From Chaetoceros tenuissimus (taxonomy: Eukaryota; Bacillariophyta; Thalassiosirophyceae; Chaetocerotales; Chaetocerotaceae), in the NCBI GenBank assembly GCA_021927905.1, contig BLLK01000049.1, positions 177,073 to 241,072 of the forward strand: a stretch of DNA of 64,000 nt, given 5' to 3'. The position numbers were made by a program, and so were the translations under genes. Positions within the stretch are counted from its first letter, which is position 1. Every line of letters starts with the position of its first letter. The notes under the pieces are model-generated. The model saw only the letters and a list, made by a program, of their open reading frames with translations. It did not search any database and was not told the DNA's origin. This document shows positions 1 to 64,000 of the stretch, piece by piece.

Positions 1-2723
1 CAAATATCTTGAATGCTCATCGAGTCTTTCTCTCATACGAATCAAATGTTCCACCTTTCCTCTAGCACAATAATCAAACAAGATGTCCATATACTGCTGA
101 GGAATAATATCTGCTCCGAATCTTCTAGAAATCTGCATACATTCTCTTGCACCCGGCTTTCTTCTTGCACTTTTGGAACTTGAAACAGAAGCCTTTTCAC
201 TATCATTCACGCTGACATTGCTTGGACTCTTGTTGGATGCTCTTGCAGCATTGATGGATATAGATGGTGCATCAATCTTGGGTGGTTGAATGATTTCAAC
301 TGGATCCATCTTGACTTCTGGTAGAGTCATGGCAGGAGCAACTGCAGATGGTGTGTATGCTACATTGTCATTTGCTTGTTGCTCCAAAAGTGTTGCTGCG
401 ACATTTGCAGCAACTGCAGCTGCTTCCGAGATTGTCTTTTTGGACTCATTTTCTGTAGTGCTTCCACTCACTTCCATGTCTTGTGCAACCTCTTCTTCTT
501 TCACATCATTCTTTGCAACGGAAGAAGAAACTGTTGTAGAAGCAGATGCTTTCAATAGTTGTGGTCCTTCTTCTCTTTCATCGTAAGCAGCTTTACGTTT
601 GACAACTCTTCCACTTCGACTACGATGCTCTACAATCTTTTCCTCTTGTGCCGGTTCAACAATCACTGGTTCCACAACAGGGAGTTTAGTAGCATCCTTT
701 CTAGGTCTACCAACAGGTCTTCCAGTACTAGTCCGTTTGGCTGGAGTAGTAGCTTTCTTGGGTGAAGTGGCCTTCTTTGCAGCCGCTGCAATAGCCGCAG
801 CTTTCAAAGCAGGATTTTTAGGTGGTCTTCCACGTCCACGTTTGACAGGCACAACCACCGCTGCAATAGTCGAAGGTTTCACTTTCTTTTCTGACTTTTC
901 CGATTTGGGTGCGAATCTTCCCGAAGAAGTTCTAGGTTGCATAGCAGAATATGCCGCTTTCTTTTGTTTCAAAAGAAGTTTGGCAGCCTTGGCTTTACTC
1001 CCACCACCCTTTTTGACAACCGTAGGTTTTTCAACAGTTTTGGTAGTCTTTTTCTTCCTAGATGGTTTGGGTTTAGGTGCTGCAAGCGCTTCCTTAATCG
1101 CATCGACACAGGTAGGACAAAACCATTCAAAATCAGGCACTTGCGACAATTTCGGAACTAGACAACTTAAATGATATTCACCATCACATAAATCACACAA
1201 TATGGTATTATTCTTGTTTTGTTTGGTGAAACATACTCTACATGCACAAAAGCAGCATGTTGTTGTTTTTTCATCATCCATACAGAATTTACAATTGTAT
1301 TGTCCATGACGTGAGTTGGAGTTTGTAGCTCTTGGTGTCAATCGTTTGATGAGTTCATTTGGAATCATGTCACGTGTATAGAGTGGTTCGGTGAGTGTTA
1401 CTGTCGATTCCTGTTCTTCCTCTTCTTCTTCTTCTCCCATGGAATGAAGTGATGTATCTGTTATGGAATCCTGATCAGGCTTTAGATCCATACGTTGTTT
1501 CCGAATACGTTTGGAACGAGGTTGACCAGGATGCAATGGAGTATTAGTTGCAGAAGTATTTCCCTGTGCTTCATCTCTAGATCGTTTCCCAGTAGGAGAC
1601 CCCATCATTTCTTGTGGCAAAATATTTGCTTTTCGTTTCGAGTCATATTCCACTTTGAGTTTTTCCATGGCTCTGACACCCGATAAAGCCGCTCTGCGTT
1701 TTCTAGCTTGTGGCTTCAATCCAGTGACAAAATCTACATCGCAATAGGCACAATTCCAATCAGTAGGTTTGGCATCGAGTAATGGTCTGACACATTGAAC
1801 ATGAAATTTATTCTCGCATACATCTTGATTACAGGAAATGAGATCTCCTCCATAAGAACACACTTTGCATTTCGATGTTGAATCCAATGGTTCGGAAGAG
1901 GAAGCCGCTTCATCCTTATTTGTCTCTTCTGCAGTCATTTCGTTATCATCTTCATTGCCCTCAGTATCTCCATCCTCAGTTTGTTTCTCTTCATCTCCAT
2001 CATCTTCACCCTCTCCCTGTCCATCTTCTTCTTCCTGTTGCTGTTCCTGATGTTCCAATTGCAGAGCCTTCATTTCCTTCACAGCAGTTCTAGCCTTTTT
2101 CCTCAACCGACTATCCTTTTTATAACCCGTCACACCACCCGCATCACAATGAGCACAAGACCAATTATTCCTCGGGGTAGATTTCAAAATTGGTCGGGTA
2201 CACTGTAAATGAAAGACTAAATTACAAGTCGAGCAACATAAAAGTTCACCACCCTGTGCACAAACTTCACATTGATCATTGTGTCCATCGGAATCTTCTT
2301 CTTCTTCTGAAGAGGAAGAGTCGGAGGATTCAAAAGATTTGTTGAGTGAAAGGACGTATTGATAGAATTCGATTGCTTCCGTTGCACAACCGGCTCCTGA
2401 TTTCTTTTCTTTACGAAATTCTTCTCGTTTTTGTGTCAGTTTTTTGATAAAGGATGTCAATATTTTGTGTCGTTTTTGAGTTGTTGTGTTCATGTTTTTG
2501 AGGAGATTATGAGCGTGTTGCTGATGTGAAAGAAAATTTAGAGAGATGAGAGTTAGTAAGATATTAGGAAATAGCTATTCATGATTCATCATTACTTGTT
2601 CAGTCTACTTACCTCCCAGGAGAAACGAGCCGGGGAATCATTGACAGCAGCTGCATAAGTTCCATTCGACAATTTCGTGGCAATCTTTTCGGCCTCTCTC
2701 TGTTTAGCCGGTAGTCGAGGCAT
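1..2723 (-). CDS. PHD-finger / AT-hook chromatin protein (3' end outside window)
   Basis: Two exons are visible, 2613-2723 and 2520 down past position 1, with a GTAAGT...CAG intron (2521-2612) in phase 0. About 877 residues can be read without a stop, so the C terminus lies outside the window. There are three PHD-type zinc modules, near residues 121-162, 254-298 and 446-510. The third begins with an extra Cys cluster (CKFCMDD...CCFCACRVC) before a full PHD (LCDLCDGEYHLSCL), an arrangement resembling the pre-PHD/PHD of UHRF proteins. AT-hook cores (KRGRGRPPK near 598, GRPVGRPRK near 640) predict minor-groove DNA binding. Acidic stretches and Lys/Arg-rich linkers separate the modules. Likely role (inference): nuclear histone-tail reader. 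I see no SET, SRA or bromodomain in the visible part. Start chosen at the first ATG (MPRLPAK), with a good splice site 111 nt downstream. Confidence 0.85.
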
Positions 2724-2727
2724 TATT

Positions 2728-2935
2728 AGCTATTTGAGTTGATAGAGGAGCTTGTAGTTATTTAAATAGAGACTAACTAGAGAGATCAACTTGGATCAGA
2801 TAAAGCAATAAGAATGAGACACATTGAACATAGTAGAGGAAAAGAGTGCACGTCCGACTATTCAACGTATCCTACATTTTCTATCAGGTATCCTACATAT
2901 GATCTGCTGTCATCAGCTAATTTCTTATTGTGATA
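2728..2935. repeat. Left diverged direct repeat flanking the LNR gene
   Basis: Intergenic DNA that aligns by eye with 5616-5840. Shared blocks in the same order are agctattt, gttgatag, atagaga, taact-gagag, tcaacttg and then cctac-rich text. Indels are frequent. The LNR gene lies between the two copies. Confidence 0.5.
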
Positions 2936-2982
2936 GTTTCCCTAAATTTTAGGCCTAGTTTTAAAATTTCATTTTGTTGAAA

Positions 2983-5451
2983 TTATTTAGCATTTTCAAT
3001 TGGATAGTAGTATGATTCAATGCATGTGCCGCCATTATTTTCATCATAATAGAAATCCTGTCGACAGTGATCAACATCAGCACAGGTAGAGAATGAAATA
3101 TGCTCACATTTGTAAGTACATTTTGAATTAAATTCGTCATAGATACAATGACTTTGTCCATTGCACTCTCCTTCTGTACCAAAATCATTGCAAATAGCTT
3201 GTGTGCAAGTTCCGCCATAATATTCATCGGCATTTCTTTCAAAATGGCAGAAATTTGCTTCAGAACAAGATTTTGCATGTAAGAATTGCATTTGCTGCAG
3301 TTGTTTTCACATAAGTTTCTCTGTTCATTGAAGAAGCATTTCTCGAATTTGATACACTCTTCCTTGTTTTCAAGAAAGTAAGAACAAGTAAGTGTATCTA
3401 GACGCTGACATTCTTGCTCTTCATCATTCCAAAAGCAATGTGGGCCAATGATTGTACCATCATCAGTTTTACTTCCGCAATTATCAGAAGTCGTAAATAA
3501 TCCATTATCCTATATAGAAAAGCAAGATATATCAAACAAATAAGAATTTAAAGGAAAAAGTATATAATAACTGCAGAATGAACAATGATGACTTACATAG
3601 ACACAGCTTCCGCATGTTGGAGATTTTTCAACTCTGCCATATACAAAATAAAGGTCTCTCTCTTTACTTCCTTTTAACATTTTTTTCTATCTTCAAGTGC
3701 TTTGAAGAAACTTTCTGAATAATCTGCAAAGATATCTGTGTGTCCTTTGCTGATGAGCTGATTTGCTCCTCTACAAAAGTTGTCCTCATCCCATTCGCAG
3801 TCACCTCCACAAAGATCTGGATCAATTTGGCCACCAGGAGCAAAGACGCATTGACCACATGTTAGTGCTTTGTGACCACCACAATCGACATTATACACTT
3901 TAATGTCGAAAGAATCATTTGCACTGAGACAATCGCCATGGTCCCAATCACATTCTGCAGTGTTCATAAAGATATCACATTCCCCATCACCTAGCTTAAA
4001 TTTGTAGTTGTCTTTTTTGTACAAAGTGTTGCAGTCGTCATTTTCATTAACGTCTGTACAATCATTGCCATCAAAATTGCATTCCAGAGTATCCAACTCT
4101 TTTTGACAAACTCCATCTCCAATTTGGACAGGTTTAAAATCTGGGAAGTCACCTTTACTGAGTTCGACGCCATGCATTGTTGAGATAAATTCGTCTGCAG
4201 TATCAGCATGTCTCCGTTGATTTAAATTTGCCTGTTTCTTGGATTCTTTTCTGATTCTTTCATTCAAAGCATTAGCTATTGGATTACAGTCTGGGTAATC
4301 ATCATTTAAATCTCTACATTCATCATTTTCAAAGCCACATAAGTTAATGTTGGCACCAAACCCCTGAAAGTTATCGCATTTTCCATTTGACAATTCTTGT
4401 AGATCTTGAATCATAAACCTCCTTCCATTCTTTTGCTCAAATGAAAGCCGACAATATGGATAGACATTATCTAGAAAGATCATGTTGTCTTGATGATATA
4501 TCACTGTCGAGTAAAGCCCAAACAAAACAAAAACGAGAGAAAGGAACATCAAATATCTCAAGGGTTTTACTTTTTGATCTTGCACCTCTACTTCTTCCGA
4601 TGAGTCATGCGCAGTCTGTTGAAGACGATTCCCTAGATAACCATGCTTTGCTAGTAGAAATACTGCGTTGTCAATTTCAGAAATAACAATGAGTGCGGTG
4701 TAATCTTTGAGAAGATCAATGATATTATCCGCTCTCATGATTACAACTGTTGATACCAGCAAGACGAGAATGCCTTGTGATAATTTTAGAAAGAGAGGAA
4801 CAAATACTCGGAAAAACCACTTGCCAAAAGTCCTATTACCTTCGAACAATACATGTCTCTCATGTTGACTTTCTTCTCCCCAATGGAAAACCTTTTCATC
4901 TTTATCATATTTCAGCGACAACATTGTAAGATTTTGAATTGAGCCGATTACGTCTGAGCTATTGAAAAGACATAAGATCATTGCAAAGAATTGACCAATC
5001 TGAACAGAGTTAGGAACTATGATTGGCATATCAAAACTGGATCTATTTGGCATTAAATCTCGATTATTTTCACCAATGATACTGATGCGAGAAAAAGTCT
5101 AAGTTATGAGATGAGATTCACGAATCATATGAAAGCTCATGTTTCCACTTACACCAAACTAATAAGCGAGCATTGAGTAACAAAGCAGAGGAATCCAAGA
5201 AACCAAGAAATTTTATTACTTTGCAAGTTGGCAGCCATCATCATTGTGACCGTATCCTTTTCCAGTGTTATTCCCACAACATCATCTTTGTCCTTCTGGA
5301 TGATGGATTTCATTAGATTGCTTCACCTATTACTAGTATGAATTGAGCTTGTTCATAGTGGTGATAATACCTCATTCCACGGTAAACTCACTACGACGTC
5401 CTCTTTGTTTTGGGGAGACACAGGATCATATCTCAGTTTTGAAGATGACAT
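2983..5451 (-). CDS. LNR (Notch-type) repeat membrane protein, two frame breaks
   Basis: Proposed exons: 5371-5451, 5153-5295, 3597-5081 and 2983-3509, all with GT...AG borders and matching phases. The N-terminal half has about five hydrophobic segments, including LGFLCFVTQCSLISLV, LVLLVSTVVIMRA and FLSLVFVLFGLYS. These are followed by three LNR units with typical Cys/Asp spacing (CDNFQGFGANINLCGF; GDGVCQKE...CNFDGNDC; GDGECDIF...CDWDHGDC). Next come two copies of a Cys motif (CGGHKALTCGQC...CGGDCEW, then TCGSCVY...CFW) that I associate with stramenopile surface proteins, and a further Cys-rich tail. Expected topology: membrane-anchored with an extracellular Ca-binding LNR region. The frame breaks at the A7 run (3680-3686) and near 3271-3274; one added base at each restores the Cys pattern. 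It could be a recent pseudogene or carry sequence errors. The ligand is unknown. Confidence 0.7.
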
Positions 5452-5615
5452 GATTCCGTCCAAAGACCTTACTGTACCAGTGCTCTAAAACACCAGCAGT
5501 GGACGACAGTTTATTTATTTATCTATGGCCTTGTTTTCTCTTTTTGGTAACTTTTTCAATACTGTTTCTAGACGTACTTTTGGACCCAATTAGTCCTACC
5601 AAAAATTTTGATCGA

Positions 5616-5840
5616 AGCTATTTTTGCGTTGATAGTTGAATAGAGAGTAACTTGAGAGGTCAACTTGCTTGGATTATATAGTAATAAGATCAAAGTAAAA
5701 AGGATGAGAGATGAACACAAACTGAAGTACTGAAGTTGAGGAAAACGAGACCTTACGAGACTCGACTCATTAGTCCTACAGAAACTTTATAATCGACCTG
5801 TCCTACCTCAAACCGATCCTCTGTCAATAGCTAAATTAAT
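5616..5840. repeat. Right diverged direct repeat flanking the LNR gene
   Basis: Partner of 2728-2935. It lies in the 563-nt gap between the LNR gene and the PUB-domain gene, which otherwise holds only AT-rich sequence and no supported ORF. Confidence 0.5.
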
Positions 5841-6014
5841 CAATGACAGTGTGAAGAGAGAAGAAAAGAGAAGAAAGCACGCGAAAAACAACACACGTCC
5901 ACGTTTCATTCTTGTTCTATCATCATTGCAGCATTTCTAATTCAATTCAAATACACCACTGACCCACACTAGTCTCCCTAGTTACCATCAAATCAAATAC
6001 TACCAACAGCAGCA

Positions 6015-6647
6015 ATGACTCTTCGACTTTCTTCTCAATCGACATCTTCCCTCTTGTCAAACTATACAACAGATCCCAACATTTCCTCTTCTCAAAAGTC
6101 AACCTCTCTCAAAACCCTCGTTACAATTTTTCAAAACATTCTCGACCCTTCCAAAACCGATGACAAATTCAATCGAATCAAATGCAATAACAACATTCTC
6201 AAACAAAGAATCTACAATTATCCTTCTTTAGTATCACTACTATCATTGGTGGGATTTGAAAAGGAAACTCTCGAGGGAGAAGAAATGTATCTATTCAAAG
6301 GATCAGTCGAGACTCTATCGAATACAGTCCAGGAATTGAAACAGAATTTACAACTCTTTCAAACGACCTTATCAAAATCTGAATCGACTGTATCAACTTC
6401 CAGTAGTAGTAGTATCTCATCTACTTCCACTAGCAAAATGAGTGAAAAGCAAAAGGCAAGACTTTTACTAGAAGAAAAGGAACGTCAACAGAAAATTGCC
6501 GAGAAGGAAAATCGTAAACGGAATTTACAAATGCTCAAGGAAGACAAGAAAGCGAGGAGTGATCCGAATTGGAAACCTAAAGTCAGTGCTGCTTGTGCCA
6601 AGACTGGCAAAGGGCTCCAGACTTTTAGAGATAAATATGGAGAGTAA
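6015..6647 (+). CDS. PUB-domain protein
   Basis: Intact 210-residue ORF with its own ATG. Residues about 25-115 fit the PUB domain (KTDDKFNRIKCNNNILKQRI followed by an LLSLVGFE stretch), the module of peptide N-glycanases and UBX/UBA proteins that binds p97/Cdc48. A Ser/Thr-rich linker (about 120-140) leads to a Lys/Glu/Arg-rich helix (LLEEKERQQKIAEKE). The C terminus is conserved-looking (DPNWKPKVSAACAKTGKG). No transglutaminase, UBX or UBA domain follows, so it is not a full peptide N-glycanase. A role as a small Cdc48 cofactor in ubiquitin handling is inference. A poly(A)-type AATAAA lies shortly after the stop (about 6773). A fragment of its 3' end recurs near 8427-8475. Confidence 0.75.
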   Translation: MTLRLSSQSTSSLLSNYTTDPNISSSQKSTSLKTLVTIFQNILDPSKTDDKFNRIKCNNNILKQRIYNYPSLVSLLSLVGFEKETLEGEEMYLFKGSVETLSNTVQELKQNLQLFQTTLSKSESTVSTSSSSSISSTSTSKMSEKQKARLLLEEKERQQKIAEKENRKRNLQMLKEDKKARSDPNWKPKVSAACAKTGKGLQTFRDKYGE

Positions 6648-7271
6648 TTTACGAGACAAGATGGGGAGTAGTACAGTAAACCATCAGTTGACATGAGGGG
6701 ATTGACTTATAAGGATGTTGAATCACAATCTAGAGTCATATTTTTGCCTATTGATTGCTTTTTCAATTCGAAATAAAATAAAGGACGTGTCGATGATGTA
6801 GATTTTGTCTAAAGTATATCTTATTCACCAAACAGAACGATATATAAAGTAGACACTGTAGTATGAGTATTTATTCCCTTCTATCGCCATTCATCATGTA
6901 TTAGGTTGTTGACCGCCTGTTTGTTTCTATTGATATAATATCTACCTTTTTCGCTATTTATTGATATTAGATTCAGTATACAGACATTTCATAATGCATA
7001 CCCTAAAATGTTATTCTATCTTTGTTATCTCTGAACATAAATGCCATCCGTTATCCCTGAACAAAATGCTATACACATAAACCATAACGGCGCATAAAAT
7101 CTATCGAATAATTATTCATCTTTTCATGATTTCGATCTCTTGCTTGTATTGTCATCCTCATGAAATGTTTCTCGAAACGAAAGAGCACCATCTTCTACAT
7201 CATTGTCATGACTCATGGATACATTGCTATCTTTTCCCTCCTCCAATAATTCGCTTAAACCTACATTGTCA
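6648..7271. other. Intergenic, nothing coding recognised
   Basis: AT-rich spacer between two convergent genes. It holds AATAAA-type signals close to the PUB gene stop. I see no credible ORF or RNA gene. Confidence 0.5.
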
Positions 7272-8195
7272 TCATTGTCGAAACTTGCTGCAATGGCCAA
7301 AATGTTTCAACCAAAAGTCATTGCTGAAAATGTCTTCATCTCCAATCATATCTCGAAGAGCTTGTTCATTTTCAGAAGGTGTCATTTGTGATATACGTTT
7401 CTTTTCTGCATCTGCTTCTTCCTCCTCAGGTGTTGGCTCAGGTGGCGAACTAGAATGATTTGTATAAGAGCTACCAAAGTCAATCTCTTTGGGACATTCC
7501 CCTCCTGAGAATAACACAATGACAAACACAACCCAATATGGAGCATCTTTTAGCTGTGGATACACGCGTCGTGTTTTCTGAATCTTTGGTCTAGTGTATG
7601 TAAAGATGTTAAATGCTCCACCGATAGCAGTGAGAGTACTTGGGAGCCAAAAACAAACTTTGGAGGACTTTTACCTCTTGCGTTGGCAGCAAAGACAACA
7701 ACAGGTGGGATATATATCAACATATAAATAGCAACCCATAAGCTTGACTGGATAAATGACTCAAATGCCAGTGATCTCTTTGGAGGATCTTCCTCTTCCT
7801 CTTCACTATGTTTCCTACACATGCAGCATTGACAAAAATATTTCATGACTTCCTTGCAGAAACTGTACTTTTCTACATTTTCAGGTGCATTCCTCTGTTG
7901 AGCTTGTTCCAATCGCATCAGTTCTTCCGCTTTGTATACATGTATGGTCAACCGAGTGAAATTGGAAATAATCAAAAGAAAGGATCCTGCTACAATAGGC
8001 ATCAAGAATAAAAGTGCATCGCGATCAGCTTTTTCGCCTCTCATACATTCATCTGCGACACAATTGATGGGTTTCTCAGTAATGGCACATGTAGCACCTG
8101 ATCATAAAGACCATCACTCCGGAAAATATCAAAGAGATGCTTGAACATACTGTCTTTGCAATCAATTGAGATGTGTATAATTGTTTCACGGACAT
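7272..8195 (-). pseudogene. Decayed GPCR-like seven-helix receptor
   Basis: Three pieces in different frames read as parts of one receptor. The first is an ATG at 8195 with one hydrophobic helix (TVCSSISLIFSGVMVFMI). The second, after a frame change near 8095-8106, is a Cys-containing loop and two helices (LFLMPIVAGSFLLIISNF; SSLWVAIYMLIYIPPVVVF). The third, after a frame change near 7669-7672, is a last helix ending GGAFNIFTYTRPK, an acidic tail and a stop. The order loop, TM5, TM6, TM7 with a terminal 'Y-x-RP' matches algal GPCR-like proteins as I know them. Helices 2-4 are absent, so the copy is truncated internally as well as frame-shifted. An unannotated intron could explain one break but not the missing helices. 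Expression and function are doubtful. Confidence 0.6.
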
Positions 8196-8421
8196 GGTAT
8201 TCTTATTTTCTTGGTCAAGCTTAGAGGAGATTATGTTGTCAAGTTAAAGAGACATTCGCAACAACGCAACTCAAAGTGTGTTTCCTCCATTGAATTATGT
8301 ACCACGTATTCATGACTTAGAGTAACGGTATTTCTAACTGTCACGAGTTTGGAAAAGAAAACAAATTTTATTTGAGTTAGTTCATGGTGTTTTAATTGTA
8401 GACAAAGAAAGAGAGAAGTAA

Positions 8422-8476
8422 TCAAAATTGGAATTCAAAAGTCAATGCTGCTTGTGCCAAGACTGGTAAAGGTTGC
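8422..8476 (+). pseudogene. Fragment of the PUB-domain gene 3' end
   Basis: About 55 nt closely match the coding sequence near 6555-6610. The block gtcaatgctgcttgtgcc followed by aagactggtaaagg differs from the parent at few positions. The remainder of 8196-9167 holds only short ORFs I cannot support as genes. Confidence 0.7.
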
Positions 8477-9167
8477 TGCTCGAGTACGAGTATATATTGT
8501 CCCTATTTCTTAAACAGGTATTGGGGCGGCCGTGACATCACAATTTAATTAGGATTCATCTAATCAGCAGGAGGAATTCGATGGATATACTTTATCTCTA
8601 AATCTGTTGACGACTTCAGATTCGACTTTCTTGTATTTTTTTTCTAAATCTATCTTGAAGAATAAGGCTTGATGAGAATAAATTACAAGGTGAACAAGAG
8701 TATTGAACCTCATTTTGTTACATGGCGACACATTTTTAAAAGTATTGCTGGGATAGATGGAAGCACGACGGGAAAAAAATCCAATAATCAAATGTACTCT
8801 GATAAAAAAGTGGAAGGTAGCCTTTCTTTTATTATGATCATCGGAAAAGCACTGTAGCTCCTCGTCGGAGACAGGACTGCAGATTACTACAGCAACGCTT
8901 AAAGACTTGTCGATTATTCCAAATGTCCAAGCTTTTTTTTACCTAATATCAAACAGTAGCTTTTATGTTCTGCCTTTTAGCATTGAATTGTCAATGTCTA
9001 CGCAATGGGTATATGGAAAGTACAAGGATTGCGAAGAGAATGATACTGATGCTATCGTAGAGTCTATGATAGCTAAGAAGCGCGTCATAGGCTTAGATTT
9101 AATTTGTCCGACTTGCATCTAGGTAAAAGTTAAAGTAGTAATTATTTCATAGTACATGTTTGTTTAT

Positions 9168-10585
9168 TTAAGCCATGGAGTTTTCCTTCGGTGCTCTAGT
9201 CATCATGTCTCGAACATATTTGTTGAGTGCACTGTCAATGCGAATACTTGGATCGTATCTTGGGTTCACATCTCCTTCCTTCATTTCACACACCTCATGA
9301 TTGACATCACGATGTTCCGCTTCATCAGCTCTTACTGCCTTCATTAAATCAAGAACAGTTCCATTCTCACCCAGGTGCCAGTAACTGATTCCAATCTTTG
9401 GAGCTTTCTCGGTTCTCCATTGTGCAAGGTCACTACCTTCTGGAGCATCTTCAATTGCTTGGATAATCTTTGTATATGTGGACACGGCTTCTTCTTCGAT
9501 GTATCCAACAAAGCGATGGCAGAATTTGGGGCTAATGAGATATGCAAAGAGGAAACCAGTTCCGAATCCAAACTGAGCTCCAATAACAGATGCACGGAAT
9601 GCAAGGCTTGGATCTCTCATGGTTACAAATGTCAAGAGATGCATTCGTTCATTGGTGGCCTCTTCCAAAAACATATTGATGAGTCCTCCATCTCTTTCCA
9701 TTCTACGTAATGATTTAAAGTGACGAACGATACTCGCAGTCATGCCCGGCACGGCAGCAATAGTCTCGAGAAATATCACACGTTGTAGAACTTTGCTGGT
9801 TGTAATTTCCCCATTCCAGCCAGTAGCAGTATCAAATCCAAAACGCACAGCCTTGACTGCATTGTATGCAATTTTGTCAGAGAGAGTCTTGGGTTGAATA
9901 TGCGTTTGTGTAATACTGTTGAGTTCATCCTCTTTCCATTGATGATGGTTGAGGTCATAATAATACTCAGCTGCACATGTTCCTACTCCCAATGAGTTCT
10001 TTTTCTTCTCATCATTGTTGAGAGTAGCATCAATCGCTTCGAGGAGACGATCGATTGGAACAGCTTTCCCACTATTTCCAACATAAAATAGTTCAGCTAT
10101 TTCAAGAATTTCAGATTCACGAAAGATATGTTTATGTTTGCGTAGAAGCTGCTTGAGTTCTTGCGCGTCAATCTTTCCATCTTTGTTGACATCGACAGAC
10201 TTGATAGGATACACAAGTAATGAAGGTTAGATGAGGATTTGTCTTCATCAAGAGGTTAGTTTGTCATGATATATTCATTGAATATGATTCATACCTCGAA
10301 TTCAGCTCGGAGTATTTGTTCCATGTCAGCAGAGAGTGCAGAAAAGTTTCTGTTTGTAGGATCAAGTTCGGTCTTGAGAGTATTGTTAAGCATGGAAATG
10401 TTTCGCACACTCAAGGAAGAATAGATTGTAGTTGGAAATGTTTCTTGAGTTCGAGTAACAGCATAGTTTGAAACATTGGAAAAGACAGCTGGGTTTGCAA
10501 CTTGTCTCTGGATAGAGATGTTACTTGATTTGGCAAGGTAAAGTGCTTTACGAGAAGCTCTTTTGAAATTATGGCTAAGCAACAT
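9168..10585 (-). CDS. AOX: Alternative oxidase with N-terminal EF-hand, mitochondrial
   Basis: Exons 10295-10585 and 9168-10199 with a 95-nt intron in phase 0, giving about 440 residues. The N terminus is Arg/Ser-rich and amphipathic (MLLSHNFKRASRKALYLAK), a mitochondrial presequence. Residues 100-111 form a textbook EF-hand loop (DVNKDGKIDAQE), and a second, degenerate loop follows (YVGNSGKAVPID). The oxidase part has all the diiron motifs: LETIAAVPGM, EEATNERMHL, IEEEAV and ADEAEHRDVNH. The known reaction is oxidation of ubiquinol with reduction of O2 to water on the matrix face of the inner membrane, bypassing complexes III and IV. The EF-hand suggests calcium control of electron overflow (inference). 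The splice joins presequence and oxidase exactly inside the EF-hand helix. An HMG-box gene diverges upstream. Confidence 0.93.
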
Positions 10586-11308
10586 GGTTTCTTTGTACTC
10601 TATAATTAATTATTTGTTGGAGTTGAATTGAAATTTATGAGCAGAACGGAATGAAGCATTCTTTTCATTTTCTGACTGTTCCAAAATAAAATGTCCTAAC
10701 ATGAATGAAATGAGTGGCTAGTGTATAACTACGTACATACTTACATACCAAGTTAAAAATAGAAAGAGAAAGAAAAGAGAAAGGGTAATTGTTTGATACG
10801 GTAGTACTATTCTTGCCAATAAGTGTCAGTACCTACGAATTTTGAAAAACAGTATATATATACGTATTTCTCCGATTCTCCGAAATTATTCGGACGGATA
10901 AATACAGAAAATGGCCTATAACTCCGTTATTTCGGATGATTCACAATTCTTACGCCAAAGGAAAAATACAAGTTCTAAAGTTTACCATCGTTTACCATCT
11001 ATCTATTCAAATGAACTCGATTGCTATAAATATTATAAAAAATTATAGTTCTCAGTGTATGCTTTATATTTCAAAGTTAACGTTTGTCCTTTGTGAATCT
11101 TGTCGAATCTTTTCGAATCATACGTTGCGACAAAAAAAGTTCCTCCGTATTTTTGTCTCAGATTGAGTGGAAAGCTTCACAACAGAACAAAACCTACCAC
11201 TTTGCATGAAACGATTGATTCCTGTTCTCATTTCTTTATCGCAGCAGAACCCTTTAGATAAGGTTTACCAGAAATCTCTTTTAGTACAACCTATAAAACA
11301 AGCATAAC
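10586..11308. promoter_or_regulatory. Divergent intergenic region, oxidase and HMG-box gene
   Basis: 723 nt between two divergently transcribed genes, so it must hold both promoters. A ctataaaa stretch lies just 5' of the HMG-box ATG. There are AT-rich runs (tatatatatacg near 10855) but no perfect TGACGTCA, unlike upstream of the next two HMG genes. Confidence 0.4.
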
Positions 11309-12451
11309 ATGTGTGGTCCACAAATAAAAAAATATACCATTGGCTCTTGTCTTCTCAACATTAAAGAGGCAACAAAAGACGATACAACAACAACAAGCGA
11401 GGACTTCCTCTACTCCTCTGGTGGTCTCTCTTTCAACCCGTTCGCATCTACTGACAACGAACGAGCGAAAGATCTAGCTCACGAAACCATGGCTAGCAAT
11501 ACTCATGCCATCAAACAAGACAACTTTACTTTGAAATATTATCATGCCACTGATGATCTACAAGGAGCATTGTCTCCTCGATCTCTATATGCTCTGGAAA
11601 ATTGCTCGGAGAAACTTTCTGACAGTCTCCTCTACACATGTGATGTAGCAGCTAAAGCAAACGAATCTACAGATATTACAAATTCGCATAAGAGAAGTTT
11701 GGAAGATGATTCTTCCATCTCAAGAATTGATCTCCAGTCAAGTAGCAGACCAAGACGTACCAAGAAAGCAAAGAGGAATGTTTATTACTCTCCTTCTTCT
11801 TCAAGTGAAACCGAGAATACTAATATCGAGAAGCCCAGCACCAAAAAGAGAGCTGGCCGCAAAAAGAAACGCAAGGGAGCACCTAACCGACCTTTATCTG
11901 CCTATAACTTCTTCTTCAAACAAGAGAGGATGCGTCTCAAAAACCTTTCCTCGTCGTCTGATCATCCCAAGATTGGCTTCTCATCCATGGGAAAGATTAT
12001 TGGTACGAATTGGAAATCAATGAGCGAGAAGGCTAAAGCTCCATACAAGGCACTAGCAGATAAGGATCATGAAAGGTATGCTCGAGAGCTGGAAATATTT
12101 GAGGAAAAGGAACGGATTGCAGCTGGCAATACCGATAGTATGCTTGACATAGCACCTCGTATTAGTACTTCCACAAGTACAGATATCTTCAAGCCTCGAA
12201 AAGATTCTATAGAGAAGGAAGAAGCATATCACATCTCATTTACTTCTTCTACAAACAGCAGCATTACTCTGCAAGAGGAATTACAAGACGATCAAGAAGG
12301 AAGGAGATTAAACAATACTTTCCAAGAAGTTCTATTGGAAGACATTGAACCGATTCCATTAAATGAAGTATGGAAACCAAACAGTAATGGTTACAAGACA
12401 TTGCAGAATGAAGCGCTTTATGGATTCAATTTCGGTGACTTTAATTTTTAG
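11309..12451 (+). CDS. HMG-box protein 1
   Basis: 380-residue ORF. A basic arm (KKRAGRKKKRKG) precedes one HMG box at about residues 185-265 (APNRPLSAYNFFFKQERMRL; then IGFSSMGKIIGTNWKSM and DHERYARELEIFEEKE). The box bends DNA and acts in the nucleus. The sequence before the box is Ser/Thr-rich and probably disordered. The C-terminal part has the short motif EDIEPIPLNE, which recurs in the other two HMG proteins as DDIIEPMP and EDIIEPIP. This is the most diverged of three tandem HMG genes and lacks the long KQDD...KKKRKDR insert found in the others. Microsatellite-like tactac repeats lie just after the stop. Confidence 0.88.
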   Translation: MCGPQIKKYTIGSCLLNIKEATKDDTTTTSEDFLYSSGGLSFNPFASTDNERAKDLAHETMASNTHAIKQDNFTLKYYHATDDLQGALSPRSLYALENCSEKLSDSLLYTCDVAAKANESTDITNSHKRSLEDDSSISRIDLQSSSRPRRTKKAKRNVYYSPSSSSETENTNIEKPSTKKRAGRKKKRKGAPNRPLSAYNFFFKQERMRLKNLSSSSDHPKIGFSSMGKIIGTNWKSMSEKAKAPYKALADKDHERYARELEIFEEKERIAAGNTDSMLDIAPRISTSTSTDIFKPRKDSIEKEEAYHISFTSSTNSSITLQEELQDDQEGRRLNNTFQEVLLEDIEPIPLNEVWKPNSNGYKTLQNEALYGFNFGDFNF

Positions 12452-12772
12452 CTTTGATCATCTTGTTACTACTACTACTAAGACGGGGAGGCTCTGTCAT
12501 ACAACAATGAATACTACTACTACTTTACTACGCACAACGATGCAGCCAGCCAAGCGATGATTCGGAAAATACTGTACTACATTTTACATTAAAATGAAAA
12601 AATAATGCACAAATAATTGATTAATGATAACTCCATCTCTTTTATAAAATAAAGACATCATGGCATACTTGTATTTTCATCTATTTCTTTTTGGCCCAAT
12701 AGTTGTCGATCGTCTGTTTCGCATCTTTCTGGATGTTCGGAGTAATCAATGTGTCTCATCTGGAATGAAAGA

Positions 12773-12780
12773 TGACGTCA
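12773..12780 (+). promoter_or_regulatory. CRE palindrome TGACGTCA upstream of HMG gene 2
   Basis: Perfect 8-bp cAMP-response-type palindrome 173 nt before the ATG at 12953. Such sites bind bZIP factors in eukaryotes, including CO2/cAMP-responsive promoters of diatoms. A weak ORF overlapping 12660-12908 is probably not a gene. Confidence 0.5.
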
Positions 12781-12952
12781 CCATGATAATTTTTGGAGCA
12801 AACAGGACATTTCCGAATCTGAAAACTGCACAGAGGAAACTAGGAAATTCTGCCAGCAACGAAAAGGAAGGTACCACGAAAGTTTGCTTCATTGTGACAC
12901 AGATTTGACATACATACTTACTAGTGATCTTCAATAATTGCTTCAACAAAAT

Positions 12953-14575
12953 ATGTGCGAAGAAGAAAACAACGATGATGAAACATCTCAGTCAGGAGAG
13001 AGCGATATAAAAGCAATTGCAGGAAGTAGTCCAAAGAGATCTGCTTTTGAACTACTCGTTGACCAACGACAAGAAGAAAGAAGCAGCACATCGGCTACTG
13101 GTGAAAATCAAGAAGTCAGCCAGCATCATTCTTCGGCATCGATAAATCCTACAACGTCTCATCTTAATTCTTCTATGATCAATAATACTGTTTTCTATAC
13201 TGAATCTGGTGCTCCATCTCACTATGCTTCAGCAAGAAGACATGAGCGATTTCATCAAACGATAAGACGAGGAAGTACTAGCATGATCAGAGGAAGCGAA
13301 AAGCAACAAGAAATATTGGATCCTTCTTTCAATGTCTCTGCTTTCGCTTCAGTCATGCCTCAACATCGATATGTGTTCAATAGCTCGACAACTGTGCCGT
13401 CTTCCTCAAATGCCACAAGGCAGCACGAATTATTACCCTCCTCCAACATTCCTCCTCTCTTGGGAGCAACACTACTACAAGAATCATCAACTGATGTTGG
13501 TAATCATCGTAACAACCAATTTGCTGTTGGAATGCATCTCCCATATCGGGTGAACAGTAATATGATAGCTCCTTCTACCACCTCCTCTAATGATCTTTTA
13601 AGTACTGGTAACCATACTTCTGTCCCTACAGCACAAGTTCAAAGTAGAAGCATAGACAATGAGCAAAGAAAACAAGGCAAGGCATCATCAAAGAAGGAAA
13701 AGATGGAGCTACCTTCCATGAAAGAAACAGCTAGCAAGAAAAGAAAGAAACCAGGCCGCAAGAAGAAAAAGGAAGGCGCTCCCAAGAGGCCCATGTCTGC
13801 ATACAATTTCTTCTTTCAAGAAGAACGAAAGCGACTACTTGATGCTTTACCAAAACAGGATGATAGCCCTCAAAAGAAGAAGAGGAAAGATCGAAGTCCC
13901 CATAACAAAATTAGTTTCTCTACGCTAGGAAAGACCATTGGTAGAAACTGGAAGCAGCTTGGATCCGTAGAAATGGCACGTTACGAGGAACTCGCAAGAA
14001 GAGATACAGATCGATATCTTCGAGAGATGAAAGCGTTTGAGGCGAAGGAAAAACAAGGAGCTGCAGGTCTTGTAGACTCGATGGGGCACAATCAGTCTGA
14101 GTCTAATACTATGCCAAAGAATGTGTGGTTTGCTACAAATGAAGCCGGTGAATATGAAGTACATCCTTCAACTAGTACTCGACATGAATTTCAAGGAAAC
14201 AGTATGCAACAGACTATTTCTTCTCAACCATATATGCCATTCAACACCACGCCGCAATATCCTCATTTATTGTATCAGCAGACAAATGGAACTCCCTTAC
14301 TGGGAAATTCCATGTTCACTACTAACAATTCCACTCATTATCAAGCACCACAGCAAGCTCCCTATACCAGCCAATCCATGCCTCATCAACATGTATCATC
14401 CCAATCTATTTCGAATCAAGAAACTCCAAATGCAGCATTATTTTCATACGCAAGAGAGTCAAATATTGAAGATGACATAATTGAACCAATGCCGATGAAT
14501 TCACAAGTAGATACACAGGAGGAATCTCCAACTTTGTATTACTTTGAGAAAGAAAGCGAAAGTCCTGATTCATAA
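12953..14575 (+). CDS. HMG-box protein 2
   Basis: 540 residues from the ATG at 12953; the frame is open a little further upstream but without an ATG. A long Ser/Thr/Asn-rich N-terminal region leads to a basic arm (KKRKKPGRKKKKEG) and an HMG box (APKRPMSAYNFFFQEERKRL; KISFSTLGKTIGRNWKQLG; DTDRYLREMKAFEAKEKQG). The box is interrupted by a charged insert (PKQDDSPQKKKRKDR) in the loop between helices 1 and 2. The tail is Gln/Asn/Pro-rich, as in activation domains, and ends with DDIIEPMP and ESPTLYYFEKES. It is a tandem paralogue of the next gene, whose box is nearly identical at nucleotide level. Likely role (inference): nuclear DNA-bending regulator. Confidence 0.88.
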   Translation: MCEEENNDDETSQSGESDIKAIAGSSPKRSAFELLVDQRQEERSSTSATGENQEVSQHHSSASINPTTSHLNSSMINNTVFYTESGAPSHYASARRHERFHQTIRRGSTSMIRGSEKQQEILDPSFNVSAFASVMPQHRYVFNSSTTVPSSSNATRQHELLPSSNIPPLLGATLLQESSTDVGNHRNNQFAVGMHLPYRVNSNMIAPSTTSSNDLLSTGNHTSVPTAQVQSRSIDNEQRKQGKASSKKEKMELPSMKETASKKRKKPGRKKKKEGAPKRPMSAYNFFFQEERKRLLDALPKQDDSPQKKKRKDRSPHNKISFSTLGKTIGRNWKQLGSVEMARYEELARRDTDRYLREMKAFEAKEKQGAAGLVDSMGHNQSESNTMPKNVWFATNEAGEYEVHPSTSTRHEFQGNSMQQTISSQPYMPFNTTPQYPHLLYQQTNGTPLLGNSMFTTNNSTHYQAPQQAPYTSQSMPHQHVSSQSISNQETPNAALFSYARESNIEDDIIEPMPMNSQVDTQEESPTLYYFEKESESPDS

Positions 14576-15032
14576 TATGTATGGGAAACGAATGAATGAA
14601 AGAAATACCAGCGCTTGCTCGATAGAAATTCTCGCATTCCTTTGGAAAATAATGAATTGGTCTAATTTGAAAAATATAAATTTCTAGTTTGATACCTTTC
14701 AATACTGTAGTTGCCTTTATTTACTTTCTCTTGCTTGAGTTTTCGTTTTTGCCAAGAACCGCTCGAGCAAGAAATGATGTCATTTTGTCCAATTTTGAAT
14801 TTGCTTCTTTGCCACATTGTCATCTTTCCAAAGTATTACTAGTTATCGTCTTTCAATTTTGATTACATTTGTTGAGGAATAACGTTAGAACACTTTTTAA
14901 AATTTTCTTCATCATAGCAAAATATTGTGATCTCTTTTAGCAGGGAAATGGAGTCCAAAGATTATCCTCCTGAATCCTTTGCTCTCCCATAAGAGCAGTC
15001 ACCAATTTCTTTTACAATCTATTTTACCAGAT

Positions 15033-15062
15033 AAAGGTGGATCATCTAAAGGTAGATCATCT
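15033..15062 (+). repeat. Two 15-bp direct repeats in HMG intergenic region
   Basis: Two copies of aaaggtRgatcatct, followed immediately by accacctt, which can pair with the repeat start. They sit in the 887-nt spacer 14576-15462 between HMG genes 2 and 3. That spacer otherwise holds a CRE palindrome and no supported ORF. Confidence 0.6.
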
Positions 15063-15152
15063 ACCACCTTCTACCTTGCATCAAATGATTCAAAGATGAA
15101 AAAGATGATTCGGAATAATTAATTTGTCCGAAGTGAAAGAAACGGTTTAATG

Positions 15153-15160
15153 TGACGTCA
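15153..15160 (+). promoter_or_regulatory. CRE palindrome TGACGTCA upstream of HMG gene 3
   Basis: Perfect TGACGTCA, about 300 nt before the HMG gene 3 ATG. It parallels the site before HMG gene 2, suggesting the pair shares bZIP control (inference). Confidence 0.5.
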
Positions 15161-15462
15161 TGAGAATGTCAAAAACTCTAAACACTGCATAGGTGAAAAA
15201 TCTGGAACTCAAACGAACGGAAGGTAGGAATATTGTACTGGCTGAAATCATATTTTCAATCATTTCTTACAAAAACCTGTGTGTTGAAAACATGGATGAC
15301 AATAAATTTTAATCAGAAAAGAGCGACAGAAAGAAGAAAACGAGCGGAGGTTGTCGAGCCCTCCCACCAATAGTTCAATTAGCCGGTCGACGATCAAAAG
15401 AAGGACGAGGTGTTTCTTGCGAATCATTACTTATAGCACCAACCGCAATTCAACTTTCCTCA

Positions 15463-16743
15463 ATGGATGGTCTTCCCAATTCTCGATCCATTCCACCTTT
15501 GCTTCACTTTACAGAAGAAGAAGAGGTTCGAATTCAGCATCAGAAAAAGCACGAGGAGGACTCTATCCAAGCGAGTCAGGTCAAAACAAGTAGAAGTAGC
15601 AGTATCACAGCAACGTCTCAACTTTTTCCTCGCACAAGAAACAAACAAGAAAAGACACAAGAGACCAAACTGGAAAGTGCACCGTTAGAGAAAGATACAA
15701 CGAGCAAGAAAAGAAAGAAACCAGGCCGCAAGAAGAAAAAGGAAGGCGCTCCAAATAGGCCCATGTCTGCATACAATTTCTTCTTTCAAGAAGAACGAAA
15801 GCGACTACTTGATGCTTTACCAAAGCAGGACGACGGCCCTCAAAAGAAGAAGAGGAAAGATCGAAACCCTCATAACAAAATTAGTTTCTCTACGCTAGGA
15901 AAGACCATTGGTAGAAATTGGAAGCAGCTTGGACCCGTAGAAATTGCCCGTTACGAGGAACTCGCAAGAAGAGATACAGATCGATATCTTCGAGAGATGA
16001 AAGCTTTTGAGGCGAAGGAAAAACAAGGAGCTGCAGGTCTATTAAACTCAAAGGGGAAGGAAGATTGTATCATCTCAGAGAAAATGCGGCATTCTACAAC
16101 TCATAGTCAACAGGATTTGCAAGGATTCGTCAAGCAGCAGGCAAATTTTTTTGATTCTTCTGATCATTACGCACCATCCATTGCCTCGTCGCAATATTCT
16201 CATTTGATGTATCAGCAGCAGATTGGTGGTTACTTCTTGGGAAATGCTAGTTTCTATAGTAATGTCACAAATTTTCAAACTCCAAACCAAGCTCCCTATA
16301 CCAGCCCGCCATTCATGATGATGTCTCATCAACAACCATTGCCCCAATCTACTTCCTCGAATCATGAATTTCAAGTTGCAGCGCTTGGAAATTATGTTGG
16401 TGTCGCTAGTAACGGTACAAATTATGAAGCTCCACAACAAACAACAAACACAACCCCATTAGTGACCATGACTCATCAAGGACCATTACCCAAATCTACA
16501 TCCTCGAATTACTCACTTACTCAACGACAAGCATCATCCGAATTCTCTTTTTCGAATCAAGAATGTCCGGATGTAGTATTATTTTCATCCACCGATCCGA
16601 TGGAGAAGGAAGATATCATTGAACCAATACCGTTCGAAATGATTTCAAGGACATATACACAACAGGAGTCACCAACTTTGTATTACTTTGAAAAAGAAAG
16701 TGGAACCAAATTCAATGAATTTCAAGAACATCAACATGAATAA
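15463..16743 (+). CDS. HMG-box protein 3
   Basis: 426 residues starting MDGLPNSR. The basic arm and HMG box (KKRKKPGRKKKKEG; APNRPMSAYNFFFQEERKRL; KISFSTLGKTIGRNWKQLG) are almost the same as in gene 2. They include the charged insert between helices 1 and 2, with only a few changes (for example GPQKKKRKDRN). The N-terminal region is much shorter and unrelated-looking. The tail repeats a Gln/Asn/Pro-rich pattern (NQAPYTSP, EAPQQTTNTTP) and ends with EDIIEPIP and ESPTLYYFEKES, as in gene 2. The two genes are a tandem duplication in which the box has been kept nearly identical while the flanks diverged. Confidence 0.88.
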   Translation: MDGLPNSRSIPPLLHFTEEEEVRIQHQKKHEEDSIQASQVKTSRSSSITATSQLFPRTRNKQEKTQETKLESAPLEKDTTSKKRKKPGRKKKKEGAPNRPMSAYNFFFQEERKRLLDALPKQDDGPQKKKRKDRNPHNKISFSTLGKTIGRNWKQLGPVEIARYEELARRDTDRYLREMKAFEAKEKQGAAGLLNSKGKEDCIISEKMRHSTTHSQQDLQGFVKQQANFFDSSDHYAPSIASSQYSHLMYQQQIGGYFLGNASFYSNVTNFQTPNQAPYTSPPFMMMSHQQPLPQSTSSNHEFQVAALGNYVGVASNGTNYEAPQQTTNTTPLVTMTHQGPLPKSTSSNYSLTQRQASSEFSFSNQECPDVVLFSSTDPMEKEDIIEPIPFEMISRTYTQQESPTLYYFEKESGTKFNEFQEHQHE

Positions 16744-17112
16744 CGATGTCACTTTTTAGTAACAAGAATGAACGATGCGACATCTTTGGTAGGACAAGCG
16801 GGTATAAAAACAAGATGATGTTGGGCTAGTGGAATAATATATTCATGAATTTTTGAACCTCACCTGGTAGAACATTTTATATATGCATCATTACAGTTAT
16901 AGAAAAGAAATGGTAACCATAATTATCGAATGATTCGACAATGATTTCTAAATGTCTGTCTGTCTAATTTAGTTTATTGACAAGGTTTCCTCCACCAATG
17001 ACTCATCAACTCATGTTCGGTCTTCTTGGATCCTTTCAATTGCACTACACGTTACCTTTTAGACGACGACTTTATCATTTACATAAAACTTTAGAAAAAG
17101 TAATGCATCAAC
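16744..17112. other. Intergenic, nothing recognised
   Basis: AT-rich spacer between HMG gene 3 and the kinase gene. No repeat, RNA gene or conserved motif was noticed. Confidence 0.4.
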
Positions 17113-18936
17113 ATGTCTTTGCTTTCTTTATCTCATCAGAAATGCAGTCCAAGGATATGTCATTCCTTGCCTCAATCATCTTTTGCGAAGAAGATCAATA
17201 CTGTGACTGCTAGCCGCCGATACAATCATCTATTTATCAATCATTACAGAGAACCTGCTATGAAGTTACCTTCATCAAGATACAGCTATAAGATACAAAG
17301 GCTAGTAACAAATAGATTTCCTCCTTCAAGAAAGAGGCTGATGTCATCTCTTCTGTCTCATCGATGTGTCGTTGCATCTCTCCATCCTTTGCAGTTACTT
17401 TCAAGAAACTTTTTAGATCATCAAGAACTTGAACGAATACAAGATTTCGAGGAACAAATGAACATGTTGGCATTCAGCCCGATACGAAAATCATTCTTGC
17501 AACGTTTCTTGTATCGTATCAAAACTATTCTCAAGAAACTATACGATGCCATTTACATCTTGTGTCGATCTTCTGAAATTGCAATACGAGTCAGTCCCAT
17601 CATTCTCACATCACCATTCTCTATATTTTCATCACGAGTAAATAATATGATGTGGAGATATACTTTATATTCGATACAGAAACTTGGACCGGCGTTTGTC
17701 AAAATTAGTCAATGGGCTGCAACTCGAAGAGACATCTTTCCTCCATCATTATGTGATCAATTATCAACTTTGCACGATGCAAACTTTTTACATTCCTGGA
17801 AGTATACTCATAAAGTATTGAAAGAAGCAGTGGGAAAGGAATATCATTTATGCATAGATGGAAGACAAGGTCAATCTTGTGCTTTAGACAAACCGACTCT
17901 TGTTCTGGATCCTACTCAAGTCATTGGGTCAGGATCCGTAGCACAAGTGTACAAAGCGACTCTTCTTTCGAAATCATCGAAACAAGATGTAGCAATCAAG
18001 GTACTTCATCCCAATATTCAAACCAAAATTGAACGAGATTTAAATCTCATGAAACGTATTGCGGAACTGTTGCATTCTTTGCCAATCAAGTATCTACAAA
18101 TGATGAATTTACCTCATGTACAAGAGAATTTTGCAGAGGTCATGAGGGCGCAGATTGATTTACAAATTGAATCTAATCATTTACTTCAATTTCGTGAGAA
18201 TTTTGATTCCGACAAGGAGGGTAAAATTAGTTTTCCGAAACCCATTTATGCGAATGAATGTGTACTGGTGGAAGAGTATGTGGATTCCTTACCGATTTCG
18301 GCGTATATGCCACATACTAATGAGGATGAAGATAATGAATTGCATAGGATTCGAAGAAAAGAAATTGCTGCTCCCTTGTTACGATCCTTCTTGAAAATGG
18401 TGTTTATGGACAATTACATTCATAGTGATTTACACAATGGTAACATCAAAGTTCGCAAGACACAAATAAAGACTCCAACTGGAAAAATGAAGGAAAAGTA
18501 CACAATTGTATTTTTGGACTGTGGTATTGTTACACAATTGAGTGAGAATGATCGTAGAAATCTTAGGGATTTGATAAAGGCTGTGATTTTGAATAATGGA
18601 CAAGAAGCTGGTAGATTAATGGTGGAACGGGCAAAGTACGAAACATGTAGTCAAGTAGAGGGAGGCATTGAACAGTTCTCAAAAGGAGTTGGAGAAATTG
18701 TTTCTGACTTTCATGATCGTCGGAAGGAAGGATTGACATTAGGTGCAGTTCGTATTGGTGCTCTTTTGGCTAGAGTTTTGGACTTGTGTCGCGTTCATGG
18801 AGTAGAGATTGATCCTGCAATGTCAAACGTCGTAATGTCAACTCTTGTGCTAGAGGGGCTTGGAAGAAGTCTTGATCCAGATACAAACTTGTTTGATGTT
18901 GCTTTGCCATTTGTATTGGGTCATGGAAAAGTTTAA
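17113..18936 (+). CDS. ABC1/ADCK/UbiB-family atypical kinase (ADCK2-like)
   Basis: 607-residue uninterrupted ORF. The N terminus (MSLLSLSHQKCSPRIC and further Arg/Ser-rich text) looks like an organelle presequence, most likely mitochondrial. The family core covers about residues 195-520. It has the family N-terminal motif in the form VKISQWAATRRDIFP, a nucleotide loop GSGSVAQVYKA, the VAIKVLHP lysine, the catalytic segment NYIHSDLHNGNI, and the metal-binding FLDCGIV in place of DFG. Relatives support coenzyme Q biosynthesis or lipid homeostasis in mitochondria and plastids. The 'QWA-TR' and 'GSG-VAQVY' text points to the ADCK2 branch rather than COQ8. The usual KxGQ motif reads KISQ here. Substrate unknown. 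Confidence 0.9.
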   Translation: MSLLSLSHQKCSPRICHSLPQSSFAKKINTVTASRRYNHLFINHYREPAMKLPSSRYSYKIQRLVTNRFPPSRKRLMSSLLSHRCVVASLHPLQLLSRNFLDHQELERIQDFEEQMNMLAFSPIRKSFLQRFLYRIKTILKKLYDAIYILCRSSEIAIRVSPIILTSPFSIFSSRVNNMMWRYTLYSIQKLGPAFVKISQWAATRRDIFPPSLCDQLSTLHDANFLHSWKYTHKVLKEAVGKEYHLCIDGRQGQSCALDKPTLVLDPTQVIGSGSVAQVYKATLLSKSSKQDVAIKVLHPNIQTKIERDLNLMKRIAELLHSLPIKYLQMMNLPHVQENFAEVMRAQIDLQIESNHLLQFRENFDSDKEGKISFPKPIYANECVLVEEYVDSLPISAYMPHTNEDEDNELHRIRRKEIAAPLLRSFLKMVFMDNYIHSDLHNGNIKVRKTQIKTPTGKMKEKYTIVFLDCGIVTQLSENDRRNLRDLIKAVILNNGQEAGRLMVERAKYETCSQVEGGIEQFSKGVGEIVSDFHDRRKEGLTLGAVRIGALLARVLDLCRVHGVEIDPAMSNVVMSTLVLEGLGRSLDPDTNLFDVALPFVLGHGKV

Positions 18937-18963
18937 AGTAAAATAATATGCTAGAATAATATG

Positions 18964-19260
18964 CTATCGAAGTAAAAAGTCTTGATTGTAGCAATTCTTT
19001 TTGAGTGATACTATCTCCAGGTCTTCGTCGAAGGTGATCAAGTCTGGGTGGATGTGGATCCAAAGGTGGAAATTTCCTACATTCTCACCTAGAAGTAGAT
19101 TAACTTTGCTGTCTCTCATGTGATCCAGTACCAACTTGAAGCGCAGTCCATTTTTATCAATGAAAGTAAATCTATCAGAAACGACTGTTGATAAAGAGGT
19201 TTCGTTGAGAGTTCCTCCTACTTCGAGTGTCACAAAACTACTCTCTTGTTCAGCTGACAT
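18964..19260 (-). pseudogene. Truncated copy of the neighbouring BTB/T1 gene
   Basis: 98 residues from the ATG at 19260 (MSAEQESSFVTLEVGGTLNE). It aligns with the start of the gene at 19382-20200 (MSANQNKNTVELNVGGTLYT) and again around HMRDSKVNLLLG versus YMRDNSIELPPG. It lacks the central stretch after the first strand-helix (PDSKLAKDVSERKEG in the neighbour) and everything after the BTB domain. Either a relic or a minimal BTB-like peptide. It ends only 27 nt from the kinase gene stop on the other strand. Confidence 0.6.
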
Positions 19261-19381
19261 GATGAAAAGAAGATATACAGGTTTTGTAAAATAAGATGTA
19301 ACTTCGTTTATTTTGGTCGCTACATTCTTTGGAATCACGGGTCTTATAATCAAGCCAGTCGAAAGTTATCAAAAGAGCCAA

Positions 19382-20200
19382 CTAATCTTCGTGTCGATTC
19401 AACTTAGCATACTCACTTCTTATTTCTTGCAAGTATGTTTGTTTAGTTTTCTCTGACTCCCTAACCTTCTTTTTGGGATTGTCATCATCTCCCTCGCCTG
19501 GTCTCTTCTTCGATTTTTTCACTGACTCAACCTGAATGACGAACTTGGAGGAGTCTGAGTCACCTTGAACAACCTCTACCACCATAAATTCTAAATCCTT
19601 CAAAATTTCAAGCGCATTGATGTAATTGATAAAGTCTTTCTTCACTTCATCATCCAAAATCCCCATTTCTTTGAAAAGTCTATGTACAACTGTCCAGCCA
19701 TACTGAGTATAGATGTACTCAAATTCATGAAGGGTTTTACCTTCACTTTCGTAATCAACTTTGAGCTTCTTGGCCGTCTTTTGTATGTCTGCTGCAACAA
19801 GGTCACAGATGTAGTTTCTCCGATCAGCTTTTGTTCTATTTTGATGAGCAATGATGATCTTTTGCTGATGCTGGTCATATGAGGCAGTCAAATTGATCTC
19901 ACTAGCGATAAGAATTGAGGCCTCATCGACTTCGATTTCAAAATATTCTAATTCCTTGATAAAGTTTGCCTTACTCGCGCCTGGAGGTAGCTCTATGGAA
20001 TTATCTCTCATATAATACTTTACATATTCAAACATCTTTCCATTTGCCTCAAAGAAAACTGAATCATCGCCTTCTTTACGCTCAGATACATCCTTGGCGA
20101 GCTTAGAATCTGGAAAACGATTGATAAGTTCCAAAGAAACAGTGTAAAGGGTTCCTCCTACATTGAGTTCAACAGTATTCTTGTTTTGATTTGCTGACAT
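19382..20200 (-). CDS. BTB/POZ (potassium-channel T1-type) domain protein
   Basis: 272 residues. The first about 100 residues match the T1-type BTB fold (VELNVGGTLYTVSLELINRF; SVFFEANGKMFEYVKYYMRD; FIKELEYFEIEV), a tetramerising protein-interaction module also used by CUL3 adaptors. There are no channel helices. The middle is helical with no known domain. The C terminus carries a basic cluster (KKSKKRPGE...KKKVRESEK) that could be a nuclear signal. A shortened copy lies immediately downstream. A scaffold or ubiquitin-ligase adaptor role is inference. Confidence 0.8.
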   Translation of the reverse strand: MSANQNKNTVELNVGGTLYTVSLELINRFPDSKLAKDVSERKEGDDSVFFEANGKMFEYVKYYMRDNSIELPPGASKANFIKELEYFEIEVDEASILIASEINLTASYDQHQQKIIIAHQNRTKADRRNYICDLVAADIQKTAKKLKVDYESEGKTLHEFEYIYTQYGWTVVHRLFKEMGILDDEVKKDFINYINALEILKDLEFMVVEVVQGDSDSSKFVIQVESVKKSKKRPGEGDDDNPKKKVRESEKTKQTYLQEIRSEYAKLNRHED

Positions 20201-20548
20201 GATTGAAAGTTTAAAGTTATGAGAGATGTGGATCGACTCTACGTTGTTTCAACTCCAACAAACTCAGTCAGTTACAATCAAATAGAAACGAATCAGTCGA
20301 AACACTCCCGTGAGTTCACCAACTCTATCAAATTCAATGAAAACTAAACTGATAGGGCTCAGCATAGGTTCAGAGCGAGCTCAACGTGGACGTCTAGCGT
20401 GAAAATATAACGTTAACGCAAAGATTTTACTTGAGGCACTTTATAGGTATTGTTGGACTCATTTTACTTCTACATTCATTTAAAATATAGATTCACCGAT
20501 TAAAATTATACTTGTCCGTCAAAGGCAAATTCAAAATACTACCTTGGT
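20201..20548. other. Intergenic, nothing recognised
   Basis: Spacer between the BTB gene ATG and the cysteine-rich ORF stop, both on the minus strand. It contains the BTB promoter by position. No motif stood out. Confidence 0.35.
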
Positions 20549-20845
20549 TCAAGCTTCTTCTTCTTGAGTTCGGAGCTGTGACTTCGACTTCAATCGAGCA
20601 CTCTTTCGAATTTCCACGTTTGTAGCTGAGAGCTGTCTCTTTGATGGTTGTCTCTGCTTCAAATTCTTTCTTCTTTTCTCATGTTCACAAGTACACCTAC
20701 ATTCAGTGCAATGGAGGCAAGTCGAACAGCGCCTTTTCCTGCAACGACATTTAAGCACAATACAGATACAAGAGCATCTAGAGCAGTGATTGCATTTCTT
20801 GCACCTTGCTTGCTTACATGAACAAGGAAGAGGGTTAGCATTCAA
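20549..20845 (-). CDS. Cysteine-rich protein with two identical-spacing 8-Cys repeats
   Basis: Reading frame of 98 codons with 16 Cys in two consecutive units, residues 8-28 and 33-53. Each unit has spacing C-x-C-x4-C-x2-C-x2-C-x2-C-x-C-x-C, and each has a His before the fifth Cys (NHC, LHC). Lys/Arg fills the spaces, and a basic tail follows (KRRKNLKQRQPSKRQ, RKSARLKSK). The pattern suggests zinc or copper thiolate clusters; the basic tail suggests nucleic-acid or nuclear association (inference). No family is recognised. The frame has no ATG: it opens with TTG, and the only near ATG (20841) is in another frame. A TATAAATA lies at about 20880. A missed first exon or one missing base would explain this. 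The exact repeat argues that the frame is real. Confidence 0.6.
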   Translation of the reverse strand: MNANPLPCSCKQARCKKCNHCSRCSCICIVLKCRCRKRRCSTCLHCTECRCTCEHEKRRKNLKQRQPSKRQLSATNVEIRKSARLKSKSQLRTQEEEA

Positions 20846-21036
20846 ACTCTTTGTGAACGGCAGAGTGTTTTTGTTGTATTTATATCGACAGGGAAATTAC
20901 GTAATTTGAATCGATCAAAATCAAATTCGTAAGAATCAAATTGATTTTTTGTAAGTAAGTTATTTTAAAACCACTGCTCGAAAACCTTAGAGTAACCTCA
21001 CTTTAACGAGAAACATACTTCTGGTACAAATAAATG

Positions 21037-22134
21037 CTACCTCCTCCGCCTTTTATTACCACTTTTTCTGTTATTGCTATTACTCTTTGATGTTTGTTTC
21101 TTTGCATCCACAAGAGGTCTTACTTTCCAATTCAATCCATTCATAATCTCTTTTTTAGTCAATAACCTCCAACTCCCTTCTGCAACTTGATCTTCACTCC
21201 CCATAGCCAACATATCTAAATCAATATTCCCAACTTGTCGCCTATGCAATTGAATCACACCACTCCCAATTGCATGAAACATTCTCCTCACTTGCCGATT
21301 CTTTCCCTCCGAAATTGCAATTCGCACCAAGGTAGTTTTACTCGATGGATGATTCAAAACCTGCAATTCATTAGGAGGTAACGTCATACCACCATACTTT
21401 TTCCCAATATCCACTCCTTTTGACAATTGCAATAGTTTGGTGGAAGTTTCTAGTTCTGGATCTAATGTATGATATCCCATAATGAGTGCATCGTACACTT
21501 TGACAATTTTTCCTTGATCCAACGCTGTGGCGGAGTTTGGGTTCGTAACGTGATGCACTAGACCTCCATCATTTGTCAATAAAAGTAACCCAGTAGTATC
21601 TACATCTAATCTCCCAATGGCATGAAATTTCGAATGTATTCCAGTGACTTGAGAGAATGACTTGTTTAAATTCTCAGCATTGATAAATCCCTTCATGGAC
21701 ATGACATCTTGATACACTGTGATTCGTCCATCTTGTTCTTGAGGTTGTAAATTGTTCAAAGAGACTGAATCTTGATTGGAATGAGAGGTAATGACTCCTT
21801 TTGGTTTGTAATACAAAATGACTACCGTTTCTTCTCCTTTATGTTGCCCATTGAATGCATCGTTTTTCTTTTTCAAAGATGAAAACTCGGAATGATTTCT
21901 TCTTTTGCTGGATGTATTAAATTCACGATGGCTTCTTTTCGAATCTCTTGAACTCATATTCAGAGACATGCTTTGATATCTGCAGCTGCTTGCATGAAAT
22001 TTACAAAAGACATCTCTTGAAGGAGAAGGCCTCATTGAAGATCTGCTTGTTTCATTAGGAATGAGAAAAGCGAAACATGATGGGACTAAAAAGATTGCAG
22101 CCAACAGCCGACAGAATTCACTCTTCCATCTCAT
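21037..22134 (-). CDS. RNA pseudouridine synthase (RsuA/RluB type), plastid-targeted
   Basis: 365 residues from the ATG at 22134; the frame continues upstream but only with non-ATG starts. It begins with a hydrophobic signal peptide (RLLAAIFLVPSCFAF), then a Ser/Arg-rich transit-like stretch. The Phe at the end of SCFAF fits the diatom plastid cleavage motif (ASAFAP class). The catalytic core has YYKPKGVITS, GRLDVDTTGLLLLTNDG with the catalytic Asp, and EGKNRQVRRMFHAIG, all typical of RsuA/RluB/RluE enzymes. Likely reaction: uridine to pseudouridine in plastid ribosomal RNA; the exact site is unknown. The S4 domain common in bacterial relatives is not evident. The C terminus is very basic (KSGNKRRRR). 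Confidence 0.88.
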   Translation of the reverse strand: MRWKSEFCRLLAAIFLVPSCFAFLIPNETSRSSMRPSPSRDVFCKFHASSCRYQSMSLNMSSRDSKRSHREFNTSSKRRNHSEFSSLKKKNDAFNGQHKGEETVVILYYKPKGVITSHSNQDSVSLNNLQPQEQDGRITVYQDVMSMKGFINAENLNKSFSQVTGIHSKFHAIGRLDVDTTGLLLLTNDGGLVHHVTNPNSATALDQGKIVKVYDALIMGYHTLDPELETSTKLLQLSKGVDIGKKYGGMTLPPNELQVLNHPSSKTTLVRIAISEGKNRQVRRMFHAIGSGVIQLHRRQVGNIDLDMLAMGSEDQVAEGSWRLLTKKEIMNGLNWKVRPLVDAKKQTSKSNSNNRKSGNKRRRR

Positions 22135-22691
22135 TAATAATTGAAAGCATAGGATGAATAGAAACAGTATGTATCTTCTTATTCTTCTATCGATAGTAAA
22201 TGAATATCTTTTCACTCAAGTTGTATCTATCATCTATCAAAATGAAAATGTGTATCTTTTCTTGTTGCATTTCCAAGAAGATGAATGGCTGTCGTCATTC
22301 AACGACTACACTCTTTTGTTCTTCCCCTTTCTTTCTCTTTTAGATTAGGCTTCTCATAAAATTATCTCAATGTCCGTGTTGTAAAAGTTCTCATTTTTCT
22401 CTGTATGCAACAATTTAATTCGTGGCAGTGATTGGTTTGGATTGGGAACCTTGAAGTCCAATCAAAGGTATCTTTTGTTGGAATGAAAATACAACACAAA
22501 ATATAACACAGCATGAATCTATAACTCAATCATTGGATATCAAACGTAAAATAAACCTATGCAAAACTGGAATTGAAATTGAAGATAGACAACTACAAAT
22601 GTAAAATTGGTATAAAACTTTATTATTATATAATGTAAAAGCTTTTTGAAAAAATGTATAGCTTGTAGAAGTAGTATCATACTCTTGCTCT
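22135..22691. other. Intergenic, nothing recognised
   Basis: 557 nt between two minus-strand genes. It holds the 3' flank of the desaturase and the promoter of the pseudouridine synthase by position. I see no supported ORF. Confidence 0.4.
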
Positions 22692-24018
22692 TTATTCCTC
22701 CTTTTGTGTATCAATCCATCCTCCCTTCTTAATCATATTCCAGTTCTGACTTGCAAAAGTTTTACAGTCATTATGTTTGATATGATCATCCATTAGCTCA
22801 TGAAGCTTTGGAAGGTTGAAAAAAGGAACCATTGGATAACAGTGATGTTCACAATGATAATTGGTGTTCCACAAGAGCCATCGGAATAAAGCAATGGATT
22901 CTACAGTACGTGTATTCAAAAGTTGATTGGAAGTAATGTCACAAGCTGCATGTTCCGCATTACGGTAAAAATTGATGAAGCAGTATCCAACTAGGTTTGG
23001 ACAGATCCACCAAAATGCTAGATTGAGCAAGCCTTGTGCGTCTCTTCCAAAGATTGCAAAAATTGCAGCATAAGCGCTGAGTTGGAGGATAGCGTTGATT
23101 TGGAGATCATGTACAATATCATCTCCAAAAGAGTTCTTGTCGGTTTCCATACTCCAGCCTCTACCAGAGTAATCTACGAGTTCACCACAGGCACAGGATA
23201 CAAGACGGCACATGCGGCTCTTGAGATACCCAAAGGTGACGAAGAATGACTTGAAATAGCTGTATCTTGAGGAAGGCGCACTCTTGAACTTTGGATTGGA
23301 GAGTTCTTCCTTGGAATAGAAAGATGTAAGTTCAGGGTCTTTGGTTGTATTGAGAGTATGGATATGATGTTCCTTATGCATAACTTTCTCGTGTCTTGGA
23401 ACTTCGAAGCAGCATACTCCTACGAGGAATGCAAAGAAATAGTTGTATGCCTTGGTTTTGAACGCATTGTTATGAATAAGCTATGAAGCGAGAGAAAGGA
23501 AATGTTAGAATATGCATGACACAAAATGTCAGTCGATGCAATTGCATCACATTTTTAAATATGATAAAACTTACTTCATGACCTCCTGCAAATCCCATGC
23601 ATTGCAATTGGAATCCGTAAAACATGTATAATGGAAGAAAGGCAGCGACAGCTTGAACATTAGTCAAGTTATTGTAAATGTCTAGGTTCTTGATGAGAAA
23701 TGCATTTCCCACGATGAGAGAAATGTTGGTAAGCATTCTTTCAAAACCTTTGTAGTCTGACTTCTTCATAAGTTTCATAACTACTCCAGTTGGAAGAACG
23801 CGATAGCGCTTTCTTTCTTCGTCCTTTCCATCGGTCCAATCTGCAGTGGAATTTCCAACAGAGTGTTCACTTTCAGAGATTGGCTTTACGGTTTCTACAT
23901 AAACAGCTTTCTTTTTATTGGAATGTTCAGTTCTATTGATTCTAAGTTCGAGATTTCCATTACTCTGAACTCTGAATACTGTCTTGGTCTGTTTGGACTT
24001 GGAGATATCGATAGTCAT
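22692..24018 (-). CDS. Membrane fatty-acid desaturase
   Basis: Exons 23575-24018 and 22692-23480 with a 94-nt intron (GTAAGT...TAG), about 410 residues. The splice falls inside the first His box, and joining the exons produces GGHELIHN, which supports the model. The second box is HKEHH and the third YHCEHHCYPMVPF, giving the eight His needed for the diiron centre. Hydrophobic segments surround the boxes (ISLIVGNAFLI, FAFLVGVCCFE). The order HxxxH, HxxHH, HxxHH and the 'DPEL...LPKLHE' text match type-1 desaturases acting on acyl chains in membranes. There is no cytochrome b5 domain and no clear transit peptide. Regioselectivity cannot be read from sequence. Confidence 0.88.
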
Positions 24019-24566
24019 TGCGATATGAAATTATGGAAAGTGATGAGGGCTGTTATCTGAAAAGCATATGAAAGAGATTATGAGAAAGATATGAAAAGAG
24101 TTGTGCGGTTGTCGGAGGGCTTGCAATCGAGAAAGTGACATGCTTGACAAGTTACATCAAACACGTATTTCAAAGTGAAAATGCATTGAAAAGTGGACCT
24201 GGTTTTGTCTTAGTTCTCTTGTCAGGAACGGAATTTTTGCAAGATGCAAATGCAATTAAGGCTGACGTAGAGAAAGGTGTCAAGATTGATAAATTTAGAT
24301 CAAAAAAGGATAGATTTTGTGTCGTTTTCAGATGTTTTGTTGATTTGTCTTGAAGTAAGAAGCTGTCAAGCATAAGTACATCTGCTTCCGAAGGTGTCAA
24401 GTGCGTGGATAGGAAAGAAGCCAACGGTCATAGCTCAAAATGACTTTCTCAAAACTTCAAAACGTTTTTTTTGAACAAATAAATTATACCTATGTCTTTA
24501 TTTTCATTCTATTTATGATTACAGAAAATTTTATCCACCATATGTAGAGAAAGGAAAGATATTTAT
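24019..24566. other. Intergenic, nothing recognised
   Basis: 548 nt between the desaturase ATG and the stop of the Gln-rich protein. Short ORFs on both strands show no domain and are likely chance. Confidence 0.4.
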
Positions 24567-26888
24567 CTAAAGATCTTCAATGATAGCTAGACTTGTGTCC
24601 ATAGAACCTCTCTTTAATGTAGGCCTTCTTTTCACTATCGTCATTTGCTCAATCATATCATCTGTTTTATTGTTTTGTACATCAGTATCCATGGAATGAT
24701 GAGAAACTTGTGCAGATTGTCGAGCACTCTCTCTTGATTCTGAACTACTATTGGACTCAAATGTTCTCGTAGATTGACCATTCATTCGACGGCATCGCAT
24801 CATTTCCGTTCTTACATCTTTCCCTCTTGATTCTGAACTGCTATTTGAATGATATGTTCGAACTGACTGTTGCTTTTGTAATTGATGAAAACGTGCATTT
24901 CTTGCTCTTAGCATCTGATCTGATGGAACCTTTGGCATTTGAAGTTCAGATTGATACCATTCGTCGTGTTCCTTCCTTTGATCTAAATGTACTTTTGTAG
25001 TTTGTTCTCTCGGAGCATTGTTGCGAACAAGGTCAAGGTTTGGCCTCTCTTTTGGAGTGGTAGTCTTGGGCTGCTCTTTGTTATTTGGGTATCGCTGTGG
25101 TTGTATCTTAGGCGAACCTCTTAGCTGACGACTCGAGATCTGCCCTTGTTGTCTAAAGTGCTCTTGCATATTTTGAGGCGGTTGAGATCTTTTCTTGATT
25201 GGAATGGCTGAGATTTGGTCTGGTCTTATCAATACTTGCTCATTTTGCATTGATTTGACTGGAATCTGTTCTCTTTGCATGAGCCTTTCTCTGCTTGGTG
25301 GTTTATTCATTGGAATAGCTGAGATTTGGTCCGGTCTCATCAAAACTTGCCCATTTTTCGCTGACTGCAATGGAATGTGATCCCTCTGCACAAGTCTTTC
25401 TCTACTAGATGACTTCTTGATCGGAATGGCTGAGATATGGTCGGGCCTCATGTTGTTTCGAGATTGCTGCTCTACTTGTGCTGTTTGAATCTTTACTTGT
25501 GGTCTATCATCAAACTGTTGACTATTAATTTCATCCCAAACATTTGCCGTCTGTTGAACTTGAGCCTGAATATCTCGTGCTGTATCTTGCACTAGACTTC
25601 TACGATTCAAATCATGCACCTGTTGCTCTTTCATAACTTGGTGCGGAATCTGCCTTTGCATTTCTCTCGGCGATTCTTTCAAAGGCACAGGACCATGTCT
25701 AACTGACTGCTGCTTCATAATATGTTGTTTCGGTAGCAATTGTCGTTGATCTTGGGTTGGAACAGAATTCAGTCTAACCGATTGCTGTTTCATCATTTGC
25801 TGCCGTTGAGCCATTTGCCTCGATTCTTGTTCCGATCTTAATTGTTGCGAAATGCCTTGTTGCTGTGCAATCTGTTGTTTCTGCAATAGTTGAACTTGTC
25901 TCGCTTCATGCTCAGCCTTTGCAAATTGTCTCATGGACTGCTGTTTGATAAATTGCTGCTGAGCCATTTGTCTAGGAGCCTCTTCTGGCATTGAAACTTG
26001 TTTCTGTAGCACTCGTTTGCGATTCATCATTTCAGCATCAATAGGTTGCCTATTCCGCATAGAGTCAGGCTTGATATTATCAATAGGTCCTCTTGGTTCT
26101 GGATGAATTCTTCGTCTATCTTCAAATTGTTGTTTCTGCATATTATGGGCTGCAGCATGTAACGCTGCAATTCTAGGATCAACCTCCATACTATGTAAAT
26201 TAGGCTGAACAATATCGTCCGAAGCATTATCAGTCATGTCTAAACTACGTCTCTTTCTCGGTGGAGGACTGTTGACATCTTTGGATACTTCTGATCCTGA
26301 ATCTTCAAACCCGAGGCATACATCCATCGATCCTCTTTTATAAGCAGCTTTGCGGACTGGTCGAGTCTCAGTAGTTTGCGGAACTGCTTGTGAGGAAGGA
26401 GTTTTCCCAGTAGCAGCAGCAGCAGGAGTTAGGTCTCTATTTTGGTGCTGATTATGATTGCTATAACTACCACTTCTAGGTCTTGTCATAGCAGCACGTT
26501 GATCATGACCATGCAAATCCATCTTTCCTAATTTCTGAATCGGAGCAGCCATTGCATTTCTCTGAGACTGCTTCACTTCCCTCCTCTTCTGAGCATTCAT
26601 CATATGATGTTCCTGGATGCCCTTTTTCGATTGTCTTGTACTCTTCTTGTGACGATGGATCAAGTCCAATTCATCATGCATATCCTCATTATTAAAGTCC
26701 ATATGAACCTCACCAATCGATTCCATTCTTTGTAAAAATTTGGCGGCATCTGTAGAAGTCTGTTGGGTACTTTCACGTCGATCAGCTTCGAAACTAGTTT
26801 TCTTCTTGAGGACTTTGAAGGACACTTGTCGTGCTGCGATTTCATCTGGAATCTTTTTCTTGTTTCGTTTCGTAAATAAGTTCTTCAT
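24567..26888 (-). CDS. Large Gln/Arg-rich low-complexity protein
   Basis: 773-residue single ORF with no recognised domain. The N terminus is basic (MKNLFTKRNKKK). A central Gln/Met/Arg-rich coiled-coil-prone stretch (about 280-460) contains repeats such as KQQSVRLNSVP and KQQSVRHGPVP. Three tandem units of about 35 residues carry RPDQISAIP followed by SRERL and a QREQIP-like segment (about 470-570). Two units contain SNSSSESR near the C terminus. The motif KRGSMD occurs both near residue 184 and just before the end (LKRGSMDTSL). Ser in KRGSMD and RERL contexts could be a basophilic kinase target (inference). It may be a disordered scaffold. Function unknown. Confidence 0.75.
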   Translation of the reverse strand: MKNLFTKRNKKKIPDEIAARQVSFKVLKKKTSFEADRRESTQQTSTDAAKFLQRMESIGEVHMDFNNEDMHDELDLIHRHKKSTRQSKKGIQEHHMMNAQKRREVKQSQRNAMAAPIQKLGKMDLHGHDQRAAMTRPRSGSYSNHNQHQNRDLTPAAAATGKTPSSQAVPQTTETRPVRKAAYKRGSMDVCLGFEDSGSEVSKDVNSPPPRKRRSLDMTDNASDDIVQPNLHSMEVDPRIAALHAAAHNMQKQQFEDRRRIHPEPRGPIDNIKPDSMRNRQPIDAEMMNRKRVLQKQVSMPEEAPRQMAQQQFIKQQSMRQFAKAEHEARQVQLLQKQQIAQQQGISQQLRSEQESRQMAQRQQMMKQQSVRLNSVPTQDQRQLLPKQHIMKQQSVRHGPVPLKESPREMQRQIPHQVMKEQQVHDLNRRSLVQDTARDIQAQVQQTANVWDEINSQQFDDRPQVKIQTAQVEQQSRNNMRPDHISAIPIKKSSSRERLVQRDHIPLQSAKNGQVLMRPDQISAIPMNKPPSRERLMQREQIPVKSMQNEQVLIRPDQISAIPIKKRSQPPQNMQEHFRQQGQISSRQLRGSPKIQPQRYPNNKEQPKTTTPKERPNLDLVRNNAPREQTTKVHLDQRKEHDEWYQSELQMPKVPSDQMLRARNARFHQLQKQQSVRTYHSNSSSESRGKDVRTEMMRCRRMNGQSTRTFESNSSSESRESARQSAQVSHHSMDTDVQNNKTDDMIEQMTIVKRRPTLKRGSMDTSLAIIEDL

Positions 26889-27795
26889 TATGAATTATGC
26901 TTTGTAGTTATGAGAGGTTTCTAGAGATTTTGAGCAAATACGAGTAATAGTTGTACTGTTGCATCGCAATTTCCAACACTTATGGGTTTCAAAAACTGCA
27001 TGAACGATGCGACACGTGGAAAAACTACCTATGCCCTTCCTATGTCCCATGATGTACGTATTATTATTGGTATGTATGTTCTCGGTACGAGTCATTGTAG
27101 TCATTTGAGGATAAAAACATTTCTATTTCTCCGTCTTTGTTCTTTCCCACATTCCACATTCCTTTTCATACATGATAATTATAGACCAAAATTTATTTTC
27201 ATAAGAGCAATAGACACACTAGAATATTAATCTGATTAAACAAGCTGTCTATGATTCATGTATTCATATTTTAAATTGATCAAGTTTCGAAGACGAACAA
27301 TGGAATGACTGTATTACCTCAGCATTCTCATTTCTCAAAATGTGATAAATTGAAAGAAATTTGGACACTTTTTACGTTTTCATCTATTATCTAAAGAAAG
27401 CATCACGAGAGGATCGTTGCCGTACAGAGTATGAATCATGGTTTTTCAATACATGATACCTTTGTTTTATGTACACTTTTCTCAGAAAAGAACAAGCGAA
27501 GGTCTATCTTTCACGTCTGGCTTCCTGCATCATGTGAATGGCTGAAAACTCTATCTTTGATCCACATAATATTTTGGCTAGACTCTAGCTGTATTCTCCC
27601 TTCATCAATGACGTCTGTCTGCCTTCACTTCCGACGACTCAAGCGACCTTGAGCTTTACTTATTCACATGTCACATCAATTCTTCTGTTCTTCGTGCCCA
27701 CATCGACCATACTACGAGTAGTAAACATAATCTCACAAGCAAACCAAATTAGAAAGATACAACAAAGTATATAGTTACATAGATACCGCTTAAAG
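26889..27795. repeat. Duplicated flank (blocks A and B) of TIR-like/TPR gene 1
   Basis: Block A, about 27281-27430 (caagtttcga ... aaagaaagcatcacgagag), recurs at 33435-33580. Block B, 27576-27795 (from ggctagactctagctg to the ATG), recurs at 30974-31155 as the promoter of gene 2 and in part at 33964-34010. The TGACGTC half of a CRE is present in B. The first half of this spacer holds no supported gene. Confidence 0.7.
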
Positions 27796-30450
27796 ATGGG
27801 TACTTGCTGCAGTGTAGATGCATCTGTAAGAAACAGAGATTTCAAAAAGGAAGGAGAAGATATAGATGAAGCTGATTTTACTTCACGACCGGAGCAGGAA
27901 GAAGATGTCAAGATGAACGATACCAAGCGTACTGAAGCCGCTGCTTCTTCCACCGATACTAGCAAAGCTGCTCATGAGACGATTCCATTTCCAAAGAATG
28001 GAATCAAGCTGTCATACCTTCTCAATGATTTTGTAGAAGAATGTGGAGGAAGAGAGGCTTTAGAAGGTCTAACGACCACAGAAGTATGCGATAATTTTGT
28101 GAAACCAGCAACCAAGGATTATGAGCTATCTTATTGTGATATGATTCTCGAAAAGGCAAAAAAGCCAGATACTTTCACACTTGACGGAGTTGTCAAGAGA
28201 GCAACCGTTTTCATTTCTCATGCATGGAAGTACAAGTTCCTCGATGTTCTAAGTGCACTTGAAGATCATTTCAAAGATGAACCTGACAAGATTGTTTGGT
28301 TTGATTTAGTGTCCAATAATCAGCACAAAGGTCCAGAATTGCCGTATGAATGGTGGGCTACAACATTCAAGGATGCTATCGAACAACTTGGACACACAGT
28401 GATGGTCATGGCTCCTTGGAATGATCCTATTCCTTATCAACGAGCTTGGTGTATCTTCGAAGCTTATTGTACATCTGTAACAGATGCAAAGTTCGAGATT
28501 GCAATGAGTAAAAATGAACATCGAACTTTCATTGAGGAATGCAAACATGATCCTACAACTACTATCAACAAGATGTTGAGTATTGTGAATGCCGAAAAGA
28601 GTGAAGCTTGGAATCCTTTGGATAAAGAACGCATTCATTCTGTGATCAAGGAGGAAATTGGATTTGCAAAGATAAATTCGATGGTGTTTGAGCAGCTGCG
28701 TGATTGGGTACTGGTTGTTGCACTTGCAGCATTAACGAAAGTAAAGTTAAATACCGAAGATGAAGCAGGCTTGATGAATTTAGTGGGAGCTCTTTATCAA
28801 GGCCAAGGAAAATACGATAAGGCAGAACCATTGTTCAAAGATTGTCTAGCAAAGCGTGAGACAATACTAGGATCTGGTCACCCAAATACTTTGAAATCAA
28901 TGGGCAATCTTGCTGAATTGTATAAAAAACAAGGTAGATATGACGAGGCAGAGTCACTGTTCAAGGATTGTGTATCAAAGTGCGAGACGATATTAGGAGC
29001 AGATCATCCAGATACTTTACAACCAATGAACGATCTTGCTGAATTGTATAAAATACAAGGTAGATATGACGAGGCAGAGCAATTGTACAAGGAATGTCTA
29101 GCAAAGCGTGAGACGATACTAGGATCAGACCATCCAGATACTTTTACATCAATGAACGATCTTGCTTTATTGTATGAAAATCAAGGTAAATACATTGAGG
29201 CAGAGCCATTGTACAAGGAATGTCTAGCAAAGAGTGAGATGATATTGGGATCAGATCATCCAGATACTTTGGATACAATTTTCTGTCTTGCTACATTGTA
29301 TAGAACTCAAGGTAAATTTGATGAAGCAGAGCCATTGTACAAGGAATGTCTTGCAAAATATGCAACGATACTGGGAACAGATCATCCACATACTTTGAGC
29401 GCAATGAACAATTTTGCTGCATTTTTTGGAAATCAAGGTAGATTTGATGAAGCAGAGCCATTGTACAAGGAATGTCTTGCAAAATACGCAACGATACTGG
29501 GAGCAGATCATCCACATACTTTGAGCGCAATGAACTATCTTGCTACATTGTATAATTTTCAAGGTAGATTTGATGAAGCAGAGCCATTGTACAAGGAATG
29601 TCTAGCAAAATATGCAACGATACTAGGGCCAGATCATCAAGATACGTTGAGTGCAATGAACTCTCTTGCTACATTGTATATTTTTCAAGGTAGATTTGAT
29701 GAGGCAGAGCCATTATTCAAAAAATGTCTAGCAAAACGTGAGATGTTACTAGGATCAGATCATCCAGATACTTTGACATTAATCAACAATCTTGCTGCAT
29801 TGTATTATAGTCAAGGTAAATACGATGAGGCAGAGCCATTATTCAAGGAATGTCTAGCGAAGAATGAGACGATACTTGGAGCTAATCATCCAGATACATT
29901 ACAATCAATGAATTGTTTTGGTCTATTGTATGTTAATCAAGGTAGATTTGATGAGGCAGAGCCATTGTACAATGAGTGTCTAGCAAAGCGTGAGACGATA
30001 CTAGGGCCAGATCATCCAGAAACTTTGACATCAATGAACGATCTCGGAGAATTGTATTCGAGTCAAGGTAAATACGATGAGGCAGAGCCATTGTACAATG
30101 AATGTCTAGCAAAGCGTGAGACGATACTAGGTTCAGATCATCAAGATACTTTGACAACAATGACCAATCTTGCTTTCTTGTATTATAGGCAAGGTAGATT
30201 TGACGAGGCAGAGCTACGTTTAAAGGATTGTCTAGCAAAGCGTCAAATGATACTAGGATCAGATCATCCAGATACTTTGACATCAATCAGCAATCTTGCT
30301 ACATTGTATGCTAGTCAAGGTAAAAACAATGAGGCAGAGCCATTGTACAAGGATTGTCTAGCAAAGTATGAGAGTATTCTTGGATTTCAACATCCTTTAA
30401 CAGTTACAGTCAGGGAAAATCTAGAAAAGGTGCAGAATTTGATGTTGTAA
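27796..30450 (+). CDS. Acylated TIR-like / TPR protein 1 (13 repeats)
   Basis: 884 residues. The start MGTCCS fits N-myristoylation at Gly2 with palmitoylation at Cys4/Cys5, so membrane anchoring is predicted. A charged linker (about 10-60) precedes a helical segment. A TIR-like domain spans about 137-255: VFISHAWKYKF, IVWFDLVSNNQH, TVMVMAPWNDP and RAWCIFEAYC. The Glu in WCIFE (about 222) sits where TIR NAD-cleaving enzymes keep their catalytic Glu. From residue 338 come 13 units of exactly 42 residues of kinesin-light-chain-type TPR (consensus GRYDEAEPLYKECLAKRE, then TILGSDHPDTL and NNLALLY). This is an effector-plus-repeat layout like TIR/TPR immune proteins. Its ligand and enzymatic activity are inference. 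It is paired with a near-copy at 31156. Confidence 0.85.
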   Translation: MGTCCSVDASVRNRDFKKEGEDIDEADFTSRPEQEEDVKMNDTKRTEAAASSTDTSKAAHETIPFPKNGIKLSYLLNDFVEECGGREALEGLTTTEVCDNFVKPATKDYELSYCDMILEKAKKPDTFTLDGVVKRATVFISHAWKYKFLDVLSALEDHFKDEPDKIVWFDLVSNNQHKGPELPYEWWATTFKDAIEQLGHTVMVMAPWNDPIPYQRAWCIFEAYCTSVTDAKFEIAMSKNEHRTFIEECKHDPTTTINKMLSIVNAEKSEAWNPLDKERIHSVIKEEIGFAKINSMVFEQLRDWVLVVALAALTKVKLNTEDEAGLMNLVGALYQGQGKYDKAEPLFKDCLAKRETILGSGHPNTLKSMGNLAELYKKQGRYDEAESLFKDCVSKCETILGADHPDTLQPMNDLAELYKIQGRYDEAEQLYKECLAKRETILGSDHPDTFTSMNDLALLYENQGKYIEAEPLYKECLAKSEMILGSDHPDTLDTIFCLATLYRTQGKFDEAEPLYKECLAKYATILGTDHPHTLSAMNNFAAFFGNQGRFDEAEPLYKECLAKYATILGADHPHTLSAMNYLATLYNFQGRFDEAEPLYKECLAKYATILGPDHQDTLSAMNSLATLYIFQGRFDEAEPLFKKCLAKREMLLGSDHPDTLTLINNLAALYYSQGKYDEAEPLFKECLAKNETILGANHPDTLQSMNCFGLLYVNQGRFDEAEPLYNECLAKRETILGPDHPETLTSMNDLGELYSSQGKYDEAEPLYNECLAKRETILGSDHQDTLTTMTNLAFLYYRQGRFDEAELRLKDCLAKRQMILGSDHPDTLTSISNLATLYASQGKNNEAEPLYKDCLAKYESILGFQHPLTVTVRENLEKVQNLML
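28807..30447 (+). repeat. Thirteen tandem 126-bp TPR units
   Basis: In-frame array of 42-codon units within the gene at 27796-30450. Units 5-7 are especially alike (each with AKYATILG), pointing to recent internal duplication. The last unit diverges (ESILGFQHP). Confidence 0.9.
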
Positions 30451-31155
30451 CAGTTTGAGAAGATGAAAAAATCAAAGATTGAAAGAAATAACTTGTATGA
30501 AATGACAATATTTGTTTGATTTTCTTCACTTTTGTGTACAGTATTGGTCCTCCCTTTAGAAGGGCTAAATTGATTTTCCTTCCTTTCTCAACCAATGACT
30601 TCTGTTGTCATCTCACTTTTTTAGCTTTCTCATTGTTCCTCACGTCAATGACGTCGTACATCTTGTATTAGTTGAATTCAATCAACGAAAAAGTGATTTA
30701 TTTCATCAAATGCTGTCAAGTTAATTTTGTCTGGATATTCAAAGCTTTGCACTTGTTGAAATGCATTACTGATATTGACTTGAATATCTATTAGTAGTGC
30801 TTCGTACTCATAATAAACGTTACCTTTATCTCTCATCACTACTAGTACTCATCTCATCTTTGTGGCTCTTCACTTGAGAACTCTTTCCCAAACAAAAGAA
30901 ACAACACTTATACGAGTATCGCTTTCGAAGAAGAGTATCAATTGCCAAAAATAGATATTCACATATAGCAGGTGGCTAGACTCTAGCTGCATTCTCCCTT
31001 TTTCAATGACGTCCTTCACTTCCGACGACTCAAGCGACCTTGAGCTTTACTTCACATGTCACATCAATTCTTCTGTTCTTCGTGCCATAATCTCACAAGC
31101 AAACCAAATTAGAAAGATACAACAAAGCATATAGTTACATAGATACCGCTTAAAG
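30451..31155. repeat. Duplicated spacer (block C and promoter B') between TPR genes
   Basis: Block C, about 30630-30903 (tctcattgttcctc ... gagaactctttcccaaac), recurs at 34020-34297. Block B' (30974-31155) copies the promoter of gene 1, including the 17 nt before the ATG. CAATGACGTC sites occur near 30651 and 31002. No other gene is seen. Confidence 0.75.
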
Positions 31156-33183
31156 ATGGGTACTTGCTGTAGTATAGATTCATCTGCTGTAAGAAACAGA
31201 GTTTTTGAAAAGGAAGGAGAAGATCCTGATGAAGCTGATATTACTTCACGACCAGAGCAGGAAGAAGATATCAAGATCAAAGATACCAAGCCTACTGAAG
31301 CCGCTGCTTCTTCCAATGATACTAGCAAAGCTGCTCATGAGACGATTCCATTTCCAAAGAATGGAATAAAGCTTTCATACCTTCTCAATGATTTTGTAGT
31401 AGAATGTGGAGGAAGAGAGGCTTTAGAAGGTCTCACGACCACAGAAGTATGCGATAATTTTGTGAAACCAGCAACCAAGGATTATGAGCTATCTTATTGT
31501 GATATGATTCTCGAAAAGGCAAAAAAGCCAGATACTTTCACACTTGACGGAGTTGTCAAGAGAGCAACCGTTTTCATTTCTCATGCATGGAAGTACAAGT
31601 TCCTCGATGTTCTAAGTGCACTTGAAGATCATTTCAAAGATGAACCTGACAAGATTGTTTGGTTTGATTTAGTGTCCAATAATCAGCACAAAGGTCCAGA
31701 ATTGCCGTATGAATGGTGGGCTACAACATTCAAGGATGCTATCGAACAACTTGGACACACAGTGATGGTCATGGCTCCTTGGAATGATCCTATTCCTTAT
31801 CAACGAGCTTGGTGTATCTTCGAAGCTTATTGTACATCTGTAACAGATGCAAAGTTCGAGATTGCAATGAGTAAAAATGAACATAGAGCATTTATTGACG
31901 AATGCAAACATAATCCTACAACTACTATCAACAAGATGTTGAGTATTGTGAATGCAGAAAAGAGTGAAGCTTGGAATCCTTTGGATAAAGAGCGCATTCA
32001 TTCCGTGATCAAGGAGGAAGTTGGATTTGCAAAGATAAATTCGATGGTGTTTGAGCAGCTGCGTGATTGGGTACTGGTTGTTGCACTTGCAGCATTAACA
32101 GAAGTCAAGGTAGATACAGAAGATGAGGCAGACTTGATGTATTTGGTTGGAGCTCTTTATAGCGATCAAGGACAATATGATGAGGCAGAGCCATTGTACA
32201 AGGAATGTCTAGCAAAGAGTGAGACAAAGCTAGGATCTAATCATCCAGATACCTTGCAATCAATGAACAATCTTGCTGCATTGTATAGAAACCAAGGTAA
32301 ATACGACGAGGCAGAGTCATTGTTCAAGGAATGTCGAGCAAAGTATACGACGATACTAGGATCAGATCATCCAGATACCTTGCAATCAATGAACAATCTT
32401 GCTGCATTGTATTATAATCAAGGTAAATACGACGAGGCAGAGCGATTGTACAAGGAATGTCTAGCAAAGCGTGAGATGATACTAGGACCAGATCATCCGG
32501 ATACCTTGAAATCAATGAACAATCTTGCTGCATTGTATTATAATCAATGTAGATACAATGAGGCAGAGCCATTGTTAAAGGAATGTCTAACAAAGCGTAA
32601 GACGATACTAGGATCAGATCATCCAGATACTTTCCAACCACTAAACAATCTTGCTGCATTGTATAAGAATCAAGGTAGATACGACGAGGCAGAGCCATTG
32701 TACAAGGAATGTCTAGCTAAATGTGAGACTATACTAGGACCAGATCATCCACATACTTTGGGTTCAATGAACAATCTTGCTCTATTGTATAGAAACCAAG
32801 GCAAATACGACGAGGCAGAGTCATTGTTCAAGGAATGTCGAGCAAAGTATACGACGATACTAGGATCAGATCATCCACATACTTTGGCATCAATGAACAA
32901 TCTTGCTGCATTGTATGAAAGTCAAGGTAGATACGATGAGGCAGAGCCATTGTATAAGGATTGTCTAGCAAAGCGTGAGACTATACTAGGATCAGATCAT
33001 ATAGATACTTTGAATACAATGAACGGTCTTGCTAGATTGTATTTGAGTCTAGGTAAATATGACGAGGCAGAGCCATTATACAAGGAATGTCTTGCAAGAT
33101 TAGAGAGTGTTCTTGGATTTCAACATCCTTCAACTGTTGCAGTTAGAGGAAGTTTAGAGTATATGCAGAGTTTGATGTCATAG
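31156..33183 (+). CDS. Acylated TIR-like / TPR protein 2 (8 repeats)
   Basis: 675 residues with the same layout as the gene at 27796: MGTCCS start, charged linker, TIR-like domain with VFISHAW, WFDLVSNNQH and WCIFE, then TPR units of 42 residues. There are only eight units (from residue 339). Units 2 and 6 both read GKYDEAESLFKECRAKYTT, indicating shuffling inside the array. The TIR-like coding part is identical to the upstream gene over about 450 nt including silent sites, while the acidic linker and TPR units differ. Unit 4 begins with Cys instead of Gly. Likely role as for its neighbour; differing repeat numbers suggest different ligands (inference). Confidence 0.85.
   Translation: MGTCCSIDSSAVRNRVFEKEGEDPDEADITSRPEQEEDIKIKDTKPTEAAASSNDTSKAAHETIPFPKNGIKLSYLLNDFVVECGGREALEGLTTTEVCDNFVKPATKDYELSYCDMILEKAKKPDTFTLDGVVKRATVFISHAWKYKFLDVLSALEDHFKDEPDKIVWFDLVSNNQHKGPELPYEWWATTFKDAIEQLGHTVMVMAPWNDPIPYQRAWCIFEAYCTSVTDAKFEIAMSKNEHRAFIDECKHNPTTTINKMLSIVNAEKSEAWNPLDKERIHSVIKEEVGFAKINSMVFEQLRDWVLVVALAALTEVKVDTEDEADLMYLVGALYSDQGQYDEAEPLYKECLAKSETKLGSNHPDTLQSMNNLAALYRNQGKYDEAESLFKECRAKYTTILGSDHPDTLQSMNNLAALYYNQGKYDEAERLYKECLAKREMILGPDHPDTLKSMNNLAALYYNQCRYNEAEPLLKECLTKRKTILGSDHPDTFQPLNNLAALYKNQGRYDEAEPLYKECLAKCETILGPDHPHTLGSMNNLALLYRNQGKYDEAESLFKECRAKYTTILGSDHPHTLASMNNLAALYESQGRYDEAEPLYKDCLAKRETILGSDHIDTLNTMNGLARLYLSLGKYDEAEPLYKECLARLESVLGFQHPSTVAVRGSLEYMQSLMS
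32170..33180 (+). repeat. Eight tandem 126-bp TPR units
   Basis: In-frame 42-codon units in TIR-like/TPR gene 2. The consensus matches the array of gene 1, with NNLAALYYNQ more regular here. Confidence 0.9.
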
Positions 33184-34413
33184 AGTTTGAGAAGATGGAA
33201 AAATCAAAGATTGAACAAATATTTTGTATTTGTTTAGATGTTTACATACGTATATTCAAATTTTTGCGCATTTTTGTACAGTATTGGTTCAACTTTCATG
33301 TCTTTAGAGTCCGATTCGAAAAGAAGGGACCTTGTTGTGAAGTGCATAAATTTATTTTCCTTCCTTTCTCAACCAATGACGTTTAAAGTCATCTCACTGT
33401 TTTAGCTTTCTCATTGTTCCTCTACGTCGAGAATCAAGTTTCGATGAGGAACAAGTAGAGTACCTCCCAGCATTCTCATTTCTCAAAATATTTACTTTTG
33501 GAAGAAATTTAGACACTTTGAACTCTTCATCTACTATATAAAGAAAGCATTACGAGAAAAACGTTGTCGTGCAGAGTGTGTATATCATACTTTCTCACTA
33601 CTCCCTAGATACAGTAAGAGTGATTGATGTGACGTCATTGGTAGTTTTTGATGTTTGAGTCACACTTTGGAGAAGTTTAATTTCAATGACTCATTCTTCC
33701 ACGAACGTCGGACATCGATTTTGGATACATTGGATCTTCTCTTTTCCTACCATCCCATCCTTTTTAAATTATAACATTATGCCAGATCCGATCCATCCTT
33801 CACTTAGTTTTCTTGCCAATTTTCTATTTTTAGTTTAGAGTCTTGAATTTATATTTTCTGCCGATCTTCGAAAATGATACCTATGGGTTATATAAATCTG
33901 ACTCTGGCTTGAAAGCAATCAACAAAATATGAAAAACTCGATCAGTTTTCCATCTCGTTTTATGGCTAGACTCTAGCTGTCTTCTTCCTTTACCAATGAC
34001 TACGTCTGATCTCATTTCATTCCTCTACTTTCTCAATCGTCGATGACGTCGTGCATCTTGTGTTGTAAGTTGAATTGTTGAAAATTCAATCAACGAAAAA
34101 GTGATTTATTTCATCAAATGCTGTCAAGTTAATGCTTTTCTTTAAAATCCAAAGCTTTACAGTTGATGAAACAAAAGATAGACTGACTTGAATATCTATT
34201 AGTTTAGTACTCGTAGGAAACGTTATCTCTCATCACTACTTCATCTCATCTTCTTTGTGGCTCCTGAACTTGAGAACTCTTTCCCAAACAAGTGAAGAAA
34301 CACTTTTCGTATGATCACTATCGTCGTATAAGAAGAATTGCATCAGCTTATATTAAAAAGAACAACTATTCACATATAAAGGCGAAGAATAGCTACTAGT
34401 ACATATATTCAAC
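33184..34413. repeat. Gene-less third copy of TPR-locus flanks
   Basis: 1,230 nt with no supported ORF. It contains the gene 2 3' flank, then block A' (33435-33580), a unique stretch with a perfect TGACGTCA (33630-33637), the first about 45 nt of promoter block B (33964-34010), and directly after it block C' (34020-34297). The order B then C without the gene between them looks like a third locus whose coding region was deleted. The promoter of the SPX/EXS gene must lie at the right end. Confidence 0.65.
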
Positions 34414-37126
34414 ATGGTGGAATTTGGCTTAAAACTCGAAGACAACAAGGTGGAAGAATGGCAAGAAAAATACATTGACTACGAAGGTCTCAAAAAATTA
34501 ATCAAGGAAATTAAAAAACAACGGGAAATCACCAAAGATCTCGAAAAACGTAATCCATCCATTGCAGCGGGCGTCAAGGCGGCATTCATGGCCAACAAGG
34601 CGGAAATCAAATCGGAACCGGATGTACTCAAACCTGAAGATGATACTCTCAATGCTTCTCTTCATTCACAAGCGGATAGTGATGCTGGTGAAAGGACGAA
34701 ATTATTAATTAGTGGAATGGGAGAAGTGAGTAATTCATTTCGAAATATATCAAAATATGGGTCGAATGGAAGTGCCAAATATGGATCCAATACAAATCTT
34801 TCCATTCCTTCCATGAAAAGTAGCAACAGTCTTGCCAATTTTTTCGGATTGGCCAAAACCTATGAAAAGAAATTGACAGATGCTATGGAGGGGGAACAAC
34901 TTGCCTTTGAAAAATTTACGATTGCAATTTATCAAGAGGCGAGTAAAGTCAATGGATTTTATAGAGATCATGTAGAGGAAATGGGACAACAATTGGACTT
35001 TTTAAGGGAGAATACAGGTGATCAGTATAAATTTGCCAAAAAGAAAAAGTTACATCCATTAAGGTCGATGCGTATGTCGTTGGGTTTGATTAATATGGGG
35101 ACGCATCAAAATGGATTTCAAAGGACTAGTTTCGGTCCATCCATGCATGGTATGGATTCCGATGAGGAGGATGAAGAATTGACGGGAGAAGATAAGAATA
35201 AGCGATTGGAGAATGAAAAAGAAGCAGATTCTATTAAACGTGCCTTGACGGATATGCATCGAAGGTCTAAACTTTTGGATAATTATTCCATTGTCAACTC
35301 TACGGGATTCATCAAGATCATCAAAAAGTTTTACAAGAGTTTTCCAGATAAAAAGGGAGGGTTTGATGAAATCAAAAAGGATGGATTCATTTGCGGTGAA
35401 GGAAAGAAGTCACATGAATTATGTGCAACCATGGAACAACTTTATGCAAAGTGGTTTTGTAGTGGGAATGAAATTGAAGCTAGATCATTGATGCTTCCCA
35501 AGAGAAATGATGGCTTAGACATGGATTGGTCGCAATTGAGGCTTGGTTATCGTCTCGGAATGTGTACCATCATGACAATTTGGGTTACTTGGGATTGTAT
35601 CTGGGGTTTTGTTTCAGAAGGTCATCATACAATCGGTGCTACTACTGCATTTCCAGTATTTCGTGCTTGTGCTGGTTTATTATTGGTTCATTGGTTCTGG
35701 GGTATCTCCGTCTATGTCTGGAATCGCTATAGAATCAACTACATCTTTCTTTTCGATTTCGATCCACGAATCGTGGACTCTCCATTTCATATCTTTGAAG
35801 ATGCTGTTGACGAAAGTCTAGTGTTTCTTTTAATTATGCTGCTGTATTATAAGGTGAGGGATTGTTTCTGTATTTATTTCATGTTCCCTGGCTTGGCAAC
35901 CACGCCTAATCTTACTTCCTTTCTTTAGTCATGCGCAAAAGCCATTCCAGAAATTCTTGCACCAGGATGGTATCCTTTCTTCCTCGTTTTATATACAATC
36001 AAGAATCTAATATTTCCTTGGAAGACTCGTAAACATTTATGGAAAGCAATCTTTGCAGTCATATCTGCACCAATAACATCACCTACATTCTTCCACACAT
36101 ATGTTGCAGATGTATTTACCTCCATGGTAAAAGTATTTCAAGATATTTTATGGACAGGTTGCTTCATTGTTTCAGGGGACTTTATGATTGCCGAAGATGA
36201 AACAGGTGCTACTGTTGGACTCAAGACGGAACAATGGTCAACGTCAGTTTGGTATCGACATATTGTAGTTCCTTTGATTTGTTTATTCCCACTGTGGATT
36301 CGCTTCAATCAGTGTTTGCGACGATATTTGGATACTGGAATGCGAGTACCTAATTTACCAAATGCTGGGAAGTATGCTCTATCCCAAACTGTTACTTTAT
36401 TCGGAGCATTTCATCCATTGTACCTCATGCATAGAGATCATTCTACCACTTCTAACTTATCAGATGATGTGATATTGCAAGAGATTGATTCTGTGACTGG
36501 TGGTCTAAGGCTGTTTGACTTATTCTGGTTTGGTATCTTTGTCACCTCTTCTCTATATTCGTACTTTTGGGATGTTCGCATGGATTGGTAAGTTTCAAAA
36601 CAGGATGATTCTTTTGTCTATTGCGAAGTAGAAATACTAATTTCCACAACTTTACAGGGGACTTGGAAAACCAAAGTATGGCATGTTGGGTTCAAGACTC
36701 ATGTATCCAAAAAAGAGTTACTACTACTACGTCATTGTGATTGATCTGTTCTTGCGATTCATGTGGGTAACAACACTCATTCCTCCAGACAGTGGTGCCT
36801 CATTCGAAGTACCATATTACTTATCGTTTGCAACAATGGCAATGGAATTATTCCGACGTACGATATGGGGATTCTTTCGAATTGAGCATGAACATAGACA
36901 CAATACATCCGGTTTCCGTCGAGTAGACTTTGTACCTCTTCACTTTAGTACAGGAGGTAAGATGAAGCCACAGCAGAAACGAGAACATGTAGGATGGTCT
37001 GTACTTGGAGAAGTATTGATTATTACAGTGATTGTAGTGTCCATTTCTGCGGGAAGTGTTATTGCAGCTCAAAAAGCAACGAATGGTATGGCTATGAAGA
37101 ATCCAAATTCACCGAAAGAGCTGTAA
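34414..37126 (+). CDS. SPX-EXS phosphate transporter (XPR1/PHO1 type)
   Basis: Exons 34414-35853, 35929-36587 and 36658-37126; phases match and 855 residues result. The N-terminal SPX domain begins MVEFGLKLEDNKVEEWQEKY with DYEGLKKLIK, continues after a disordered Ser/Asn-rich insert, and has the later SPX helix (NSTGFIKIIKKFYKSF). It is the inositol-pyrophosphate sensor of phosphate status. Transmembrane helices follow, then the EXS domain (FWDVRMDWGLG, RLMYPKKSYYY, FRRTIWGFFRIEHEH), the mark of XPR1/PHO1 phosphate exporters. Expected role: phosphate export or redistribution across plasma or internal membranes. The GKYALSQ and RFNQCLRRYLDTG motifs are also family-typical. The neighbour downstream is convergent. 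Confidence 0.92.
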
Positions 37127-37254
37127 TAACGACGTAATGAATAAAAGTATCAGTATATACTATACAAGCAAAGCAATGTCAAAATTCATTCTTCGTTTTT
37201 AATATTACTAAAAACTCTACTACTAAAGAATCCGCAACCAATCTCAATCTCAAA

Positions 37255-38799
37255 TTACAAATCAGGACCAAGTTCAATGGCACCAAGTTGTTCTAAAAAG
37301 GTGGCGACATGTTTGTGTCCAGATTGTTTCGCCCAATACAGTGGAGTTTCACCATTTCTAGTTTCCTCATTGACATTCGCACCCTTTTCCACCAACAATT
37401 GTACAATTTCCAAATGTCCACCTCTCGATCCTTCATGCAAGGGAGTCCAACCATTGGAATCTTTTTTATTCACAACATCTTCCAACAACGAAAGAACTTG
37501 CTCCAAACTCTCAATATCCCCCTCCTGTGCTGCTTTATGTGCCGCAGTCGAACCAGTTTGAAACGACTTGACTTTTGCCGATCGTTCATTGTCCGGATGT
37601 CTCGCATGCCATCTTCTCGCTTCTTCCGTCCCTTCTACAATATAACTTGGCAATCCATGATGATCCGCTTCATGACCACCCGCACGTCTCTGTACAGCTT
37701 TTTTATAACCTTCATGTACATCTTCGAGTTGTTTCCCAGCCATTTTCGCTTCATGACGTAATGAATGTCCTGTCGGTTCGAAATGAATGAATATGTTTGC
37801 ATAATATCTTCCTTTGAGTGGAAATGGTCTACCGTGTAGTACAGAATGTGATTCATACAACACCATATCTCCCTATTGTGAAGAGACAAGAAAGAAGTGA
37901 GCATACATATTATTCAAGTACGATGTTCCATACAAATGACACATATTCATCTACACTACACTTACCGGCTCCATGGTAACATTGTATGCTTTCCCATCAT
38001 GACCATAAACCTCAATCGGCCAGGGTTCATCGACATCCTGACCGACATTGACAATCGCAGAAGAAACCAATGGCAAACGATCGACATGAGTCGCCAACAC
38101 CGCTCCTTCGGTATATACCCTGATACCATACAATGAACACTGTGTCAATTCCTCTCCGGTCCATTCTTGAATGGTATCACGTGCCGCATCCCAAATCGCC
38201 TGTTTCAAGATGGATCCACCACCTCGTAATCTTCCATCTTCGACGGATACCATGTACGTTGGACTATCCCAGTGATTGACATAGGTATTTCCCTTGGGCC
38301 AGTTTTCCCCCATGCGTTTTTCAGAATTTTTATCCCAAAAGTCCTACAAAAAGAGTTAGTATAGAGCTTCTATAGAAATGTTAGAATAATGCCATGAACG
38401 TACCTTGATCAATTTCCAAACGGCGGGAGGAGTCTTTATCTTTTTAAATCCAATATCAGTATAATTCTGCATAGCACGCGGTTGTCTCAGACTCATTTGT
38501 ACTCGATCCAATTCGGTCTGTTCACAGATTCTCTTTGGTCTGGGATATTTTTTAGAACAGCCTTTGATCATTTCATCGTATTCTTTTTGTTTATTTCCTA
38601 AATGTTGGATGGGCATTCCTTGATACTCGGGTGGTGTTGGTAGTGAGGGGTTGAGGTTGTGTGGTAGCCAGGGGTAATTTGTTGATACTTTCATGTTGTG
38701 GATTGGGAATGAGACGTCGACTCCATATTCGACTTTTTCATCTTCTGATCTGATGAGGAGAGGGAGAAGTGATGACATGAGAAGGGAGTAGAGCTTCAT
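37255..38799 (-). CDS. Secreted 2-oxoglutarate/Fe(II) dioxygenase with C-terminal ankyrin repeats
   Basis: Exons 38404-38799, 37966-38343 and 37255-37872, all phase 0, about 463 residues. It starts with a signal peptide (MKLYSLLMSSLLPLLI). The dioxygenase core, in the prolyl 4-hydroxylase style, has the iron-binding HxD in ATHVDRLP, the distal His in SVLHGRPFPLKG, and a 2-oxoglutarate-binding basic residue in the following GRYYANIF strand. The last about 100 residues form three ankyrin repeats (STAAHKAAQEGDIESL; GWTPLHEGSRGGHLEIVQLL; GETPLYWAKQSGHKHVATFL). Known relatives hydroxylate proline in extracellular or cell-wall proteins. The ankyrin tail would recruit the substrate or a partner (inference). 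A secreted ankyrin protein is unusual. Confidence 0.87.
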
Positions 38800-39175
38800 T
38801 GCTGTTAGATAGATAGTAGTAATGAGTAGCTAGCAGTTTAATTACTCTCAAGAGATGAACACTCAATGAATTATTTATGTTGTTGATACGATTGGAAAAT
38901 AATTTTGTTGCGTTTTCCATTTTGCCGTTGCAGCCTTCGTTATGTGATATGTGAGAACAGGACACGACCGTTGGACATATAACGGTAGATTAGGATCCGA
39001 CGTTATACTACAAATCTTGATGTGACTTTATAATTGTCGTAAACTTGGATATGAATTTAAAAAGAATTTGAAGTAACTACAAGCAGATAAATAAAGAATA
39101 ATGAAACGAAAATAATATACAAAGAAATTTATTAAATGTTTCACACAGACACCTCCAGCTGGCCATTTAGTAGAC
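38800..39175. other. Intergenic, nothing recognised
   Basis: 376 nt holding the dioxygenase promoter and the 3' flank of array gene 1. AT-rich; no ORF supported. Confidence 0.35.
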
Positions 39176-41142
39176 TTACTGTTTTGACCAAGCGATTAGA
39201 AAGGGACGAAAAGCGAGGCTATAGTGGACGAATATGAATATTCTCTCAGTACCTTTGCCATTTTTCCTCAGATAAGAAATACCTTCCTGCCATTGGTCAA
39301 CATGATTTTCTTCTTCAAAATACTTCAAAAGCTCATTATCAAAGCTTGAGTTCTTTCCGACAAAAGATTCAAGTAATGCTAGGTCTTTCTTGCTCCGGAG
39401 TAGATCGAACAATCTTTGCTTTGACCAATCAGAAGATTTTTCATACAGGGACAGAAGTTGATGTGGTTCTTTCACTGACCCATATGATTGCTGTAAATAT
39501 TTTCCATGTTCAAATAAATAAGAGAAACCCTCAAACCAAAGTTCGTCGCGGCTATGATCTATCAAGAAATACTTGAATAGCTCATTATCGAAGCTTGAGT
39601 TCTTCCCAATAAAAAATTCAAGAAGTACAGGCTCTTTCTTGCTTCTCAGTAAATCTAACAATTTCTGCTTGATGACATCACATATATGTTCAAAGTCAAA
39701 TGTACAGCCATTGTCTACGAGATACTTGAATTTATCTAAACTCCAGCTATTATCACAATAGATTACGTTTTGGTATTCACGTCCACGACTCGTCCAAGGG
39801 CAACCATCTTCATGAGCATACTGAATCATCTCCAGACTGCCATATCCTACAATAAATGCCATGATTTCATCGTCCCATGGAACAGAGATACTACGCAGGA
39901 AGCGAATGATATCAAATTGCTGTGCAATATTCCTACTATGATGAAAAAAATACCTCATTCCTTCTCTGAATTCAAAGCCCAAATCATGCAAGAAACGATA
40001 CAGTTCAATCTTTCCTGTTTGCCTTAGAGCATCCTCACATTCAGGAGCATTAATATTGTACCCTTTATCAGAGCAAAAACGAATCATATCTAATGATTCG
40101 CTAGAAATGGCATAATACATGACAGGAAATCTATCGCCAAAATCGTGTCCTTGATTCAACAACCACTGAAGAACTTTAACATCTCCAAACTTTACTGCAT
40201 AATCGCAAAAGTGAAAAGGCAGATAATAACCACGATGTCTATAACGATGGCCACGTTCACTTGGTTCAAAATAAAACCCAAACATTTTGTGATTCGAATC
40301 CATACAACCAATATCTTTTAACCACTCCAACATTTCTAGCTGTCCAAACTTAATTGCAGGTTTGACATATCTTTGTAACCCCTCATGAAAGTTCAGTTCT
40401 TCATGAAGATACTTAAGAACATGTAAATGCCCCCTGGCTACAAGTTTAGAAAGTTTGACTGCTCCGTCTTCTGTATAGTAAAAATCAGCAGTGAAATCAT
40501 CTTCAGATAATTCATTTCCACATTCACTCTTGTAAGAGCCATCATAGCATTTATAAATCATTTTCTTCTTCATTTCAACAAGAGTAGACAAATCATAACC
40601 ATCTTTTACAGCAGCTCGCAGAATATCTAGATTACCATTCACTGCAGCTGCTTTGAACAACTCATTTTTTCTTTTGAAGATCTGCACAGGTCTTTGATAC
40701 AGTGATTGACTAGTTTGACAGATGTCGCCATTTCAAGATATGCTGTCTCTCGTCCACAATATAATTGTTCTCTTTCTAAAGATGCTCTTTGCATGAAAGC
40801 TGCTGTGTAGGCTATATAGAGTTTTTTGGATATCAGAGCTAAAACTCCATAATGGCCTCTACCGACAAAAGACAAACAATTCTGCAGCACTTCATCTGGT
40901 AGAGAGTACAGAGCTTTCGCCTCTAAAAAAATTTTGACTGCGTCCCCTACATGCACTTGCAATTCTTGGAGTTCAACAATATAATTCATTTCTGGAAACT
41001 TCTTGTACAATTTTTCTAAATTGGATGAAAGATGTGTTTCTCTTTCACTGATGATATCACACTCTGTTCTTTTGCGATCATCGAGCGAATCACAATTTGA
41101 AGTTCTCGCCCTCTTTTTCTCAGATGATTCTTTTGAATTCAT
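39176..41142 (-). CDS. F-box-like/ankyrin array gene 1 (frame break)
   Basis: Start chosen at ATG 41142 (MNSKESSEKKRART). The N-terminal part has the family helix (FPEMNYIVELQELQ) and an F-box-like LPDEVLQNCLSFVG at residues 81-94, but a shorter linker than its paralogues. The frame breaks at the A6 run 40665-40670, between CRSSKEK and NELFKAAAV; one added A joins them exactly as in the paralogues. Ankyrin-like units follow (LQRYVKPAIKFGQLEMLEWL; FCDYAVKFGDVKVLQWLL; EMIQYAHEDGCPW). A module LLEFFIGKNSSFDNELFKYF is present twice. The C terminus after YLRKNGK looks out of family, so the end may be degraded. Predicted role: SCF ubiquitin-ligase adaptor (inference). Confidence 0.75.
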
Positions 41143-41462
41143 TCTTGCCTCTTTTATATGTAAAGTATTGAATGTTAGCAAATTGCAGAGATAACTTAAT
41201 AGCTAACAGTGTAAATGTGTATGTGGTTGTGATTGCTTTGTAATAAGAGTGACAACCCTACTTTTGCTTGTCACTAGAGATCTCATAATGTAGAATGTAG
41301 TTTCATTGGGACGAGAGACTGTCTGTCAGTTGTCAGAAAAATGCGCGAAAATCCCAATGACGAGCTATGAGGAAATTAATGTATGAAGTAACACAATTTT
41401 AACTATTCTGAATTACATAGACTATTTTTAATTAAAATGCTAGAATCATCTTGAAAATTTAT
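41143..41462. other. Intergenic with array promoter motif
   Basis: 320 nt upstream of array gene 1. It contains the CCAATGACGAGC element listed separately. Confidence 0.4.
41354..41365 (-). promoter_or_regulatory. Array element CCAATGACGAGC, gene 1
   Basis: Plus-strand reading CCAATGACGAGC, preceded by gcgcgaaaatc, 212 nt upstream of the ATG. It combines a CCAAT box with a TGACG half-site. Confidence 0.5.
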
Positions 41463-43733
41463 TTACTTCTTTGCCAATAGATAAGAGACGCCTTCTTGCC
41501 AAGGGCCATCATTACTGCGTTCTTGCTGAAAATACTTTAACAGCTCTTTATCGAAAGTCCGATCCTTTCCAGCAAAACATGCAAGTAATGAAACGTCTTT
41601 CTTGCTCATCAGTAGATCAAACACTCTTTTCTTGATCCAAGCAGATGATTGCTCATGTTGGAAATGTTGATGGAATGCTTCTTTCATTGGCCTACATCTT
41701 TGAATATCTTTGCCATGTTCCAATAAATACGAAACACCTTTAAAGAAAATTGCGCCAAACCTGTCATCATTCAAGAAATACTTGAAAAGCTCATTATCAA
41801 AGCTTGATTTCTTCCCAACGACAAATTCGAGTAGTTCTACATTGAGTCTCCTTGCCAAACCAACATTGCCTTTCCTTACCAAAACTTCAATCAATGTGTC
41901 CTTCATCCAATCAGATGATCGTTCTTTGAAAGAATAATAATAGAATAATTCTTCCATTGACCTAAAGGAATTCACAATATCTTTGCCGTTTTTCAATACA
42001 AAAGAGATACCCTCAAACCAACGACCGCAAATGCTTTGATCTATGCAATACTTGAGAAGGACATGATCGAAGCTTGAGTTCTTTCCAACGAAAAACTCAA
42101 GCAAAGCAAGATCTTTCTTGCTTTTCAATACCTCTACCAACCTTTGTTTTGTCAGGTCATTTGACTGTTCATAGTTAAATGTGCATCCATTGCCTACTAG
42201 ATATTCAAGTTTATCAAAATTTTTGAATTCGACATGCTTTTTCCCATTTGAAGAAATACTGATATCAGCTTCTTTCATAAGAATGTTGTATTCATGTCCA
42301 CTCCAAGGGCAACCGTCTTCGTGAGCATTCTTCATCATTTCTACAGAACCGTGTTTTGCAATGCGTGCCATAATATAAAGATCCCATGGAACAGCGATAC
42401 TACGCAGGAAATTGATGATATCAAGTTTTGGTATATGGAGGACCCAATTTATTAATCTTCCTCTTCTCCTGAACTCAAATCCTAAATTATGCAACAAACG
42501 ATAAACTTCTATATTTTCTGTGTCAGTTATTGCAGTTTCAACTCCGTAATGATCAAAGCTGTAACCTTTGTCAAAGCAATACTGAATCATTTCCAATGAA
42601 TTGCTTCCAATGGCATTTCTCATGACGGCCCATTCTTCAAAGTCTTCTTGTCCATGATTGTGAAGCCATAGTAGACTTTGGACATTGCCACACCTAACTG
42701 CATGATCACATAACGAAGTTCTTTTGAAATTTCTCTCGTATAGATCATAATAAAATTGATGCATATTGTCATATTCACTCATACAACCAATACTGTGCAA
42801 CCACTCCAATATTTCTAGTTTGCCATACTCTATTGCTGGTTTAACATACCTTTGAAGCCCTTCATGATAATGAAGTTCTTCATGAAGATACTTGAGAACA
42901 TGCAAATGGCCTCTCGCTACAATCTGAGAAAGTTTGACTACTCCTCTGTAACCATCATCATATATCTCCTCCTGTTCATCTGTATAGTAAAACTCATGAG
43001 CAAAGTTATCAAATTCTTCGTCGGTCTCATATCTTTGTTCTTCATCAGTATAAGATCCATCATAGCATTCGTAAATTGTTTTCTTCTTCATTTCCAGTAA
43101 AGCATTCAAGCGATACCCTTTTTTTACAGCAGCTCGCAAGATATCTAAATTCCCATTTACCGCTGCTGCTTTGATCACCTCATTTCTTTCCTCCGAAGAT
43201 TTGCACAGGTTCTCAAGACAGTGAATTGCGATTTTAACAGAAGTTGCCATTTCAAGATATGATGTCATTTGTCCAATATATATAGTCTTTTCCTGCCAGG
43301 GAAATGCTCTTTGCATAAAAGCTGTAATGAAGGCTTGTTGTAGCTTCTTGCATGTTAGACCTACTAATCCAAAATGGCCTTTACCTACATACGATAAACA
43401 TTTGTTCAGCACTTCGTCAGGTAAAGAATAAAGCGGAACCGATTCATTTTTGTGTTTCTTAGCCTTTTCTGCCTCCTCTACTTGTGTCATGAGAAGGTCT
43501 TTATACTTTTCGATGGCAGTGCCTACGTGCGATTGGACTTCTTCATAATCAATAATGAACTTTGTCTCTGGAAATTCATTGCACAAAGAAGATAACTTGT
43601 CAGATAATTCCTTGGCCCTTTTCGTGGTATCCTCAAAAGATGCCATAGTATCACTTGTCGTCATTACATTTATGCTTCGTTTCTTGTTCACTGTTTCCAG
43701 GTCGGATGACTGCTTCTTTATATTTGTGTTCAT
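41463..43733 (-). CDS. F-box-like/ankyrin array gene 2
   Basis: 756 residues from ATG 43733 (MNTNIKKQSS). The frame is open further upstream but crosses the promoter motif, so the later start is preferred. Layout: basic N terminus, helix FPETKFIIDYEEVQ, Lys/Glu coiled coil, F-box-like LPDEVLNKCLSYVG (104-117), then NEVIKAAAVNGNLDILRAAV and about ten ankyrin-like units (RYVKPAIEYGKLEILEWL, MMKNAHEDGCPW). The C-terminal module 'LLEFFVGKNSSFD...GISFVLKNGKDI' is present about three times, more than in any other member. It lacks the 'DDVKWAYENGC' tail of genes 3, 4 and 6-9. Closest to genes 1 and 5. Same predicted adaptor role. Confidence 0.82.
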   Translation of the reverse strand: MNTNIKKQSSDLETVNKKRSINVMTTSDTMASFEDTTKRAKELSDKLSSLCNEFPETKFIIDYEEVQSHVGTAIEKYKDLLMTQVEEAEKAKKHKNESVPLYSLPDEVLNKCLSYVGKGHFGLVGLTCKKLQQAFITAFMQRAFPWQEKTIYIGQMTSYLEMATSVKIAIHCLENLCKSSEERNEVIKAAAVNGNLDILRAAVKKGYRLNALLEMKKKTIYECYDGSYTDEEQRYETDEEFDNFAHEFYYTDEQEEIYDDGYRGVVKLSQIVARGHLHVLKYLHEELHYHEGLQRYVKPAIEYGKLEILEWLHSIGCMSEYDNMHQFYYDLYERNFKRTSLCDHAVRCGNVQSLLWLHNHGQEDFEEWAVMRNAIGSNSLEMIQYCFDKGYSFDHYGVETAITDTENIEVYRLLHNLGFEFRRRGRLINWVLHIPKLDIINFLRSIAVPWDLYIMARIAKHGSVEMMKNAHEDGCPWSGHEYNILMKEADISISSNGKKHVEFKNFDKLEYLVGNGCTFNYEQSNDLTKQRLVEVLKSKKDLALLEFFVGKNSSFDHVLLKYCIDQSICGRWFEGISFVLKNGKDIVNSFRSMEELFYYYSFKERSSDWMKDTLIEVLVRKGNVGLARRLNVELLEFVVGKKSSFDNELFKYFLNDDRFGAIFFKGVSYLLEHGKDIQRCRPMKEAFHQHFQHEQSSAWIKKRVFDLLMSKKDVSLLACFAGKDRTFDKELLKYFQQERSNDGPWQEGVSYLLAKK

Positions 43734-44180
43734 TCTTCCTTTTCCTGTATTTACAAATAGAAGTTGCGAAGAGTTTATATAAGCATATAATAGTACCTTA
43801 CATTTGCATGTTACATACCTCATCGACACACACCTGGCTGCTGTATTATGTGTGAGATGTGAGAGGCAATAAAAGGCGCGAAATACCAATGACGAGCCAA
43901 CGAAATTTAGGAAGCGGGAACGAGAAGAATAGCTATTTATAAAAGAAACAAATTGTTTATAAGAATAAAATAAACAACACAAAAGTAGGTACGCGAAACT
44001 CTCGACTCCAACCTTACGGCACCACGTGGTGTTGTTAACTCAAATGAGGCTGATGATTCCCATTGACATTGCTCTTGCATGTCATTGTGGCATCGAATCA
44101 AATTGGTTTGACCCGCATGACTTAAAGTTCCATTGATATTATTTCTTTTAGCTTTGTACCTCTTCATTATTTTTACATTT
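43734..44180. other. Intergenic with array promoter motif
   Basis: 447 nt; only the CCAATGACGAGC element and AT-rich sequence noticed. An antisense ORF of 83 codons here has no homology I can see. Confidence 0.4.
43886..43897 (-). promoter_or_regulatory. Array element CCAATGACGAGC, gene 2
   Basis: Identical 12-mer to that of gene 1, again after gcgcgaaa, 153 nt upstream of the ATG. Confidence 0.5.
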
Positions 44181-46397
44181 CTATGCAACTCTCATTTGCC
44201 GAAAAAGACAAAGTCTCTTACGATTGTTTATGTTTTCTCCATGTCCACCATAAGAATGTTCGAAGCACATTTCCAAAGCTTGGCTCACATGATCCTCTTT
44301 TTCCTTTTCGGAGTCAAATGTGAAACCTTCATCTACAAGAGACTTCAATTGAAGATTGTCTATTGCAACTAAGTCTGATGTCAAATGAATAAAACGATTC
44401 GACCGACTCCATTTAGGAAGCTCCATCATAGGTAGCATGTCATTCTCCTCAAAGAAATGACAATTTGCTTTCCATTCATCTCTTTCTCTGATTCCGCGAT
44501 GTTTCCATTCCTCTTCCACATAAGGAAAAGAGCCTCCTCCCTTACAACCATTTTCATAGGCCCATTTCACATCATCCAAATTATTGAAGCATGCTATTCT
44601 TGAAAGTAGGTGAGTTTTTCCAGACGGATCTAGACACCATGGCAAGCCTTGACTGTGGAAATATTTAAGAAAGTCCATACGATAAGAAAGTTTATTGAAC
44701 AATTCTTCGATGGATTTCAAGTTCTTTGCGGTATTGTTATTTTCCAACATATAACTGATACCTTCAGTCCAGAAATTACCCTGTGTGATCTCTTCTAAAA
44801 GGTTTCTGTCGAAGTTTGAGTCCTTCCCAACAAAAAAATCAAGTAGTACAAGTTCTTTTTGTTTGCGAAGAAGTTTCACTAGTTTGCTAATAAACCAGGA
44901 GCTAGAATATTTGAAGTCGAATTTGCAACCATTGTTCATGAGGTATTTGAATTTATCCAAACTCCATCCTTTATCAGACTCTAACAGTACTTTATATTCA
45001 TCTCCGTGAGCTGTCCAAGGGCAACCATTTTCATGAGCATACTTCATCATCTCTAGAGTGCCTTTTGCCACGATATCTTTCATAATTTCATCATCCCATG
45101 GAATAGAGATGCTATGGAGGAATTTGATGATTTCAAAGTTTTCCGCAATGTCATTACTATAACCAATCCATTTTTTCATTCTTCCTCCGAATTCATGGCC
45201 TACTTCGTGCAACAAACGATACAATTCTACACTTTTTCTTCTCATTGTTCCATAATAATTTTCTTTGTAAGCATTTACATCGTATCCCTTTTCAGAGCAA
45301 AACCTTATCATTTCGAACGAATTGCTACAAACTGCATAGTCCATTATAGAAGAATCCAAATAAAAGTCGAAGTCTTGATCTAAAAGCCATTTCAGCACTT
45401 CAACATTTCCGCTCCTGACAGCAAAATCGCAAAAGTAGAATGATTTATATTCATCTGCATCACCATTATCATGAACACGATTCAATTCGTCATCTTCATC
45501 TAAAAGGTCAATACTTTGTAGCCACTTCAATATTTCCAACTGACCATACTGGATTGCCGGTTTGATGTACCTTTGTAACCCCTTACGATAATTGAGTTCT
45601 TCGTATAAATATTTGAGTACATGCAAATGACCTCTTTCTACAAGCTTAGAAAGTTTGACTGTGTTCTCTTCATTTTTATTTGCAATGTAAATGTCGAGAG
45701 CACAGTCTTCCAATTCATATTCAGGAACATCCCAGTCAATTGCACTACGTTCCATGTAAGTATCATTGTGGACATCGTGAACTTCAAACTTTTTCATTTC
45801 AATTAATGGAAACAAATCGTAGCCAAATTTTACAGCATTTCTTAGAATATCAATATTTCCATTGACTGCTGCTGCTTTGAGTATCTCATCTTTTTGTTTC
45901 ATAGATTCACAGAGGTCACTAAGACAAAAATTAGCAATTTTCACCGATGTCGCCATTTCAAGAAAAGAGGTTTCTCTTCCAAAGTGTTTTGCATAAGCTT
46001 CATTGAGGCTCTTTGATGCCAGACCTACTAAAGCATAGTGACCTATACCGACATATGACAAGCAATTCTGGAACAACTCATCTGGAAGAGAATAAAGCGG
46101 CACTGATTCCTTGCTGTTGATCATTACTTTTCGCTTCTTAACTTCGCCTTTCTCCATGTCCTTCATTGTTTCGTCTTTATATTTTTGTACAGCTGTCTCT
46201 ATCGCAACTTCCTGCAACTTTTCCGAATCAAGAATGTACTTCATTTCTGGAAATTCTTCGCACAAAGAAGATATCTTTCTCGATAGTTCTTTGGCTCTTT
46301 TAGAGACATCAATAGACGCAAATGCATCACTTTTTGAAGTGATCTCTGCCCTCGCTCTTTTCACCGGTGACAAGTCGGAAGGTTCTAATTGAGTCAT
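44181..46397 (-). CDS. F-box-like/ankyrin array gene 3
   Basis: 738 residues from ATG 46397 (MTQLEPSDLSPVKRARAE). Helix FPEMKYILDSEKLQ, a Lys-rich coiled coil, then an F-box-like LPDELFQNCLSYVG (104-117, with F in place of VL's L). The ankyrin-like region begins DEILKAAAVNGNIDILRNAV and includes RYIKPAIQYGQLEILKWL and MMKYAHENGCPW. It has the long C-terminal tail with FLKYFHSQGLPWCLDPSG, DDVKWAYENGCKGG and the final SYGGHGENINNRKRL. Forms a closely related pair with gene 4. Its upstream region lacks the CCAAT/TGACG element. Adaptor role is inference. Confidence 0.82.
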   Translation of the reverse strand: MTQLEPSDLSPVKRARAEITSKSDAFASIDVSKRAKELSRKISSLCEEFPEMKYILDSEKLQEVAIETAVQKYKDETMKDMEKGEVKKRKVMINSKESVPLYSLPDELFQNCLSYVGIGHYALVGLASKSLNEAYAKHFGRETSFLEMATSVKIANFCLSDLCESMKQKDEILKAAAVNGNIDILRNAVKFGYDLFPLIEMKKFEVHDVHNDTYMERSAIDWDVPEYELEDCALDIYIANKNEENTVKLSKLVERGHLHVLKYLYEELNYRKGLQRYIKPAIQYGQLEILKWLQSIDLLDEDDELNRVHDNGDADEYKSFYFCDFAVRSGNVEVLKWLLDQDFDFYLDSSIMDYAVCSNSFEMIRFCSEKGYDVNAYKENYYGTMRRKSVELYRLLHEVGHEFGGRMKKWIGYSNDIAENFEIIKFLHSISIPWDDEIMKDIVAKGTLEMMKYAHENGCPWTAHGDEYKVLLESDKGWSLDKFKYLMNNGCKFDFKYSSSWFISKLVKLLRKQKELVLLDFFVGKDSNFDRNLLEEITQGNFWTEGISYMLENNNTAKNLKSIEELFNKLSYRMDFLKYFHSQGLPWCLDPSGKTHLLSRIACFNNLDDVKWAYENGCKGGGSFPYVEEEWKHRGIRERDEWKANCHFFEENDMLPMMELPKWSRSNRFIHLTSDLVAIDNLQLKSLVDEGFTFDSEKEKEDHVSQALEMCFEHSYGGHGENINNRKRLCLFRQMRVA

Positions 46398-46683
46398 TTT
46401 AATACATAGAAAATATTTTAGTATCAAGAAAGTCTAGCAGGAGCAATTCTAGACAACAACAACAACAAGAAATATGCATCTTCTCAAAAACCAAAAACGC
46501 ATGGGTACACAGCAAGACAGCAAGCAAGTGAGCTTGCTCAAGATAACGGTCGTAGACTAACGTTAAACTTGTATAAATTTAAGGTTAGTCTAGATAAATG
46601 AAAAGAAAATAAGCTTAAAGATAACATGACATTCATACAGACAATATACTTCATTTCTGGGAATATATTTTGTATAACGCAGA

Positions 46684-48990
46684 TTATCTTGTTCTTCTAG
46701 GGTACCTTGGTTCTTTTACTCTCATCTGCTGGAAAAGAGCAAGTCTCTTGCGATTGTTGATGTTTTCTCCATGTCCGCCATAAGAGTGTTCGAAGCACTT
46801 TTCCAAGGCTTGGCTTAGATGAGCCTCTTTCTCCTCTTCAGAGCGAAAGCTCAAACCTCCATCCACAAGACATTTCAATTCAGAATTGTCTATTCCAACT
46901 AAATCTGATCGAAGCTCATCTTCCCCCTCATCCTCATCCTCTAGAAGATTCATATTAGGTAGCATGTCATTCTCCTCAAAGAAATGACAATTCGCTCTCC
47001 ATTCATCTCTCTGTCTAATTCCCTTCTCTTCCCACTCCTCTTTTATGTAAGGAAACGATTGATCCCCTTTGCAACCATTTTCATATGCCCATTTCACATC
47101 ATCCAAATCATTGTAGCATGCTATTCTTGAAAGAAGATGAGTGTTTCCAGATGGATCTTTACACCATGGCAAGCCTTGACTGTGGCAATATTTCACGAAG
47201 TCTATGGCATGAGAAAATTTATTTAACAATTCTTCGATCGACTTAAATTTCTCAACATCTTTGCCCTTTTCCAAAATACAACAGATTCCTTCACACCAAA
47301 GGTCTTCTCTAGTGCTATACTGTAGAAAATACTTAAAAATCTGATTATAAAATTTTGAGTTCTCCCCAATGAAATATTGAAGCATTGCAAGATCTTTCTT
47401 CTTTCTCAATACTTCCATTAAAGATCGCTTGGTGAAATCACAGGGATATTCATGGTTAAATGTGCAACCATTTTCAATGAGAAATTGCAACTTCTCAAAT
47501 TCATCAAAGTTGACATGCATTTTTCCACCTGAAAACATACCAGTTCCATTATTTTGCCATACCAGAAGGTTTGCGTATTCCTGTCTGTCGCTTGTCCATG
47601 GGCAACCATCTCCATGAGCATACTTCACAATCTCAAGGGTGCCATATGCTGCAATGTCTTTCATAATTTTATCATCCCATGGAATGGAGATACTACGAAG
47701 GAACTTTAGGATATCAATTTCTTGCTCGATACAATATCCATTAACCCATGTATTAATCCCTCCTGTGAATTCAAAGCCTAGCTCGTGTAAGAAACGATAC
47801 ATTTCTACACTTTTTGCATCTTTGATATCATAACGATGCTCGCTCTCTTCAATACTGTATCCCTTATCAAAGCAAAATTGTATCATCTCTAATGATTTAC
47901 TGGAAATTGCATTACCCATGACACAATGCTCGTCATCAATTTTATATCCTTGGTCCAAGAGCCAGTGAAGCACTTCGACGCTTCCGCTCTTGACTGCACA
48001 GTCGCAGAAGTAGAATGGTTTAATCTCACATTCATCAGAATCATAATGATCACGATTCATGACGTCATCTTCATTTAAAGGGTCAATACTATGTAGCCAT
48101 TTCAAAATTTCGACTTGGTCATGCTGAATTGCTGGTTTGATGTACCTTTGCAACCCCTTACGATAATTGAGTTCCTCGTGAAGATACTTGAGTACATGCA
48201 AATGACCCCTCGCAACAAGTTGAGAAAGTTTGACCTGCGTTTTCATCATGTACGTGCTCGTCTTATTCTCACATGTGCTCATCCCATCCTCATCTGTGTA
48301 GTAAATATCAACATCATAAGGTTCGTATTCCCCTATCGTTATACCATTTTCGCCCTCTTCCTCATTCGCCAAATAACAATCTTCATATGCATCCTTCTTC
48401 ATTTCAATCAATGGAAACAAGTCGTAGCCATCTTTCACAGCAGCTTTTAAAATTACGACATTCCCATTTACTGCTGCTGCTCTGAACAGCTCATCCTTCT
48501 CATTTAAACATTTACAGAGATTGTCGAGACAATGATATGCTAGTTTGACAGATGTCGCCATTTCAAGATATGCTGTGTCTCGTCCAAATTCCTCTTTGTA
48601 AAAATTATGGAGCTTCTTGGATGTCAGGGCAACTGATCCATAATTGCCTCCACCGATATATGATAAACAAATTTGTAGCACTTCATCAGGTAAGGAATGA
48701 AGAGGTGACATTTCCGCTTTGCTATGTTTAGCTTCTTCCATCTCCGCATTCTTTACCATATCATCTTTATACTTTTGCACAGCAGCCTTTATCAAACTAT
48801 CTTGTAGCTGAAAAGAATCGAGAATATACTTCATCTCTGGAAATTCATTGCATAAAGAAGATATCTTCTCAGATAGTTCGTTTGCTCTTTTATTGACGTC
48901 GAAAGAGGCTAGAGAATCACTAGTGTTCTCCATTGTTGTTTTCGCTCTTTTCTTCGCTGGTGCAGACTTGCAAGCTTCAGTTGAACTCAT
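46684..48990 (-). CDS. F-box-like/ankyrin array gene 4
   Basis: 768 residues (MSSTEACKSAPAKKRAK). F-box-like LPDEVLQICLSYIG at 100-113, then DELFRAAAVNGNVVILKAAV, RYIKPAIQHDQVEILKWL, FCDCAVKSGSVEVLHWLL and IVKYAHGDGCPW. The tail matches gene 3 (FVKYCHSQGLPWCKDPSG, DDVKWAYENGCKGD, SYGGHGENINNRKRL) with an extra acidic insert (EDEDEGEDE). Intact with no frame breaks. Like gene 3 it lacks the shared promoter element, so the pair was probably duplicated together and is regulated differently (inference). Confidence 0.84.
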   Translation of the reverse strand: MSSTEACKSAPAKKRAKTTMENTSDSLASFDVNKRANELSEKISSLCNEFPEMKYILDSFQLQDSLIKAAVQKYKDDMVKNAEMEEAKHSKAEMSPLHSLPDEVLQICLSYIGGGNYGSVALTSKKLHNFYKEEFGRDTAYLEMATSVKLAYHCLDNLCKCLNEKDELFRAAAVNGNVVILKAAVKDGYDLFPLIEMKKDAYEDCYLANEEEGENGITIGEYEPYDVDIYYTDEDGMSTCENKTSTYMMKTQVKLSQLVARGHLHVLKYLHEELNYRKGLQRYIKPAIQHDQVEILKWLHSIDPLNEDDVMNRDHYDSDECEIKPFYFCDCAVKSGSVEVLHWLLDQGYKIDDEHCVMGNAISSKSLEMIQFCFDKGYSIEESEHRYDIKDAKSVEMYRFLHELGFEFTGGINTWVNGYCIEQEIDILKFLRSISIPWDDKIMKDIAAYGTLEIVKYAHGDGCPWTSDRQEYANLLVWQNNGTGMFSGGKMHVNFDEFEKLQFLIENGCTFNHEYPCDFTKRSLMEVLRKKKDLAMLQYFIGENSKFYNQIFKYFLQYSTREDLWCEGICCILEKGKDVEKFKSIEELLNKFSHAIDFVKYCHSQGLPWCKDPSGNTHLLSRIACYNDLDDVKWAYENGCKGDQSFPYIKEEWEEKGIRQRDEWRANCHFFEENDMLPNMNLLEDEDEGEDELRSDLVGIDNSELKCLVDGGLSFRSEEEKEAHLSQALEKCFEHSYGGHGENINNRKRLALFQQMRVKEPRYPRRTR

Positions 48991-49461
48991 TCTAGTTTCT
49001 TTCCAAATGGGTTAATAATGATAGTAACAAGTTCATTGCGTTGCTTGCTTCTTGCTAGTTTTTGCGCTTTTGCAGTTCGTTTTTGCTTTGGCCGCTTTGC
49101 CGCACATACTTGCGATACTTACATATTTAACGGTCATAAACCGTATAATTGATAAAAAGGAAATAAACTTGTAAATTATCTGATTGCATGAAGAGTGGAG
49201 AGTATTCAAGATGGAACTGATATTGAACTAAACCAAAGTAATGAAGTTTTATCCAATTCTGAAGATTGATATGATCTACAATCTCGTTTGAGCCAAATGT
49301 CATGCTTTTCAATGAAAAGTTTGACTGCAATTCGAAAAATCTGTTTTCAAAGTAAACTACAGTATCTTAAATTCTTCATAACGAGAAATGAATATATATA
49401 TGAAACAAGATTCCAGAACAGATATCATTATCTTTTAGGAGCAGAAGGCATCGGTCTAACA
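48991..49461. other. Intergenic, nothing recognised
   Basis: 471 nt between the gene 4 ATG and the early stop of gene 5. It may contain decayed tail sequence of gene 5, but I could not align it by eye. Confidence 0.35.
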
Positions 49462-51437
49462 CTATTTACCATTTTGTACTATATAGGAAACACCTTCATT
49501 CCAATGTTCTCCATAGCAATACTTAGAAAGCTGTTGATCAAAGCTTGTATTCTTTCCAACAACTAACTCAAGTAATGCAACTTCTTTCTGTTTACAAAGC
49601 AATTTCATCAAACTTTGTATGTTGCAATTATTGAATTTTTCATAGTCAAACTTGCAGCCATTACGAATGAGGTACTTGAATTTGTCAATAACCCATCCAT
49701 TGTCGTAATATAAACAATTGTATTCATCTCTTCGACTTGTCCAAGGGCAACCATCTTCACGAGCGCACTGAATCATTGCAACAGTACCATATTGCACAAT
49801 ATATTTCATGATTTCATTATCCCATGGAATAGAGATACTGCGAAGGAATTTCATAATATCAAAGTATTCAGCGATTCTATATGAACAACAGATCCACTCT
49901 TTCATTGTTCCTTTGAACTCAAAGCCTAACTCATGTACTAAACGATAGACTTCCATATTTTCTGATGCTTTGATTGCATTCCTAAATTTGCATTCATCAC
50001 CGCGAGTCGTCCAAGGGCAGCCATCTTCACGAACATACTGAATCATTTCAACAGTGCCATGTTCCACAAGTTCTGTCATGATTACATTATCCCATGGAAT
50101 AGAGATACTGCGAAGGAATTTGATAATATCAATATTACTCGCACAATTTCTACTGATCCACTCATTCATTGTTCCTTTGAACTGAAAGCCTAACTCGTGT
50201 AACAAACGATAGACTTTTATATTTCTTGTTTGATTGCTTTCTTATTATCGTAATAAGAAAACTCACAGATTCCTTCTCTACCAAAACAATATCGGATCAT
50301 TTCTAATGAATTAGTGCGAATTGCATCACTGAGACGAGGATATGGAGCGAATCCATTATTTGATAGCCACTCAAAACTTTCAAGATTAACACACTTGAAT
50401 GCATAATTTTGAAAAGAGAAACTCTTGTACTCTCTTTTATTTGTATCATAATACAATTCATGAAGGTCATCATCTTCTTCCATGCAACCAATGTCATGTA
50501 ACCACTTCAATATTTCGAGCTGACCATACTTGATTGCAGGTTTACAATACCTCTGCAATCCCCATTTATAATTGAGTTCTTCATGTAGGTATTTGAGAAC
50601 ATGCAAATGACCTCTCGACACGATTTGAGAAAGTTTGATTGTATAACTAGGTCGATAATCACATTCATCTGTGTAGTAAAAATCAATAGCATACTGTTCC
50701 CAGTCCTCTTCATTACAGTCATCGAAGCCAAACTCTAAATCATCCTCATCAAAGTAATTACCATCTGCATTGTAAATTGTGCATTTCTTTATTTCAACGA
50801 GAAGAGACAAATCATAGCCATCTTTTACAAGAGATCGCAAAACATCTAGATTACCATTCACTGCTGCTGCTTTCAAAATATTCTTTCTTTCTTCCGGATA
50901 TTTACATAGATTGTCAAGAAAGTAGTTCACTACATTGACAGATGTCGCAACTGCAACATAATTTGTTATCCGCCGATATTCATTAGTGTAGATTCTGTGT
51001 AGCTTCTTCGATACGAGACCTAATACTCCATAATGGCCTTTACCTACAAACGATATGCAATTCTGTAATACTTCATCCGGTAGAGAGTAAAGTGGAACTG
51101 ATTCCTCTTTTTCAACTTTGCGTTTTTTAGCTTCATTCGCCTCCACAAGTTGCACTTCTTGCAACATTGTATCTTTGTACTGTTGTACAGCTGTCTTTAC
51201 TACATCTGCTTGCAACTTTTCAGACGCAAGAATGAATTCCATCTCTGGAAATTTCTTATACAAAGAAGATAACTTTTTTGATAATTTCTTTGCTCGTTTG
51301 CGAACATCAATAGAAGCTAATAGAGTACTAGCTGTTGAGAGATCAGATGTACTTGTAGCGATGTTTGCTCCTCTTGCTCTTTTCTTCTTCGCCGTTGCCA
51401 GCTCGGAAGATCGCTCCTTGCTCTTGTTTAGATCCAT
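49462..51437 (-). CDS. F-box-like/ankyrin array gene 5 (frame break, internal duplication, short tail)
   Basis: Start at ATG 51437 (MDLNKSKERSSELATAKKKRAR). F-box-like LPDEVLQNCISFVG at 119-132, then NILKAAAVNGNLDVLRSLV and ankyrin-like units. The frame breaks at about 50224-50231; one added A gives KKAIKTRNIKVYRLLHEL, matching paralogues. Beyond it, a stretch of 90 codons is present twice with an exact 270-bp period (HELGFQFKGTMNEW / HELGFEFKGTMKEW; EDGCPWTTRG / EDGCPWTSRR). The protein stops after GVSYIVQNGK, as in genes 1 and 2, without the WAYENGC tail. It may be decaying or carry an assembly error. Otherwise same family and predicted role. Confidence 0.72.
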
Positions 51438-51597
51438 TCTTGCTTCTATCCTTTTGTACAATAGATTTGTATATTATTTAAGATATCACTGTATTCACAT
51501 ACTCGTATATGAAGAGGGTGGCAAAGTGGCAAAAAGAATCTCTTTGTTGTCATCACGTCATCACAGCATCATAGCAGACGGAAAAAGTGCGCGAAAC

Positions 51598-51609
51598 CCA
51601 ATGTCAAGC
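51598..51609 (-). promoter_or_regulatory. Array element CCAATGTCAAGC, gene 5
   Basis: Variant of the array motif, again preceded by gcgcgaaac, 161 nt upstream of the ATG. Confidence 0.4.
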
Positions 51610-51688
51610 ATGTAGTCATAAGGATTAATAGCTGTCTAGACGACGTACTTCATGTATGTCATTGAAAATAATGAAGTAGACCTATTTC

Positions 51689-53914
51689 TTATTCGAACTT
51701 ATGCCTTGTTCTAAGTGAGAGCAAGAGTGCTAATATTTTCCTATTGTCGGCACAAAAATCATAGCAGCATTTTCGATAGGCCAAAAAAGTCATTACGTTC
51801 TTCTGAGCAGCAAAACCATACTTATATCCTCTGTTTGCAAGAAAACTCGTCAAATTCACGTCAAGATCAAGGCTATATGCATAAAGGCTACAAGACATCT
51901 CTTCAACAATCTTTTTCATACCATAATCCTTGAAACGCTCAGAAAAGTCATATTGCATACATTCATTTCCAATCATTTGAATATTAAAATCTAGAATACC
52001 ATGTCCTGAAAGGAAGTCATAGTTTGCATACCATTGTGATCTTCTCATCATACCGTCCTTCCGCCAAAGCTCAATATCGAAAGGAACAGGTAATCCGCCC
52101 CTACAGCCATTTTCATAAACCCATTTCACGTCTTCAATGGCTAAAGTGCATGCAATTTTACAAAGAAACTTATTTCTTTCTTCATATTTTCGAGTCCAAT
52201 GACAACGTTCATGAGTCCGGAGAATTTTGATGAGATCCATGTTAAGATAATCTTCTCGGAATAAATCTTCAATAAAGATCTCGATATTCTTTCCTTTTGT
52301 AAGTATGAATTGAACACCTTCAAACCATACTGGTTCGTATTCCTTCACTATTTGAGTTGTCCGATGTCGAGGCAAGTGATGACTATACTGAATTGACCTT
52401 CGAGATTGCCAAGTCTCGCGAGGATGTAGAATATTTCTCAGAACACTATTATCAAATCTTGCATTTCTCCCAATAAAACATTCAAGTAATGTCAAATCTT
52501 TACTTTTCAAAATACAATCATTATGAAATTGACTGTTATTACAGACATAGGAGCTCACATCAAAACCATTTTCAATAAGATATTTCAATTTCGCTGGAAT
52601 TGTTGGGCCTTGGTCAACGAAACCGAGAACAGTATTATAATCGGTGAAAGGAAAGTTATTTTCGAAAGCATATTGAACCATTTCCAAGTTACCAAAACAA
52701 ATAGATAGTTCCATCATATGTTCATACCTTGGAACTTCAATGCTAAGGAGAAACTTGACGATTTCAAAGTATTTGCCAGCTTCATATTCTAGTCCATGTT
52801 TTTTAGCCTCATAAAAGCCATCTGACATTCTCGAGAGGGTTCTTTCCATGCTGAAAGTGCCAAATTCCAAACCGTGTTCATAACAGAATCGAAAGACTTC
52901 AATATTGTCCGTGTCGACTACCGCTGCCTGACTCAAATCATTAAAATGCAAACCTATTTCAAGACAGTATTGAATCATATTAATTGATTCGCTATAAATA
53001 GCTGAATTAATATCCCATCTTGGTTCGTCTTCATACATAACTTTCAAGCTCTTCACCCATTTGAAGGCATCCACCCTTCCACTTGCAAGGACACCTCTTA
53101 ATGACGAAAAATGCAAAGAGTCAATGCTCTTCAGCCACTCCAATATCTCGAATTGTCCATGCTTAATTGCAGGTCTGCAGAATGCCTTAGTTCCAAATTG
53201 AAATGCAAGCTCTTCGTGAAAGTACTTTAAAATATGCAAATATCCATTAGCAACTATTTCCTCAATAATACAACCAATAAAGACATTGCCAAAAGTGCAT
53301 TCTTCATACTTCTTTGCTTTGCTTTTCGAACAAAATATAGGTAAGAAGTCGTAGCCAATTGAAGAAGCGTATCGGAGGACATCAATATTGCCACTTAGTG
53401 CAGCTTCTTTGAATATCTCATCTTTCTCTTCCAATGTTTTGCAGAGGTTTTCTACACAAAACCTAGCTGTGTTGCTTGAGGCTGATGCTGATTTATAACT
53501 TGTTGTCAATCTAGCTTCTTGATTTCCATATTCTTCCTTGTAAGCCTTGCAAAACTTCTTTGATGCTGGAGCTACTAAGCCAAATTGGTCTTCACCAACA
53601 TAAGACAAACATCTTCTTAGAACCTCATCAGGTAGAGAATAAAGCGGTGATTCCCTTTCATTTTTGAATTCACATCTGTACTTTTCAACTGCACTCTTCA
53701 TATTAGCTTGTAACTTCTCACATTGCATAACGTACTTCATTTCAGGATTTTCTTGATAAAAAATTCTTAGTTTGCAAGATAGTTCATCGGCTCTTTGTTG
53801 GAGATTGATAGGTGGAGAACAAGAAGAAGTACTTGACGACAAAGCATTGTCGAAAGTAAGATATGTTCTTGCCTTTTTCCTGATTGGCTCAGCTGATGCA
53901 TCTTCTGCACTCAT
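51689..53914 (-). CDS. F-box-like/ankyrin array gene 6
   Basis: 741 residues (MSAEDASAEPIRKKART). Helix NPEMKYVMQCEKLQ, F-box-like LPDEVLRRCLSYVG at 94-107, KKFCKAYKEEYGN, then DEIFKEAALSGNIDVLRYA and ankyrin-like units (AFCRPAIKHGQFEILEWL; SINMIQYCLEIGL; LEMVQYAFENNFPF). It lacks the GCPW motif typical of other members. The tail has DVKWVYENGCRGG, then a distinct ending with AYRKCCYDFCADNRKILALL. Closest to gene 8. The end resembles a diverged form of the NRKRLALF ending of genes 3, 4, 7 and 9. Intact. Confidence 0.82.
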   Translation of the reverse strand: MSAEDASAEPIRKKARTYLTFDNALSSSTSSCSPPINLQQRADELSCKLRIFYQENPEMKYVMQCEKLQANMKSAVEKYRCEFKNERESPLYSLPDEVLRRCLSYVGEDQFGLVAPASKKFCKAYKEEYGNQEARLTTSYKSASASSNTARFCVENLCKTLEEKDEIFKEAALSGNIDVLRYASSIGYDFLPIFCSKSKAKKYEECTFGNVFIGCIIEEIVANGYLHILKYFHEELAFQFGTKAFCRPAIKHGQFEILEWLKSIDSLHFSSLRGVLASGRVDAFKWVKSLKVMYEDEPRWDINSAIYSESINMIQYCLEIGLHFNDLSQAAVVDTDNIEVFRFCYEHGLEFGTFSMERTLSRMSDGFYEAKKHGLEYEAGKYFEIVKFLLSIEVPRYEHMMELSICFGNLEMVQYAFENNFPFTDYNTVLGFVDQGPTIPAKLKYLIENGFDVSSYVCNNSQFHNDCILKSKDLTLLECFIGRNARFDNSVLRNILHPRETWQSRRSIQYSHHLPRHRTTQIVKEYEPVWFEGVQFILTKGKNIEIFIEDLFREDYLNMDLIKILRTHERCHWTRKYEERNKFLCKIACTLAIEDVKWVYENGCRGGLPVPFDIELWRKDGMMRRSQWYANYDFLSGHGILDFNIQMIGNECMQYDFSERFKDYGMKKIVEEMSCSLYAYSLDLDVNLTSFLANRGYKYGFAAQKNVMTFLAYRKCCYDFCADNRKILALLLSLRTRHKFE

Positions 53915-54248
53915 TCTTTTCTATCTATCTGATTTAAATTGTACTAAGCAATAAGTCGTCCAAGGAATATGGCTGGCCTAATGAATAATTGAGCTGGTGT
54001 GTGTGTTGCTGTGCTGTGTGAATCTAGCGAAGAAATGTGACCTACAATGACGCATACGAAACTGGCCAAAATAGGGTCCGACCTTTCTTTCTTGTCAAAA
54101 ATATTATTTTCAAAAAATGAAAATGATTATTTTATTGTATTCGCCCTTCTATTGAAGCTTTGAAATAGTAGGAAGACAAACATAACATATGCAAAAGTGA
54201 AACTTCAACTTGATCTAGTCAAAGTCAATAATGTCAACAAAAAAATGA
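53915..54248. other. Intergenic with array promoter motif
   Basis: 334 nt between array genes 6 and 7. Only the ACAATGACGCAT variant of the array element was recognised. Confidence 0.35.
54044..54055 (-). promoter_or_regulatory. Array element ACAATGACGCAT, gene 6
   Basis: Variant following gtgacct, 130 nt upstream of the ATG. The same gtgacctacaatgacg wording occurs before gene 8. Confidence 0.4.
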
Positions 54249-56543
54249 TCACAGCTCTCTAACCCCCATTTGTTGAAAAAGAGCCAGTCTTTTTCTTTTC
54301 TCACTATTTGCTGTTGAATAATACATACATTCTTCCAGAGTTTTCTTGATAGTACTATCTTTCTCCAATTGTGAGCGAAAAGCAAAACCACGATCGACTA
54401 GTGCTTTCAATGCAGATACGTTCATTTCGAAAAACATAGAGTCACGAGAGGGATATTTTTTCTCAAGCTGAGCAAATTCATTCATAGGAACGAGTATTCC
54501 ATTCTCTTCCAAGAAAGGACGACTCGGCTTCAAATTGCTCGCATGTCTGAATTTAGACTCGATATGTTTATCTTTTACGCAAGGCCCTCCTCCGGTGCAA
54601 CCATTCTCGTATGCCCACCTCACATCATCCAGTTCATTGTAACATGCTATTCCCACTAAGAGACGATTATTTCTTGAAGTATCGAGACACCAAGGTAAGC
54701 CTAAGCTATGGAAATATTTGAGCCCATCTATTCTCGGAAATATTTTAAACACCTCTTCGATGGAATGGAAGTTTTGAATCTCTTTGCCTTTCTCCAATAT
54801 AAAAGTGACACCTTCAAGCCAAGGTTTAAAATAATGCGACAATCCAATACATTCGACCATTTTCTTCAAGAGCGCATTATCTAAGGAAGAATTCTTTCCA
54901 ACGAATACTTCAAGCACTTCTAGATCTTCCATATCACGAAGCCTGTCTATAACATAGCCATTATAATCCATTTGACAGCCAATTTCCAACATGAGGTAAT
55001 TGAATTTCTCATAACTGAACGTTTCACTTCTGAGAATAGCTGCTAGCAATCCTGAGCTCGACCAAGGACAGCCGTTTTCATGCGCATAACGAATCATTTC
55101 TATAGTACCGTATGTTACAAAGTCCCTCATCACTTGTTTCTCCCATGGGATTGAAACACTTCTAAAAAACTTGATGATTTCAAAAGCATCTCTAGGACGA
55201 CTTTCGTCATACCAATTTGACATCGTTTTGAAATCAAAGCCTAGCTCGTGCACAGTGCGATAAACATCAAGATTGTTTGTTCCTCGAATAACTTTCTCTA
55301 TTTCCAAAGCCTCAAAATTATGTCCCAGATCAAAACAGAGTCGAATCATTCCTACAGACTTGCTGCAAATCGCATCTTTCATAACATGAGCATCAACCTC
55401 GAACTCAAAATCGTTATCTAGCAGCCATTCGAGCGCTTCAACGCTACCACACTTGACCGCGAACGAACAAAAATTTAGAGGTCTATAGTCACCCAGCGAT
55501 CTTCTACCACTTGTGTCCAGATAATATTTATGCATTGCGTCAGATGTGTTCATACAACCAATACTATCTAACCACTCCAAAATTTCAACATTTCCATACT
55601 GGATAGCCGGTCTGCAATACCTTTGTAGCCCCACACTATAGTTCAGCTCTTCATAAAGGTACTTGAGTATGTGTATATGACCTCGTGCTACAATCTGAGA
55701 AAGCTTGACTTTCTTTCTTACGCCCCAAGAGTTTTCCATATCCTCATCAGTACAGAAAACTTCCTTAGAAATCTCTTCAAGCCTATATTCACAGTACGGG
55801 CCATGCCATTCTGCATCATACTCTCCATATGTCCCATCTTCATGTTCGTACACAGTTTCACTACTCATCTCAACTAATGGGAACAAATCGTAACCTTGCG
55901 AGGTTGCATGACGTAAAATATCTAGATTTCCATTCACTGCCGCTGCTTTGAACAACTCATCTTTTTCTTCTGAAGTCTTACAAAATACTTTGAGACAGTA
56001 ATTTACTAGTTTGACAGATGTAGCCATTTCAAGATACTTTGTCTTTTTTCCGAACCCTGCAACGTAGGATTTACGAAGCTTCTTCGATACTAGACCTACT
56101 ACTCCAAAATGGCCTTTGCCCACATATGATAAGCAATTCTGTAGCACTTCATCAGGAAGAGAATGAAGCGGTACTGTTTCTTCTTCTTGGTACATAAGGG
56201 CCTGGGCTCTACGCTTCTTCTCTTCTTCTATTCGCTGCTTAGCCTCTTCCGCCTTTGCGTGCAAAATTATGTCTTGTTTGTATTTCTTGACAGCGACCTC
56301 TACACCTGCCTGCAACTGTTGTGAATCAATAATGTACTTCATCTCCGGATTTTGATTGTAGAAAGAAGATATCTTGTTTGCTAAATCCGTTGCTCTTTTG
56401 TTCACATCAAATGACGCAATTGCTTGCAGAGCATTTGTCTGGCCTACTTTTGTAGATCTCTTCATACCGCTGCTACTAGCGGAGAAGATCATGTCATCTG
56501 TTCTTGCTCTTTTCTTTCCCGAAATGTCACTGTTCGAGCTCAT
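54249..56543 (-). CDS. F-box-like/ankyrin array gene 7
   Basis: 764 residues (MSSNSDISGKKRARTDDMIF). Helix NPEMKYIIDSQQLQ, a strong Lys/Glu coiled coil (KAEEAKQRIEEEKKRRAQAL), F-box-like LPDEVLQNCLSYVG at 129-142, DELFKAAAVNGNLDILRHA, then ankyrin-like units (RYCRPAIQYGNVEILEWL; FCSFAVKCGSVEALEWLL; MIRYAHENGCPW). The tail has KYFHSLGLPWCLDTSRN, DDVRWAYENGCTGG and ends EKRKRLALFQQMGV. Very close to gene 9. Intact. The N terminus carries a nuclear-type basic cluster. Confidence 0.84.
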   Translation of the reverse strand: MSSNSDISGKKRARTDDMIFSASSSGMKRSTKVGQTNALQAIASFDVNKRATDLANKISSFYNQNPEMKYIIDSQQLQAGVEVAVKKYKQDIILHAKAEEAKQRIEEEKKRRAQALMYQEEETVPLHSLPDEVLQNCLSYVGKGHFGVVGLVSKKLRKSYVAGFGKKTKYLEMATSVKLVNYCLKVFCKTSEEKDELFKAAAVNGNLDILRHATSQGYDLFPLVEMSSETVYEHEDGTYGEYDAEWHGPYCEYRLEEISKEVFCTDEDMENSWGVRKKVKLSQIVARGHIHILKYLYEELNYSVGLQRYCRPAIQYGNVEILEWLDSIGCMNTSDAMHKYYLDTSGRRSLGDYRPLNFCSFAVKCGSVEALEWLLDNDFEFEVDAHVMKDAICSKSVGMIRLCFDLGHNFEALEIEKVIRGTNNLDVYRTVHELGFDFKTMSNWYDESRPRDAFEIIKFFRSVSIPWEKQVMRDFVTYGTIEMIRYAHENGCPWSSSGLLAAILRSETFSYEKFNYLMLEIGCQMDYNGYVIDRLRDMEDLEVLEVFVGKNSSLDNALLKKMVECIGLSHYFKPWLEGVTFILEKGKEIQNFHSIEEVFKIFPRIDGLKYFHSLGLPWCLDTSRNNRLLVGIACYNELDDVRWAYENGCTGGGPCVKDKHIESKFRHASNLKPSRPFLEENGILVPMNEFAQLEKKYPSRDSMFFEMNVSALKALVDRGFAFRSQLEKDSTIKKTLEECMYYSTANSEKRKRLALFQQMGVREL

Positions 56544-57018
56544 TAGACCTTCTTCAGATATGCCCTAGATATTCCTTTCTATACAATTATTGAAATGATC
56601 ACACTGATGCGATATAAAAATGGTAGGAAAAGTGTGTGATGTGCTTTTGCTAATAGTTTGCTGTGGTTAGAGAGATGTGTGCAAATTGGCTAAATTCCAA
56701 TGTCGTACTTTCAGATTTTTGAGTGTCAAAATTAGCTAATTTCTTCAGAACAAGTCAAATGACGAGTTGCTTGATGGCTCAAGATCGGTTCTTTATTACA
56801 ACATTCGCCTTCTGTTACGACGTCTACCTCTACCTCTACCTCCATGAAATCGCATTCAGAGTATATCTACTACTTGTATGAATATTATGATGAATGTTGT
56901 TGTGTAAACAATGACGAGCATTGTCCCAATGACCTGCTTATAGATAACTGAAATTTAGCGGATATCAATGTGTGGAACGAGTACAAAGAAGCAAAGTCCC
57001 AAAATATCTTCACGGAGT
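56544..57018. other. Intergenic with array promoter motif and short tacctc repeat
   Basis: 475 nt. It contains CCAATGTCGTAC (listed separately), two further motif-like sites (caatgacgagc near 56909, cccaatgacctgc near 56926) and a short run of tacctc units near 56825-56842. Confidence 0.5.
56697..56708 (-). promoter_or_regulatory. Array element CCAATGTCGTAC, gene 7
   Basis: Sits in a longer block (gtgtgcaaattggc ... attccaatgtcgtactttcag) that is almost repeated upstream of gene 9; 154 nt upstream of the ATG. Confidence 0.5.
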
Positions 57019-59280
57019 TTACTTTATTTCCATTATTTCAATTGATAGCAAAACGGCTAAAATTTTTCTATTCTCAGTGCAAAAATCTTTGCAGCAGTTT
57101 CGAAATGCCACTGCGGTCACCAACTGTTTCTGAGCAGCAAAACTGTACTTGTATCCTTTTTTCGCAAGAAAAGTTGTCAAATTCAAGTCAAGGTGAAGTT
57201 TGCAATGGTCCAAATCAGTCTCCTCCAAAACTTTACTATGGTTCTCTTCACATAGAAACAGGTCATGGTACATAAAGTCATCACCAACGTCTTGAAAATC
57301 AAAGCCAAGAATACCATTTTCTTGAAGAAAGTCGTAGTTTGCATACCATTCTGATGTTCTCATCATATACCCTTCGCCCCATTGCTCTTCATTGAAAGGA
57401 GCAGGGGATCCACCCCTACAGCCATTTTCAAACGCCCATTTCACATTTTCAATGCCCAAACTGCAAGCAATCCTGCACAAGAGCTCATTTCCTTTTTCCT
57501 TATTTCGAGTCCAATGACAACCTTGACAAATTCGTAGATATTTGATAAAGTCCATGTTTGGGTGATGAGGAGGATAGACAACATCTTCAATAAAGATTTG
57601 AATGTCTTTTCCTTTTTCAAACATAAATTGGACACCTTCTAGCCACACTGGTTCGTATTTCTTCCCTGTTTCGACAAGTTTATATTGTTCAAACATCATT
57701 TCAGATAAATATAATAGTCTCCCTGCTTGTTCAGTTGTGCGAGGTTCTATAATATCCTTCAAAATTATATTATCAAGCTGAGCATTCTTTCCAACAAAAT
57801 AATCAAGTAGACCTAGATCTTTCTTGTTCCAAAAGCGAAAAGGTTCCTGTCTACTTGGGCGAAATTCATTCAATAAAAAAGACTCCCAAGAAGTATTGTT
57901 GGCAATAAGATATTTGAGTTTTTCTACATTTTGATCGCTTTCAACTAGGAATCTGGGTATAACCTCATTATAGTTCGGCATAGCCAATCCATTTTCATGA
58001 GCATATTGAACCAATTCAAAGCTTCCACGACAAAACAATAATCTCATAACACCCTCAGGCCATTGAACTCCTACGCTACGGAGAAATTTTATGATTTCGA
58101 GGAATTCCCAAGATATTTCAGACTCTTCTCGGTAGTGCAATTTCGTCAATATTCTGTGCATACTATTGTCACTATGAAATTCTAAACCTTTGTCATAACA
58201 GAAACGAAAGACGTTGAGACTCTCCGTTCTAGCTACAGCTGCCTCACTGCTATTGTCGAATTCATTGCCCATTTCAAGACAATATTCAATCATGTCAATG
58301 GATTTACTCGCAATCGCAGAATTAATATCCAATGTTGGCTGGAGAAAAACATAATCATTGATGAATTTCAAATCCTGAACCCATTTCAGGATGTCCAAAC
58401 TTCCACTAGTGATACAAAAGATTTTCAATGAGTAATCGTCCAAAGCGTTGATGCTCTTTAGCCACTCTAAAATCTCAAGTTTCCCATGCTGAATCGCAGG
58501 TTTACAAAATGCCCGAGATCCGAAATTATAACCAAGTTCTTCGTGAAGGTACTTCAAAATATGCAAATGCCCATTAGCAACTATTTTTGTACTTATATAA
58601 CCATCAAACAAATGTTCTGGACCAAAAGTGCATTCTTCATAATCTTGCCCTTTTTCTTTTGAACAAAGTATAGGTATTAAGTCGTATCCACTCGATGTTG
58701 CATATCGAAGAACATCAATCTTGCCATTCACTGCTGCTACTTTGAATATCTCATCTTTTTCTTCCAAACTTCTGCAGAGGTTTCCTACGCAATATCTAGC
58801 CGTGTCCACAGAGGCTGCTGCTGATTTATAGCTTGTCAATGTTGCCTCTTTACTTTCATATTCTTCCTTGTAAGCCTTGCACAGCTTCTTCGACACTTGA
58901 GCTACTAAGCAATGGTTCTTTCCTCCGACATAGGACATACATCTTCTTAGAACCTCATCGGGTAGAGAATACAGCGGTGATTTCTTTGCATTCAATTGAA
59001 CATTTGCTTCCGCTTCAACTGCATGTCTATACTGTTCAACTGCGTCCTTTACGTTAGCTTGTAACTTCTCACATTGCATAATGTACTTCATTTCTGGATT
59101 CTCTTTATAGAAAGCATGGATTTTCTGAGATAGTTTATCTGCTCTTTCTTGGACATTACTAGGAGCACAAGACAAAGTACTTGACGATACGACTGCAACA
59201 GCATCCTCGTAAGAAGTGTTTGTAAGATGTGTTCTTGCTTTTTTACTGATTGGCTCAGCTGATGCATCTTCTCCACTCAT
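57019..59280 (-). CDS. F-box-like/ankyrin array gene 8
   Basis: 753 residues (MSGEDASAEPISKKART). Helix NPEMKYIMQCEKLQ, F-box-like LPDEVLRRCMSYVG near 106-119, KEEYESKEATLTSYK, then DEIFKVAAVNGKIDVLRYA and ankyrin-like units (AFCKPAIQHGKLEILEWL; SIDMIEYCLEMGN; FELVQYAHENGLA). The tail has VKWAFENGCRGG and ends with AFRNCCKDFCTENRKILAVL. Clear duplicate of gene 6 across the whole length. Intact. Confidence 0.82.
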   Translation of the reverse strand: MSGEDASAEPISKKARTHLTNTSYEDAVAVVSSSTLSCAPSNVQERADKLSQKIHAFYKENPEMKYIMQCEKLQANVKDAVEQYRHAVEAEANVQLNAKKSPLYSLPDEVLRRCMSYVGGKNHCLVAQVSKKLCKAYKEEYESKEATLTSYKSAAASVDTARYCVGNLCRSLEEKDEIFKVAAVNGKIDVLRYATSSGYDLIPILCSKEKGQDYEECTFGPEHLFDGYISTKIVANGHLHILKYLHEELGYNFGSRAFCKPAIQHGKLEILEWLKSINALDDYSLKIFCITSGSLDILKWVQDLKFINDYVFLQPTLDINSAIASKSIDMIEYCLEMGNEFDNSSEAAVARTESLNVFRFCYDKGLEFHSDNSMHRILTKLHYREESEISWEFLEIIKFLRSVGVQWPEGVMRLLFCRGSFELVQYAHENGLAMPNYNEVIPRFLVESDQNVEKLKYLIANNTSWESFLLNEFRPSRQEPFRFWNKKDLGLLDYFVGKNAQLDNIILKDIIEPRTTEQAGRLLYLSEMMFEQYKLVETGKKYEPVWLEGVQFMFEKGKDIQIFIEDVVYPPHHPNMDFIKYLRICQGCHWTRNKEKGNELLCRIACSLGIENVKWAFENGCRGGSPAPFNEEQWGEGYMMRTSEWYANYDFLQENGILGFDFQDVGDDFMYHDLFLCEENHSKVLEETDLDHCKLHLDLNLTTFLAKKGYKYSFAAQKQLVTAVAFRNCCKDFCTENRKILAVLLSIEIMEIK

Positions 59281-59751
59281 TTTTTTCTGTCTGTCAGATA
59301 ATTATTTAAAGTAATAGGATGATTGAAGAATATAATTTGAATAGAGAGACTCGATTATGATGACTATGTGTGTATTGTTTTGTAGAAAGTAGAAAGCAAG
59401 AAATGTGACCTACAATGACGAGTCCTCGGAAGGAAAGTTGACGAAAGTGGCCAAAATATTTATTAACTCAAACCTATTGGGTAGGGGTTTGACAATATGA
59501 CGTATTTGGTATGTCATTGGATGTGAGAAACATGATGTCAAAGACCACCGCTTCAACACCACAGAAACCAATCATTTTATATGCAAATTCAAATAAAAGA
59601 GAAAAAGAACTATACCTGCAGAGTAAAAATTTAATCTTCAAGAATAAGGAGTCAGCCCATTCAATAAGGAGCAAGAGGAAGTTATACTAGTAATCAAAGA
59701 GGAGCGATAGAAGAAGGACGACTATTTCTTCTTATTACGAGCTAGCTAGCT
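59281..59751. other. Divergent spacer, array gene 8 and MYND gene
   Basis: 471 nt between divergent starts. It contains the gene 8 array element and the MYND gene promoter. No further ORF supported. Confidence 0.35.
59412..59423 (-). promoter_or_regulatory. Array element ACAATGACGAGT, gene 8
   Basis: Follows gtgacct as in gene 6, 132 nt upstream of the ATG. Confidence 0.4.
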
Positions 59752-61349
59752 ATGGGTAAGAAGAGCAAGCGCCGAACTGGCAAAAAAAGTGCACAGAAGT
59801 CAAATGGTAAGCTGACGACCTGATGCGTTTCGCATAGCATAGGTGTTGTTGAAACTCATTCAAATATCTGTCTTCATGCATTACTGAAAATTGATGAAAA
59901 ATTTTTCGTATGTCAGTTGACAGGGAGTCAGGAGATGTACGTATGATGAAGCGCAATGTTGAAATAGATCAAGAAACACTTGAAGACTTTGTCTTATGGT
60001 CTCTAAATGAGAACAAGGTTGATCTTACCCCGAAGAAATTTTCAAGGATGAATCCTCATATCATGATGAAACTAGTAACAGGTGAAATTTCTATAGAAAA
60101 CATTTTGGAAAAAAGAAAGGCTTACCTAACTTATCTTGAAACACGAATCGAAAATATTGAATTTGAAGAAGGTATTGATCATTTGATGACAGGAATGAAA
60201 TTTGTTAATCAAGAAAAGTTAGACGAGTTTCGACAACAGTTGGAGGACTGCTTTACTCAAAAGCTCCATGACTACCTTTATGATGCCTTTCATGAAGTTG
60301 TCTCTAAATGGTCAGACTCAAGCGCAATACATCTGGAGGATTCTCTATTCTTCAGAAAATCTAAAGAAGAGTTTGATGAACTTTTTCAAGATTCGTTGAA
60401 AGATGTGGTATCATCATCCATATCAGCAGAAGAGAAGGAGATTGTAATTAGTGATAAATATTACTTGCATCCAACTGCAAGGAACGAATTGCACAAAACT
60501 GGCGATTTCTATGCACAAGATCAATTACAATCAGTTTTACTTCTCTTGAAAGAAATGTACAGTTGCTGGAGATGTAAGCAGTTGTATATGGAAGGTGAAG
60601 CTGAAACAAAATCTCTCATCTGTTCTGGATGCAAATGCGCAGTGTACTGCTCCAGAGAATGCCAAGTAAAGCATTGGAAAGAAGAGATACACGACGAATG
60701 CTGTGAAATCATCCGTTTAGAATGGTCTTTATATGAAAGAAAGAAAAAACGTGTCGAACGTGCTCTCAGGAAGGAGAGAATATTTACTAAGCAAATCACT
60801 GTCGATGGCATAGAGAGAGAATGCTTCTTGCCTCCTTGTGAGCCACTAGATTGTTGTATTTGTAAAATTGGTACAGAAGAACATGCAAATGCACCTGATA
60901 CATCAATGGATATATACTATGAAAATATTGCTAGATTGGCTTGCGGAGGAAAGCATCTATTATTTGAGGAAGAAACTATAAGTTCCAAACTCGAGGAGAA
61001 GATTCGAAATGGCTATGAAAATGTGATTTCTGAGTTTGGAACCGCAACGAAAGACGAGATTGTTGATATGCATATTATAGCAGAAATGCTCCAATATAAT
61101 GAAAATGACATGACAAAAGAAGAAGTAGAAAGGAGAAGCAGGGAATTATCTGGTGATAGATTATCTATTGATAGATTCATTACTTTATATATTTGCTATG
61201 TTCCTTTCAATTTAGGGAAGGGAACCTTTGGAGCATCTATGAATAAGTTCCTTCTCGAAATGAATGTACTCGAAGATTTAAAGGCAGTGCATGAACAAGA
61301 TGAAATGGGAAAGAGGATTTGGAAGAGCAAGTTCGAAAGGTGTACGTAG
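59752..61349 (+). CDS. MYND zinc-finger protein
   Basis: Exons 59752-59806 and 59917-61349 give 495 residues. The tiny first exon encodes MGKKSKRRTGKKSAQKSN, and the splice joins AAT G to TT GAC in frame. Most of the protein is acidic and helical with no known fold. A MYND finger lies near residues 225-265 (CWRCKQL ... LICSGCKCAVYCSRECQVKHWK ... HDECCEI), read here as separate pieces; its Cys/His order is canonical. MYND fingers bind proline-rich peptides in protein partners. No SET domain is seen. It is the only plus-strand gene in the ankyrin array and separates genes 8 and 9, so it probably sat between the duplicated units or was inserted there (inference). Confidence 0.85.
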
Positions 61350-61487
61350 ATAGCAAAAATTGTAAAATGTCATTCAAATTATTACCAATATATCTGTACA
61401 ACTTTCAACCTTTGAGACTTCATTTAGACATACAATATCAATTCAAGATATTCTTCATCTTGATCCAGTCAAGCTACTAAAGACTGT

Positions 61488-63815
61488 TCAATTCGAAGAA
61501 GACGATTGGTTAACACCCATTTTTTGAAAAAGAGAAAGTCTTTTGCGTTCATTGGCGTTGTTACTGACGAAACGGTTCATACACTTCTCCAAAGCTTTTT
61601 TGGTAATACGTTTCTTCTCCGATTGCGAGCGGAAGCCGTAACCACGCTCTACTAAAGATTTCAACATAGAATAGTCAATTGTGAAAAACATCGAGTCACG
61701 AGAAGAATATTTTGCCTCGAGCTGAACAATCTCTTTCTCTGGAATATTCATTTCAATATAAAGCAATCCATTCTCTAGAAAAAAGATACGATTCGCGTTC
61801 CATTTCTCTCTCTTACTAGAGTCAAAGAACTCGTGTTTGATATGATCTTCTTTGATATGTTCTTCTTTCACAGAAAGTCCTCCATTGCAACCATTTTCGT
61901 ATGCCCACTTCACATCATCCAGATTATTGTAACATGCAATTCCCGATAGGAGACGATTATTTCTTGAGGTATCGAGACACCAAGGAAAGCCTAGACTATG
62001 GAAATATTTGAGTCCATCTATTGTTCGACATATTTCAAACACTTCTTCGATGGACTGGAAGTTTTGAATATTTTTTCCATTGTCCAATACAAAAGTAAAA
62101 CCTTCAAGCCAAGGCGGTGTAGAGTAAACTCGTCCATCACATTCGACCATACTTTTGAAGAGTGCATTGTCAAAAGTAGAGTTCTTCCCTACAAAGATTT
62201 CAAGTAAATCTAGATCATTCTTTCCACGAAGACTATCTACAACAGAGCGATCATATTCGATTTTGCAACCAATTTCCATAAGGTAACTGAATTTTTCATG
62301 ACTAAAATCATTTCTGCAGAGTAGGGCATAGATCACTCCAGAGCTTGACCAAGGGCAGCCATTTTCATGAGCAAATTGAACCATTTCCAAGGTACCATAT
62401 TGCACAAAATCTCTTATCACTTGTTCCTCCCATGGGATTGACACACTTCTGAGAAACTTTATGATTTCAAAAGCATCTTTAGGACGACTTGCATCATACC
62501 AATTTGACATTTTTTTAAAAACATAGCCTAGTTCGTGCACAGTGCGATATACATCAAGATTCTTTGTCCCTTGAATTGCTTCCTCAACTCCACCTGCCTC
62601 AAAGTTATATCCTAGATCAAAACAGAATTGAATCATTCCTACAGACTTGCTGCGAATCGCATCTTTCATGACAGGACTATCAAACTCAAACTCAAACTCA
62701 AAATCTTTATCTAGCAGCCATTCTAGTGCTTCAACGCTACCACACTTGACCGCGAACGAGCAAAAATTGAGAGGTCTATAGTCACCCAAAGATCTACAAT
62801 CACTTTTGTCCAAATAAAATTTGTGCATTGCGTCGTTTGGATTCAAACAACCAATACTATCTAACAACTCCATTATTTCAACATTTCCATACTGGATAGC
62901 TGGTCTGCAATATCTTTGTAGCCCCACACTAAAGTTGAGTTCTTCATAAAGATACTTGAGAATGTGTAAATGACCTCGTGGTACAAGCTGAGAAAGCTTC
63001 ACTTTCTTTTTTACGCACCAAGAGTCTTCCCTATCCTCATCAGTAAAGTAAACTTCCTTAGAAATCTCTTCAAGCCTCCATTCAGAGTACCGTCCATGCC
63101 ATTCGTCATCATATACTCCAAATGTTCCATCTTCATGTTCGTACACAGTATCACTTTTCATTTCAACTAAAGGAAACAAATCGTAACCTTGCGAGACTGC
63201 ATGACGTAAAATATCAAGATTCCCATTCACTGCTGCTGCTTTGAATATCTCATCTTTCTCTTCGGCAGTCGTATATAGATTTTTGAGACAGTAGTTTACG
63301 AGTTTGATAGATGTCGCTATCTCAAGATACTTTGTCTCTTTTCCGAATACTGCAATGTAGGCTTTGCGTAGCTTTTTCGATGCTAGAGCTACTAAACCGT
63401 AGTGGCCTTTACCTACATATGATAAGCAATTCTGTAGCACTTCATCAGGAAGAGAATACAGAGGCACTGAAGCTTGAGCTCTGTTCTTCTTCTCTTCTTC
63501 CATTCGCTTCTTAGCTTCTTCTGCCTTTGAGAGCTCGATCATGTCGTCTTTGTATTTCTTGACAGCGTCATCTACACCTGCGTGCAACTTTTGTGAATCA
63601 ATAATGTACTTCATCTCTGGAAATTCGCTATAGAAAGAAGATATCTTATTTGATAAAGCCATTGCTCTTTTATTGGCATCAAAAGGTGCAAGATCTTGCA
63701 AAGCACTTGTCTCGCCTCCCTTCATAGAGTTCATACCACTGCTGCTACTAGCGGAGAAGATCATGTCCTCTGTTCTTGCTCTTTTCTTTCCCGACATGTC
63801 ACTGTTCGAGCTCAT
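61488..63815 (-). CDS. F-box-like/ankyrin array gene 9
   Basis: 775 residues from ATG 63815 (MSSNSDMSGKKRARTEDMIF); the frame extends five codons further only through a GTG. Helix FPEMKYIIDSQKLH, coiled coil (KAEEAKKRMEEEKKNRAQ), F-box-like LPDEVLQNCLSYVG at 122-135, DEIFKAAAVNGNLDILRHA, ankyrin-like units (RYCRPAIQYGNVEIMELL; FCSFAVKCGSVEALEWLL; MVQFAHENGCPW). Tail with KYFHSLGFPWCLDTSRN, DDVKWAYENGCNGG and ending ERKRLSLFQKMGV. Duplicate of gene 7, intact. Predicted SCF adaptor (inference). Confidence 0.84.
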   Translation of the reverse strand: MSSNSDMSGKKRARTEDMIFSASSSSGMNSMKGGETSALQDLAPFDANKRAMALSNKISSFYSEFPEMKYIIDSQKLHAGVDDAVKKYKDDMIELSKAEEAKKRMEEEKKNRAQASVPLYSLPDEVLQNCLSYVGKGHYGLVALASKKLRKAYIAVFGKETKYLEIATSIKLVNYCLKNLYTTAEEKDEIFKAAAVNGNLDILRHAVSQGYDLFPLVEMKSDTVYEHEDGTFGVYDDEWHGRYSEWRLEEISKEVYFTDEDREDSWCVKKKVKLSQLVPRGHLHILKYLYEELNFSVGLQRYCRPAIQYGNVEIMELLDSIGCLNPNDAMHKFYLDKSDCRSLGDYRPLNFCSFAVKCGSVEALEWLLDKDFEFEFEFDSPVMKDAIRSKSVGMIQFCFDLGYNFEAGGVEEAIQGTKNLDVYRTVHELGYVFKKMSNWYDASRPKDAFEIIKFLRSVSIPWEEQVIRDFVQYGTLEMVQFAHENGCPWSSSGVIYALLCRNDFSHEKFSYLMEIGCKIEYDRSVVDSLRGKNDLDLLEIFVGKNSTFDNALFKSMVECDGRVYSTPPWLEGFTFVLDNGKNIQNFQSIEEVFEICRTIDGLKYFHSLGFPWCLDTSRNNRLLSGIACYNNLDDVKWAYENGCNGGLSVKEEHIKEDHIKHEFFDSSKREKWNANRIFFLENGLLYIEMNIPEKEIVQLEAKYSSRDSMFFTIDYSMLKSLVERGYGFRSQSEKKRITKKALEKCMNRFVSNNANERKRLSLFQKMGVNQSSSSN

Positions 63816-63982
63816 TAGATCTGCTTCCACTATGCACTAGATATTCCTTGAAAAAGAAAGATAGAAAAAATTACTGATATGGTATAAACTAATGATTAAA
63901 TGACAGGAATAGTTGAGAAGTCTCGTGTGCATTTTTGCTGTGGCGGGGAGAGCAGATGAGATGTGTGCAAACTGGCCTCATT

Positions 63983-63994
63983 CCAATGTCGTGC
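63983..63994 (-). promoter_or_regulatory. Array element CCAATGTCGTGC, gene 9
   Basis: Within the block gtgtgcaaactggcc ... attccaatgtcgtgctttcag shared with gene 7; 168 nt upstream of the ATG, at the window edge. Confidence 0.5.
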
Positions 63995-64000
63995 TTTCAG

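What the first reader, a model, noticed from the sequence alone, without database searches (positions are those of the whole stretch)
39176..63994. Nine-gene array of F-box-like/ankyrin proteins
Nine paralogues in one orientation share a basic N terminus, a coiled coil, LPDEVL...CLSYVG and degenerate ankyrin units. The LPDEVL segment followed by helix-forming residues fits an F-box. With variable ankyrin repeats behind it, the proteins look like SCF ligase adaptors diversifying their targets, comparable to expanded F-box families in plants or ankyrin/F-box host-range factors. I do not recognise it as a described diatom system.
Basis: partly seen in the sequence, partly recalled or inferred. 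Interest (0 to 1): 0.7.

Follow-up and report, generated by a model that had tools for sequence, protein, structure and literature searches.

The report
Diatom F-box/ankyrin gene array
Nine neighbouring gene copies in what looks like a diatom genome each pair a probable F-box, the plug that connects a protein to the cell's waste-tagging machinery, with a recognition scaffold, a pairing that reviews call very rare in cellular organisms.

Summary
Nine paralogues lie on the minus strand at 39176-63815: seven uninterrupted ORFs of 738-786 aa and two with broken frames and no C-terminal part. A plus-strand MYND gene interrupts the array. The F-box reading is supported by sequence: 9 of 9 LPDE segments match Pfam F-box (best E 7.3e-6), 0 of 9 shuffled controls do, and LYSLPDE is the most conserved heptamer. 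Scores are near Pfam's cut-off (2 of 9 ORFs exceed it). The fold is unconfirmed: three short helices at pLDDT about 40-55, no F-box among 12 Foldseek matches. The rest is an ankyrin-type solenoid. Eight of nine carry a nuclear-import-like motif. Sister-pair dN/dS is 0.36-0.47: purifying selection, positive selection not shown; change is by duplication, module turnover and decay. Best reading: nuclear SCF substrate receptors joining an N-terminal F-box to ankyrins, a combination two reviews call unobserved or extremely rare in cellular genomes. SKP1 binding and targets are inferred. The species is probably Chaetoceros tenuissimus or a relative, on indirect evidence.

The parts
39176..41142 (-). 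gene 1: F-box/ankyrin paralogue, frame broken near 40660 (pieces 40639-41142 and 39176-40573), C-terminal part missing; probable pseudogene
   Evidence: no remnant downstream
40747..40914 (-). F-box segment of gene 1
   Evidence: the ORF scores above Pfam's gathering cut-off (23.1 against 20.5 bits)
41463..43823 (-). gene 2: uninterrupted, 786 aa; C-terminal part differs from the other intact genes and holds repeated copies of one module
   Evidence: (families D8, D10)
43269..43436 (-). F-box segment of gene 2
44181..46397 (-). gene 3: uninterrupted, 738 aa, sister of gene 4 in the seven-protein tree
45933..46100 (-). F-box segment of gene 3
46684..48990 (-). gene 4: uninterrupted, 768 aa
48538..48705 (-). 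F-box segment of gene 4
49462..51437 (-). gene 5: frame broken near 50175 (pieces 50217-51437 and 49462-50169), internal module duplication, C-terminal part missing; probable pseudogene
   Evidence: (families D3, D17)
50928..51095 (-). F-box segment of gene 5
51689..53914 (-). gene 6: uninterrupted, 741 aa, sister of gene 8
53480..53647 (-). F-box segment of gene 6 (the only one without an F-box match in the whole-ORF scan)
54249..56543 (-). gene 7: uninterrupted, 764 aa, sister of gene 9
56004..56171 (-). F-box segment of gene 7
57019..59280 (-). gene 8: uninterrupted, 753 aa
58810..58977 (-). F-box segment of gene 8
   Evidence: the ORF scores above Pfam's cut-off (21.6 against 20.5 bits)
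61488..63815 (-). gene 9: uninterrupted, 775 aa; modelled by AlphaFold (solenoid from about residue 274)
63297..63464 (-). F-box segment of gene 9

Best explanation
The array encodes F-box/ankyrin proteins that most likely serve as nuclear substrate receptors of an SCF (SKP1-CUL1-F-box) ubiquitin ligase. An N-terminal basic motif would carry the protein into the nucleus, a helical stretch follows, the F-box docks onto SKP1, and the long ankyrin-type solenoid behind it binds the target, which is then ubiquitylated. Duplication of single genes and probably of a two-gene block, gain and loss of C-terminal ankyrin modules, and decay of some copies change the set of receptors. Shown here: paralogy, the F-box sequence match, the ankyrin part, the basic motif, purifying selection and the duplications. 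Inferred: SKP1 binding, nuclear location, ligase activity, and the existence of distinct targets.
For: 9 of 9 LPDE segments match Pfam F-box at E 1 or better (best 7.3e-6) and 7 of 9 match F-box-like; 0 of 9 residue-shuffled segments match an F-box model. In whole ORFs 8 of 9 match F-box at E 0.11 or better, 2 of 9 above the gathering cut-off. For gene 9 the match covers profile positions 2-33 of 43 with equal lengths on both sides. LYSLPDE is the most conserved heptamer in the alignment of the seven intact proteins (0.93; 592 windows without a gap in gene 9); a poxvirus review says that most F-box contacts come from the first helix and the loop before it (PMC4353913, passages). Three short helices are modelled there. 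Ankyrin models pass the cut-off in 7 of 8 ORFs, and the model matches ankyrin structures, among them the cullin-2 ligase receptor FEM1. The basic motif occurs in the first 70 residues of 8 of 9, against 3 of 18 other window ORFs (three short ORFs were left out). dN/dS is 0.37 (genes 7/9), 0.36 (3/4) and 0.47 (6/8), from the dN and dS. Codon usage of the seven intact genes is that of 15 other window ORFs.
Against: F-box scores are near the cut-off, and the nine rows are relatives, not independent tests. In the longer N-terminal stretch 8 of 9 match at E 0.1; gene 6 has no F-box match as a whole ORF. A profile search of solved structures with the F-box rows listed 32 sequences, best E 0.74, the best being a kinase and most of the rest MAP kinase 1, none an F-box protein; single segments gave one unrelated match and none. 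The F-box region is modelled at pLDDT about 40-55, and none of the 12 Foldseek matches of the segment is an F-box protein. No SKP1 or cullin could be sought, since no genome is held. For a single protein, composition alone gives the basic motif in 5-46% of shuffles.
Confidence: 0.6

Rival explanations
1. The proteins have a genuine F-box that binds SKP1 but do not act as ligase receptors: the ankyrin solenoid is a nuclear scaffold or gene regulator and the F-box serves assembly, transport or self-turnover.
For: Basic motif in 8 of 9. A review notes ubiquitin-independent activities of poxviral proteins with these two domains (PMC9414399 abstract). No substrate is known.
Against: N-terminal F-box followed by a repeat domain is the usual layout of cellular SCF receptors (PMC4353913 passages).
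Confidence: 0.2
2. The LPDE segment is not an F-box but a helical cap of the ankyrin solenoid special to this family, resembling an F-box by chance or convergence.
For: Marginal Pfam scores, low-confidence models, no F-box among the 12 Foldseek matches, no F-box among solved-structure sequence matches.
Against: Only F-box models match the nine segments, out of 24736 models; shuffles give no F-box match; the conservation peak sits on the loop and first helix of the F-box.
Confidence: 0.13
3. The array came from an integrated giant virus or another foreign source with ankyrin expansions.
For: Bodo saltans virus has 148 ankyrin genes, mostly in directional tandem (PMC5871332 passages).
Against: No relative in viral contigs in four scans or in prokaryote genomes in one. 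GC3 0.351 against 0.333 and RSCU correlation 0.91 with 15 other window ORFs. The scans rest on short peptide patterns and can miss distant relatives.
Confidence: 0.05

Closest known systems
Cellular SCF F-box receptors (FBXW and FBXL classes; names recalled)
   Same: F-box near the N-terminus with a repeat-type recognition domain behind it (layout: PMC4353913 passages).
   Different: The repeats are ankyrin, not WD40 or leucine-rich. [quoted passage not shown] From recall and untested here, some fungal and protist proteins are annotated with both domains.
Poxviral ankyrin/F-box (PRANC) proteins
   Same: Ankyrin recognition domain plus F-box, expanded by duplication.
   Different: Opposite order (ankyrins first, F-box at the C-terminus) and an F-box truncated to two helices (PMC9414399 and PMC4353913 passages). 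No PRANC match among the families listed here.
Legionella AnkB and Orientia Ank effectors (named only; nothing fetched)
   Same: F-box or SCF interaction combined with ankyrins, per titles and abstract starts in the listing.
   Different: Proteins of intracellular bacteria; the present genes look native to their genome by codon usage.
FEM1 and ASB ankyrin receptors of cullin-2 and cullin-5 ligases
   Same: Ankyrin solenoid as target receptor; FEM1 and ASB11 are among the 50 of 729 Foldseek matches shown.
   Different: They join cullins through other boxes (VHL box recalled; SOCS box), not an F-box.

Membership tests
F-box proteins (Pfam PF00646) | F-box sequence recognised by the family model | tested here: met
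   9 of 9 segments match at E 1 or better, 0 of 9 shuffles; but only 2 of 9 whole ORFs exceed the gathering cut-off and one has no match
F-box proteins (Pfam PF00646) | Three-helix F-box fold | tested here: inconclusive
   three helices in place at pLDDT about 40-55; no F-box among 12 Foldseek matches
SCF substrate receptors | Binding to SKP1 | not testable with these tools
   no genome held, no complex prediction offered
SCF substrate receptors | Separate recognition domain, usually behind an N-terminal F-box | tested here: met
   ankyrin-type solenoid behind the F-box
SCF substrate receptors | Ubiquitylation of a bound target | not testable with these tools
   bench experiment needed
Ankyrin-repeat proteins | Ankyrin repeats recognised by family models and fold | tested here: met
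   7 of 8 ORFs above cut-off; ankyrin structures among the Foldseek matches, although the three best are PPR solenoids; the profile search of solved-structure sequences was weak, best E 0.3 to a designed ankyrin protein
Poxviral PRANC proteins | C-terminal PRANC/F-box behind ankyrins | tested here: not met
   F-box lies before the ankyrins; no PRANC match listed
Giant-virus ankyrin families | Relatives in viral genomes | tested here: not met
   four scans of viral contigs without a confirmed relative; distant relatives could be missed

The most novel reading that the evidence does not exclude
A cellular, non-viral lineage of F-box/ankyrin SCF receptors whose tandem birth-and-death gives a diatom a changing set of nuclear recognition proteins, used to mark foreign proteins, for instance those of its viruses, for destruction.
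Probability: 0.12. Interest if true: 0.8.

Novelty: new variant of a known kind. Interest (0 to 1): 0.5.

Why it matters
Reviews treat the coupling of F-box and ankyrins as essentially a poxviral and bacterial device (PMC4353913, PMC9414399; passages). A native algal family with the cellular layout (F-box first) would give that fusion a eukaryotic counterpart, and could link the reported ankyrin abundance of C. tenuissimus (PMC8613185) to a biochemical function that one binding assay would test.

Tried and rejected
Searches that led nowhere: relatives in viral contigs and prokaryote genomes; PHROGs on three of the proteins (one match at E 0.065); NCBIfam on the nine F-box-plus-following segments (best E 0.055, taken as chance); solved-structure sequence searches; Foldseek on the F-box model. 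No tRNA was found in the window.

Considered and rejected: positive selection on the ankyrins (7 of 21 intact pairs: dN/dS below 1 in every region where it could be computed, one region giving no dS; one 60-codon window of genes 4/7 has pN 0.48 against pS 0.46). A clean contrast of constrained F-box and fast ankyrins is only partly there: the proportion of changed non-synonymous sites is lower in the F-box than behind it in 6 of 7 pairs but higher in genes 3/4, and F-box dN/dS exceeds that of the part behind it in genes 6/8, 2/4 and 4/7. Foreign origin: judged unlikely on codon usage. Sequencing error as the cause of the two frame changes is not excluded, but both genes also lack the C-terminal part. 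A family-specific promoter motif: CGTCATTG is enriched but also sits beside the TPR genes.

Full report
What is there. ORF listing with the standard code shows nine paralogues on the minus strand between 39176 and 63815. Seven are uninterrupted ORFs of 738-786 aa; genes 1 (39176-41142) and 5 (49462-51437) are each split by a frame change and lack the C-terminal part, with no remnant beside them by tblastn. The same tblastn of the seven intact proteins found no copy outside the array and none on the plus strand at E 0.01. Between genes 8 and 9 lies a plus-strand gene with a MYND finger (59910-61349), without a second copy in the window.

Anatomy. From the N-terminus: a short basic motif K-K/R-x-K/R in the first 70 residues in 8 of 9, against 3 of 18 other window ORFs (in shuffles of single N-termini it appears with frequency 0.05-0.46, so each case alone is weak and the recurrence is the evidence); a conserved helical stretch with invariant P-E; a linker of variable length; the LPDE segment; and an ankyrin-type region. 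In the alignment of the seven intact proteins the most conserved heptamer is LYSLPDE (0.93 mean pairwise identity), followed by LKYLYEE of gene 9 in the ankyrin part (0.88); over 42 columns the ankyrin stretch 280-321 (0.68) is ahead of the F-box stretch 116-157 (0.61).

Is it an F-box? Each of the nine 56-residue segments matches Pfam F-box at E 1 or better, the best at 7.3e-6, and 7 of 9 match F-box-like; the only other model listed, F-box_4, is also of F-box type. The same segments with residues shuffled give no F-box match (0 of 9) and one match to an unrelated model at E 0.15. In whole ORFs 8 of 9 match, with 2 above the gathering cut-off of 20.5 bits (genes 1 and 8), gene 5 just below (20.1), and gene 6 without a match. 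In the longer N-terminal stretches 8 of 9 match at E 0.1. Against this, profile and single-sequence searches of solved structures gave no F-box protein; AlphaFold on eight and nine rows gives three short helices in the right place at pLDDT about 40-55; and the 12 Foldseek matches of the segment, best E 2.2, include no F-box protein. I take homology to the F-box as likely (about 0.8, my judgement) and the fold as unconfirmed.

The rest. Ankyrin models pass their cut-offs in 7 of the 8 scanned ORFs that reach into this region. The model of gene 9 has mean pLDDT 67.5; 40 of the 50 ten-residue blocks from 271 to 770 are at 70 or more. Of 729 Foldseek matches 50 were shown; the five at E 0.001 or better are three PPR proteins, an ankyrin-B structure and tankyrase, and further down are FEM1, ASB11 and RNase L. 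The profile search of solved-structure sequences with the full alignment was weak: five matches, best E 0.3. A regular-expression count gives units about 26-34 residues apart where they follow directly, with insertions between others.

Evolution. In the tree of the seven intact proteins genes 6/8, 7/9 and 3/4 are sister pairs (100/100, 100/100, 98/98); in a second tree of N-terminal stretches with all nine, 6/8 stays at 100/100, 7/9 falls to 90/89 and 3/4 is unresolved. Order along the DNA is 6, 7, 8, 9, so one duplication of a two-gene block would explain both pairs, and shared stretches upstream of 6 and 8 (23 bases) and of 7 and 9 (43 bases) agree; dS differs (0.68 and 0.47), so separate events are not excluded. 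dN/dS over the aligned length is 0.37 (7/9), 0.36 (3/4) and 0.47 (6/8), and 0.29-0.42 in the four wider pairs examined, computed. Internal duplication of an ankyrin-region module is seen in genes 1, 2 and 5, and gene 2 has a different C-terminus. The array changes by duplication, module turnover and loss rather than by visible positive selection.

Origin. No relatives were confirmed in four scans of viral contigs and one of prokaryote genomes; these scans need conserved short peptides and can miss distant kin. Third-position GC (0.351 against 0.333) and codon usage (correlation 0.91) of the seven intact genes match 15 other window ORFs. No whole genome is held. The window also holds LNR/Notch, MYND, HMG-box, BTB, SPX/EXS and TPR genes. 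The paper on the Chaetoceros tenuissimus genome reports LRR5, MYND, HSF and ankyrin domains as more abundant there than in three other diatoms, and Notch among further domains notably higher than in other organisms (PMC8613185, section 9 and passages). That makes this species or a relative a reasonable guess, no more.

Function. The layout (F-box near the N-terminus, repeat domain behind it) is the usual one of cellular SCF receptors, and F-box contacts come mostly from the first helix and the loop before it (PMC4353913, passages), which is where conservation peaks here. I therefore favour SCF substrate receptors, probably nuclear, at 0.6. SKP1 binding, location, activity and targets are inferences.

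Known or new. Six paper searches naming diatoms or a diatom genus and four on related themes listed no title or abstract start that describes an F-box/ankyrin family in diatoms; I saw 20 of 31 rows, 10 of 46 and 15 of 18, and the library holds open-licence papers only. [quoted passage not shown] I recall, without a test here, database annotations of both domains in some fungal and protist proteins, so the rarity may be overstated. I file this as a new variant of a known kind, with the F-box fold and SKP1 binding still to be shown.

Noticed in passing
27606, 30646, 31004, 33374, 33633, 36730, 41355, 43887, 54045, 56909, 59413 (motif starts): CGTCATTG occurs 11 times in the window against 1.83 expected (0 of 100 shuffles reach 11), all outside the 31 ORFs considered and 9 of 11 within 800 bases upstream of an ORF start, including five of the nine family genes and both TPR genes; it may be a general promoter element of this genome.
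   Followed up: partly
59910-61349: MYND-finger gene in the opposite orientation inside the array, head to head with gene 8 across 629 bases, so the two may share a promoter.
   Followed up: partly
27796-30450 and 31156-33183: Two adjacent similar ORFs with a shared N-terminal part; the second was scanned and is full of TPR repeats, of the kinesin-light-chain type by recall.
   Followed up: no
12953-14575 and 15463-16743: Neighbouring ORFs with a nearly identical HMG-box stretch; the first was scanned and matches HMG-box.
   Followed up: no
37255-37866: Short ORF whose second half is canonical ankyrin repeats (Ank_2 E 1.3e-28), unlike the degenerate repeats of the array; its first half resembles a prolyl-hydroxylase end by recall.
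   Followed up: no
3674-5053: ORF with an LNR/Notch match, a domain reported as numerous in C. tenuissimus.
   Followed up: no
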